A stretch of 64,000 nucleotides of DNA from the NCBI GenBank assembly GCA_026874595.1, contig CM049306.1:9879019-9943018 (forward strand). Reading direction: 5' to 3'. Every line of letters begins with the position of its first letter. Position 1 is the first letter of the stretch. Under the pieces are notes generated by a model. It searched no databases, was not told where the DNA came from, and saw nothing but the letters and a program-made list of their open reading frames with translations. Origin of the DNA: Sipunculus nudus (taxonomy: Eukaryota; Annelida; Sipuncula; Golfingiida; Sipunculidae). This document shows, piece after piece, positions 1-64,000 of the stretch. The position numbers and the translations under genes were made by a program.

Positions 1-96
1 ATCAGGAAAAAAATCATAGCATATTGCAGAACGGAGCCGTGGATTCCATTGACAGCTCTCTAGAGATGGAGGATGAAAACATGAACCCTGCAGCAG
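1..96 (+). CDS. SLC24 exchanger exon (cytosolic loop), 5' end uncertain
   Basis: The frame starting at base 3 reads through EKNHSILQNGAVDSIDSS and continues to MEDENMNPAA before a clean donor, CAG/GTAAG, at 96/97. The exon ends after the first base of a codon, the same phase as every later exon. It is hydrophilic and acidic, as expected for the large cytosolic loop of NCKX proteins, and the LQNG motif also occurs in loops of vertebrate family members as I recall them. The true exon start may be at base 6, after a possible acceptor CAG at 3-5, or lie upstream of the window. No start codon belongs here because the N-terminal exons are missing. Confidence 0.7.
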
Positions 97-856
97 GTAA
101 GACTCCACAAGAAGATGTTCTTGTCTGTGGTATAAATATACCTCTTCCCAAAAACATCTGGGTATTTATAATCTCCAATTGCTGTATACTCATATGCACA
201 TGTTAATTTTGACAATCATATTTAAGACACTTTCATTTTTATTAGTTTGACAAAAATACATATATGGGAATGACATCTCAATACTGCTTTAATGTGTTAT
301 AATAAAATCCTCAATTTAGAGCATTTTGGCTCTCCCGAGACCCTTTTGTTAGATCTGACAGGTTTCTGCTGTCATTACAAGCCATCTGTTTTCTTACAAC
401 TTATTATATAATTATATTTTTATTCTATCATTTATCAAGTAGTTGAAAAAAATGCTGATTAGCTTGGTGATGTCAGTAGACACTCCAGGTTAAAGTTTTT
501 TGTTGTCACTTTATAACTTGAAAAACCACTTACCCTATTGCTTTCATATTACACATATGGAATCCCCTCTTTGATATGATGATCCAAATGTCAAGGTCAC
601 AGGCATCATTCAGGTTAAGGTTTTTTAGTTTGGTTCATTGCTCTATTGTAAATAAAGATATTTCAGTTTAACCTTGTAGACTGATGGACAGTGACAATAT
701 CCAGCACACCAAATAAAAATTTCCCCATATTTTAATTTCTGGGCTAGTAATTAGCACCTAATGTACAAAATGTACATACAGATCACAACCCATGCAGCTC
801 AAAATAAACTTTTTGTTAACTCCTAATAACCCAGCAGCCACTTACCCTATTGATTT
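97..856. other. Intron sequence with one repeat copy
   Basis: This is intronic, AT-rich sequence. Bases from about 500 to 745 are one copy of an interspersed repeat (family F here) that recurs at 3527-3745. The two copies share the words TCAAGGTCA, ATAAAGATATTTCAGTT and AATATCCAGCAC in the same order. Nothing coding is supported. Confidence 0.6.
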
Positions 857-1060
857 CAGGGGCAGATCCAGGATTTTGGAAAGGGAAGGGTCACACCCAG
901 GAAGACTGAAAGGAAACCTAAAACAGGTCCTTTGGTACAGGAAGGAGGGGGGTCAGGGTCACAAAATATAGTTTGAAACCCTAAAAATAAGGTTATTTTG
1001 GCTGCAAAAGGAGGGGGTCAGGACCCCCTTGACCCCCCCCCCCCCCTTGATCTGCCATTG
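857..1060. mobile_element. hAT-like MITE (about 204 bp)
   Basis: The left end CAGGGGCAGATCC and the right end GATCTGCCATTG form an imperfect terminal inverted repeat (CA..GGCAGATC). The interior has a purine-rich side (GGAGGGGG) and ends in a run of 14 C at 1033-1046. A 5-bp GATTT flanks both ends (852-856 and 1061-1065), shorter than the 8 bp usual for hAT. The ends resemble a widespread animal MITE type. There is no coding capacity. The superfamily is inferred from the termini only. Confidence 0.55.
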
Positions 1061-1065
1061 GATTT

Positions 1066-3524
1066 TTAGCGAATCTGTGAGCTTACGCGATGGTGCGGCG
1101 TCATCTGTCGTGCGTCGTCTGTCGTGCTTCGTGCGTCATCTGTACGTTAACCATAGCTATCTCATAAACTGCAGGAGCTAGCATCACCAAATTTTTTGCA
1201 AATAATCAGTCATCCAAAAACTATATCGGATTTTGTTTATTTTTTTTCTAACTGCATTTTCTTAGATTTTATAGGGAAAAAGCTAAAAAAGCTTTAAAAA
1301 TCTTCTTCTCTGTCCAGCCAAATTGTCCAATATTTCACAGAAATGATCCCTGGAACAATCTTTCTCAAGTTTGTTCGAATACTTTAAGTTTGTTGATTTT
1401 TGGCCGAGTTACAGGAAGTTGAACTTTGTTAACTGTGCAAAAAAGCATATTAAAATTTAAATCTCAGAAACAGCTGTAGCTATCATCACCAAATTTTATG
1501 CCAATGTTGGTCACATAGGTCATATCTGAAATTGAAATATTGGTGGCGCCAGCTGCATCGGCCTTTTTTGTACGGGGTCGTCAGTGCCTGTATCACACTG
1601 AGGGCTACAAAAAACTTCTTTTCTGAAACCATATGGCCAAAATGTTTAATATTGCACAGAAATGATCCCAGGGTAGTGCTTTCTGAAGTTTGTTCAAATG
1701 GTCTGTTTTCAGTGACTTGGCTAAGTTATGGGAAGCTGAATTTAGCCATATGCCATAACAGCCCATTTTAGCTTAGTGGCTACAAAGATCTTCTTCTCAA
1801 AAACCACTGGGCCAAATTCTTAAATCTCACATGTTAATTATCCTCAGATGTTGATAATTCAAGTTTGTTCAAATAGTTTTGGTTCAGTGCTTTTTGGCTG
1901 AGTTACGGGAAGCTGAACTTAGCCAGTTTGCTGTATCGTCCTATATGAGTTATAAACCTGCGAAACATTTTTCGACTGATGCCACTGAAGCCAGTTTGTT
2001 AAATATTTTACAAGAATAATTCCTACAATAATTCTCATAATAATTGTCATTAAATGGTTCCACATGAATGATTTTTGGCTGAATTATGGAGATTGAATTG
2101 AGTCATTTTACCATATATGTTAGCTGTGGGATGCTATTACATCTAGCCCGGCACCAGTTTATCAGCATCTATTACATCATGCCACTAGACATTTAGATTT
2201 CAGGTTATCTTTGGTTAATATTGACAAGAAAGTTTTTTTAAAAGCTTTTAAAAAATTTAGATTTATGATTTAAGTTATTCATCATACCAGGCAATGTTAC
2301 AGTCATGGATATTCAGCTCTCTGTGGCTATATAAAGACAACTGTACATTGATTATAAATTATTGGTATCCCTACTCAACTTAATTCAAGAATTAGCCATC
2401 AATGAGATATATCTGTATTTTAATTTTGTATTCAGTATGCGTCCGTAATAATTTTACATATATTCCTGATATCCTTTTTATAAAAAGTCAGCTGAAAAGC
2501 ATTTTGTATTGGTTATAAATAATAAAGTTATTTCAAGTAGGGACCACTTTTGTGTTCAGATGGCAGAACTTGGTTTACCATTGGAAGATTGCCAGTGCCT
2601 TGATGTTGGCCATTAGCCAAGATGATGTTGGCTCTATAAATAGTTTTTGCACAGTGCCTGGATTGGAAGAAGTGCAGCCAGGTATAGGTAAAGAGTTCAC
2701 TCAGTGCAGTAGCTGCATTCTATTTATAGCTTTGGCAGACTGCTCACTGCATCATATTTGGCACCAAAGTTCAGCCTGAATCTATTTATAGCTTTGGCAG
2801 ACTGCTAACTGTGTCAGATTATGCAACAGGTCAAGAGTTCACTCAGTGCAGCCAGGGACAGGTCAAAAGTTCACTCAGTCTAGCCAGGTGCAGGTCAAGA
2901 GTTCACTCAGTGCAGTAGCTTGAGGCAGCAATTTGTCACAGGTCACTCGGGGGCAACAGCCTTACTCACCTAAGCCTTGTCAGCCTAGTGCATCAAACTC
3001 TGGGGAAGTTTGATGTATTGGACTGATATTTTGACCTGTCTATGCGTCTTTGATGGTATTCTCATTTACAAGACATGTGGTGCCACGTACATTGACTTTT
3101 GCAAAGTGTATGTGCCTGCTTATTTCTACAGAGGAATTTGATATATCAGTCTAAAATTGGGCATATTTATACATATCAAATAGCTTTGTTGTATACAAGA
3201 CTGTCGGTGCCACCTACAAAAATTTTTGCACAATGTCTGTCCCTGCTTATTTCTCAGGAGGGGTTTGATATATCAGTCTGAAAATTGGCATATTTGTATA
3301 TCTCTGATAGCTTCGAAGTATACAAGACTGGTAGTACAATTGTTTTTGTGTTGTGTGCACCCATGCCAGGATTTAAGCAGTGATGTTTGTGTAATTGTTT
3401 CTTATGCAAAATGTTTAGTACTTGCATTATTCATATACATGAAAAGTAATGGTCCAGCATTGAAGCATTATACCTGGTGTATTTCCCGATGCACAGGTTC
3501 GCATTAGGCCTCTAGGCCTTGTTT
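1066..3524 (+). mobile_element. Family D Helitron-like repeat, copy D1
   Basis: The 5' part carries degenerate GTCGTGCGTCGTCTGTCGTG words followed by a segment that recurs in copy D2 at 39962 (ACGTTAACCA, AGCTATCTCA, GCATCACCAA in the same order). The 3' end is TTCGCATTAGGCC followed by a hairpin (AGGCC, loop TCTA, GGCCT at 3506-3519) and CTTGTTT (3518-3524). The interior holds several roughly 130-190 base degenerate repeats, including an obvious pair at about 3094-3225 and 3226-3340, and short repeats of GTTCACTCAGTGCAG at 2690-2920. There is no transposase or helicase frame, so the element is non-autonomous. The 5' boundary is approximate. Confidence 0.55.
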
Positions 3525-3526
3525 GT

Positions 3527-3745
3527 TTCACATATGTATTATATAGGTGGTTAAGAATCCCCCTATGATTTTTTAATCAAAATTTCAAAGGTCAAGGTCA
3601 GAGGTTCCCATTGTTTATGCACAATTTGAGTTTAAGTTTTTTTGGTTAAGCTTATTGCTCCATTGCTTATAAAGATATTTCAGTTATGCTCAGTACTCTG
3701 ATGACCATTGACAAATACCCAGCACAGCTGTTTAAAAATTTCCTA
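3527..3745 (+). repeat. Family F interspersed repeat, second copy
   Basis: This matches the 500-745 segment in order and orientation, with CACATATG, TCAAGGTCA, ATAAAGATATTTCAGTT and CCAGCAC as shared words. It lies between the end of D1 and the poly-C start of E1. It is non-coding and its class is unknown. Confidence 0.5.
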
Positions 3746-3749
3746 ATAT

Positions 3750-4413
3750 TTATGTCTCCCCCCCCCCCCCCCCCCCAGGGGAGACATGTTGTTTTCAGTG
3801 CTGTTGTCTCTAGTCGTGCATATTTTCCTCCTAAAATTTTAAACACTAATTGTTCTCCAAAAATCTTGGAAGAGTTCAGCAACTGGTGACCTTGACTGTC
3901 ATCTTCAAGGTCAGATCTGCCAAAATGTAAATTATTGTGAACCTCATAGCTTTTGAAGTATTTTTCATTTTGTCCTCAAATTTGGCACACAAATTGTTCT
4001 TAGTAAGTTCTCAGAGGAGTTAAAACCCTGTGACCTTGACCATCTTCAAGGTCAAATATGTTGAATTATAGTTATTATCTTGTGAACGCAATAATGTTTG
4101 AAAGGCTGTATATTTTCCTAAACACTCATTGTTCCTAACAGAATCTCAGAGGAGTTCGAAACCGGGTGACCTTTGTCTTCATCTGCAAGGTCAAATCTGA
4201 TGAAATGTAAAGTTTTTATGAACCCCATAACTTTTTTCAAAGTATTTCACATTGTGTCCTTGAACTTTACACACCAGTTCTTTCTGCCAAAATTTCATCA
4301 GAGTTTGAAAAGTGGTGCCCTTGAACCTTAAGATAAAATTTTCTGAAATCTACAATCATATGATGCATATTTTACCCCTCATGTTTTTGGATGGCCCATG
4401 GGGGGAGAGATAT
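3750..4413. mobile_element. Family E repeat, copy E1, with poly-C run
   Basis: It starts TATGTCT followed by 19 C (3758-3776) and then AGGGGAGACAT, so the end itself folds back. The far end, CCATGGGGGGAGAGATAT, is its rough inverse. The interior consists of about 138-bp tandem units, each with GTGACCTTGAC followed roughly ten bases later by TCAAGGTCA-like sequence (about 3886, 4028, 4165). The same terminal word, TATGTCTCCCCC, ends copy E2 at 49321. No coding frame is supported. Confidence 0.5.
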
Positions 4414-4486
4414 ATCTGTTTTTTGCGCTGGAAAAACATAGCCATTCTAGTTGAACATAACAAATGCGCCTTGTTCTCATGTTTCA

Positions 4487-7246
4487 TTGTATTCGCCGAA
4501 ACAAAGTTTTGCTGATACTATGTTTTTGACCGGGTTCTGCGGCCGCCACATTCATTTCCAGAGAACTCCTCTGTGAACTTCTACTTAACCAATTGGCATT
4601 GACCTCTAACCTTTCCTCTCTGCCCAGTGTCCATTTGTGCGTCTGTTTCCACATATAAACCCACATATCTGGGGAACCGTTTGACTGATCAGAAAATTTT
4701 TTAGCTCAGCTGACTATAAGTCATCTGAGCTATAGTCATGGTCCATTGTCAATCATCAGTCCGTCTGTCCATCCGTCTGTCTGTCCGGATGTCCGTCCAT
4801 AAGACTGGCACGTTTCTACACCATTGGACCTACGAATCTGAAATTCACCATACAGTTAGATGGCCCCAAAATTTCCTACCATGCCGAAAATGGGGTCAAT
4901 AGGACTTTGTTCCTTCGAGATATTAAGGAAAAACCTCAATTTTTTATTAGAAATCTATTTTCACACTTCAGGACTGCCTAATATCAAAACCACTCATCTG
5001 GTTTTCTTCATATTTACCATAAATATTCCTCTATATAGTTCCTATGTACATGCCAGAAATTAAGTCAGTGTTATTCAGTTTAAAAAAGTTAAGGGCGCAA
5101 ACATAATGAACTTTGTAAAAAAATCAGGAAAGATATTTGGTCACTTAAGACCAAAAGTGTTAAAGGTAGGGACTTTTTTTTCAGTAATACAACTTTAATT
5201 AATCAAAATTAAATTGTATACCCAAAATTAGATCAAAATCTTTTAAATTTCTTAAAATATTAGCAAAAATAAAAATTGGTACCTTAAATTTTGCCCAACT
5301 TTGGCCACGGCATGTTTTTTTTCTGTAAGTACTGTGGATTTAATTTTCACAGCATGTACATAAAAGGATTTAATCTGTTAAAATCTGAAATTTGAAAATA
5401 AAAGCTGCAAAATTAGGCTAGTTATTTAATTTTTTTGGAGGCTCTTGTTGTATTCCCTTACATTGTCAAGCAGTCCACTTTGGTGACTGTAGGTCATTCA
5501 GTGCAGCTCTCTATGCTCCCCAGGCTGTTGGCATAATGTTATGCAATCCCATCACTAGGGCAAGCCCTCTCTCCACTGAGTTGAGCTTGATCAGGCTGTC
5601 TGCAGTTAATACCATACCACAGGGAGCCTTTTTCTCTGGCAACCCCCCCCCCCCCCCCCCACCCCATTCTGTTGACAGACCTGTACTATGAACTAGATGA
5701 ATCTTAAAATTAACATTTTTTTCAGCAACGAGCGGTAACAACAGAGACCCCTCCCCCCACCCACCCCTTCAATACACAGGACTAATAATAAGATTAATCT
5801 TATAATTTTAATGTTAAATAAATTCTTTTTGATGAGACTTGGACAATTTTGATTTTTTTCAAGTAAAAAATTTCAGGAATTTAATCCTAATATTCAAATG
5901 TGATAAAATATTACGATCTAATGTAGGTGCTAACTGACAAAATTTAAGAAGATATAAAAACTTTGTAGCATTTCATTCATATCTCTTAAAGTATGGGGCC
6001 TAGGTGTGAATAACACTGTTTACTTAGGATTAAAATTGGGAATATTGGTCAAACTTTGTGGGATTACTTTTTAACTCATATGGCCATATATTTAACTTTT
6101 GAAAACTTAATTACCTTCACACTTTATTTGTTTATGAAATGTTACTTTTATATAACACTTACCGTACGCCTATTTGTTCCCTTGGTGCATCACTAAATGG
6201 TTTAGCTCATGTCCAGTATTCTATAATTTACAGAGTTTCATTTTAGCAGGGCCATTTTCTCATAGCTTTTCTAATGATAATATACATGAAAAACCAAAAG
6301 AAATAAAAATATTTTGCAGTTACTAATCCAATATTCAGCTGAGCGATGTGACCCATGGGTTCCTTGTTTGTACAAATGTAGCTTTATAACATACACAAAA
6401 AATGGCAAAACCATGTTTGCACAGTGTCCATCTGTTCATCTGCCTTGGGTAAAAATCACTCATATCTCTGCAGTGGTTTGACTAATTCACCTGAAATTTG
6501 GCATGCGTATACATTCTGGATAGCTTTTTTGATTTTATGACAGGTTGCGCCAAATACATTCACGTTCACGCTGCAGACATCAATGCTTATATCTCCTGAC
6601 TGGTTTGATGTATCTTCCTGAAAATTTGCTTGTGTATAGATCTCACATAGCTCTTTATCATACACAAAACTGGTGGGGCCACCTGCAACCATTTTTGCAC
6701 AGCGTCTGTCTGTTTGTCTGCCGTGGGCAAAAATCACTCATATTTCTGTAGTGGTTTGACTTATTTGCCTAAAATTTTGCATGTTTATACATCTTGGATA
6801 GCTTTCTTGATTTTTTTGGCAGGTGGCACCACCTACATTTATGTTAATGCTGCAGACATTCAGGCTTATATCTCAGGATTGGTTGGACATATCCCCCTGA
6901 AATTTTGCATGTGTATAGATCTCACATAGCTCTTAATCATAAACAAAACTAGTGGTGCCATAAGTCCTTCTGTTTGTCTGCTGTGGGATAAAATCACTCA
7001 TATACATGTTGTGTTTTGACTTTTCTGCCTAAAATCTTGCATATGTATACAACTTGGACAGCTTTCTGGATTTTGTGGTATCTGGCGCAACCTACATACA
7101 CATTTCAGCTGCAGACATCCATGCTAATATGCAACACACCTTACTCTTATTTCCCCTTGCCACTCAATCCATGCCTCACTTCACCCGTTCCACTCTGATT
7201 TTGGCGGATACACATAGTCGCTTGTTGACTATCCGTATTCTTGTTT
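4487..7246 (+). mobile_element. Family A Helitron-like repeat, copy A1, split by a nested element
   Basis: The 5' end TTGTATTCGCC with its hairpin partner (CAAAGTTTTGCTGATAC) matches the other A copies. The 3' end has TTTTGGCGGATAC (7199-7211), a weak ATAGTCG/GACTAT hairpin and CTTGTTT (7240-7246). Bases about 4701-6369 are a complete family B element inserted inside it. Removing the insert rejoins the A sequence in the AAATTTTT/GTACAAATGTAG segment, which is continuous in copy A5. The interior carries roughly 280-bp units with ATCACTCATATCTC and GGTTTGACT. It is non-coding. Confidence 0.7.
4701..6369 (+). mobile_element. Family B Helitron-like repeat, copy B1, nested in A1
   Basis: The 5' end is TTAGCTCAGCTGAC with the fold-back partner CTGAGCT at 4725-4731. 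Next comes a CCGTCTGTCC-rich stretch, then a body shared with B3 (CATACAGTTAGATG, CTACCATGCC). The 3' end is CAGCTGAGC (6336-6344), the palindrome ACCCATGGGT (6351-6360) and CTTGTTT. A run of 18 C lies at 5643-5660. It is non-coding. Its boundaries are among the best defined in the window because it interrupts A1. Confidence 0.7.
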
Positions 7247-7902
7247 AGTTATGATTCCCCTTGTCATGGGAGCATCATGGGGAGGACTTGTTATTAAGGG
7301 TTCATGCTTCAGTTTGACTTTTCACTTTAAATTTCCTTTTGAAGTAAAACTTGGTTATGAACAGTGTATCAAACATTGTCACAAGATATTGTTATGTTGA
7401 ATTTGTGTTGTTTTTAATTCCTTATATTCTTAACATAGATATTTTACATGGTTTATGGCAAACTAGTTGTATACCAATAATATTTACATAACAACAGCTT
7501 GATTTCAGATGACTTGATATATTTAACTGCATTTAAGAAAGGATTTGTGGGATGGTATTAGTTCTTGTAAGGAATCTTTGGCTTTTTGGAAAGGTGGCAG
7601 ATATTACTGTCTGTACAGACATCTAGTGGTGATATGAGTAACTAATCAGCCTGGGGAATTGTAAATGTAATTCTGACACAAAGTATTAAGTAACTTGCTG
7701 AAGTAATCTTTAACTCTTAAATTTATGTTTATTAATCGGGCAGATTTGATTTATTTCTGCTGTGCAGTAATTTTATAATGTATGTGTTCTTCTGCTGCTT
7801 CTTTGTATGTAGCTTATACTGGTAAGTTCATTATTTTCCATGGTGATAATTTCCATGGTTACAAGCTCAATGGTGATGAGTTTTATGTTGCATGCTTGCC
7901 AG
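7247..7902. other. Intron sequence
   Basis: This is unremarkable AT-rich intron with no recognised repeat. It contains a possible alternative acceptor at 7811-7812 (see the loop exon that follows). Confidence 0.5.
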
Positions 7903-8007
7903 ACACTGAATCTCTCCTGCCGAAACCTGAGCCTCATTCTCAACCACAATTAGCTGACCACAATGCAATGCAAATAAGGGACAATCTTTACGACCTTGGT
8001 GTAACTG
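7903..8007 (+). CDS. Probable SLC24 exchanger exon (cytosolic loop), candidate
   Basis: An acceptor TTGCCAG at 7896-7902 and a donor CTG/GTGGGT at 8007/8008 bound a 105-base exon. It enters and leaves in phase 1, exactly matching the flanking exons at 1-96 and 10624-10848. It would add 35 hydrophilic residues (DTESLLPKPEPHSQPQ, then LADHNAMQIRDNLYDLGVT) to the cytosolic loop. Proline- and acid-rich loops are normal in this family. A longer form starting at 7813 after TATGTAG is also phase-1 compatible (195 bases). Because inclusion or skipping keeps the frame, it could be a cassette exon. The donor is weaker than those of the other exons, so transcript evidence is needed. Confidence 0.5.
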
Positions 8008-9892
8008 GTGGGTATATGTCAAGTAATAAAACCTACACAGGGATGACAAAATAAACAAAAGATAGGGGTATGGTGATGAAAATTAGTTAAAAAAAACAAA
8101 AATAACAACTTTACAACCAACGGAAAAAATGGCTAGAACTGAAAACCCTTTTGTTGGTGCTGGAAAAAATGCACTTACTGTGATGGTTCAACAATTTGAT
8201 TGTTTAAAATCTGCTAGTATCATTAATCAACAAGTTTATTTAATACAACAGTTTGGCGATCTGTCCTGTTAAAATACACTTTAGAGCATTACAATTGTTT
8301 CAGTTAAATGGAGTTATGAAAATTGTGCTTATTTTTAAGTACAAACTCAATATCATGATGCCAATATAATAGCATTGTTTAAACCAGCCATTCTGTTTGA
8401 AGGGGCCTTTTCTGACACCTGACATCTATTAACTAAAGACAATTCCTTGAACCTTTAATGGAAATGGACCAAGAAAAGCCAATTCCATGGTACACAGGCT
8501 GTAAGTTTTGTTTATATCCAGCTGTTTATAACATGTGGGGGGCTTGCCAAAATAATCCAAACACATTCAACAAGGACATTTGGCAGGAAGTCAGCATAAC
8601 AGAGGTTTGCAAATGGCATTTTTTGCTAGTGACCTTTCAACTTCAGGTATATGTTTTTTTTTTGCTGTTTGTAAACATTGGTGCATGTACCATGTTTACT
8701 TCGAGTTTATAAGTAAACAAGTCATACATCTGTCATGGAGAAATAATAAAGAGCTTTCTTATCAGGAATCACCTACAGTGTATTAATATGTGCACAGAGT
8801 AAGCCAAAAATCACATGCATTCTACAAATAAGGCAGGTGTATAGCTGGCTTTTAGACTAAAGCTGAGCTATGAACACTTGTTTTACAACAAAAGAGTTCC
8901 TTCACAGTTTACTTTCTGCTGCTCTTCCTGTTCATACTGAGTATTGCTGGAGGTCAATAGGCTGTCAGAATCTGTTTTTCACGGTTGTACGTCTGCATCA
9001 GCCTGTGGTTTTTTTGCTGCCAGGAAAGGTCTAAAGCAGATGTCATGTTGTCTTGCTGGCAGTGCTGCATGAACACAGGGCAGGTTAAAGTGCTACTGAA
9101 AGGTACTTTTAACAGGTGTCTGTAATCACGAGGTAACTGTACTGATTAAGGAGAAGTCTAATGATGGTCTTCCCCAGTCATTTTTTAGACAATTTTTCCT
9201 TTGTTACAAAAGTTTAGATTTCAAGGTGAATGTAGTATTTAAGTCAGCTGGATATGATTTCATCAAAAATTAAACCATTATGAATGTTATGACAAAGTTG
9301 ACAACAAAAATGTCCTACGGTGAATTTTCAAGGAGCTCAGCATGTCTGCAGATGTTATCTAGGAATTATCAGTAGGACAGTGTGATATGGCAAATTAGAA
9401 GACATACCTTTTCTATAAGTCCCTTATTTGTGGAAACTGTTACCTCTATATTTCAGTACCCTTTGACCATCGGAAATGAAACACTTTTAGATGTTTCCAT
9501 GTGTGAACACTAAGCCCTGAGCCCTTGTGTGTGGTTAACACACTTTTATTTGCATTGTATGGTTGTAAGGACAAAGAGTTTCTAGTATCAGTCACTGATT
9601 CAGTGCTTTGTATTATTGGTAATAATTATTACATAAAACATTCCTCACGGGGATATCAGAAAATTTGTATGACAAGCACAGTTAGACTGAGTATGTAGCC
9701 TTCATGCTTGTTTAAATCAGATCACACTGCAGTGTGGAGGTTCATCAGTAAAATCCAGTCTATATTGCCCAGCTGGTTTCATAGGAAAGAAGCTATGCTT
9801 CCAAAAAGAGTGAATACATGTATATAGAGAGTAAATAAAAATGTAAATGAATATCTCCACCACACATGAATAACATATTATTTAAAAAATAG
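8008..9892. other. Intron sequence
   Basis: This is intron without recognised repeats or supported coding sequence. Short open frames near 8458-8786 have no recognisable domain. Confidence 0.5.
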
Positions 9893-10066
9893 TACAATCC
9901 TGTCTGAAAACCTATCTTATAAGACCACCTGTCTATTAAGACCACCATTGGGTGACCCAAAAGTACTCACATTGGTTATAACTGACCTGTCTTATAAGAC
10001 CACCTGTGAATTAAGACCACTATTGGCCAGTTCCAAGGGTGGTCTCATAACACAGGTTTTACTGTA
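9893..10066. mobile_element. Small MITE-like repeat with internal duplication
   Basis: Two related internal units read CTTATAAGACCACCTGT followed by TTAAGACCAC, about 70 bases apart. The right end, ACAGGTTTTACTGTA, is roughly the inverse of the left end TACAATCCTGTCT. This type of GACCACC repeat with a TACAGTAAAACCTGT end is common in animal genomes. It is non-coding, and the superfamily is not assigned. Confidence 0.5.
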
Positions 10067-10623
10067 AAGTAATGTTGAATTTTCTTAGAGGTGGTTATTA
10101 CTGAGAACTCTATCTTCTGGTGATTTTGTCATCCATGTGTGTAATCTGTGGTGTTGAGAAGATAATCCTATTCTACATAATGTTGTAATTTTTGCCACAG
10201 GTGTGACAAATAACTATTTATCTGTAATTGTATAACATTGTCATCATTGATTTAAATGGTTGTTGTTAAAAATGTAGTATAATTGGTAATTAATATATAG
10301 TGATTAACTATTTAACAGATTAACAACAGGTTATGGCCTGTACTTCTGAATTTAATTCTAGCCAGGTGTATGTATATAAGAATCCTGAAACTCAGAATGC
10401 TAATTACTAATAAGTCAACTATACCTGTTTTCATCTTGGGTCTCCAGTATTCAGTAACAGCAGGAGAAAATTCCCCTCAAAGTCATAAACAATAGCTCAT
10501 TACAAAATTTAATTCATTTGCTTCATTCTGAAAAATCTTTCTATGACTTTCATATACTTGAGAGGGTTTTGCTGTGTTTCTTCACAGATATATAGTAACA
10601 TCTGTTTCTCTTTTCTTCTCAAG
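10067..10623. other. Intron sequence up to the acceptor
   Basis: Intron ending in a strong pyrimidine tract and acceptor (TTTTCTTCTCAAG). Nothing else was recognised. Confidence 0.6.
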
Positions 10624-10848
10624 TCAAAGAGGTAGAGGATGACGACGATTCTCCACTGAGCATGCCCAAAAGCATCTGTAAACGGTTACTGTGGTTCCTT
10701 TCTCTGCCGCTGATATTGATGATGTACATAACAATACCAGACTGTCGCAAGGAGCGGTGGAAGCGATGGTTCATGGCGACTTTTATACTCTCTATTGTAT
10801 GGATCTCTGCTTTTTCATATCTTCTTGTCTGGATGATTGCTGTTATAG
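10624..10848 (+). CDS. SLC24 exchanger exon (loop end and two membrane helices)
   Basis: This 225-base exon runs from the TTCTCAAG acceptor to the donor ATAG/GTAAGT. It encodes an acidic loop end (KEVEDDDDSPLSMPK), a first helix (about LLWFLSLPLILMMYITI), the conserved IPDCRKERWKRWF motif typical of NCKX proteins and a second helix ending SYLLVWMIAVIG. In the family these helices precede the alpha-2 repeat. Codon use is clearly more GC-rich than the surrounding intron. Phase is 1 at both ends. Confidence 0.95.
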
Positions 10849-11903
10849 GTAAGTCACTAAATAATTAGAAACAAAGGTGATTATTAGAAACATTTCTGCA
10901 TAGATCTTGATGACTGTTGACGAAAGATCTCAAGAAAATACCATAATGTTGATCCTTAAATCTGTGGACCGATTAAACATTAAAAATTCATTAATGTATT
11001 AATAATGTTGACTTAAAAAGTAAGAATTCAGAAATTTCCTAAATACTTAGAATTAAGATCTATGCTAATTTATTAAAACTCAAAATCTTTAGATTCTCTA
11101 GTGGATTCTTAATTCATGAGAATACAACACTTATTAAACTTCAAGAATTAGTAAAATTGTGTTTAGAGATCAAATTCTAAAACACTATTAGAATTCTTAA
11201 ATCCATGAATTAAGAAACACAAAATGTTCAGATATCATGGATCCTCTTAAAATTCAGAAATGTGAGAACATTGTATTGGATACTGAAAACCTGAGATTTT
11301 TAAGTTTCTTCAACATTAAAAAATCAGAATGATTTAATTGTAACAACACCTATGGACAGACTGAGGATTAGTAGATGCTGATAATTCAGAAATTTCACAA
11401 TTCTTATATTAACTTATTTTGAAAACCTTGTAAATTTGTGATTTGTTTGAATGCCAAGAATTAAAAAACCATGTGGTTAATTTAAAAAAAAACTGAGAAA
11501 CACTATGTTCATGGATTGAATAACACTGAACATTAAAATATTATTACAGAAATTTTGTAATCTACAGTGATTAAAATTTACAATGAATTTGTGGATTTCT
11601 AGTGATTGAGAATTCAAAATCTGGTTAAATACAACATCTGCTGACAAGCGCAAAAAAATTAGTTCTCAGATCTGTTGGCAGATGGCAGCACCCATCAGGA
11701 TCCCCAATTTGTTAGAAATATTTTATACACAAACTTTCATATGATTCTCTTTTCTTATCAGATTAAGTAAGGCTATAAGAACAAATTGCTAGAAAAACTC
11801 TCCTGTGTTTTGTATTTGTTTATGGTTTTGCTTATTATAGTTCAGTCAGACTGTGTGTGGGGTGTCTTGGTGCTGATAGAGTGCACTTTTCATGTTTTAC
11901 CAG
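10849..11903. other. Intron with AATTC/TTAAG-word-rich stretch
   Basis: Bases about 10920-11640 are unusually dense in short inverse words such as AGAATTC, TTCTTAA, GAATTAAG and AAATTCAG. They give an irregular self-complementary texture but no clear unit length. The intron ends TTTTACCAG. An in-frame open stretch upstream of the acceptor (11786 onward) is intron read-through and is not called as coding. Confidence 0.5.
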
Positions 11904-12005
11904 GTTATACTCTTGGCATTCCTGACACTGTGATGGGCCTGACATTCCTGGCAGCAGGAGTCAGCGTTCCAGATGCTGTTGCCAGTCTCATTGTAGTTAG
12001 AGAAG
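11904..12005 (+). CDS. SLC24 exchanger exon (alpha-2 repeat, first half)
   Basis: A 102-base exon, acceptor TTTTACCAG, donor GAAG/GTATG, phase 1 at both ends. It encodes [18 protein letters not shown] followed by [16 protein letters not shown]. This is the first helix of the alpha-2 repeat, which lines the ion pathway. The aspartate of VPD corresponds to the acidic cation-coordinating residue of the family (Asp548 in human NCKX2). The position before the serine is valine here, where most family members have threonine (GTSxPD). Confidence 0.96.
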
Positions 12006-13677
12006 GTATGAAATCAGATACATTTTCTATAGTTCAGTATTACCTATATACAAAATGTGCATGTTATACAAGTACGTAGTAATTGTTTATCTTAAGTTTT
12101 ACCTTACATTTTGTCTGTTTGTTACCAGTTTCACTCACTGATCACAAGAAATAAATATTCTTCATGCTGTGTCCACAAGTTAATTGTTCTGTTTTTGACC
12201 ATTCCAAATACACAACTGTCACTGACACCACAATTAAAGAAAACGTGGCCAGGGACCTGCAAAGTACATATACTGCAAAGTCCTCATTAACTCCACAGTT
12301 TGAACACTTAAGATACATTCACAGAGTTCACAATCTTCAAAATTATGATAAATTAAACCCTGTTAAAGTTCTACTGATATGATACAGCAAAGAAATATTA
12401 GTATTGGCTGTTCCAGAAATGTCAAATTATGTCTTCTCTATGTTAAAGGACAAGTGCTGCCATCTAGTGGCTATGTCACATACTAATAGGATTTAAAATG
12501 ATCCAACTTTCTCATCACTTAATGAAACCATCTGTAAACTTGAAAAATTTACAATACTAATGGCTAAAATGTCTGCCTGATAATAATCAGAAATAAAACA
12601 TGTATAACAGACGCAAAAACATATAGACTGGCCAGCTGGCAATTTGTACAAGAGTTGTTGGCAGGCCAAATGTGTTTGTATGGCTAAATTCTTAGAACAC
12701 TTGCTGGTAAATTTTATAAATAATGTATGGTTCGTTCATCATCGCAGATTACTGACTGGTATCATCCAGACTATCAGAACAGGAAGTGCACCCCACCACT
12801 GAACTTGGGGTCTTTTCCCTTGACGTCATAAGTTATAGAGGCCACTCCCAGAATTTCATTCCACTATCTGCGGGAGTCACACAGTCCTTGACTCTAGCTG
12901 TTGTTCTTCTGTTGCCATCTCCATGACCAAGACTTTAACTGGGGAATGTCTTTCACACAGACTTGTGGGGGCACCAAAGATTGTCCTTGTCAATGCAACG
13001 TTGTCAACCAGCCACGAGTATTTGGTTTTTAGCTAACAACAACCAATCTTAACATATATTTGCAAGCTGCCATTCTTTCCTCAATCACCACCATTTTACA
13101 TGGCAAATCTAGCTAAAATAAATGAATGTCACGCAAAGAAACTTACAGAAACTGGATGTAGACACAATACAAGTGTTCTGCCAAATTACATCGGGCTAGG
13201 TGCCCTTCCACATTGGTAAAACCTCACAGCCAAATCAAAGCCAATCATGTGCATTCTTCCTGTCTTTATCAGCTCACATGTGCAATTTGTCACTTAAAGA
13301 TCGCAACCACAATGCAAATTCTGATAGACTTGTACCTGCTATATTCTAAACCTAATAGACTTGTACCTGCTATATTATAAGCCTAAGAGACTTATACCTG
13401 CCACATACTCTCATTAAGCAATTATCAGGAAATCTCAGGGATGAAATTATCCTTCCAAATATCTCACATTGTATATTCTGCTGTAGGGTTGGTGCAGCTC
13501 TCTTGACTTAGATAATGGAAACTTTTATGTCCCAGTGGTGTGCTAATAACAATGTCTACAATATTCTTTTGCTGATTGACACTTGATTTTCATTAAAAAA
13601 ATAAAAAGCTATCCTCAATCAGTACTTATATAAAATCTGCCATTTATTGTGAGTTTATTTTTAAATTTGTTCATTTA
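12006..13677. other. Intron sequence
   Basis: Mostly unique intron. A 30-base word (AGACTTGTACCTGCTATATT and variants) is repeated three times at about 13326-13400. Nothing coding is supported. Confidence 0.5.
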
Positions 13678-15404
13678 TTGTATCCGCCAAAACGAAGTTT
13701 TGCGGATACTATGTTTTTGACCGGGTTCCGCCGCCGCCGCGTTTGTTTCCGGAGAACTCCTCTGAGACTACTGGACAGATTTTTCCGAAACTTACACAAA
13801 TTATCAGGTCACATGTGAACTGGTGCCTTACCAAGTGACCTTGACCTCTGACCTTTCGTCTCTGCCCAGCATCCGTTTGTGCGTGTGTTTCCACACATAA
13901 ACCCATATATCTCGGGAACCGTTTGACCGATCCGAAAAAAAATTTACACAAATGTAGCCCTGGGATAGCTTTATAACATACACAACAAAAGGTGGCGCCA
14001 CCTGAAACCATGTTTGCACAGTGTCCATCTGTTCATCTGCCTGGGGTTAAAATCACTCATATCTCTGCAGTGGTTTGACTAATTCACATAAAATTCGGCA
14101 TGTGTATACATCCTAGATAGCTCTCTCGATTTTATGACAGGTGGCGCCACCTACATTCACGTTAACGCTCCACACATAAACCCTTATATCTCGGGAACCG
14201 TTTGACCGATCTGGAAAAATTTTTTACACAAATGTAGCCCTGGGAATGCTTTATAACATACACAACAAAAGGTGGCGCCACCTGCAACCATGTTTGCACA
14301 GTGTCCATTTGTTCATCTGCCTGGGGTTAAAATCACTCATATCTCTGCAGTGGTTTGACTAATTCACCTAAAAATCGGCATGCGTATACATCCTAGATAG
14401 CTTTCTCGATTTTATGACAGGTGGCGCCACCTACATTCACGTTAACGCTCCACACATAAACCCATATATCTCGGGAACCGGTTGACCGATCCGGAAAAAT
14501 TTTTTACACAAATGTAGCCCTGGGATAGCTTTATAACATACACAACAAAAGGTGGCGCCACCTGCAACCATGTTTGGACAGTGTCCATCTGTTCATCTGC
14601 CTGGGGTTAAAATCACTCATATCTCTTTAGTGGTTTGACTAATTCACCTAAAATTCGGCATGCGTATACATCTTAGATAGCTTTCTCGATTTTATGACAG
14701 GTGGCGCCACCTACATTCACGTTAACGCTGCAGACATCCAAGCTCATATCTCGGGAACCGTTTGACCAATCAGGAAAAAAAAATTACACAAATGTAGCCC
14801 TTGGATAGCTTTATAACATTTACAAAAATGGTGGCGTCACCTGCAGCCATTTTTACACAGCGTCCATCTGTTTGTCTGCCTTTGGTTAAAATCACTCATA
14901 TCCCTGCAGTGGTTTGACCAAATTACCTGAAATTCAGCATGCTTATACATCCCGCATAGCTTTCTTGATTTTATGACAGGTGGTGCCACCTACATTCACA
15001 TTCATGCTGTAGACATCCATGCTTATATCTCCGGACTCATTCAACCAATCAGGAAAATTTTTTTACTCAAATGAAGCCCTTGGATAGCTTTAAAAAATGT
15101 TGGCGCAACCTGCAGCCATTTTTGCACAGCATCCATCTGTTTGTCTGCTGTGGGATAAAATCACTCATATCTCTACAGTGGTTTGACTTTTCCACATCAA
15201 ATTTTGCTTGTGTATATATCTTGGATAGTTTCAAATAACAGGTGGCGCCACCTACAATCATGTTTATGTGTCAGAGATCCATTCTAATATTTAACACATG
15301 TAACTCTATATCCCCTTGCCACTCAATCCATGCCTTACTTCACCCGTCCTTCTCTGATTTTGGCGGATACACGTAGTCGCTTGTCGACTACCCGTATTCT
15401 AGTT
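13678..15404 (+). mobile_element. Family A Helitron-like repeat, complete copy A2
   Basis: This is the best-preserved copy. The 5' GTATCCGCCAAAA (13680-13692) is followed by its own complement GTTTTGCGGATAC, forming a hairpin. Near the 3' end TTTTGGCGGATAC (15358-15370) is the exact 13-bp inverse. It is followed by a 7-bp hairpin (GTAGTCG 15373-15379, CGACTAC 15385-15391), seven bases and CTAGTT (15399-15404). The body has four to five tandem units of about 280 bp (starts near 13891, 14170, 14450, 14730), most with two GGTGGCGCCACC palindromes. No replicase or transposase frame exists. The layout fits non-autonomous Helentron-associated elements. Confidence 0.75.
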
Positions 15405-15417
15405 ATAATGTGTAGTT

Positions 15418-16135
15418 TTTAACTCAGCTGACTGTAAGTCATCTGAGCATTAGCAATCCCCCTTTGTCCTCTGGCCGTGTGGCTGTCCAGTTGTTTTGCC
15501 ATCCTGCATTTACAGGGCACAAATCATAACCATACAATCTAGAAAATTCTTACTCTACATCCTGGGAGATCCTTGGCAGATAGATCTCTTTGGAAACCTG
15601 AAATTAGGTCATGGTGACCAATATTCTGCGAACTACAGGTTGAAAACATGATTTTGAGCTGCGAGGACGATAAAACGTGCATGAAGGCCCTCTTGAAAAA
15701 AAAAGTAAAAATTCTTGCGATGTGCTGTTCAGTGGCATGGCGCAAGAGAAAAGACCGGATATCCCAAGTGGAAACCCGACTACGAATTCTGCACATGCAT
15801 AGTGGAGAACTAACAATGTGTGATAAATTGATAACCAATCAGATTCAGTTATCTCTCCACCTTCTGTATATGATAGATCATTAAATATACAAGTTATACA
15901 TGAGAAACCTTGAATGCATGTGTGGTGCTAAATAAATACTTTAATGGTCCTTCGACCCTGAAAGGTCATTTGAGCACAAAGATAGCCAGGAGGAACAAAA
16001 ATTGAATCCATTAGGCCCAGAATCTTCTAACATAATATTCATTTAGATCCTGTGCAACTGTCCTTTGAAATATGATATTAGGTCACTGTGACTTATTATC
16101 TGTGACATATATGAAAAAAAAGATGTTACAAGAGC
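15418..16135 (+). mobile_element. Family B repeat, truncated copy B2
   Basis: It begins with CTCAGCTGACTGTAAGTC and the fold-back partner ATCTGAGC, then GGGCACAAATCATAACCA as in copy B5. The middle (about 15640-15890) is not similar to B5 and may be another insertion. B-like sequence resumes near 15960-16130 (AGAATCTTCTAACAT, ATTAGGTCACTGTGAC). The 3' terminus is missing. It starts 13 bases after the end of A2. Confidence 0.5.
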
Positions 16136-16432
16136 ACCCTGATTTTTCAGATTCCAGCACTCTGGAAGTCATTCTATCCATTGTTCAAGGTTCCTCTACA
16201 AATGTTTTTCACCACTGGCAGATCATACATTAATAATTAGTACATGCATGTCAACCTCAGCTGATTGTCATGGCCACATGGGCCACTTGCTAACTCTCAA
16301 CACTCACTGGTTGTTGCAAAAATAAATAAACAATGAAAACACATTTTTAAACCAGTTGTGTGGTAGGATTAGTAACTGGTATTAATAACTGGTATATTAG
16401 GTGTTTGTTTGATACTTTCCTTATTGATGCAG

Positions 16433-16564
16433 GTCATGGTGACATGGCAGTATCCAATGCCGTAGGAAGTAATGTGTTTGACATCCTGCTGTGTCTTGGT
16501 CTTCCGTGGTTCCTTACAACAACAGTCAAGGAGCCGGGTTCTGTTGTGCAGGTTTACAGCAAGG
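16433..16564 (+). CDS. SLC24 exchanger exon (alpha-2 repeat, second half)
   Basis: A 132-base exon from acceptor TTGATGCAG to donor AAGG/GTAAGT, phase 1 at both ends. It encodes GHGDMAVSNAVGSNVFD, then ILLCLGLPWFLTTTVKEPGS and VVQVYSKG. The GDMAVSN and GSNVFD motifs form the second part of the alpha-2 repeat. The aspartate of VFD lies 27 residues after that of VPD across the junction, the same spacing as Asp548 and Asp575 in NCKX2. Asp575 is the residue known to confer K+ dependence, so the protein is predicted to require K+. The LCLGLPWF segment is the main reason for an NCKX5-like call. Confidence 0.96.
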
Positions 16565-16657
16565 GTAAGTCATATCAAATATAACATCACTTAACACATC
16601 TGTCTGAAATTATATGACTGGAGACATTAAAATTGCTATCATATGTCTGTTACCTAA
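16565..16657. other. Intron start between donor and minisatellite
   Basis: Short unique stretch after the GTAAGT donor. The tandem array starts about 95 bases into the intron. Confidence 0.6.
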
Positions 16658-19165
16658 CTGGTCCCTCATGTCAGGTAACACAGGGGGACAATAATGGTCC
16701 CCCCTGTCAGGTAAATCATGAAGACAATACTGGTCCCCACTGTCAGGTATCACAGGGTGAGAATACTGGTCCCCATTGTCAGGTAACACAGGGTGACAAT
16801 ACTGGTCCCTCATTTAAGGTAACAGGTAACACAGGGTGACATTACTGGTCCCCACTGTCAGGTATCACAGGTTGAGAATACTGGTCCCCCTTGTCAGGTA
16901 TCACAGGGTGACAATACTGGTCCCTCATGTCAGGTAACACAGGGTTACAATACTGGTCCCTCATTTAAGGTAACAGGTAACACAGGGTGACATTACTGGT
17001 CCCTCATGTCAGGTAACACAGGGTGACAATACTTGTCCCTCATGTCAGGTAACACAGGGTTACAATACTGGTCCCTCATTTAAGGTAACAGGTAACACAG
17101 GGTGACATTACTGGTCCCTCATGTCACGTAACACAGGGTGACATTACTGGTCCCCACTGTCAGGTATCACAGGGTGACAATACTGGTCCCCACTGTCAGG
17201 TAACACAGGGCGACAATACTGGTCCCTCATGTAAGGTAACACAGGGTGACAATACTGGTCCCCAATGTCAGGTAACACAGGGTGACAATGCTGGTCCCCC
17301 ATGTCAGGTACCACAGAATGACAATTCTGGTACCTCATGTCAGGTAACACAGGGTGACATTACTGGTCCTATATGTCAGGTAACACAGGGTGATGATACT
17401 GGTCCTTCATTGTCAGGTAACACAGGGTGACAAAACTTTTCCCTCATGGCAGGTGACACAGGGTGACAATATTGGTCCCTCATGTCAGGTAACAGGTAAC
17501 ACAGGGTGACAATACTGGTCTCTCATGTCAGGTAATACATGATGACAATTCTGGTCCTTCATGTCAGGTAACACAGGGTGACAGTACTGGTCCTACATGT
17601 CAGGTAACACAGGGTGACAATACTGGTCCCTCATGTCAGGTAACACAGGGTGACAATACTGGTCCCTCATGTCAGGTAATACAGGATGACGATTCTGGTC
17701 CTTCGTGTCAGGTAACACAGGGTGACAGTACTGGTCCTACATGTCAGGTAACAGAGGGTGACAATACTGGTCCCTCATGTCAGGTAATACAGGGTGGCAA
17801 TACTGGTCTCTTACTGGTCCTTCATGTCAGGTAACACAGAGTGACATTACTAGTCCCTCATGTCAGGTAACACAGAGAGACATGACTGGTCCCTCATGTT
17901 AGGTAACACAGGGTGAAAATACTGGTCCCTCATGTTAGGTAACACAGTGTGACAAAACTGGACCCTCATATCAGGTAACACAGGGTGACAATACTTGTCA
18001 CTCATGTCAGGTAACACAGGATGACAATACTGGTCCCTCTTGTCAGGTAACACAGGGTGACAATATTGGTTCCTCATGTCAGGTAACACAGGGTGACAAT
18101 ACTGGTCCCTCATGTCATGTTATACAGGGTGACAGTACTGGTCCCTAATGTCAGGTAACAGAGGGTGACAATACTGGTCCCTCATGTCAGGTAACACAGG
18201 GTTACAATACTGGTCCCTCATTTACAGTAACAGGTAACACAGAGTGACAATACTGGTCCCCCATGTTATGTTATACAGGGTGACAATACTGGTCCCTAAT
18301 GTCAGGTAACAGAGGGTGACAATACTTGTCCCTCATGTCAGGTAACACAGAGTGACAACACTGGTCCCCCATGTCATGTTATACAGGGTGATAGTACTGG
18401 TCCCTAATATCAGGTAACAGAGGGTGACAATACTGGCCCCTCATGTCAGGTAACACAGGGTTACAATACTGGTCCCTCATTTAAGGTAACAGGTAACACA
18501 GAGTGACAATACTGGTCCCTCATGTCATGTTATACAGGGTGACAGTACTGGTCCCTAAAGTCAGGTAACAGAGGGTGACAATACTGGTCCCTCATGTCAG
18601 GTAACACAGAGTGACAATACTGGTCCCTCATGTCATGTTATAAAGGGTGACAGTACTGGTCCCTCTTGTCAGGTAACAGAGGGTGACAATACTTGTCCCT
18701 CATGTCAGGTAACAGAGGGTGACAATACTGGTCCACCCTGTCAGGGAACACAGGGTGACAATCCTGGTCCCTCATGTTGGGTAACATAGGGTGAAAAAAC
18801 TGGCAACCCCCCTGTCAGGTAACACAGGGTGACAAAACTAGTCCCTCATGTCAGGGAACACAGGGTGACAATACTGGTCCCCACTGTCAGGTATCACAGG
18901 GTGACAAAACTGGTCCCTCATGTCAGGTAACACAGGGTGACAATACTGGTCCCCACTGTCAAGTGACACAGGGTGACAAAAATTGTCCTTCATGTCAGGT
19001 AACACAGGATGACAATTCTGGTCCCTCATGTTAGGTAACACAGGGGGACAATAATGGTCCCTCATGTCAGGTAACACAGGGTAACAATACTGGTCCCTCA
19101 TGTCAGGTAACACAGGGTGACAATACTGGTCCCTCATGTCAGGTAACACAGGGTGGCAAAACTTT
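16658..19165 (+). repeat. 36-bp minisatellite, about 70 units
   Basis: The unit reads GTAACACAGGGTGACA followed by ATACTGGTCCCTCATGTCAG (36 bases). Nearly every unit junction therefore contains CAGGTAACA, which resembles a 5' splice site. Units differ by substitutions (CATTTAAGG, GTTATACAG, AACAGAGGG). Some variants recur together, giving higher-order repeats, for example the GTAACAGGTAACACAG double block near 16820, 16970, 17085, 18230 and 18490. The unit length is a multiple of three, so several frames stay open on both strands (12-residue repeats such as MRDQYCHPVLPD). These are by-products of the array and not genes. Confidence 0.92.
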
Positions 19166-20478
19166 TACATTGGCGTGCTCCTCTTACGATATATTATTTT
19201 ACAATTTCTCTGGGACAACATCTGGATGTATTGCTGAAGAATATTCAGTCACTGCCCTGAATGCTATCTGTTTCCCTGGCACATTATGTCATCCCTTTCT
19301 GGCTTCTGCTTTTCCAGAAATGGTACCCCTGTTTTTGAGAAAGACTGAATACCTTACCTTTTGCGTTTTTCCAAAATCCTAATTATTACATTTAAATTTC
19401 ACATGCATGTTTATCTAAGAGTAATTAATAATATATGTTGTAAATATTAATTAGATAGGTACTTTTACCAGACTGGCCAAGTGTTTAAGTAAATTTTTCA
19501 TCAGGGAAAAAGTAAGACAACAGTGCATTGATTTGACTTGAAATACAGTTACCAGGCCTGTCTTTTGGGGTGATCACTGGATCTGTGTTACAATAAAGTT
19601 CATATCTTGATGCTAAGACTCCCATCAGTTAATTATAAAAGCCTGTAAACCAGGTTTTCATGACTTAACTCCAGCATGCATTCATATTTACCAGCTCAAA
19701 GCCATGAGCAGTGAACACTGTTGTTCACTAATGACCACAAGATGTCTCTAATAAGCTGATTCAAAATTGGCAAAGGAAAATGAAATGCAAGCAGATACTA
19801 TCTCAAATGAAGCCTTTCATTAACAGCTTAACTTGTTTTATCACATAACATCTACAGAAACCCACATCTGTATATATTTTACTTACATTAACAGAAAACA
19901 ACTCTCAGTAGATTATAGTTTACACTTTAATATTTTTATCAAGGACTTTATATTTGGTTTATTTAAGAAATATGTACCATTTAATAACTGTAGGACCCCC
20001 AGAACTATTGCCAGGTGTGACAGATATACTGAAATAGAACATTTAAAAGATTATAATTTGGCATTCATTCAGAGAACTGTAATTCCTCGGACAAAGTCTA
20101 GGTCTCTACAGAGCTTCTTTCAATATTTCTTTCAAATCTCAATAAATAACCCAATAAAATTACAATTTTCAGTTGAATTAAAATTAACTGTCTCAGTGAA
20201 GGCCTATTTCAGACTTCATGTGGGGCATTTGTTGATAAAGTTCTACTCTTCATCAGGATAATTCCTATATATTTGCTGACATAGGGGTTTTCTGTGTTAT
20301 TATTTACCAATTTATTACCCATTTATCAAGAACCTTGTCATGCAAGTACCATGCATTGTGAAAAAATCCTTTCTGTTCTATACAGCATCTCCATACTTGT
20401 ACATTTCATGTAATTATTATGTACAATGACCACAGTCTTCACACTGTGATGTACTGTATGACCTGGGAAGTCACTTTT
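19166..20478. other. Intron sequence
   Basis: No recognised repeat. The longest uninterrupted frame in the window (about 142 codons, 19833-20261) lies here. It has no family motif, is AT-rich in composition and lacks a convincing gene context, so it is not called. Confidence 0.5.
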
Positions 20479-21510
20479 TAGCCCTCAGCCCTTAGGCTGA
20501 TGGGCTATTGTCGTCACCCAAGCTGTCCGTCCGTCTGGCCGGCGTCCGTTAACTTTTACCTTGTGAGAGGGATATCTTGAAAAGGATTCACCGTCAGAAT
20601 TTTATTTCCTTGGTAAAGATGTATATCGACAAAATCTCGGTCAAGTTCTAAGATGGGTGACCTTGACCTATTTTTCTACATTTTAGAGCTGATTCTAGAA
20701 AAACACTTAGATGCTTATTACTCAGGAACCATTTGGTGGATTTTCACAAAACTTACTATGATTAATAGGACTGATAGTCTGTAGCTGCTACACAAGTTTG
20801 GTGGCGCCACCTACAATTTCTGATTTTTAATGAATTTTTATCGGATTTTTAAACTTTGGGCTTGTGAGCGGGATATCTCTAAAAGGATTCACCATAGGAA
20901 TTTTATTTTTTCAGTGAAGATGTATATTGCCAAAATCTCGGTCAAGTTCGAAGATGGGTGACCTTGACCTATTTTTCTGCGTTTTAGAGCTGATTATAGA
21001 AAAAAACATTTAGAAGCTTATTTCTCAGGAACCATTGGGTGGATTTTCACAATACTAACTATGATCATAGGGACTGATGGTCTGTAACTGCTGCACAAGT
21101 TTGGGGGCGCCACCTACAATTTCTGATTTTTAATGAATTTTTCTTGGATTTTTCAACTTTGGCCTTGTGAGCAGTATATCTCTAAAAGGATTCACAATAG
21201 GAATTTTATTTCTTTAGTGAAGAAGTAAATCAACAAAATTACGGTCTTGTTCGAAGATGGGTGACCTTGACCAACTTTTCAAGGTCACAGAGCTTATAAT
21301 AGAATAAAACTCAGAAGCTTATTTTTTTCAGGAAGCATTTGGTGGATTGTTATGAATCATGGTACATACCTCTCCATTTTGAATTTATGACTGAGACATG
21401 TACAGATATACATCCATGTGAGAACAGATATTTAGTACTTGTTACTGTTACCACCTCTAAACATTCTTTTGGCTGAGGGCTTTTGTCAGCTTCTGCTGAT
21501 ATTCTAGTTT
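20479..21510 (+). mobile_element. Family C Helitron-like repeat
   Basis: The 5' AGCCCTCAGCC (20480-20490) folds onto GGCTGATGGGCT (20495-20506). The 3' GGCTGAGGGCT (21471-21481) is its exact 11-bp inverse. A TCAGC/GCTGA hairpin and CTAGTTT (21504-21510) follow. After the 5' end come CCGTCCGTCTGG and then three units of about 300 bp (near 20558, 20860, 21163) with AAAAGGATTCAC, GGTGACCTTGACC and, at 20800, GGTGGCGCCACC. It is non-coding. Confidence 0.72.
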
Positions 21511-24500
21511 TTAATACAATCATCAGTCTTGTCATCTGTAGCAACAGACACTGTCAGTGAAACCATATCTACCAGTGATACTATGTAACTTTTATTTATA
21601 GTTTTTGGACCTCAATTCAGCAGTAGTGAAATCAGTAATACTATATTTATACCACTGTAACCCTATGGATCAATTGTTAAATACAGTATTTCAGATGAAT
21701 TTTTAACTTACACATGTTTAACAGAGTTTCATGAATAAGACCATTTAAAAAAACACTTAATTTCAGGTTAATTATGACTTCATTTGTAATTATGATGTTC
21801 ATGTCATAAAAAATAAAAAGTAACAAGTTAAAAAGATGAATTCATCCAAAAGACTTGAATAAACAAATAGTCATTAATGATAGCTTGAAGTCTACCCTGC
21901 CCCTTTGACATAGTCAATTGGCTGAATAATTTAGCAGCAAGTTGATACAAACAAGAGTAATTTGCCAGAAAGCATTGTGAATACGTAGCTCAAGGCAGAA
22001 ACAAATCAATTAAAAACAGGCCTGGATGCAGTCACCAATCAATGCCAGGCATAGAATTTCCTGCGGGATGACACAACCATGTTTATCACTGATGCATCTG
22101 AATACTGAAGTAAATGCAGCATATATAACAGTAATGCGATCCAGCATTGTTCCCTGCAGACAGCAGAGTGATTTAATTGTAAATTATACAGAGCCGCCAT
22201 GTGCCCATGTATCACATCACTGTTATCATTATTCTAATCACTGTACTTGATGCTGTGTTATTGTTGTAATGCATCAGAACAAATTATTAACTAAGTATTA
22301 AATATAAATATACAGAGACAATTGTGTAAGGTATTTAGGAAGCTCTTTCATGAAGCCTCAAAATTGATACAGGTGTGAGGCTGTCGTCATGGTGATGATG
22401 AACATGATCTGGTCTTGTAAAGCCAGCAGTGTTCAGTCATTGTTCTGTCATTCTGGAGCCAGACACATGATGCTTAATGATATAAAGGTGTATCAACCAT
22501 GACCACTGATCCCTGAAGTGAAGACTAATCAGGGATAACCTGTGTATACGCAATGACCGCCACACCCAGTCAATATGACACCCATATGATTGGTCCATGG
22601 CTCAGTTATTCCTGCGATGTAGAATTATGACCAGGTCCCATGCATGCATCTTATTTTCTTTTTCTACATGTTTTTTTCTCCAATGAATCAAATTTAGTTC
22701 TGAAAATATGCCCAGAAATAAATATCCTTGTTTTCTCCTGTGCCTGGCTGGTCTTATAGTAATCTGATTCTGGACCGCCGCACCCTTTTTCTGCACTTAT
22801 TGGCTGACATTATGCTGGTCCTGGAACAGCCATAAAAAATGCTTAGATATCTCAATTAAAGTAGGGATGAAGATAATACATGATGCCTGATTATTTCACA
22901 CTTATACAGTATAACCTGGATGTGTTGAAATTGTTCCCTTAATTAAGTCAAAGTCCTTCTGTAGGATTTATCAGATTTGTTACCAAGTAAATTAACTCTG
23001 CTGATGTCAAACCTGAGATGTGTCTTTGTTTTTCTGTCACTTACTTTACCTTAAGCCTGTCAGGGGTTTACTGTTATTAATTTCTAACTTTTGTAAAACT
23101 ATTAGCATTATTTTTCTTTTTTTAATTACGAATGATACAGAAAGAACTCTCATACTTTTGTGCTGCATCATTTTATACCTGATATACAGATGACTTTTCA
23201 ATCATTTATTAAGCACACTTCAGTCATAAAAAGTGAATTAATTTTAGAAAAAAAAGATACCTTTCAGAATTTGATGTGCCACATCATCATTAGGTAAAAA
23301 ATCAATTTGTATCTGAGCAGTTGCAATAGCTGTTGTTTTGCCTCATTAACTGAGAGACAATTAAACAAGAGAAGTGTGCTGTAAATTTTGTTCTATTTTT
23401 GATAATAAAATCTGAGGTATTTCAGATGCATCAAATTGAAACACAAAAAAACATGCATGATTACTCAAATTAACCATTATAAAATGTGACTTTACCAGAT
23501 CCACATCTCACAAATTGCAGATTTCATTATGAATCAAGCTCAAGGCTGTAGTTAGTGTCATTTAAAACAGATTAAACTTCTTCATGTCTGCTAGATCACA
23601 ATATTCACAGACATTAACATTTTGTATTTGAGATATGACAGTCATAGATAGTGTGTTTGTCTCTTTTTTGGATTCTGTTAAAACTTGATGGAGGGACCTG
23701 TAAGTTCTAATAAAGAAGTTGAAAAACAGATTAAATGGAAGATTTGGAATTTCACAAGTATGCTACATCATCATTTCTCAAGAAGCCAAGGATTAATATG
23801 GAGCAATACTAATCAATGTAATTTATGACAATTATTAATGCTGTGCCTTTCACATAGATTTGTTCCCTTTTTCAAGCCATTCAGGATTAGTTAGAAAGTA
23901 TTTCTTTTCTCCATCATACAATTATGGCTTTGTGATAATTATGACAACATCTTGGTAATAAATTGAATGCTCATTTACTGCAAGGCTGCTTATTCTGTTT
24001 TCTGTGCAGAGCATCTCTTATGCTCTGTCAAACAAAGCAAATGTTTATTGTTTGGATGTCTGAAATTATCTACAGGTTTTGAAGAAAATTTGACCTCTGA
24101 CACCAAAACTTTACAAGTGATCCCTCACTCAGAAAGTTTTAGTTGCTGAATAGAGCTTTGTATTAAGCTGTTTTCATATCCCTGCAGAATTCAATATATT
24201 TTAGAAAAAGGAATTGTTTATTAAGGGATAGCGTAAAAGGGCTGTCGTCTTTTTTTTCAGTTTTCTTTATGGAGCTGTTTACAAGTGAAACATTTATTGT
24301 ATTTATATAGCCATTTTTTACTCCAATAAGAGACCTGGTTTTAAAGTCTGTACTACAGTTAATGACAATAGTTTTCTGTTCTTAGTTGCAACTCGTTGGT
24401 GATCATGCTGTGGTAATGCCAGTTTTTGGTCTTGAAATGTCAGGAGTGATACCAAGTGTGTCCTAAAGTTCAGGATGGCCACAGGGGCAAGGGTTGGGGG

Positions 24501-25440
24501 AGGTATTCTACCCATAAAATCTGAGAAATTTAACATTATTTTGTGATAAGATTATCACATAACCATCTGTTAAAAAAAAAAAACACCTGTGTAACCAGTG
24601 GGGGAACTTGAAGCAGCCTATATCAAATTTAAATGAAAATTAAGTACAAGGTCTTTAATTACAAATACGAAATGAGTAATATCCTCCTACCATACAATTG
24701 TTCTAATTTTACTTTTCCTCATCATTATGTATTCTTAAGATATATCCAAAGATTATAATGGTGTGTTTGACTGAAATAATCTACTGTGTAGTAGGTGATT
24801 TTTTAACACACCCCTGAATCTATTTCAGAATCTCGATTATACACACCTGTTTGCATTTCCATGATTTATATTTCTGCTCATCCTCTTCATTCTTGTCTTG
24901 ATGAATCTAGTGTCCATCTGGTATTGACCAACTGTAAAAAATAAGCTGTATGAAAACTGATATATTTATACAGAGACAAGTCTACTTTCTTACAAATGAA
25001 ATTGTATAAGTCTGCACGGTTATTTTCATGCTTTCAAAGTTCCATTATTTTTTGTTTATTTATGGATCCATATATTGCTGGTATTTTGCACAGCCTGAAA
25101 AGAAACAGTCCAATATCGCATGATTGTATCATTTTTGTGAAAGGAAAGCAAAAAAAAAATGGTCAATAAATAGCAAATCAGGTGTCCCTACAGATTTACT
25201 GCATGATTACTGATCTCTGCCCTGTTGTTTTGATGCACGAAAAATAACATGTTAGTTTTATGAGCTGTAAGAATGGAATTGATTTCACATTTGATGTAAA
25301 TAATGGCCAAAAAATCTAAGGGAGAGGAAAATTTATTGTCAAAATTTTTCCCTGGCTGCGTGAATAGATAGTGAAGGTTAAATTGTAGAAATACAATTAT
25401 TTTGTAGCATGTATCAATGATGTTTGTCACTGAGGTTTGA
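21511..25440. other. Intron sequence, no supported features
   Basis: About 3.9 kb of AT-rich intron without repeats that I could recognise and without coding support. Open frames are short and lack motifs. Confidence 0.5.
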
Positions 25441-26640
25441 AATTTCTTTTATCTTTATTTCACTTCGCAGATCATTTGAAATAAAAAGATGAAAGTCCCA
25501 GCCCTATGTGATGACACTATCCCAACACCAAAGGAATGAACTTTCCAGGTTCTTTTAAATGGTGAACAAAACTGGCTGAAGCTCACACTTACACTCAAAA
25601 AGATGAGAAAGTAGTGTGTAAAATAAACAATAAAAATATAATAAAGTTAGACTTAAAATTCCCTGGAGAGTCTTTCGAAGCAAAAAGTACAATAATCCAT
25701 AGAGTCCATATGATATTACAAATTTACAGAGTCCTGATTAATTCTGATACTCGCCATTAGCACTAATCACAGAAAGTTCGCCTGGCACCAAGGTCGCTGG
25801 TCACATGATGGTCAGGTGTGACTTAGGTATGTACTCCTCAAGTCCAGGCGGTTTACCACAGTACACAAGACTCACTAACCCTTCTCACTGTAAAACAACT
25901 CACTGGCTTGACACTGTCTCTACTCTGGAAGTACTCACTTCTCTGAATCACAGACAGATAGGCTCACAGCCTTCTCTGTAGCATCTCTCTAAGACCATGC
26001 CTGTCCCTATATATTCACCCTGGGTATATCCAGTGATATTTACCTGAATATGTCATTGCACACAAGTATATTCAGTACCATACATAATGCTCAGCTTATC
26101 AATTGTCCTCTTCTGTTTGCTGGGCTTCACCACAGCAAATACTCATCGGGTGCTTACAAATCCTTCTGTAAAAACAACTAGATAGTGAGATTACATTGAT
26201 CGCCGGCTAACCCTGACTTGCAATACACCAGGGAATTGTCCCTCAGCTGATCAGTTCATGGACAACTTCGGACCCTCCTTTGGACCGACAGACTGTCAGA
26301 CTACACCCTCTGGTGCACTGACTTTGGAGATTGTGCCTTTACTTTCACATTTCCAGCATATATACTGATGTTACGTCATATTTCCTGACCACTTATGCCA
26401 TATCACCTTTCATTATTATGTGGCCTGTCATTCAGTGCATGAATACTAAAATGGACATGCCTCCAGAGACTCAAGTATGGAAAAAATCAAGAATGCAGGT
26501 GCATTGCCTTTGAAGTCTGCAGTAAACAATGCTATTACAAGAAACCAACTAGACTAAGGCCGGCAAGAACTTATTCTCACTGAATAATGATTGTACTGAA
26601 ACCAACATCAAATAAAACACCTTGGTTCTCTAAACTTATG
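25441..26640. other. Intron segment of distinct composition, possibly an old repeat
   Basis: Bases about 25670-26560 are richer in C and G and less A/T-run-rich than their surroundings, with no open frame of note. This could be an old interspersed repeat (for example an LTR fragment), but I found no terminal repeats or second copy in the window to support that. Confidence 0.25.
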
Positions 26641-27829
26641 TTCCTACACTAACATTTATACATGGTACTGCATATTAATATACAACAATAAAGAAATACA
26701 CAAAATATACTTAAGTATATAATTAATTGTAAAAATCAAGCTAGTATCAGTGATATTAACCTTTGCATTGTTACAATATATGTAATAACCAATTATTTCA
26801 TTCATGGTCACAAGTCACCAGAGCCACATTGATATCAAATTATCAGCATTATATTTATGATGGAATTATTTCATTATAAAATATTTCCAACCATAATCAG
26901 TTACATTGAATTCTGTGTTATTTAGTTGTAATCATTGAATTTTAAAGTAACCAGCACTGTAGATCATATAATGTAATTGCCCCATGTGTGACTTAGACCT
27001 TATTAATGAAGTTATCATCTTTGTCATTTTAAATCTAATCAAGTGTTACAGGTAAATGGTTTCAAGGTTTTTTTGGCAGTCTGGTTTGATACATTAACTA
27101 GTTGTACAAGTTCTTTTCCTGAGTATTCCTTTGACTTAATTATCACTATATGTCACTAATTGTCATGTCATGTTAATTTTTAGTGTCATTATGTGTAGTT
27201 TGAGTGTTTTGCATTCACTCAGAATGTGGTAATCTTGGCACATCATGTGGTAACACTTTGAAGAAGACATCTACATCACTTTTAATTAAAAGTAGCTGCA
27301 ATTGATGGAATAATCATTGATCATGTGATTGACACAAGTGGATGTTAATCATAACAACTGAAAACCCTGGAAGTGAAAGATGTGGCAACAGTAACCAGGG
27401 AGTATGGAATCAACTGTGACTTGATGAAAATGGATGATTGATTAAAGAATGTGAAGAAAATTACAAGAGAAGTCAACCCTGCCAAAGCCTTCATCAGTCC
27501 TGACATAACATGCAATGAGTCAGTAGACCAATCTGAAACACCAGCATCCAAAAACTCCTTCAGAAGTTTAACTCAAACATCAAATTACATTGATGTTTCC
27601 ATGGTAATGAAAGCCCAATTAAAAAAAATTACAACAGTTTTTCTCAAGTTTATTTTCTTAGATTGATTGTTGTAGAAAGGACATTTGGCAGGCAGAGAGT
27701 GAATTGAATTACATCTTGCATTTAGAGGAACATGCTTTAAATAAAAGAAATAGTCAATTAGTGCATTTTATTACCTAAGATGGATATTAGTGGGAAGAAA
27801 AAGGAAATTACTGCAGTTTGTAACTTTGG
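26641..27829. other. Intron sequence
   Basis: AT-rich intron. Nothing recognised. Confidence 0.5.
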
Positions 27830-28130
27830 AAGGTTGGCGCCTCAGCAGTCACTTTTTTGTAGCTCTGTCTATTAAAAAAATTTGGATGGAATTTTCCTAA
27901 ATTTTGCATTATTATAAGGTCACATGTAAAAAGGTGCCTAAATGATTTTGTGCAACCTCTTACCTTTTGTCTTTGCTTGTCATCCATCTATCCGTGCATT
28001 TATTTTGGATAAAAATATATATCAGGAGAGATTCATTGTGTCCACCAGAAATTTTGCATGCCCATAGATCTTGAATACCTTTATCTTGTTCACAAGACTA
28101 TTTGTGCCACCTACCTGTCCGTGGCATTCA
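27830..28130 (+). mobile_element. Decayed family A fragment
   Basis: Degenerate similarity to the 5' third of family A (AAGGTCACATGT, GGTGCCTAA, TTTTGCATGCCCATAGATCT, GTGCCACCTACC) in the same orientation as the other copies. Both ends are lost. Confidence 0.4.
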
Positions 28131-28681
28131 TCTGATACATGTAGTCACACATTAACTGCCTGTATACATGATGTTTTTTTCATCAACAGCTTTTCCTTTC
28201 CATCCTTGCTTGATTGTTCAACTTATTCCATCCCAAAATGCCATAACTAAGTAAAACACAAAATCAACTTGAGCTTCTTTATATAACAGTTTGAAAAAAA
28301 AAAATCTGTTGACTTTTTGAAAGACTTAGTTTGGCCACAATACAATGTTACTTAACTTTTTTTATATATTTATTTATTGCATTAAATTTCCAGTGTTGCT
28401 TTGAGATTAATAACCTTATATGTAGAACTAAAAGGATACTACATTTTGGGCTGAGGGGGAAGAAAAAGAAAGAAGGAATTATAAATTGTATATGAAATTG
28501 AAATGTTGGGTACATATAATTTAATTGAATGTAATCCAAAAAATGAAAATTAATCTACTGGTACTATTGATAAAATTGTATTAAATATGTTGTCTGGATA
28601 AAGTAAAAGGTTTAATAATAAACTGGACTTACTTGTTAAAAAGAAAATGAAATATCTGATTCAATAATGGGTAAGTAGTAA
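28131..28681. other. Intron sequence
   Basis: AT-rich intron. Nothing recognised. Confidence 0.5.
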
Positions 28682-29575
28682 TTGTATCCGCCAAAACAAA
28701 GTTTTGTGGATACTATGTTTTTGACCGGGTTCCATCGCCACTGCCGTATTTCCGGGGAACTCCTCTGAGACTACTGGACTGATTTTTTCTGAAACTTACA
28801 CCAGTTATCAGGTCACATTCACTGATGCCTAACCATTCGGCATTGACCTCTGACCTTTCCTCTCTCCAGTGCATCCATCTGTGCATCTGTTTTGACACAT
28901 TAACCCACATATCTTCAGACTCGTTTGACCAGTCAGGAAAAAAAATTTCCACAAATGTAGCCCTTGGATAGCTTTATAACATATACAAAAATGGTGGTGC
29001 CACCTGCAGCCATTTTTGCACTGTTTGTCTGCCTAGGGTTAAATCACTCATATCTCTGCAGTGGTTTGACTAATTCACATGAAATTCAGCAAGCATATAC
29101 ATCCTGTATAGCTTTCTTGATTTTATGACAGGTGGGGCTACCTACATTCACGTTCAGGCTGCAGACATCCTTGCTAATATCTCCGGACTGGTTTGACATA
29201 TCTTCCTGAAAATGTGCATGTGTTTAGATCTCACATAGCTCTTTATCATACGCAAAACTGGTGGCGCCAGCTGCCACCATTTTTGCACAGCGTCTGTCTG
29301 TTCATTTGACTTGTGTTAAAATCACTCATATCTCGGCAGTGGTTTGACTTATTCACCTGAAATTTGGCATGCTTTAACATTCTGGATAGCTTTCTTAATT
29401 TTATGACAGGTGGCACCATCTAAATTCACGTTCAAGCTGCAGACATCCATGCTTATATCTCCGGACTGGTGTGAAGTATCTTCCTGAAAATTTGCATGTG
29501 TTTAGATCTCACATAGCTCTTTATCATACAAGAAACTGGTGGCGCCACCTGCAACCATTTTCTGCATGTCTGCTG
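28682..29575 (+). mobile_element. Family A Helitron-like repeat, copy A3, 3' end replaced by a minisatellite
   Basis: The 5' end GTATCCGCCAAAAC with partner GTTTTGTGGATAC is intact, followed by family A units (ATCACTCATATCTC, GGTTTGACT, GATTTTATGACAGG). GGTGGCGCCACC occurs at 29538. The copy breaks off at about 29575, where the 35-bp tandem array begins. The 3' subterminal repeat and hairpin are absent. Confidence 0.65.
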
Positions 29576-31539
29576 TGGTGCAAGAACCAAAGAAAGGAGA
29601 GCAACTGTCATGGTGCAAGAACCAAAGAGAAGAGGGCAGCTCTCATGGTGCAAGAACTAAAGAGACGAAGGCAGCTGTCATAATGCAAGAACCAAAGAGA
29701 GGAGGGCAGCTGTCATGGTGCTAGGACCAAAGCAAGGGGGATCTGTCATGGTGCTAGAACTGAAGAGAGGAGGGCAGCTGTCATGGTGCTAGACCCAAAG
29801 ACAGGAGGGCAGCTGTCATGGTGCAAGGACCAAATCAAGGAAGGCAGCTGTCATGGTGCTAGAACCAAAGAGACTAAGGCAGCTGTCATAATGCAAGAAC
29901 CAAAGAGAGGAGGGCAGCTGTCATGGTGCTAGGACCAAAGCAAGGGGCATCTGTCATGGTGCTAGAACTGAAGAGAAGTGGCAGCTGTCATGGTGCTAGA
30001 CCAAAAGACAGGAGGGCAGCTGTCATGGTGCTAGAACTGAAGAGAGGAGGGCAGCTGTCATAGTGCTAGACCAAAAGACAGGAGGGCAGCTGTCATGGTG
30101 CAAGGACCAAATCAAGGAAGGCAGCTGTCATGGTGCTAGAACCAAAGAGACGAAGGCAGCTGTCATAATGCAAGAACCAAAGAGAGGAGGGCAGCTGTCA
30201 TGGTGCTAGGACCAAAGCAAGGGGCATCTGTCATGGTGCTAGAACTGAAGAGAGGAGGGCAGCTGTCATGGTGCTAGACCAAAAGACAGGAGGGCAGCTG
30301 TCATGGTGCTAGAACTGAAGAGAGGAGGGCAGCTGTCATGGTGCTAGACCAAAAGACAGGAGGGCAGCTGTCATGGTGCAAGGACCAAATCAAGGAAGGC
30401 AGCTGTCATGGTGCTAGAACCAAAGAGACGAAGGCAGCTGTCATAATGCAAGAACAAAAGAGAGGAGGGCAGCTGTCATGGTGCAAGAACCAAAGACAGG
30501 AGGGCAGCTATCATGGTGCTGGAACCTAAGAGAGGAGGGCAGCTGTCATTGTGCTAGACCCAAAGACAGGAGGGCAGCAACATGGTGCTAGAACCAAAGA
30601 GGTGAAGGCAGCTATTATGGTGCTAGAACCAGAGAGAGGAGGGCAGCTGTCATTGTGCAAGATCCAAAGAAAGGAGGGCAGCTATAATGGTGCTGGAACC
30701 TAAGAGAGGAGGGCAGCTGTCATTGTGCTAGAACCAAAGGAGGAGGGCAGCTGTCATGGTGCAAGAACCAAAGACAGGAGGGCAGCAACATGTTGCTAAA
30801 TCCAAAGCGATGAAGGCAGCTATTATGGTGCTAGAACCAAAGAGAGGAGGGCAGCTGTCATGGTTCAAGAACCAAAGGAGGAGGGCAGCTGTCATGGTGC
30901 TAGAACCAAAGATAGGAGGGCAGCTGTCATGGTGCTAGAACCAGAGAGAGGAGGGCAGCTGTCATGGTGCAAGAACCAAAGACAGGAGGGCAGCAACATG
31001 GTGCTAGAACCAAAGACAGGAGGGCAGCTGTCTTAATGCAAGATCCAAAGTGAGGAGGGCAGCTGTCATGGTGCTAGAACCAAAGACAGGAGGGCAGCTG
31101 TCTTAATGCAAGATCCAAAGTGAGGAGGGCAGCTGTCATGGTGCTAGAACCAAGATAGGAGGGCAGCTGTCATGGTGCTAGAACCAGAGAGAGGAGGGCA
31201 GCTGTCATTGTGCAAGATCCAAAGAAAGGAGGGCAGCTATTATGGTGCTAGAACCTAAGAGAGGAGGGCAGCTGTCATGGTTCAAGAACCAAAGGAGGAG
31301 GGCAGCTGTCATGGTGCAAGAACCAAAGCCAGGAGGGCAGCAACATGGTGCTAGAACCAAAGACAGGAGGGCAGCTGTCTTAATGCAAGATCCAAAGTGA
31401 GGAGGGCAGTTGTCATGGTGCAAGAACCAAAGACAGGAGGGCAGCAACATGGTGCTAGAACCAAAGAGGTGAGGGCAGCTGTCATGGTGCTAGAACCAAA
31501 GAGAGGCAGGCAGCTGTCATGGTGCAAGAACCAAAGAGA
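29576..31539 (+). repeat. 35-bp minisatellite, about 56 units
   Basis: The unit reads AGGGCAGCTGTCATGGTG followed by CTAGAACCAAAGAGAGG (35 bases, with variants CAAGAACC, CTAGACC, AACTGAAG and AGCAACATGG). Most units contain the E-box CAGCTG. In the first kilobase the same series of seven to eight variant units recurs (for example the GGACCAAAGCAAGGGG type near 29726, 29933 and 30210), showing higher-order amplification. The unit is not a multiple of three, so the open frames seen are only local. The array sits at the broken end of A3. Confidence 0.92.
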
Positions 31540-34500
31540 ACCACAGGATATATGATATAAGAGAACCACATGTATATGAGCAGTGTTCATGCAGTACATT
31601 TACCTATATGTATATTATAGGACATTCTGTTAGAGTGATTCTAATAATATATAATAAATATTATACCATGTAAATGGTAAATTGTACAAATGTCTTCATA
31701 ATGTAAATTGTACCATATTAAAGCAGATAACACTAATTTAATACTATATATGAATAGACCTAGTCCTTTGTCTAAAAATTTTAATACAGGATCAGTGAGT
31801 TGTTTGATATTCTGATCTACCTGTAACTTAGGCTGAAAATAAATATACTGTGTTCACAGAAATAAATAACTGTACTTGGTGTCAGTAGAAAATAAAATGT
31901 ATTCACACAGCAGGAAAAATGTATTCAAATAACAGGAAAAGAGTATATTCAGATCACAGGAAACCTTCATAAAACAGGAAAAACTTGAATTCAGATTACA
32001 GGAAAGGCATCTTCTTAATTCTGTCATGCCTGCTTGGCTGAGTCAGTTTGCTGCATTCACAGCTATGCAGACAGAAGAAGTGTGAATTCCAGACGATTAT
32101 GTTACAATTATGTTGGCTACTGTTCATTCCAGTAAATCTGACTCATGGGTCATGGAGCCGTAAGACCATGCATCATATTTTTGTGAATTAGAACAATGTT
32201 CTAAAGTTGCTAATGCAGTTCTTGATATTTATAAAATGTCATTTTTCCACCATATTGATTTCCATATTTTGGATGGGTTTTTTGTACAAATTACAGAACT
32301 CTACTCTATTTCTAGGTTCACACTTGCCTTGAGATATGTATAAACCACATCTGTCTTGGCAGTTCTTGGACTGCAGCACATATACAGTGATTACAAATTA
32401 CCAGAGACATTGGTAAATTGACTGTTAGCTAGTAAAACCCCTCAGATTTTTTAGATTACAATAACAGAGTTCCCAAAGTGAAATGAACTCTGTATTAGGA
32501 TCAATGTCTTGACTTTTGTGGGTGAATAATTACTTCATTATGATTTAAAACAATTGCCTGTAGGTTAGAGTTTTCAGATTGACATCACTGTTCCAGATAC
32601 AGGAGAAATTATTGTAAAATAAAAGAGATTGATTGTTGTGTTTTGCATCAAAATAACCAACTGTATTTGTGTGTGTGCATATATAATGGTTTCATTTATC
32701 ATATGGATCTTTCAGGAGTTATTTCTTTTTGCAAAAATAATTTTTCTTGGTTTGCTCATTTGTTTCATTGGCAGTAAGGGATACGATTAAACAATGGTTA
32801 AGCATTGGACATTTTGCTTCAAGCCATTTTAATAACAAACAGTTCAGCCAAGTCTCCCTGCAAGCCTTTTACATAAACATCCTACATTCTCATAGAATAT
32901 GATATTTGATATTTGTTACACACTCTTTCTTATGTTAATTGTAATACAATTTATGTAGCATTGTCCTCTCCTTTTTCAGTGATATTAAGCCCTAATTTCA
33001 CCAAAAAAAAAGGATATGAGAAGGCAGCAATTTAGGGACATTGTTAAGACTATAGGCTTATTTATATGGACATTGAAATGAAAAAAAAAAAATCATTAAT
33101 TATTATACATATAAATATGGATCATATTTTCTTTCATTATTTGTTTATTTTTACATACTTTCTTGCTTATATGGATGCTTTATGATGGCCTTCCCATGTC
33201 TATGAAATTATATAAAATTATATAATATCAATATTTTTTAATTTAACAAACTTCACTACTGACACAAAATAAGGATAATATGAATTAATGCCTTATGTAA
33301 GACAAACTGCTCAGACTTTGTGGCTGTCTGTCAGGCTAAGGGTTGGATAGGTCTCCACATGATAATGTTAGTTACCATGCATTATATGTCTGTAGCAGCC
33401 ATAGACTGACATTTTCCTTTTCTTATTTGATCTGCAGGCCTTCTTAATAAATGCATTCATTTCTAAACAAGATTCTCATGGTCCATTTTATGTAATTGTC
33501 CTTATATGGTAGTAAAAAATATGTACACATATAATAAACCAAAAATAAATAGTACCAGATCTTGATTTTTTTCACATCCCTAATCTGATCAGTTATAATT
33601 GCCATTGTACTTTGACTTGTCATAAATTTCTGTTTGTTTTCTTTTATTTCTTGATAACCCAGTACAAGAAGTCCCTTAAACTCATCTTCTTGGAAAATAT
33701 TTTTGCTACTTGTTGGATATTAAAAGTTCATTAATGCCTTATGACAAAAAGCAGTTTGAAGCAAAGGATGAATGTTGCAAATCATATGAAATTATGCATC
33801 AAATAAATAAAATCCTTTACTAAAAGAAACATTTGCTAGAGATTGTCCAGTTTTCATAGCTGACATTAAATTTCTGGTTTGCAAATCACGAGTAAGCCAA
33901 TGTGACTTTAATCAATATAAGAACAGAGTGCAGCATTTTGCAAGCAAGACTGAACTGTAAAAACATTGCTTGTGCATCTGAACATTTTTTAAGGTGGATT
34001 GATTGTGAATGCAGCATGTCATTTGAAATTAAGCTTTAGTTACAGTTTTTTTTCAAGTAGTATTGGAAAGCATATAATTCATTATTTGTCAGACTTTGAT
34101 CTTTGATGTGGCCACTAAAACATCAACATTCACAAAGTTTTGAAGTGCCTGTGTCATGTTTAGTTAATGCATTTACAATTAGGGATGCATAAATACTGTT
34201 TTATTGGGAGCAGTTCCTTTTATCTTCAGGTTACTCCATCAAACAAGATACAAATGTCTGATTATAATACTCAAAGGAAACTTCTTCCAGAATGTTTTAT
34301 GGATAATCCAGTAATGTCACTTGTTGGTGAGATGAATTGTAGATGGTAAACAACAGGAAGAAAACTGATAGGTCTGCTTTGAATCTCAGGGAATTCGTTT
34401 TAAAACTGAATGAAGAGATAAAGAAGTGCTTTGATTTGTTTTATGGATCTCTGCTTTAATGGGGTTTAATGTTCAATTGTACAGGCTAGAGTCCTTTGTC

Positions 34501-35418
34501 TTTTCTTTCTTATGTATCTTTTCAGTTTCAAGGAAACAAGAGGATAACATCAAAATGATGAAGTACCGCCATAATCTTGGTCCACAAAATGACATTTGGA
34601 AATCACTTTACAGACAAAAGGTTAAAATGATTCTAGGGCATGGCGAGCATTCAGATTTCTTGATAACAATTGTCTTTGTTCACTCTCTTATGGCTGGAGA
34701 GTGCTTGACAGGCCAAACTATTTTTGGTTTGTTCTGGAGTGGCAGCTTTATGGAAAATTCCCTGCTCCGGTTATCAGAGTGCTTTACATAACATGCCAGT
34801 GTCACAGATGATTTTGTTTGTGATGCAAATGCTCTCCAAGCTTACAAGAACTAAAAAGCATTGTATTGGCCTGCTTAAGAAAGCAGGGCCATGTTTTATT
34901 TTCTGCAAGTTTTTTGATGATAGAGACAGATCTAGAATTAAATGTTTCACAATGGTCAGTGTTTATGATCCCTATAGCTAAGGATTAAATGAAGCCTTTT
35001 ATATCATGATGGATGGCAGGGGTCTCTGGTATCCAGATCAGACATGTTTCTGCTATCCAGATTTTGGGTCACATGAATGTCATATTTGTACAGAATCACT
35101 TTGAGCCAAAGAAGCTGACTTTTTCTGTGTTCAGCCTTGATGCATCCAGCTACTGTCAAAGTGATCTTGAAGTCAAAATCTAGAGATAGAAGAAATAGAA
35201 TAAATTAATAAGTCCAAATGTTAAGGGAGGAAATAAGATCAGCAGGTGAAACAGGGCAACCAGCTTCTTTGCAAGCACATAGAACAGACCATATTTGACA
35301 TACAGAGAGACTCCCCAGAAGTTTATGAGACCAAATGTTTTCATGAAAAATTTTTATAACATAAATATCCTTTTCTTGCTATTTGTCAAGACTAAATTGT
35401 CATTTTTATTTTGTATTT
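31540..35418. other. Intron sequence
   Basis: About 3.9 kb of AT-rich intron. Frames at 34459-34981 (up to 110 codons) carry no recognisable domain and are not called. Confidence 0.5.
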
Positions 35419-38019
35419 TTAGCTCAGCTGACTATAAGTCATCTGAGCTATAGTCGTGGTCCATTGTCTGTCTGTCCGTCCGTCCTTCCGTCCGTAGATG
35501 TGGCACGTTTTGAAACCGTAAAACCTAGGAATCCAAAATTCGGCATAATGTTAGATGTCCCCAAGATCTCCTACCAAGCCGAAAACTGGGTCTTTTCGAC
35601 TTCGTTCTTCTGAGAAATTAAGGGAAAACCTCAATTTTTTATTAAAAACCTATTTTCACACTTCAGGACTGCCTAATATCAAAACCACTCATCTGTTTTT
35701 CCTCATATTTACCATAAATATTCCTCTATATAGTTCCTATGTACATTCAAGAAATTATGTCTGTATTATATAATTTAAAAAAGTTATGGACCCAAACATA
35801 ATGCATTTTGTAAAAAATCAGGAAAGATATTTGATCACTTAACACAAAACATGTTAAAGCTATGGACCTTTTTTCCAGTAATATATCTTTAATTAATCAA
35901 AATTATATTGTATACCCAAAATTAGATGAAAATCTTTTAAATTTTTTAAAATATTAATAAAAATAAAAAATTGGTACCTTAAATTTTGCCCAACTTTGAC
36001 CATGGCACGTTTTTCCTGTAAGTACTGTGGATTTAATTTTCACAGCATGTTTTTGTTAGCTTTTCAACTGTTAACACCAAAAAATTTGAATCCAGTTGAT
36101 CAAAAACTGTAGATTTTATTCAAGTTTTCAAGCACCATGGAACATATTGTTTACATCAAGCTAGTGTTATGCACTTTGCAAGAGCTCAGCTCCCCAGCTT
36201 CAGCTCTTAGTTTCTTAAATTCAGCATACAGTTAGATGTCTCCAAAATCCCCTACCATGCCAAGAATTTGGTCACTAGGACTTAATACTTTCAAGTTATT
36301 AATGAAAAACTTCATTTTTCCATTAAAAACCCATTGTAACACTTCAAGACTGCCTAATATCAAAACCACTGATCTGACTTTAATCATAAATGATAAACAT
36401 TTTTTTCATTCTCTATGCACATGCCAGAATGATGTCAGTATTGTGTAATTGTTTTAAGTTATGGGCCCAAACATAATGCACTTTGTAAAAAATCAAGAAA
36501 TATATTTACTCCCTTAACAAGGGGAATTGCTGAAGCTAGAGATTTTTTGTCAGGGATGTAACATTATTTAATCAAGATTCAATTGAATACCCAAAATTAG
36601 TTATGAATTTTTCAAATTTTATAAGTTATTAGTATAAATGTAAAATTAGTAACTTAAATTTTGCCCAACTTTGACCATGGCACTGTTGATATAATTTTCA
36701 TATCATGCACAAATAAGGATTTCAGCTTTTAAGTTTAGAAAGCTGAAAGAAATTGGCCAAAAATTATAGCTTTTATTAATGTTTTTATGAGACCCTGTCA
36801 GACTTTGGCTCTCTCCAGCCCCTCTTCAGTCACCTGTATGTTGACCTTGTTGAACTTTCAGAAAATTATGCATGCTTTAGGCGAGGCATACATGGGAATC
36901 CAGGCAGCTTATGGCCAGCCACAGTTGATCCAGGTGTCCAACCCAACTCATCTAGTAGTTTTAACCAACTACATAACAATAAACAATAAATTAATCAATT
37001 TTTATTGGTTTTTAATAAAAAATTAAAGAAAAATAGAAAAGGAATTTGTTAGTTTATAATAACAGGAAATTAACTTGCAGTTACTGATGATATAAGAATC
37101 TTGTATCGATGGATAGAATGTCACGTATTCCAAATAACACCATGCAGTCACCTATGGTATTTTTCTGTTCAATTTTAATGATAAAGAAGTAAATCATATC
37201 ATTCATTGCTAATCATTAGGGATCATATGAAGGAAATTAATGATAGACAAAGATGCAGTTGATAATATTAATCTAGATTCCTACTGTGTCTAGTGTGTAC
37301 ATTGATGTGAAATTAGTTCAAAATGAATTTATTACAGTTACTTTTTAATATAAATAAAAGCCATAAAACCAGGTACTTATGATCATTATATAAATGTGTG
37401 AATTTTGTATATTCTGTATTCTCAACATCATTGTTTGGTAAAAACTGAATTAACACCAGACATGGTGCGAATACTTTGTAATTGTATTTAAATACGAATA
37501 TGATTATGTACTCCATTATAAAATTTCTTGCATAAAGAATGGGAATTCAGGTAAAAATGAAAGTATATGAATACCAGTGCAAATACTTTCAAAATGTATT
37601 CAAGAATGCATTCATGAATATATTCTTTAATATTATTTTAATAATCATTTCAGTTATATTTCATTTTAAAAAATCATATGATTCTCTTATTATTTTTAAT
37701 AAAAATTATATTTGGGACAATATTTGTAATTTTTTTTAATTAATAGTTAAACCCTTATATTATATATTCTGCTTATAAGTTATATGGCCAAGTCAATATC
37801 TGTGTGACAATAGTACTCCATTTGTTAATAAAATAAATGAAATCAATCCTCTTCCCTGTCTCCAAAGGTACTATCAAAATCATACATAAGCTAAACAACA
37901 ACAACTCATAATACAGCTTATATTTATTACCACACAAAACCAGCATGTGCCTTATTTCTAAATAATATTTTTTTATCATATATAACAGCTGAGCGTTGTG
38001 ACTCATAGGTCCCTTGTTT
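35419..38019 (+). mobile_element. Family B Helitron-like repeat, copy B3, with AT-rich interior
   Basis: The 5' AGCTCAGCTGAC (35421-35432) is followed by ATCTGAGCT and GTCCGTCCGTCC. Two body units follow (about 35500-36060 and 36210-36700), matching B1. The 3' end CAGCTGAGC, a degenerate GACTCATAGGTC palindrome and CTTGTTT lie at 37986-38019. Between about 36950 and 37980 is a kilobase of extremely AT-rich sequence not found in B1 or B5, either an insertion or a lineage-specific interior. It is non-coding. Confidence 0.65.
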
Positions 38020-38384
38020 CAGAATTACTCTTAATATATTGATACAGTTTTGAACATTTGGTGTTTATTATAGAACTGGCAAAAGGGCTTATGCAAAGGT
38101 GGTTTTATCTTGATATTTTGATAGGTCACCACAGCATAATTTTGATTCTGGATTTATCTGCTGTAGCTTTGATTGACTTCAGTTAGTTACATTGGTATAA
38201 ACAACTATGTTTATGTTTTATTAAATTTTATGAGAACTGCCCTTTTCTTGACAAGGTTTTATTTTATGAACATTTAAGTAAAGGGTTATCTGTGTTGAAC
38301 TTCACCATAATTACACAAGTCATAGTTTTTGTCCCAGTCAATTCTTATTCAAAAGTTAACTTTAAATGTTATTTAAGCATATAT
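38020..38384. other. Intron sequence
   Basis: AT-rich intron. Nothing recognised. Confidence 0.5.
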
Positions 38385-38928
38385 ATTATATGCCTGTCCA
38401 TGATGGGACCTAAATTATGGTAAATACCCTCGGTCCGTCCATCAGTCTGTTGTCCATCCGTTAACTTTTAGTGTCGCTGTGATAATTTACTAGGGATTTG
38501 ATGGATTTTCATGAAAAACCCATAACTTCTAACCAATAGATTATCTGGCCCAAGATTTATTATTTGCAAAATCCATTCATATTTTATGAGGTCAGGGGTC
38601 ACAGATTACTTTGTGGTGTCACTTAGATAACTTTTCAGGAATGTTAGACTTTGATGAAACTCGACAAAAATATTAACCAATTTAATATCTCTCCAAATTT
38701 GATTCCTGGAAAATTCGATAATATTTAGAGGTCAGAGGTCTGCAGACTTTGGTGGGCTGTGATGACTTTACAAATATCTTATGGATATTCATGTAAGTTG
38801 TTATAAATATTAACCAATACTATAAATCTGATTGAAAAATTCTTTGCTAAAGTCATACATATTTAATGAGGTCAGAGGTCACAAGACATAAAATGGGCGT
38901 ATTAGGCACCTTTGTGGTGCTCTTGTTT
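38385..38928 (+). mobile_element. Family G Helitron-like repeat
   Basis: It has a 5' module GGTCCGTCCATCAGTC, then TTAACTTTTAGTG, and internal near-repeats of about 110-120 bases containing AGAGGTC and ATTTTATGAGGTC-type words. It ends in a hairpin (GCACC 38906-38910, loop TTTGT, GGTGC 38916-38920) followed by TCTTGTTT. This 3' end follows the same plan as families A-D. The 5' boundary is approximate. Confidence 0.5.
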
Positions 38929-39961
38929 AATCAAGCATGGATAAACATGCAGGGTTTATACTTACAGCTTAAGTTACATATTTCATAATATTTGTAGCAA
39001 TTTATTTTTTCATTAATCACTCTGTCTTTGATATTTCCTGATTTGTAAATATCAGCATTCCTTGTGATATAAAGTAAAGGAACTTTGTTTTTCATTATTT
39101 ATTAAACAAGTATATATTTTCATTATTTTTAAATCAAGACTTGATCATGTACATCATGGCAGCTTTTTGTGATATTTATATTTTATTTTAAGAAATCTAA
39201 GCTGATCCAAAACATTGTCCAGTAACCTTAATGTATAAAATCACATGGCTCTATATTAGGTCTTGTAAACCTGAACCCTGGCAGCTGCTACCCTTTGCTG
39301 CTATTCAGATTAACATCTGTGCAGGAATGTTTCATGTGTTCCTGGGCTGTTAGTGGAGCTGTCACATTTGATGAATTAGGCAACAGAAGAGATGAAGGAA
39401 TTATTAAAATATAAAAATACTTTATCTCATTACACAGCCATTATGTACATTCATGAATAATCTTTAAGTTTAAAAAAAAGATGAGGGTAAGTTTTCGTTT
39501 GCCAAGAGCAATGAATGTTGATTTTTATCTGATACTTGCGAATAGAGTGCTTGTATAGAATTTTCATTTCACAGATGAAAGTATTAGCTCAGATTTTCCC
39601 ATCATCTTGAAATAAACATCCCTTTCATATTTTTTCCAGTGGAAGAAATTAACATTCTTAAATCTTATTATTTCATTGCATTCAACTTGTCTTTTATTTA
39701 CCTAATTATATGTGTTGTTTATATTTTACTTCAGTTTTAACTTTGTCAAAAAATGTATACCTTCTGAGAAAATGTTTTAATATGACATCATCCAGGAATC
39801 TTTGGAAATCTGTTGAAATGATAACTACTTTGTTTGTTTAATTTGTTATTGGAAATGCTCAAGATCTTTCCTTTGATCCAGTAGATCCACATGATCATAT
39901 AGTTAACAGTCATTTTGGCATGTAGGTATAATGGTGTAATTATGTTTTACATCAGACTGTA
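38929..39961. other. Intron sequence
   Basis: AT-rich intron. Nothing recognised. Confidence 0.5.
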
Positions 39962-41819
39962 TTAACATTTGCATAATGTCTCACAGTCTGTGCGTCACAG
40001 TCGTGCGTCGTGTGTCATGCGTCATGTGTCGTCTGTACGTTAACCACAGCTATCTCAAAAACGGCAGAAGCTGGCATCACCAATTTTTTTGCAAATAATC
40101 AGTCATCTGAAAAACTTTATCGGATTTTGTTTATTTTTTTCTAACTGCATTTTCTTAGATTTATAGGGAAAAAGCTAAAAAAGCTTTAAAAATCTTCTCC
40201 GAAACTGTCCAGCCAAATTGTCCAATATTTCACAGAAATGATCCCTGGAACAATCTTTCTCAATTTTGTTCAAATGGTTTCAGTTCGGAGATTGTTGTCC
40301 GAGTTACAGGAGGTTGAACTTAGTCATCTGTCCAAAAAAGCACACTAAAATTAAAATCTCAGAAATTGCTAGAGCTATAATCACCAAATTTTATACCAAT
40401 GTTTGTCATATAAGTCATATCTGAAATTGAGGTATTGGTGGCGGCACCTACATTGATGTGTTTTTTATAAGCGAAAATGTAATTTTAAACTCTTCTAGCT
40501 TATACACTGATTTATGATGGAACTGTTAATCTGATTAGTTTAAACATTACAAGAATTATTCTATGGTAGGGTTCTGCCAGTTTTATAAGAATAGATTGGG
40601 TAAATACAGCTTTAAAAAAGCAATGTAGCCAATTGAAAAAGGCTTTCTGTGTTTGAAAACAGATTTGACAACATGCTGAGTTTCAGCAGTCAAGTCAAGA
40701 GGTCACTCAGTACAAACAGGTGGAGTCCAGACATCACTATGGCAACTGACCTGGTTCTGGTGGGTGTAGACACAGCGTCTAGATGTCTAGACACAATGTC
40801 TAGATGCAGAATTCCCAGATTATTGGAACTATATCTTTCAACTGTTTGAAAAAAAACTGGGTTTGCATTTTAAGCAAATCGGGTTTATCATCAGGTCACA
40901 TGTGAACTGCTGCGCCCTCATTTTTGGTTGACCTCTGACCTTTCCTTGCTGCCCAGCGTCCATTTGTGCATCTGTTTCCACACATAAACCCACATATCTC
41001 GGGAACTGTTTGACCGATCAGGCTAAAAATTTTGCACAAATGTAGCCCTTTGAACATACACTAAAAATGGTGGTGCCATCTACAACAGTGTCCATCTGTT
41101 CATCTGCCTTGGGATAAAATCACTCATATCTCAGCAGTGGTTTGACTTTTCCTCCTGAAATTTTGCAGGTTTATACATCCTGGACAGCTTTCTTGATTTT
41201 ATGACAGGTGGCGCCACCTACATTCAGGTTTACTCTGCAGACATCCAAACTCATATCTCGGGAACCATTTGACAGATTTGGCCAAAATTTTGCTTGTGTA
41301 TAGATCTCACATAGCTCTTCATCATAGGCAAAACTGGTGGCGCCACCTGCAACCACTTATGCACAGCGTCCATCTGTTCATCTGCCTTGGGATAAAATCA
41401 TTCATATCTCAGCAGTGGTTTGACTTATCCACCAGAAATTTTGCAGGTTTATACATCCTGGACAATTTTCTCGATTTTATGACAGGTGGCACCACCTATA
41501 TTCATGTTTACCCTGCAGACATCCATGCTAATATGCAACACACCTCACTCTATTCCCCTTGCCACTTAATCTATGCCTCACTTTATCCGTCCCACCCAGA
41601 TTTCTGCGGATACACATAGCCGCTTGTTTACTACCCATATTCTAGTTTAAAAATGTCCTAGTCTGAAACTTTCAGGTCCAAAACGTCCATTTTGCTGAAA
41701 TCATAATGACTTAAGGTAGATATGCAGGACCAAGAGGATCAATATTAAATTTTAAAAATAAACCTCCATTCATACTCCCAAACTTTGCACAGGTTCGCAT
41801 TAGGCGTGTAGGCCTTGTT
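39962..41819 (+). mobile_element. Family D Helitron-like repeat, copy D2, containing A4
   Basis: The 5' part (CGTGCGTCGTGTGTCATGCG, ACGTTAACCACAGC, GCATCACCAA) matches D1 over about 500 bases. The end at 41790-41819 (TTCGCATTAGGCG, GGCCTTGTT) matches D1's terminus. A family A copy lies between. The element also holds a near-palindromic pair of GTCTAGATGTCTAGACACA-type words at 40770-40810. Confidence 0.5.
40886..41648 (+). mobile_element. Family A repeat, 5'-truncated copy A4
   Basis: It starts inside the element (ATCAGGTCACATGTGAAC) and runs to the 3' end, with TGCGGATACACATAG (diverged subterminal repeat) and CTAGTTT at 41642-41648. Two exact GGTGGCGCCACC copies lie at 41207 and 41336. It sits within D2. 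Confidence 0.6.
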
Positions 41820-42798
41820 AATTAGTTCTTCATATCAGGTTTTCTGTCTCAAAAATACTCATTGTATCGTTCATTTATTTTAACCAACTATGAGTAGAAG
41901 TCTGAACTCCTGTAGCATGAAGAACATTTTTGCTGAAAAAAAAATAAAGCAGATACATGTTGTAGGTTTTTCTTTACTTTGTTTCAAGAAAAATGCACAA
42001 AAATAAAAATGTCTGTCATCAGGTTAATAGGTTTTTTTTTGCTAGCCATTTTTGTCTCTTAAAGCAGTCAAGTACCATAGTAACATGAACAAAGGAGGTC
42101 CCTCAGCAGCTAATCCATGTCTACATCACTGGTAAAAGAACTTAAAGAGGAGCAGAAACCCCAGAGACCTTGCATTGACACTTCATTATTTTCAAGAAAA
42201 GTCATTAGTTGAGGAACCATAAAAGCCAGTGTATAGCGAGGCAACAATCAAACAGCCACATGTAAAAGTGAAGCAGAATGGTAGGGTTGAGGTTTTCATA
42301 AAACCTGCCAGACAGGGCTTTAAAGTCTTTTTGTGACAGCTATGTGTGGGAAAGGCCCACGTTCAAACCAGATGCCATCATCGTCCAAGAAATGTATGTA
42401 TTTGTGCAGAATTATAAAAAAAAGTTCTCTTGTTGCCAGATGCTTTTAGTATGTTGGCTTTCTGGAAAAAAAGTTTCCATGTGTACAGGACATTGTGCAG
42501 GAAAAGGTGTGGCAGCTTGTGACAGTCACAAAGGACTTTCATTTTGTATTTGTTATTCATGTCATGTGATCTTCCTGAAGTTACAATTTATGTTTCCTTT
42601 AGATGAATTATAAAAATTCCTATTTTTTTGCTGCGTACTTGGCCTTTAGACTTTTTCTTAAAGTTGTCTGTCATGATTTCATCATTTAAGAATGGAGCTG
42701 TAATAAGAGCTTCATTCAGTATGGATCAAGCATTTTGCTGTATTTAAACAAGAAGGCATCTTTGTATCTGTATCATTATTGTGTTTTTAATACAAATA
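41820..42798. other. Intron sequence
   Basis: Intron with no recognised repeat or coding region. Confidence 0.5.
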
Positions 42799-44260
42799 TT
42801 TGTATCCATCAAAACAAAGTTTTGCGGATACTATGTGTTTGACTGAGTTCCGCCGCCGCGGCGTTTGTTTCCAGAGAACTCCTCTGAGACTACTGAACAG
42901 ATTTTTCTGAAACTTGCACCAATTATCAGGTCACATGTGAACTGGTGCCTTACCAATTGGCGTTTACCTCTGACCTTTCCTCTCTGCCCAGTGTCCATTT
43001 GTGCATCTGTTTCCACACATAAACCCACATATCTTGGCAACTGTTTGACCGATCAGGAAAAAAAAATTGTACAAATGTAGCCCTTGGATAGCTTTATAAC
43101 ATACATAAAAGAATGGTGATGCCACCTTCAACCATGTTTGCACAGTGTCCATCTGTTCGTCTGCCTTGGGTTAAAATCACTCATATCTCTGCAGTGGTTT
43201 GACTAATTCACCTGAAATTCGGCATGCGTATTCATCCTGAATAGCTTATTTGATTTTATGACAGGTGGCGCCACCTACATTCAGGTTAATGCTTCAGACA
43301 TCCAAGCTCATATCTCGGGAACTTTTTGACAGATTGGGCCAAAATTTTGCATGTGTATAGATCTCACATAGCTCTTTATCATACTCAAAATTGGTGGCGC
43401 TACCTGCAGCCATTTTTGCACAGCATCCGTCTGTTTGTCTGCCGTGGGATAAAATCACTCATAACTTGGCAGTGGTTTGACATATCTGCCTAAAATTTTG
43501 CAGGTGTATACATCATGGACAGCTCTCTTGATTTTATGACAGGTGGCACCACCTACATTCTAATTTACGCTACAGACATCCAAGCTCATATCTCGGGAAC
43601 CTTTTGACCAATTGGGCCAAAATTTTTCGTGCGTATAGATCTCACATATCTCTTTATCATATGCAAAACTGGTGGCGCCATCTGCAACCATTTTTGCACA
43701 GCGTCCATCTGTTCGTTTGCCATGGGCTAAAATCACTCATATCTTGGCAGTGGTTTGACATATCTGCCTAAAATTTTGTAGGTTTATACATCCTGGACAG
43801 CTCTCTTGATTTTATGATAGGTGGTGCCACCTACATTCTAGTTTAACCTGTAGACATCCAAGCTCATATCTAGGGAACCATTTGACAGATTGGGCCAAAA
43901 TTTTGCATGTGTATAGATCTCACATAGCTCTTTATCATATACAAAACTGGTGGTGCCACCTGCAACCATTTTTGCACAGTGTCCATCTGTTTGTCTGCCA
44001 TGGGCTAAAATCACTAATATACATGTAGTGGTTTGACTTATCTGCCTTAAATTTTGCATATGTATACAACTTAGACAGCTTTCTGGATTTTGTGGTAGGT
44101 GGCGCAACCTACATACACATTTGGGCTGCAGACATCCATGTTAATATGCAACACTTCACTCTATTTCCTCTTGCCACTCAATCCATGCCTCACTTCACCT
44201 GTTCCACTCTGATTTTAGAGGAAACACGTAGTCATTTGACGACTACCCATATTCTAGTTT
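42799..44260 (+). mobile_element. Family A Helitron-like repeat, copy A5
   Basis: The 5' end is TTGTATCCATCAAAAC with partner GTTTTGCGGATAC. The 3' end has a diverged subterminal repeat (GATTTTAGAGGAAAC), the hairpin GTAGTC/GACTAC and CTAGTTT (44254-44260). The body has five family A units. GGTGGCGCCACC is at 43264, with decayed versions elsewhere. It is non-coding. Confidence 0.7.
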
Positions 44261-47200
44261 ACTATCATAACCAAGGAAGGTCCTCTCTTCTTTTGCCCCG
44301 TCATGTCTGTCAGTCTTAATGATGTTTCAGTTTCCTTCTGATAGGCGTCTCCTTGTGTGAATTTTGGAACTATTGGGGGATATGATACTGCTATGCCTTG
44401 AGAAGATTATCCCTATCTGGTATAATTTTAAATAAAATTATCTGATTTGAATTGCAATTATTAGGAGAATAAAGTTTTTGGCCAAACTTATAACATTTCA
44501 TGTGAAAATAGGCATAATTCATCATTGAACACTGGTAAAATTCCCTTTAAACCATATCAAACTTAAATTATTTTTTATGAAAAAATTTATTTAAACATCT
44601 CATGAATGCAGTCACTGTAACTTATAGGGTGTTGTTGATTGTTTTGTACATTTGTTTGAAGATTGAACTCAAGATGTTTATCAATTGAAATAAATGTTAA
44701 TTCAGCACAGTGAATGTTGAAAAGTTCAGTTATTGGTACGCAGAGAGAAGGGAAATAATGTCTAAGGTAACATCAGGACATTTGAAAAACCCGAGTAACA
44801 TTAAATTAAAGTCTTAAAATAAAATTGATTGTTGAGCACCAAGTTTCAAGTAGAATTTTACAAAATATATATTCCTTGTCTGTTCACAATATATGTGCTA
44901 AAATTTATGTGTCTCTGAGAACAAACAATATTTTCAAGATGAGAAGGAAATGGAGGAAAATCTCAGATGTCAGAAAAAAGACTATCAGAGCAACTTCTTT
45001 GTAGATGGAAAAAGGATATTATTTGTTATGACAAAATCTCATGCTTTCAAGTAATGTTCATTAAGTATTAAATGTCAAGCAAATGTTAAACCAGCTACAA
45101 CATGAAATAAAACATCTAATAGGCTTTCTGATCAGGGATGGGGGTAACAGAAATAGTCACCAGAGTCTTCAAAGTGCAGAACTTGTTACATTGATTGATT
45201 GCCAGACTGCTGTCAATAGATAGCACATTGTTCCAGGTAGGAATTTGACCCGAGGCACTTTTTGGTAATACCTCCTAATGTATACTTTCAATACTGGAAA
45301 TCCACACAGTAAACAATTTTATTTCCAGAAAACATGACAGTACATGAATGTGCAAGCATGGATTCAGTGATTTCTCAGACACGCTTTAGTGGAAGGCAGA
45401 TTTTGGAAGTGAATTGGTGCCTAATACTTAAAGTATACTTTGTGTTTCTTTATCAGATAGTTAACTAGATAATAAAGAAATGTGGTATTCTACAAGTTCA
45501 TATATTGCTGCAATTCATTGTCTTTTTTTCTGAACTTCAGTTTCAAGTAAAAATATGAGCCAGAAATTTCTGATGGTAACATATTCCATGGTACCCTTTC
45601 TTACAGAAGCTTAACTTTCAGCTCCAAATGCTCAATACTATGTATAAAGTTCATTATAAATATGGCAGCTTGTTTCTCTGAAACCATCAGCATAATCAAC
45701 ATTTCTGTATTGCAATGTATTCTGCTTTGTATACATATTAAGTTTCAGATTTTGGACCTTATAAACCAGGGAAAAACCACGCTAAGTCTGGCCAAAAATA
45801 TTTTTTTTCAGCAGTAACAACAGTTAAAGTCTCTATGGCTGCCTTTTTAACCAAATGCATCTAGGTGTATTACAGGTTGCACTTGTTTATAATGTAACAA
45901 TTTGGTAACAATAGTCATATGTTACAGTTTGAAAAGCAGTAAAGACCCTCCATGGAACCATTTTCAGTGGGAACAATTACTGGCACGCTCTTGGATCAGT
46001 TCTCAAGAAACTTTAGTCTTTTCTTGAATTTCCCAACAGTGCTGTATTTTGTCTTGCTTGGCAAGAGAAGTGACGGCCCATGAAGATCTCTCCACTAAAC
46101 TGGTCACTGATCAGTCTTCTCATAGTGTATTTAACACCACCCAAGATGTCTTTGCTGTGGCCATGAAATTGTTATGCTGCTGAAAGGATTCTTACCAAGC
46201 CAATTGTAGCCATTTTTTGACATCATGGGTTCTTTGGTGCAAAATAACCAACAGTATTTTTGTGCTGAATCTCAACAAATATAGCAGTCAAACTTGTAAG
46301 ACAGCCTGGTGTGCTCAGAAGTTAGTAGCTACCTTCATCAGGGAGGTTAGGAAGGTTATGCTTCCACCTATTTCTGCTTTCTGTTTGCACTTTTGTGCAC
46401 AACAGATAAAAAAAAATAACCTCATTGAAATTTCTTAAAGTGGTTTGAGAGCTAGAGATTAAAAGTGTTTTATATACAGTTTGATGTTGATGGGGATGTA
46501 AACATTACATTTGTCTGGTTTTACATCAGTCATATAAAATGACCAGTCACTTAAATTGTGCTGTCATCTGGTGGATATACTTGATCTTATTTGTTATCAC
46601 CCCACTTTCAGTGATTCATATAAAAAGTATTATCAGAGGTGCAAAGTTCATCCATTTTTTTCAGTGCTTTTAAATAAAATTCACTGATGATAAATCTCTC
46701 TAATATAATCAGTTATATGATTTGAATATTCTTAAAAAGAAGCAATTTGGTCTCGTAGCTGTTTTTTCCTCTTAGGGATCATAATTAAATCAAAATATTT
46801 TCTCAAGGTGTCTTTATCTAATTTTAAACTGCATATTTCAAATTTTGTTTGACAATATTAATTTTACAGTAAAACAGGGTGTATTCACCATATTGATTAT
46901 TTTATGATTGTTCATTCATGACTAAAATCAGTTATAGGCCATGCACAGTTCCTTGTGATTTCTTCATTTATTATTTAAGGTCAAATTAATTGGCCAAACC
47001 ATATAAAATTTAGATAGGCCAGTCATAATCAAAGCTGATAGTTTTGTAATATGTGTTGTTTTACATCCGTTATGTGCAGAACTGTCTTAACCACCTTGGC
47101 AGGAGTTAGCTGTGTGGGATAACCAAGGGTTCATTATTTTCAGTGACAACCAAGTAAAAACAGTAAAATATATGGTCCAAAAGGTTTGAAAGTACAGGAA

Positions 47201-47309
47201 GAGGGGATAAAAGTGAATAATTTTTGTCAGTTCTTCACATCCTTCATTTTTCCTCTTCTGGCTGCATGTGATGTAAAAGCTGGAAATCTAGTTTGTGCAT
47301 TTTCTTCAT
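44261..47309. other. Intron sequence with palindrome-flanking direct repeat
   Basis: About 3 kb of AT-rich intron with no supported coding. Bases 47272-47301 are the left copy of a 30-bp direct repeat that recurs at 51965-51994 on the other side of the large inverted repeat. Confidence 0.5.
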
Positions 47310-50300
47310 TAGGCCATGGGCTAGTGGGGGTCATAGTGCACCCCCCTTGTGATTTACTTTAATGGGTATCTTCATGTAGCCCTAGGTCTAATAAGTCAGA
47401 AAATTGATGTTGCCAGCAAAAAAACTGGGCTGGAAGATACCCCCCATGGACTTTTTAACCACGCCTACTTTTACAGCTGGAGGCATATAATTAGGGGTAT
47501 GGAAAATTCAAACAGCCCTAACTTTGCAACTCTTCACCAAAATATTTCAAATGACCACTTAAAATGTTTGTCTTGTCAAATAATTTCAAGTCCATGCAAA
47601 TGATATGCAAATTTATTCTGTAAAAAAGGTCACCAGAGGTCAAAAGGTCATAAACTTTGACCTTTACCAATAATTTCTCGCATAATCAGGTTTTATTTAT
47701 CGCCGAGACCATATTACTTTTATTTTTATTTTAATTAATTAAAATGAACTTTTACTTGTGCTTTTCAATACCTGAAGTAAAAAAAAATGAAAAGAAGTAG
47801 TGATTACCCCATGGTATGTGAGATATTTCTGCACTTTTACATACTCTTTGTACATTTTGCTGAATGTGTCGAATATTAGTAAGGCAAAATCTAACATGTG
47901 GTACTTTGGAATATTTCACTGAATCTTTAAAAATGACAATAAAGGATGATATTTAAGTTCATCTATAAAATGAAACATCAAATCATGCAAATATTTTCAT
48001 CGAACAGTTTGTTGAAGTCAAAAGTAAACAAAGGTTGACTTTACCAACACAATAGCTGTTTGTTACACATTGTCCTTGTAAAGCGTGAAATCTTTATATT
48101 GAAAGAAATATATGTTACTCTCTCAATTTACTCATTTCCAGTAAACATTTATCCTAAATCTTATCGGTTTGTATCTAATTTCATGACCTATATATATGTT
48201 CTTAGATAGTTGTCACTGGTTCATTGATCTCTGTTAACAGCAAACCCCTAATTTTAATTTAAATCTCCCCTCACTACGGGCCTCATTTTATAAAATATCA
48301 GGGGGAAAATGGGCCCCTTCAAAGGTTTAGTGTTAACTTAAATCCTGGATTTCTAAAGATCTGAGCTTGTATGATGATGATCAAGGTATCCTAGTTATGA
48401 ACTGATCTGAGATTTTATTCTGGCTGATTTGACCTTGAAGATCCAGGTGAAGGTCACAAGTTTTCAAGCACCTCAAGGTACGCAATTAAAACAATAGTGT
48501 TCAAATTTGAGGGAAATATGTGATACTTTAAAAGATAAGGGGTTCCCATTTTTTTATTTCATCCAATTTACCTTGATGATGAAGGTCAAGGTTAACATAT
48601 TTTAAACCGGTCCGAGATATTGGTAGAGACATTTCACAAGTTTAATTTCATGAAAATATATCAAGTGGTTCAAAAGTTATAGCGTTGAAAATAATTTCTA
48701 TTTTGGCTGATTTTTTCGTGAATATACAGGTCAAGGTCACCAGTTTTCGAGCTCCTCAAGGGACTTGATTAAAACACTAGTGTTTTAAATTTGAGGAAAA
48801 AAATGCGCTACTTCAAAAGTAACAGGGTTCACAAATAATTCTGTTTTGGCCTATTTGACCATGATGTTGTAGGTCAATGTCATAAGTTTTTTAACATGTC
48901 CGAGATATTTGTAGAGACATTTCACGAGTTGAATTCAATGAAAATATGTTGGGTGGTTCAAAAGTTATAATCTTCACATATACTTTCTGTTCTGATTGAT
49001 TTGACCTTGAAGATCTAGGTAAAAGTCACCAGTTTTTTAACTCCTTAAAAAACTTGATTTTAACAATTAGTGTTTCAAATTTGAGGGGAAAATATGGGAC
49101 ACTTCAAAAGTTGTGGGGTTCACCAAAAATCCTATTTCGACCTATTTGATCTTGATGACTGTCAAGGTCACCAGTTTTCAAACTCGTCCGAGATTTTGGT
49201 AGAAACAATTTAAATTTAAATTTCATGAAAAATTGTTGAGTCTTTCAAAAGTTATCGTGTTCACATGATATTACAGAGACGATGCTGAGTACGACGCTGA
49301 TGACGACAGACCAAACACTGTATGTCTCCCCCATGGGAGGGAAGACTTAATTACATATGATTAATATAATTTCTCTCCCGAATATATAACCGATGTCATC
49401 ATAGTATGATAATTGTGATAATTGATTAAAAATTGCAATTTATTAATGGAGCAATCTTTATATTTTTATCCTTTATTGGCCTGCCTCTGTGCATTTTGGC
49501 GGACTTTGGCAGTCTAGCCTATCTTTTTTATGGACCTCTGTCCATAGTGAGTAGATAGTTAAATAAGACAGTCAGATAGACCTTCACAGAGATTGTCAAG
49601 TAGTTCCTGATATCTGACTTGATTCTGACTGGCTCTGGTGGCAAACCATTCCCACTGCCTGGCTAAAACTCTAGCTGTACATCTGTCATGGTCTTTCTGA
49701 CTGACCAGCTCTCCAACGGCTAGCCTGTTTGATATATTTTTTATTTACCTGGTGTGTTGTCTAAAAGACAGGCTCTCTGACTAAGTTCCCTGAAGGTCCA
49801 TTTGCCTGGTAAGTTAGCTAGTTCTCTGGAAGGATATACATGTATACCTGATAGTCAGACTGATGACTATAGCTCTTGCTCTAGCATTTATGTATTGTTG
49901 AACAAAGGAGGCGCCGTCTTGTGGATTAGAAGTCTTGTAGTTAGAAAATAACTGACCACTTGTCAACAAGATATGTTGGTAGAAAGACAGTCAGGCTCCT
50001 GGAATACCAGAGTGTTAGCTTATTAATCAAACAGACTGAACACCGTAGAGCTATAGTCATTAATCTTTCAGGCAACTATCCTCCTAGAGACATAGCTAAG
50101 CCTAACTAATCAGGCATTGGGGCTACAGGGAACTCGGTCAGGAAGCTGGTTTAGTAGGCAAAACACCGGATAAATAATAAATATGTCAAACAGGCTGGTT
50201 GTTAGAGAGCTAGTCAGTCACAAAGACGATGACAGATGACCAGCTAGAGATATAGCTAGGTAGTGGGAATGGTTTACTACCACAGCTAGTCAGGATCAAG

Positions 50301-51937
50301 TCAGATATCAGCAACTGCCTGACAAGCTCTGTGAAAAAGGTCTACTGTGTTATCTAAATATTTACTGACTATCTGTGGTAATCTGACTGACAACCCAAAT
50401 TGCAGTGTTTCTGTATTTTTAATGGACTATGCAGTTGCTCAAATACTAGTTAGACAAACTGCCATTCACTCAAACAGAAAATAAAATGTACCGCAAGAGT
50501 CATTTGATCAGAGAGTCAACATGAGAAACAGGTGTATCGGTTACATAATGAGTTAGCCTGTCAGAGAGGTTTTTCTCAGTCAAGATGATATTCAGGTAGA
50601 CAGATAGACATGACAGGCAAACGAATAGGCTTACAGACATTCATAAGAAAAAAAAAAAAGACTGACAGAGGTCCATAAATAAAAAAGATAATAAATAATA
50701 AATAAACTAGACTGCCAAAGTCCTCCAAAATGCACGGAGGCAGGCATTAATGATAAGTATAAAATAAATATAAAGATAGCTCCATTAATAAAATTGCAAT
50801 TTTTTAATCAATTATCACAAAAAATATACTATGACGACATCAGTAATATATCCGGGAGATATATAATCTTAATCATATGGAATTAATTAGAGAATTTATT
50901 ATTAATTGTTATATGAAATGGATATATGTGATATAAGCGTACAATGCAAAAAAAAATTTAAAAAATTGCTTGATTCCAGTCAAATTAAAATTCGGGTTCT
51001 GCTGTAAACAGAGATCAATAAACCAGTGACAACTATCTAAGAACATATATAACTTTCATGAGATAAGATACAAATCGGTAAGAATTAGGATGAATGTTTA
51101 CTGGAAATGTGTTAATTGAAAGATAGAAAGTAACAAACATAAGTTTCAATATTAAGATTTTATGGCACAATTTACAACGACCATGGGTAACAAACAGCTA
51201 TGGTGTTGGTAAGGTCAACCTTTGTTTACTTTTGCCTTCAACAAACTGTTCGATGAAAATATTTGCATAATTTGATGTTTCGTTTTATAGATGAACTCTG
51301 ATATCATCCTTTGTGGTCATTTGCAAAGATTCAATGAAAGATTCCAAAGTACCACTTGTTAAAGTTTGCCTTACTCCTATTAAACACATTCCGCAATACA
51401 CAAAAAGAGTATGTGAAAGTACAGAAATATCTCACATACCGCGAGGTAATTACTAAACTTCAAATTGTTTTACTTCAGGTATTAAAAAGCTCCAGTAGAC
51501 CTTCATTAAATTAATTTTCATTAAAAATGAAGTTATATGGTCTTGGCAATAAATAAAACCTGATAATGCGAGAAATTATAGGTAAAGGTCAAAGTTTGTG
51601 ACCTTTTGACCTCTGGTGACCTTTTTACAGAATAAATTCGCATATCATTTGCATGGACTTGTAGATCTTGACAAGGCAAACATTTTAAGTGGTCATTTGA
51701 AATATTTTGGTGAAGAGTTGCAAAGTTAGGGCTGTTTGAATTTTCCATACCCCTAATTATATGCCTCCAGCTGTAAAAGTAGGCGTGGTTAAAAAGTCCA
51801 TGGGGGGTATCTTCCAGCCCAGTTTTTTTGCTGGCAACATCAATTTTCTGACTTATTAGACCTAGGGCTACATGAAGATACCCATTAAAGTAAATCACAA
51901 GGGGGGTGCACTATGACCCCCACTAGCCCATGGCCTA
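47310..51937. repeat. 4.6-kb imperfect inverted repeat (foldback-type element)
   Basis: The left end TAGGCCATGGGCTAGTGGGG and the right end CCCCACTAGCCCATGGCCTA are exact inverses. Arms of roughly 1.5-1.9 kb follow, meeting at a centre near 49885-50040. The outer 330 bases are almost identical; identity falls toward the centre. The left arm carries an extra 1.1-kb family E element (about 48262-49346) that the right arm lacks. The inner 1.1 kb is rich in CTGACTG/CAGTCAG-type words. Within the outer arms an open frame of about 77 codons (starting MIYFNGYLHV, at 47349 on + and ending at 51898 on -) is nearly the same in both arms. It matches no family I know, and the overall base identity explains it. 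This could be a foldback DNA transposon or a palindromic duplication. Confidence 0.85.
48262..49346 (+). mobile_element. Family E repeat, copy E2, within the left arm of the inverted repeat
   Basis: The start (CTCCCCTCACTACGGGCC) and end (GTATGTCTCCCCCATGGG, then AGGGAAGAC) are related to E1. The interior has about three units of roughly 290 bases with GACCTTGA, AGGTCAAGGTCACCAG, TTTCACAAGTT and GGTTCAAAAGTTATA. Each unit holds oppositely facing TCAAGGTCA-type words. It is absent at the equivalent point of the right arm (near 50880-50990), so it arrived after the arms formed. Confidence 0.55.
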
Positions 51938-53830
51938 CATGTGCTTGGTTTCTCCTTTTCTGATTGTAAAAGCTTGAAATCTAGTTTGTGCATTCCAGTT
52001 CGAGTAATGGTATTTTAAGTGCCATGTCTGAAGGCTCAGCATTTATAAAACTGTTACGTGAAGTGATTGTGGAGAGCTGACTCTTGGAAATGTCACCGCT
52101 CAACAACGGCACACAAGAAAAGAGCAGTGCCCTGACAGGGTGATTCGTTACTCTTACAAAGTCTCTTGAACTGTTATGTTAAATTACCTTTAAAACACAT
52201 CTAGGGTCTTTATTTGGATGGCCTAAGTTTATTATTCGTAGTCAGGTAGACAAAAGAAATATTTAAAGACATCATTTTACTTTTATGTTTTATCTATGTG
52301 TTTTAGGGTGTTTTTATGCTTTTTGACAATTGTCTTCAAACTTTCTACTATTTTTATCCTGTGAAAGTTTCATCCTGGAAAAAATGGTATTTCCTAAATG
52401 ACAGCAGATTTTTAATAAGGAAATACCATGTTTGGTATTTTTTTTTAAATTTTACCCTTTTGATGATTTTATTATCTTTTCGACACACTTAACATATAAT
52501 GAACACTTGTTAAACAAAATGACATTGTAGTTCACTTGAACCTTATCAGTTATACAAATTAAATGTAGAATCCTGTTACAATTAAAGGAACGGGAACATC
52601 TCTTTTTTAAAAAGAGTTGAACTGAGACTACTTTGTAATTGGTTTTAGAAGACCATTCCAATAACTTTAGCATCAAAGTTAAATGCCTTAACAACCAGGC
52701 AAAATCCTACCCCCTGATACACAGGGTATGAGTCAATACAGGGGATAGGGGTATCCAATATTAGAAAGGTGATATGGTTAATGTTAATAAAAAAAAGTCC
52801 CAACTTTGATAACCCTCCCACACCTGCGACTCATCCCCCCCTTGAAGATAAATGGATGCCGCTGCTTATACATCCTGGTACTTCCTCCTGGTGAGGAAAC
52901 GCATTTGATTTCTAATGACCAGTTACCGCGGTCACTCTACACCTAGAAGTCTGCCCTGCCACCAGTTATCACTGTCACTCTACACCAAGAAGTCTGCCCT
53001 GCCCTGACACATAATATGTCACTTCCTGTTCATACCAGCTTATGGTCTTGCCTTCTCATGTAAAAGTGACCAGTGCACAATGTTATTTTTGTCATAATGA
53101 TAGGGTTTTTTGGAGCTCCTTTCAAATGACAGATACCAGTACAAGAGATATACAGTACTGGAATATATGAAAAAAAATTAACCAGTTTAAATTATGTTAG
53201 CTTTAATATTTATGAACTTGGTGAGAGAAAGTGATGCTTTATTAGTGTTTCATAATTGTGACATGTTTGCTATGATCTCATCAAATTTTAGAAAATGACT
53301 TAGTAAATAAGAACTTGAGCCACACCTAGTACCTCACCACTGACACCATACCTGACTTGTGTTAAAAGCATCAGATTTAGTCAAATTTATGAAAAATTGT
53401 AGGATTTGAAAATGATCATGATAATGATATACACCTTTCTATATTTTATGACTTTTTATATATTTGTCATAAAATTCAGTGGCAGCACTGAAAATGGTTT
53501 TAATTCCAAAAGATCTTTGCACATGTGTGGAAACACCTTGGCCAACAAGCGCTGCTATCCATTCTGTCTACAGCATCAACCCTGCCCAACAGTCATTCAA
53601 GACTGCCATCTTGAAAATGTTCTATGGATGTTTAAAAGCATTAAGCATACTGAAAACATTTTGCAGAATTAGCTTTACTTCAGGTGGTACAGAAATGATT
53701 TGTGATTTATTGATGAACTGCACTGATTTCAACCTGAAGGTTATATCAATCTCAGGATTGGAAGTAGTAGAAAACTTGGTCCATTGTGGTCCGACAACCA
53801 CTAGCAGTCACCCCCCCCCCCCTCCCCCGC
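51938..53830. other. Intron sequence with a small tandem duplication
   Basis: The 30-bp direct repeat partner is at 51965-51994. A 43-bp unit (CACTCTACACCAAGAAGTCT) is duplicated at 52919-53003. Overlapping open frames at 53406-53856 (up to 125 codons) end in a proline run made by a 12-C tract (53811-53822). They show no recognised domain and are not called as a gene. Confidence 0.5.
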
Positions 53831-53998
53831 CAGTCACGTGGGGTGTGTTGCAATAAGGTGACTTAAGTCATGTAGGTGACTTAAGCCCGGGGGCACCTGT
53901 GTGTCACTATGGTAACCATTATGACGTCACAATTGTCACAATGGTATTTAGGCCCGCAACTGGGCTTAAGTCCAGTAAAATGTTATTGCAACAGGCCC
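53831..53998. mobile_element. MITE with TGTTGCAATAA terminal inverted repeats
   Basis: The left end carries TGTTGCAATAAGGTGACTTA, and the right end reads CTTAAGTCCAG, then TTATTGCAACAGGCCC. Their inverse match covers TGTTGCAATAA and ACTTAAG. The element is about 165 bases and contains GACTTAAGTCATG and a TGACGTCA palindrome (CRE-like, near 53922). It is non-coding and its superfamily is not assigned. Confidence 0.6.
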
Positions 53999-55389
53999 CT
54001 GTAGTGAGTGATTATGAGAGACAACTAACAAATAACCTTGAAAACTAGGTCAAGGAAACAAATATCATTTGCAAATACTTAAATTGGAGATTAAGCATTG
54101 ACATGTGTTCAGGACTGATGTAGTTTGTAAGAAATGTAGTGTGTAAAAACCTATGAAACCAGCAGTTCACTATGTATCCTAGTAGTCCAGAAACATCATC
54201 AAATGTAATTAAAAGAATATATAAAATTGAATGGGTATTTTTTTACCTTTAGTATATCAGAACAAAGCTATCATTATGATAATGACTTTTTATTAATTAT
54301 TATAAAAGTTATATATATATATGTATAGTACTGTGGTACATCATGAAATCAAGCTAACTTAACACATAGTATAATATTATATATACATCTGTACTAAATG
54401 ATAGTTCCAACAGGACATTATCAACTGGACATTTTAAAAATATGTACTTTAAATAATGTCATGAGTTTGTTTAATAAGAGAAATTCCATTAACTGTTAGT
54501 AGGCAAGCTGCAAATTTGTCTTTTGAAAACAAATGCATTAATTTTAACTTTATATTTTTTTATTCCTATCACATACTACAAACGGTAACAACATCTACAC
54601 AAAACATCCCCACTACATGTCTAACATCTCTTGCACAAATATCATTTTTTTAGGTCAAGGATATTTGAATGTACTTGATCTTATATCAGAATTAAGATGC
54701 CTGTGAAAATGTAATTAATATTTAAAAGAAAATAACAGGAATAAGGAAAAGCATTTAACTGATTAAAAGTGTCCTGGCACCATATGGTAGAAACTTGATA
54801 CACTGTGTGAAGTATTGATTTAGGTCCTGAATTCTTTGATTACCATCTGTGCTCTTTTACGGCTTGGGTTGTACTCCCTCTCATGAACATGAATATGGAT
54901 TGGTGGAGGCGAAGTACAGTTATGGCTTTAAATGCAGTAGCTAAAAGCTATTCATTTATGGTACTAATGGAAATACAGAGATGAAATATTTACTTGGATA
55001 ACATAGTTCTGTGGGAAAATATTTATGTTGTGAATGTTCTTTTTTAGTTGACTGTTTAAGTTACATTCACCATAATTTATTGGAATATATTTATTTTTTT
55101 TTATATATTTATGATCATACAGGGAAAGTCTCTATTTTGATTCAAAACTTATTGTATAATCAAGATAGTAACAGAACAATATGCAGTGAAACCCCCTGTT
55201 GTGGATTCACGGAACCAGCCATTTATTTCATTGTATCAGATATCAGTGCCAGAAGGGGTCATCTTTGGCAGCTCTGTTGTGGCAGGATGTTCGAGAACCA
55301 GCTGTGGGACACAGACTTCCATGAAAGTCTAGCTTTTTTCCATTATCAGTTGGTTCTACACCCATATTGAATGCACATTAATTGTTTTG
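53999..55389. other. Intron sequence
   Basis: AT-rich intron with an (AT)n microsatellite near 54310. A 119-codon open frame at 55011-55370 has no recognisable motif and is not called. Confidence 0.5.
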
Positions 55390-56170
55390 AGACTTTTTTT
55401 ACCTCGGCTGACTGTGTCTTCTGAATTATAGTCTTGAAAATGTTAGACCTATCAATCTCAAATTGACATACTGTTAGAATTCCCAAAGTTCTCCTACCAA
55501 ACCAAAAACCAAATCTTTGCAACTTCATACTTTTGAAAAATTAAGGAAAAGCCTCTATTTTCTGTGGAAAACCTATTGTTACACTTAAGGACTGCTTAAT
55601 ATTATAATCAGTCTTTGTCATCTTTAGCATAAATATTCATCTATATATTTCCTATATACATGCCAGAAATAAGGTCAATATAGCGTAATTTGTTTAAGTA
55701 ATATTACTTGGTCAGAAATCAGAAAAGATATACACTCACTTAACATGATAATTGTTGAAGCTAGAGACTTTTTTCCAAGGACAAAACTTTATTGAAGATT
55801 CAATTGAATATCAGGTATTAGATCAGAATTTTGTAATTTTATTTAAGTTATTAGAATAAATAAAAAAAACACTACTTTAAAGTTTGCCCAATTTTGAATA
55901 TGGCATACATTTTACCCTGTGAGCACTTGTTTTAATTTTCACAAGAATTACAAATAAGGATTTAATCTTTTAAATCAGATATTTAAAAAATAAAAGCTCA
56001 GAAATGGGGCTAGAAATTAAATTTATATTTGGAGGCTCTGTTGTATTAAATTACATTGTCAAGCTCCAGGTGGCCCACTTCTGGTCACTGGAGGTCATTT
56101 AATACAGTTCTGCCTGGGCAACCTGACTGCAGGTAATGCAACACTAGGAGACCCCTGCTGTCACAGCTGT
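55390..56170 (+). mobile_element. Decayed family B copy B4
   Basis: The order of words matches B1: CTCGGCTGACTGTGTC, ATACTGTTAGA, TCTCCTACCAA, GGAGGCTCTGTTGTATT, ACATTGTCAAGC, GGAGGTCATTTAATACAG. Identity is clearly lower than among B1, B3 and B5, so this is an older insertion. The 3' hairpin end is absent. Confidence 0.5.
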
Positions 56171-57983
56171 GCAGCAATCCTCATGTCCCTCTAATACTTC
56201 ATTTTATGAAATGAGGTCGTTCTGACCTAATTTAGCCATAAAACTTGGTCAGACAGGATACTGTTATCATTGCTGTCGGCTCCTCTGTTATTCATCAGAA
56301 TTTGACCAAACCATGCATTATTCATCAGTTTGTGTCAGAGTACTCATTTTGCTCATGACCTTGACTTATGCTTTCAAAGTCAAGTCACATTAGACTTTAC
56401 ACATCATTTGTTTGTTAGTGCAACAACAGCAAGGGTTTTGATTGGATTTTGTTCTAATTTAATAGAAGCTAGGTATCGACTAATGAATCTTTCAAACTGA
56501 TCACCTTTTTGGTAGACCTTGACCAATATTTGTGCAATTTATTAGCACTTTTGCATTTTCAACAGTGACTAAATATCATCAAAAAGTGGTCATAGGTGTA
56601 TCTCAGGCAAATTGTCAAATATTCTTGTATATCAGTATTGTAACATTCTGATTTCACAGTTTTCTGAAATGAGGTCATTCTGACCTAATTTAGCTGTAAA
56701 ACATGGTCAGACTGAATCCCTTTATCAATGCTATTGGCTCCTATATTATTCATCAGAATTGGCCCAAACCATGCATTATTCATCAGTTTGCGTAAATGTA
56801 CCCATTTTTCTCACAACCTTGAATTTTGCTATTTATTATATTATATCTCATGTATTTCATATACTCTATCTCCCTTTACAACTTCTGGGCTCACTTCAGC
56901 ATCCATGTCTATAATTCTTATATATTAGTATTGTCGTATGAAATGTTGATATGATTTCCTGAAATAATGTGTCCATGGGGCGCTTCATGTTTTTGCATGC
57001 AAATACAGCTTTGTCTAGTTAATTGATAAAGTAGTTAACACCAGTTGATTGATTTAACATGTGACAGGATAGCAGCTCAAATAAAAAAAATATTAAAATT
57101 GATTTTGGATGGGGGTGTAAGCATATATGGAACATTGCAAGTTTATTTTACTATTTGTGAACATATGCTTTTCATGGGTAAAGTAACTGAGGAGATATTT
57201 AAGAAGTCCAGTGCACCTGACATTAACTGGCCTTGTGATTAAAATTGAAATTAATTTGAAATCACAAACTTAAGATTTCCCAAAAGTAATATTAAGTCAT
57301 GCAGAGGCCAACAGGCTCTGAGAGCAAAATAACAGGATGACAGGAAAGGGGTTCTTAATTGCAAGAAGAAGGTACATAGCTGTCCTCTGAGTTTTACTGT
57401 TAAACCAATCAGGTGGCAGCAACAGTCAAAGTTAACTCCAGCTGTCTATTACCCAGGCTCTCAGATTCTCCCAGGATGTGGATTTCTGGACATCCAATGA
57501 TTTCATGTCGTAATTAGAGGCAGACAGGTTTTGCTGCTTTCATAGTGGTTTCCTTTTGGGAATACTACTTAAAATTAGCTCTGCTTACTTGAAGCAAAGA
57601 TGAAATTTATAAGTCCCATTTGCTTGATAACGGATGAGTTGATTTGAATTAGAGTGTGTTCTGTCACTGGGTGTTCTTTGAGGGAGATAAATCTTGTTGT
57701 TTTGATGTTATCTGGGTGTGTAGCAACAAGAACAGCTGGTGCACCTACCACTACCATGAGATCATATATCTCTCAGATTTACAATTCCTGATCATCATTT
57801 CCCTATAAACCCTTTTTAATATCAAATACAACATTTTGAGATACCTTGCATGCCCACAAATAAGGGAAAAGGGAAAACAAAAGAAAAGTAGAAATGTGTG
57901 AAAGTCCAAACTACTCCAGCATCGTTGACAAAACTGCGGAAGTTGAACCTGACTGATATAAACACTTAAAATGGATTGTAAAG
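56171..57983. other. Intron sequence with a local duplication
   Basis: Two related segments at about 56200-56360 and 56660-56820 share GAAATGAGGTC, TTCTGACCTAATTTAG, TCATCAGAATT and ACCATGCATTATTCATCAG, about 455 bases apart. They indicate an old tandem duplication. Nothing coding is supported. Confidence 0.5.
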
Positions 57984-58145
57984 TCTGACTGGTAAAAACT
58001 GATGAAGATACATTGGATAAAACTCTGATGAAAGTGACTGGTTAAAACTGATGAAGATTAACTGGATAAACTATTATAAAAGTGACTGGTAAAAACTGAT
58101 GAAGATAAATTGTATAAACTCTCATGAAAGTGACTGGTTAAAGCT
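57984..58145 (+). repeat. 48-bp tandem repeat, just over three units
   Basis: Units begin GTGACTGGTAAAAACTGATG and are spaced 48-49 bases apart (57987, 58036, 58084, 58132). It lies about 540 bases upstream of the last exon's acceptor. Confidence 0.8.
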
Positions 58146-58682
58146 ACAATAAACAAGATTTATATAAATTAATGAAGAGAACTGATATGACACTGTGATC
58201 AAAAAGTACATGTAAATTTTTGCGAAGTTACTCTCTGAGTAAGACCTTGTAGCATCTCCCAGAATAGTGAACATGGGTGAACCAGTGCAGGGCCAGACGT
58301 TTTTATCAGGGAAAGTAAAAGCCTGTGTCAGACTGATGTTTCTTCGTGAAGATGACTTTGGGTGTGGTTTTGGATCTGAGGTCTGACCTTTTACTTGACT
58401 TTCTTTGAAGATAACTCACAGTTCATTCATGCGAGCACCACATGTGGAGAAGCTATAGTGCTCTTTGTTTGAACTCTGGCTTTGATTTTGTAATCATTGT
58501 CTCTAGAGGAAAGTCCATACTGTGATAAGCTGATTACTTTTCACAAAACTAAGTTTTACTGTTTGTCTACAGTTGTCAAAATATGTCACTGGATGAGAAT
58601 GAAGATGATAATGTGATAAAAATGATGATAATGTGATTAATGTCGACCAAAAATGTATTATCATTTTTTTCTGTTGTTACAG
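58146..58682. other. Intron end and acceptor
   Basis: Intron ending in ATCATTTTTTTCTGTTGTTA and CAG at 58680-58682, a strong pyrimidine tract and acceptor. An ATGATGATAATGTGAT direct repeat lies just upstream (about 58600-58640). Confidence 0.6.
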
Positions 58683-58882
58683 GTCTCACATACTCATCGC
58701 TGACTCTGTTGTCCACGGTGGTGATTCTGCTGGTGGCCACGCACCTTAACGGCTGGAAACTTAACAAGAAGTACGGCGTCATCCTCATGGTCGTCTATGT
58801 CATCTTTAATGTACTCACATCCCTATATGAACTCAATATCTTTGGAAAATTTCATCCACCAACATGTCCTGGTGAATATTAA
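58683..58882 (+). CDS. SLC24 exchanger last exon (final two helices and stop)
   Basis: It enters in phase 1 after TTGTTACAG and reads to a TAA at 58880-58882. It encodes a helix (about LTYSSLTLLSTVVILLVA), THLNGWKLNKKYGV, a last helix (about ILMVVYVIFNVLTSLYEL) and a short tail ending HPPTCPGEY. Two final helices and a short lumenal or extracellular tail are normal for NCKX proteins. NGWKLNKK and LYELNIFG resemble vertebrate NCKX5 as I remember it. The exon is markedly GC-richer than its surroundings. A 42-kb intron separates it from the previous exon, but phase and protein continuity (YSKG then LTYSS) support the join. Confidence 0.93.
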
Positions 58883-59066
58883 ACATAATAGCAATGTCAA
58901 ATATTTCTAATGTGAAAGGTGGCGTTTTGTTTATTCATAACCTCATTACTGGGCATGGTGTGTCAGAAAATACTTGAGTTTTAACAGGTGATACATCCAT
59001 ATTAGCTGTCAAAATATTGTCATTTTTGTTGCCCAAAAGCTTAATATCTATATCAATAAGTGGTTT
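58883..59066 (+). other. Probable 3' untranslated region (end not determined)
   Basis: This is sequence after the stop codon. No AATAAA was seen before the family B element starts. An ATTAAA overlaps the stop (58878-58883) but is too close to be a convincing signal for this mRNA. The 3' end of the transcript cannot be fixed from the sequence. Confidence 0.35.
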
Positions 59067-60633
59067 TTAGCTCAGCTGACAGTAAGTCATCTGAGCTGTA
59101 GCAATCACTCTTTGTCTGTCGTCCGTCCGGCTGTCTGTCCGTTAACAGGGCACAAATCGTAACCACTGGACCTAGAATCTTCTAACTTGACATCCAGAGA
59201 TGTCCATGAAAAATCTCCTTGGAAACCTCAAATTAGGTCTCTGTTAACCATATTCACCCAGCTATGAGGCTCCGAAGTAACCCCCAGAATAATGGAAAAT
59301 ATCATACAAAAGCTCAAGTATCTAAACAACTAATGCATTGATCACCATGATTCTTTGCAATGATATTGACCATGGAGTGTTTTATCAGTTTCTGCAGATT
59401 TGTGGCACCACCTGTATTTTTTTTTATTTTTACAATTTTTTTTCTCTATTTTTGAGACCTTTAAAGATGTGGTCATCTGTTAACAGGACATAAATTGTTA
59501 CTCTTTGTCTGTCGTCCGTCCGGCTGTCTGTCCGTTAACAGGGCACAAATCGTAACCACTGGACCAAGAATCTCCTAATTTGACATCCAGAGAGGTCCTT
59601 GAAAAATCTCATTAGAAACCTGAAATTAGGTCTCTGATACCCATATTCTTCCAGCTATGGGGCTGCGAAGTACGCCCCCCCCCTAGAATAATTGAAAATT
59701 TCATAGAAAAGCTCAAGTATCTGAACAACTAATGCATTGATCACCATGATTCTTTGCATGGAAATTGATCATGGAGTGTTTCATCAGGTTCTGCAGACAG
59801 GTGGCGCCACCTGTATTTTTTTAATGATTTTTTTTTTACTCTATTTTTGAGACCATCAAAGATGTGGTCATCTGTTAACTGGGCACAAATTGTTACTGCT
59901 GGACCTTGAATCTTCTATCTTGACATGCAAGGAGGCATTCTCTTTGGAAACCTCAAATTAGGTCTCTATTACCCAGAACCTCTGAGCTATGGGGAAAGAC
60001 CCCAAGAGTAATGGAAAAATGGAAACAAAAGCTCAAGAATCTGAACAACTAATGCATTGATCACCATGATTCTTTGCATAGATATTGATCAAGGATATGC
60101 GGTCATCTGTTAACAGGGCACAAATCATATTGACTAGACTTAGAATCTTTCAACTTGACATCCTTGAAGGTCCATGAAAAGTCTTCAAGGAAACCTGAAT
60201 TAGGTCTTTCTTACCCATACCATTTGAGCTATGGCGCTCAAAAGTGCCCTCAAAACAATTTAAAGTTTTAAACAAAAGTAGTGCACAAATCATAACCATT
60301 GGACCTAGAATCTTCCGATTTGACATCCAGGGAGATCCATAATAAGTCTCCTTGCAAACTTGAAATTATAGGTGTCTGTTACTCATATTTTTCAATTTAT
60401 GCGGCATGTTTGAAGACCCCAGAAATAATGCAAAAAACATACAAATTTCGAGAATCCTCAGGAATGGGTGAATGGATTGTCCTAAAATTTGCTGTGCTTA
60501 TGCGTCTTAATGAACTTAAGCTAACTTGCATGAATGATGGTGCCACCTCCATTATCTTAATTAGTTCCCTATGGAAGGACATATTGTCAACATGTCAGTC
60601 AGCTGAGCGTCATGACCCATGGGTCACTTGTTT
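59067..60633 (+). mobile_element. Family B Helitron-like repeat, complete copy B5
   Basis: The 5' GCTCAGCTGAC (59070-59080) with partner CTGAGCT, and the exact inverse GTCAGCTGAGC at 60598-60608, frame the element. The 3' end has the 14-bp palindrome TGACCCATGGGTCA (60613-60626) directly followed by CTTGTTT. The interior is five shortening units, each starting GGGCACAAATC (about 59150, 59537, 59880, 60113, 60283). At 59797-59814 lies an 18-bp perfect palindrome containing GGTGGCGCCACC. It is non-coding. Confidence 0.75.
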
Positions 60634-63600
60634 TCTGAAGGTTTCAAATAACAGGGTTTTTTTTACAGAGCATTTCACATAATTTAAAAGTTCTTTTCAA
60701 TTCTTAAACTCAAGGGCAGTAAAATAGCTGGCAATCTAATAATAGAAATTTGTTAAATTTCCTTTAAAGTTTTCAACTTGGCAAAATTTTTCTGAAATTT
60801 ATTGTGAAATATTTTAAATGTAATATAAGAATTTTATAAATATATTCATAAAAAAAGGGAAAGGTTAAAGGTAAAATGTCTGCCAGAGGAAGACTGAAGG
60901 ACTGAAGAGGGCAGGAAGAGGGGAAATTCATGTCAGTGCACAACACCTGATGGGTTTAGACCCATTTTGTGCTGAATTAACAAAATTTTATTCATCATGA
61001 CTCAGTGAAACCTTGAAATTATGACTACCAATGGAACCTTGATCAAGTGGTCACATTTTCGAGGTGGTTGTCTAAGTGAAGTCTGATATGAAGAGCAAAC
61101 TGGAATTTGGATCATAAAAAAGTAGTCAATATTTTCAGGTGGATGCTAAACCCTGGTGGTCATCAGGAGAGGTTTTGAATGTATTACTGTATGATCCATT
61201 GTTATGTTTGCTTTGCCTCAGCAAATGGTTTTCAGGTTTCTTAAGCTTCCAAAACAGTCAACATATACTGTCTGTCAGAAGTTGAAATCAAGTTAAATAC
61301 CCAAGACTTTAGTACACATTTTAAAATAGATCAGAATTAGATCAAATGCAACGGGGGATTTTTCTTGCTGTCTTATTCAGTCACTGTTATTTCATTTATT
61401 TGACAAAAATACCAATGATTATCATGTCATATACAAAAGAACCTAAAACGAAAGTGATTATGTTAGATCCTCATGTGTGGACAGGTGAACAAAATAACTG
61501 TCCAACAGTTGCAGTTCTGTAGAGCAACTCTAAGTCCCTCAGGTAAGTTAAGTCATTGCCAGTCATTTATTGGGAAAGAATTGCAGCTTGGGCAATCCAC
61601 TAATACATGTGTCAGTGCAAAAGTACTCGTACAATTATTGATGGTTTAGACAAGTATCACTATATTAATTTTATTCTTGCCCTAGATTTGAAATGAAAGT
61701 CAGTGGTTCTTACAAGAATGTGTATCAAAATAGATTTTAGCTGTAAGAATGTAACATTTTAAACCAGGTGAGTTGCACTGGAAGTAATGACATATCAGCA
61801 GTGTCTGTGTATGTCTATTCAGACATGCCGGATCAGTTTGATTGATAAATCTCAGCATCACCAGAATATCAGGGCATGCTGGGAAAGCTGGATTAATTTA
61901 TTTGGACAGAAATAGAGTACTTAAATGATGCAGGCTTAATGTAATACAGATAAAGGTGTGTGAACTTGGGTGATTAATCATCACAGCATTAATGGAAATG
62001 TGGTTTGAAGTTAATTAATGACATAAGAAATCAGAAGAATATCTATCAGCTTCTATTCAACAGATTTAGCTAGTTTTACATGTTTTTCAAGATTCTTGCA
62101 TGTTTACTTATTATGAGTCACACTATTATTTTTTTTATTCATTAAGATGTAATGAATAAAAGAAGTAATAGGCAATGAGAAGATCTGGTAATCTGCTGCT
62201 TGATTAAGTAGTTAGCAAAAATGTTCCTGTTCACGTCAGAGCCTTAAGGCAGTGGTTCTTTATTAAAGGCATGGCTAATTGACTCTGACTGGCTGATTAG
62301 ACTGACATGCTGCTTAATAGGTTCAAAAAATTTCCATCCTACCCCCAGCTGTTGATGAGTCTGGAACCTAAACTCAGAAACAAATTATTCAAGATATGAG
62401 GAAATCCCCCACAGTTATGTTTCTTGGACTGATGACACTAGAGGAAAATCATTGCTGTCCCTGAATGAAAATTATATTCAAATTTAAATGTGTACTTCTT
62501 TAGTATTGAACGAACTAATCAGGGTAATTACACCAAATTCAGTTGGCTAAAATCATTTTTTATATATTTTTATATTTTATTCATATAAAGATTGCCCCTT
62601 TTTTCAATGGCAGAATTTGGTTTCTCTAAACATGGACTGGATACATTGTCTGTTATATCTTTATCATGGTAAGACTTGTTTGAATTGCAGTATAAATGGC
62701 TTTAGATCAGTGTTCATGGTGACCCTGGAGGTTGGAGGTGACCTATTGGGTTTGATTGATTGACAGCTAGCTTTATGATAGAATTTTATGACCTGACCCT
62801 TGACCTTTGGGAGTGGCAGCAGATCTGACCCGCAGGGACAATTCTGAAGTTGCTAAGAGCTGGGCCAGCTGCTGTCACAGTCACAGTGGAGCTACCAGTA
62901 GATGTACATTATACAGACTGTCAGTGGATGTGAAATGTTACTTCATAGCTGGACATAAAATCAATTTGCATGCAGAACCACTTCCCTCCCCTTTACTTTG
63001 TATTTCTTAAAATCTTGTATAGTAAGTATATGAAAGGATAAGCCAAGGAAAAGACTGTCTTGTGTTTGACAGATTGTATATATTCATGCTCATGAAAAGC
63101 CTGATAATCATGATAATAGTGAAAAATATTGTTTAAACTGACAAACTTGAGATTTTAACTTTTAGTGAGTCTTTTCTGTGGACTGAGCCTACCATAACTT
63201 TTACAGAATATGGAGTTAATTATATTTTGCGTCAAATGTCAGGTTTTTTGCCTGGTCTGTGGTATGTGAAGTGAGAGGACCTGGTGACACATAAATGTCT
63301 CTGACAGCAAGCCCAAGGATTTTAATGCAAGACTTTTCTAGATCAGATTAACAGTGGAGCGTAAGAAATGATATTACCTAGAAAAAAACCTCAGTCATGC
63401 TGATGTTTATGGTGACTTGTCATTAAATTACATCAAGGTAAACTTGCATGGTATTTGATATTTTTTCTTACCATGGTAACCATTGTAAGATTGGCAGCTT
63501 TACATGAAATATGAGTTTCACTACTTTTTAGATCATTACACATGTTCTTGTTTTTAAGACACAGAAGTAACTGTATTAACTTAAGTATTCACATATTGGT

Positions 63601-64000
63601 TATGTTATTTCCATCACCACAGAATTTCAGGATAGCTTTGTGTCTTAAATTTCATCAGCTTTGTGTTAAAACTCATGTGACTTGTGTAAAGGGCAAGACA
63701 CCAAGGTTCACTTATTAGCAAAACTTTGTCAGAGAGATGCCCAGTGCCACATGAAGCACTTTTATAGTAAGACCCTGGAAGATGCTACTGTGATGTTGAT
63801 GGTACTTGGAACTGACTCCTTCAGCAGTTTTATAAAAACACAAAGGTTTATGTACCTACACACTGATTTTATTGGTTTTTATTTCACATTCATTTGGAGT
63901 GGGACAAAATGGCACATTTCAAACTGAATCCTGAAATATGATGTCAAACAGTTGTGAAGTTTCATAGCAGTACATTTCATTTTAGTTTATCTGTGGTTCT
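60634..64000. other. 3' flanking DNA, no supported gene
   Basis: This is AT-rich sequence downstream of the exchanger. Short open frames (62807-63010, 63682-63927) carry no recognisable domain and no splice context that I can support. It is either intergenic or part of a very long 3' region. Confidence 0.45.

Follow-up and report, generated by a model that had tools for sequence, protein, structure and literature searches.

The repeat families A, B, C, D, and G of the analyzed window (a 64,000-nt stretch of a Sipunculus nudus contig) are, with a probability of roughly 0.93, HINEs, i.e., non-autonomous Helentrons that depend for their movement on Helentron proteins acting in trans and reading the ends structurally. 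They form one superfamily, a single machine for all being unsupported; G is the weakest case among the five. The layout of their ends is already published HINE anatomy, and the families add cases to a known superfamily; the unexpected part of the analysis is the shared orientation of unrelated neighboring families.

The five 3' ends lie where the initial annotation had placed them, the CTTG of G beginning at 38922, and its view that the families are alike in structural code, not in sequence, is upheld by genome copies: in 92/100 loci, similarity stops at a hairpin followed by CTAG or CTTG and TT (A, 18 of 20; B, 18; C, 20; D, 20; G, 16). These 20 copies per family were taken from the best 40 matches, a selection that favors intact ends. 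CTAG precedes the T run in A and C, and CTTG in B, D, and G. Exact 3' modules of A, B, C, and D occur 4288, 5536, 979, and 3625 times, respectively, in 1.43 Gb, and their reversed controls 0 times each. The bare CTWGTTT is not enriched in the window (37 observed vs. 33.5 expected) and, being at chance frequency, was rejected as a signal on its own. Taken together, a T-T, an 11-bp 5' repeat, the complement of that repeat, a hairpin, and CTWGTT yield 9 matches in the window vs. 1.85 (SD 1.29, largest 5) in 60 dinucleotide shuffles, and, with an exact 11-mer, 3 vs. 0.05. The structural-profile scan proposed initially, run here on the window, hence exceeds the shuffles, but four of its nine matches are judged to be chance pairings and five true end pairs.

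Subterminal inverted repeats (subTIRs) of 11–13 bp are seen in A, B, C, and D and, more weakly, in G. Those claimed at the outset for A, B, and C are exact in the window; D, absent from that list, has one too, with one mismatch in the window and perfect in genome copies (GCGAACCTGTG/CACAGGTTCGC); in G, about 9/10 bases match (by eye, L085). Folding onto the 5' complement, also suggested earlier for A, B, and C, is seen with hairpin z-scores of −6.4, −3.3, and −4.8, respectively; the D copy in the window shows no such 5' partner hairpin (z = +0.60). Close to the 3' end, all five families have a palindrome or stem-loop (fold z: A, −3.5; B, −1.5; C, −3.5; D, −2.2; G, −3.3), with the weakest energy in B, where 22/200 shuffles are as good. 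The 3' palindrome of B is an exact one of 14 bp with two-armed variants: the core is GGCCCATGGGCC with CTAG in L116, L117, and L120, and GACCCATGGGTC with CTTG in B, a change that affects the two arms jointly. In long loci, 5' ends were found by motif for 7/8 copies of A, 5/8 of B, 6/8 of C, and 5/8 of D, each preceded by at least two T's.

Table 1. Elements and other features of the window (all family matches are on the + strand).
Feature	Coordinates	Strand	Details
Family D HINE	1066..3524	+	5' subTIR 1069-1079, 3' subTIR 3492-3502, hairpin 3506-3519, CTTG 3518-3521; central 127-bp repeats 3067-3330
Family A HINE, split by nested 4701-6368	4482..7245	+	3' end CTTG at 7240
HINE with B-type ends, different interior	4701..6368	+	subTIR 4704 and 6334, CTTG 6363; TT insertion within A copy
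Host coding frame, Na_Ca_ex domain	11771..12076	+	Pfam 2e-9; sole gene strand recognized in the window; solved-structure search with last exon as query, no match
Family A HINE	13678..15404	+	5' subTIR 13680-13692, complement 13697-13709, 280-bp repeats 13890-15188, 3' subTIR 15358-15370, hairpin 15373-15391, CTAG 15399-15402
Family B 5' fragment	15418..15626	+	
Family C HINE	20478..21510	+	5' subTIR 20480-20490, complement 20495-20506, 303-bp repeats, 3' subTIR 21471-21481, hairpin 21486-21499, CTAG 21504-21507
Family A HINE without 3' part, then 35-bp satellite	28682..29566	+	
Sequence related to interior of B-ended element 4701-6368	35419..36687	+	
Lone Family B type 3' end	37986..38019	+	read by eye
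Family G element	38395..38928	+	hairpin GCACC/GGTGC, TCTTGTTT; putative 5' limit, from genome copies
Family D 5' part	39992..40526	+	
Family A copy	40887..41647	+	3' end 41642
Family A copy	42800..44259	+	3' end 44254
Sequence related to interior of B-ended element	55540..56099	+	
Family B HINE	59066..60633	+	5' subTIR 59070-59080, complement 59086-59096, 393-bp repeats, 3' subTIR 60598-60608, palindrome 60613-60626, CTTG 60627-60630

The full element at 4701–6368, with B-type ends, is an addition to the elements first listed.

Empty sites at TT were identified for three of 30 joins matched to sampled repeats (A of L008, A of L010, and B of L028); a fourth match, C of L051, was rejected as a head-to-tail C pair. 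The A copy that houses element 4701–6368 has a sibling reading AAAATTGTACAAATG, which gives an insertion at TT. No target duplication beyond TT is seen at A and B-type empty sites, and the shared target preference anticipated initially is observed for these elements, both inserting at TT; C, D, and G have T's at their ends.

HUH Rep and helicase domains occur in the genome. Locus L108 contains an open frame of 2342 aa with the order Rep–PIF1–endonuclease (Pfam: Helitron_like_N, 5e-27; PIF1, 6.5e-23; endonuclease, 4e-4, below the Pfam cut-off), and its relative L109 has Exo_endo_phos_2 at 7e-8. The 3' end of B is common to coding elements: the L108 3' end matches it at 97% over 36 bp, and, of 20 sampled Helentron loci, 14 have a B module after the endonuclease region and on its strand, the match just past the endonuclease covering only the last 30–38 bp of B. 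Five of these 14 loci (L115, L121, L123, L128, and L130) also contain other B-like stretches; in L128 such a stretch separates two modules, hence the downstream one could be part of a B copy. Among seven 10-kb Rep loci, B-type 3' ends are found in L108 and L110 only; the 10 kb of L109 have no B end, although its protein is close kin of that of L108, and L112, L118, L119, and L127 have no recognized end within 2 kb. Helentron ends are shown to need very little sequence; one 3' end is kept at 89–100% over some 35 bp beside endonucleases that are only 45–88% identical to the query protein.

D may have an autonomous relative as well; the D match beside an endonuclease takes in 300–400 bp of D interior and, for this reason, could be a D insertion there. 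The A end in L126 belongs to an A copy and was rejected as that of an autonomous partner. The Rep and endonuclease loci sampled include no coding element that ends like A, C, or G; an autonomous partner, foreseen in the initial annotation as common to the families, is seen for B, but not for these three. Regions downstream of four more Rep loci contain no known end and, in the three frames read, no frame longer than 150 aa. Upstream pieces of L108 and L110 did not yield the 5' end of an autonomous B-type Helentron; L134 has B-type ends on both sides, 5' and 3', but these seem to belong to a separate B copy and were rejected as ends of an autonomous element.

The L105/L106 lineage has the same layout as the B-type and a different subterminal repeat, and the earlier suggestion of a single machinery for all families is not supported. 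Since there are several Helentron lineages with differing subterminal repeats, the simplest reading is that a family tracks the lineage whose ends it bears; the probable partner of each family is the Helentron lineage with the same subterminal repeat, as seen for the 3' end of B and suggested for D. By Helentron family membership, nicking, a single-strand intermediate, and mobilization in trans would be expected. The trans-acting proteins would be an HUH Rep, a PIF1-type helicase, and a C-terminal AP-like endonuclease: Rep would nick the 5' end at the T's beside the subterminal repeat hairpin; one strand would then be peeled away by the helicase; the 3' hairpin followed by CTWG would be the stop signal; and the freed strand would be joined into a TT dinucleotide. 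Rolling-circle transposition of the five families is predicted purely from the protein domains.

Canonical Helitrons (Helitron1, with 5' TC, 3' CTRR, and a target between A and T) would agree with the HUH Rep and helicase domains and the 3' hairpin, and the CTAG of A and C is compatible with CTRR; however, the CTTG of B, D, and G is not, and the insertion of A and B-type elements at TT, the subterminal repeats at both ends, and the endonuclease domain in coding relatives make this assignment very improbable. Just as little weight is given to unrelated MITE-like families with different transposase classes, whose 3' ends would be alike by chance or due to T-rich target preference: the chance frequency of CTWGTTT alone and the failure to find coding partners of A, C, and G agree with it, while the excess of the whole structure over shuffles, the empty sites without duplication beyond TT, and the B ends adjoining Helentron coding regions in 14/20 loci do not.

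Members of different families 10–60 kb apart are on the same strand in 166/201 pairs (bootstrap interval 0.74–0.89; matches listed, first 22–26 Mb of C1). For disjoint pairs on C1, the agreement between families is 46/50 at 10–30 kb and is gone at 100–200 kb (47/92). Within families, it is weakest for A (30/52), with 53/60 for D. On the first 20 Mb of C1, the L105 lineage is present at five places or arrays, of which three are oriented like their neighbors, one is not, and the fifth has no neighbor within 100 kb, these being too few independent places for an orientation test. The accessible part of the literature searched gave no report of a shared local orientation of Helitrons or Helentrons.

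The agreement may arise if Helentron strands enter single-stranded DNA with only one polarity, determined by transcription (the non-template strand) or by the direction of the replication fork, a reading that we put forward tentatively, at somewhat less than even odds. It accommodates the between-family agreement at 10–30 kb and its loss at 100–200 kb, and has a precedent in bacterial HUH single-strand transposons IS200/IS605, which track replication direction (PMC5371812, in the portion available). On the other hand, flank composition gives no clear signal (T–A skew upstream, 0.023, interval −0.007 to 0.053; downstream, 0.057, 0.020 to 0.096) and was rejected as a proxy for transcription direction, being about zero upstream and T-rich near the insertion downstream; and Drosophila INE-1 is found in introns in both orientations (PMC5624886, in the portion available). 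Insertion itself may instead be unbiased, with selection purging gene-antisense insertions on account of the additional poly(A)-like signals or splice sites that such copies introduce. Six window elements indeed have 10 sense and 21 antisense AATAAA/ATTAAA signals; A, with 0 sense and 0 antisense ones, is the family that agrees least; the one recognized window gene shares its strand with all family matches; and the decay length could be gene-sized. However, D has three sense and three antisense signals and yet agrees strongly, and selection must act efficiently on thousands of insertions; this explanation likewise stands below even odds, slightly under the preceding one.

Under insertion into one polarity of transiently single-stranded DNA, the orientation of thousands of unrelated HINE copies could possibly, though we would not yet bet on it, preserve, like a fossil map, the direction of transcription or replication. 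To our knowledge, little is known about target-strand choice and joining by Helitron-like elements in animals; if orientation follows transcription or replication, HINE-rich genomes hold the answer on target-strand choice, and local orientation agreement is perhaps more useful than the added family cases.

According to the available part of the description, HINE/DINE-1 elements, the non-autonomous Helentrons of mites, Culex, and Drosophila (PMC4067079), share with the families studied here 11–15 bp subTIRs, a palindrome at the 3' end, tandem repeats in the center, insertion at TT, and a varying number of T's at the ends; the complement or palindrome that they have beside the 5' subTIR is shared by A, B, and C. 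The differences, as compared by description, are CTAG/CTTG before the T run in all five families and that A, C, and G have as yet yielded no coding partner. Fungal Helitron2/FoHeli, as far as the accessible account goes (PMC5148889), similarly have asymmetric terminal inverted repeats and hairpins at one or both ends, and in some of them the coding region runs opposite to the ends, an arrangement that L105/L106 appear to have here too; in contrast, Helitron2 is without the endonuclease domain and has other target sites. Bivalve Cg_HINE and Pearl (PMC7492417, available portion), again by description, are similar in 11–12 bp subTIRs with a complement, satellite-like repeat arrays, a 3' palindrome, and a GTCC-like microsatellite, seen here by eye in B and C. 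They also comprise several sequence-unrelated HINE families within one genome, so that "converge", as used in the initial annotation, is not the best choice: ends of this layout are those already known from Helentrons.

The five 3' ends proposed by the initial annotation for the sequence-unrelated families A, B, C, D, and G are all present in the window (C1:9879019-9943018; genome size, 1.43 Gb). The bare word CTWGTTT is found there 37 times, versus 33.5 expected by chance. A structural scan for T-T and an 11-mer (one mismatch allowed) whose complement recurs 150-3500 bp downstream, together with a hairpin stem of at least 5 and CTWGTT, yields eight matches on the plus strand and one on the minus strand; 60 dinucleotide shuffles, both strands, give a mean of 1.85 (sd 1.29, maximum 5), and restriction to exact 11-mers gives three matches versus 0.05 in shuffles. 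By our judgement, five of the nine matches are true end pairs (D, A, C, B, and element 4701-6368, which has B-type ends and another interior), while the partners of the ends at 4447, 7240, and 44254 and of the minus-strand end at 21827 probably arise by chance. The 5' subterminal inverted repeats (subTIRs) of A, B, and C also pair with a complement directly behind them; that of the window copy of D is without such pairing.

Features of the families, the window, and further elements on C1 (coordinates are those of the window unless preceded by C1)
Feature	Position	Details
Family A		subTIRs GTATCCGCCAAAA / TTTTGGCGGATAC; interior tandem unit 280 bp
Family B		subTIRs GCTCAGCTGAC / GTCAGCTGAGC; interior tandem unit 393 bp
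Family C		subTIRs AGCCCTCAGCC / GGCTGAGGGCT; interior tandem unit 303 bp
Family D		genome-copy subTIRs GCGAACCTGTG / CACAGGTTCGC; window copy has one mismatch; interior tandem unit 127 bp
Family G		~9/10 subTIR bases pair in copy L085, judged by eye; no interior tandem repeat reported in the window search
Empty site, A of L008	10053-9973	TTAATTCACAGG uninterrupted
Empty site, A of L010	35726-35814	also other copies
Empty site, B of L028	1843-1752	within D element
Inserted element	4701-6368	splits A copy; sibling reads AAAATTGTACAAATG at same site
Satellite-like array	16657-19163	36 bp x 68
Satellite-like array	29576-31539	35 bp x 57, directly after truncated A copy
Sodium/calcium exchanger	11771-12076, +	Pfam 2e-9; solved-structure matches weak, 0.0025-0.004
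Putative last exon	58637-58879	weak, E 0.026, below cut-off
Inverted repeat pair	47307-48260; 50982-51941	89% alike
Close between-family pairs	C1:2423824, 7261351, 11203580, 13826160, 15459889	A-B, A-D, A-D, D-B, D-B
L105-lineage ends, examples	C1:105182946-105207133; C1:64761020-64777636	every ~2-7 kb on one strand

Genome searches with the 3' ends scored 40 candidates each, and 20 loci per family were fetched from the top-scoring matches, hence the sample is biased toward intact ends; in it, the similarity ends with CTAG or CTTG followed by TT at 92 of 100 loci (A, 18; B, 18; C, 20; D, 20; and G, 16 of 20 each), and the sampled family boundaries coincide with the end motif. In long loci, 5' ends are recognized by motif in 7/8 (A), 5/8 (B), 6/8 (C), and 5/8 (D) cases, all after at least two T; the remaining long loci (A, 1; B, 3; C, 2; D, 3) have none in the sequence fetched. 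The counts of exact 3' modules are 4288 (A, 18-mer), 5536 (B, 33-mer), 979 (C, 39-mer), and 3625 (D, 32-mer); reversed-sequence controls for all four give 0. Three D elements (L068, L069, and L072) have two 5' ends, as if by D-in-D insertion or end capture.

For the target site, the joined flanks of 27 copies (30 joins) were searched against all collected sequence. All four empty sites (two for A, one for B of L028, and that of element 4701-6368) show TT insertion, with no longer duplication seen; 26 of the 30 joins have no passing match in the collected sequence. A candidate site for C of L051 was rejected, the match being a head-to-tail pair of C copies. Between-family pairs closer than 2 kb all share a strand (9/9), and five of the nine have 3' ends 182-218 bp apart; this spacing perhaps reflects insertion of a short element into the T run of its neighbor.

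The local strand agreement of unrelated families is the part of the finding worth pursuing. All window matches to the families at E <=1e-8 lie on the plus strand: five A copies, C, at least two D, and G, and likewise B and the B-type elements and fragments. Strand was compared over the opening 22-26 Mb of C1, where the place lists supply 100 members each of A, B, and D and, of the 100 C places listed, the first 31. Pairs from different families share strand in 35/39 cases at 2-10 kb, 79/90 at 10-30 kb, 87/111 at 30-60 kb, 93/140 at 60-100 kb, 190/341 at 100-200 kb, and 356/687 at 200-400 kb; within families, the respective counts are 17/18, 35/42, 40/58, 36/53, 80/134, and 170/308. At 2-100 kb, 294 of 380 between-family pairs agree, versus 195 (sd 10, maximum 230) in 1000 within-family strand shuffles. 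At 10-60 kb, 166 of 201 between-family pairs agree (C1:0.16-26 Mb). For the 311 elements located below 22.8 Mb, a bootstrap over 1-Mb blocks gives 0.826 at 10-60 kb, with an interval of 0.737-0.892, and counting every element only once leaves agreement at 46/50 for 10-30 kb and 47/92 for 100-200 kb. The genome totals of A, B, C, and D are balanced between strands. Against a general rule, however, A-A pairs at 2-100 kb share strand in only 30/52 cases, agreement is weak in some 1-Mb blocks (16 Mb, 5/10; 20 Mb, 3/7), one L105-type array is opposite to its D neighbors, and another window repeat occurs in both orientations.

Transcription, replication, and selection could each be considered as the cause, and a single gene cannot distinguish them. 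The exchanger is the only recognized gene of the window; if its frame and the putative last exon are parts of the same gene, the intervening elements lie in sense. Six elements together carry 10 poly(A)-like signals in sense and 21 in antisense, which would fit selection. PMC5371812 describes bacterial IS200/IS605, likewise HUH single-strand transposons, as having an orientation that tracks replication direction; PMC5624886 describes Drosophila INE-1 in introns in both orientations.

The domain Helitron_like_N has at least 143 genome matches (among the best 150 of 195 candidates scored), and seven Rep loci were fetched. The open frame of L108 (2342 aa) contains Rep, PIF1, and an endonuclease match below threshold; that of L109 (2420 aa) has a better endonuclease match, and that of L105 (2235 aa) has an OTU protease and an endonuclease. 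The N-termini of L108 and L109 match Herpes_teg_N, the N-terminal part of L105 matches the OTU protease and, weakly, STPR repeats, and the N-terminal coding parts of L105-L109 and L111 carry in-frame tandem repeats (~69 bp in the L105 group, 63 bp in L108 and L109). The B 3' module terminates L108 (97% over 36 bp) and is also present in L110 (89%); none of the five family ends is present in the 10 kb of each of the other five loci, including L109.

The L109 endonuclease has at least 154 genome matches (among the best 150 of 5301 candidates scored). From 20 such loci (identities 97-38%, each match extending at least to residue 239 of the 251-residue query), 2 kb downstream were fetched. A same-strand B module begins 188-1062 nt into the fetched piece in 14 of them (L113-L117, L120-L126, L128, and L130), versus ~0.04 expected by chance on one strand of 22 kb (our arithmetic from the exact B modules; diverged modules would raise it). 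The resemblance to B is confined to its last 30-38 bp, with additional B-like stretches in five loci (L115, L121, L123, L128, and L130); since one such stretch of L128 sits between two B modules, its downstream module may be part of a B copy. In L129 and L131 (38 and 39% identity), the D end is accompanied by sequence from the D interior, and none of the five family ends occurs in the 2 kb of L112, L118, L119, and L127. The palindrome core of L116, L117, and L120 is GGCCCATGGGCC followed by CTAG, with both arms altered and CTTG changed to CTAG; thus, related ends can carry either of the two end words of the initial annotation, CTAGTT or CTTGTTT.

L105 and L106 are copies of one Helentron-like element with more than 19 kb of common sequence, whose reading frame appears to run opposite to its ends; the 5' end, GCTTGCCGGAAATC-TTC-GATTTCCGCAAGC, is located beyond the frame. 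The 3' end, read from a copy abutting L105 and not from the L105 element itself, is CATTTCCGGCAAGC-GCG-TGACC-TCT-GGTCA-TCTTGTT; this sequence occurs 1852 times in the genome when as many as two mismatches are tolerated, and its reversed control 0 times. The recurrence of L105-lineage ends on one strand (Table) suggests head-to-tail arrays. As this end is unlike the B type and has the same layout, the Helentron end layout is common, its letters differ, and the genome holds several lineages.

The structural code claimed for the five families is thus borne out, the sampled ends sharing a layout and differing in sequence. The single replication machinery proposed for all of them holds at the level of one superfamily; a single machine is too wide a claim, given several lineages with different end letters. 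Features of this kind have been described for Helentrons and HINEs in PMC4067079, PMC7492417, and PMC5148889; hence, the five families are new members of a kind already known. One oyster genome, according to PMC7492417, likewise holds HINE families unrelated in sequence.
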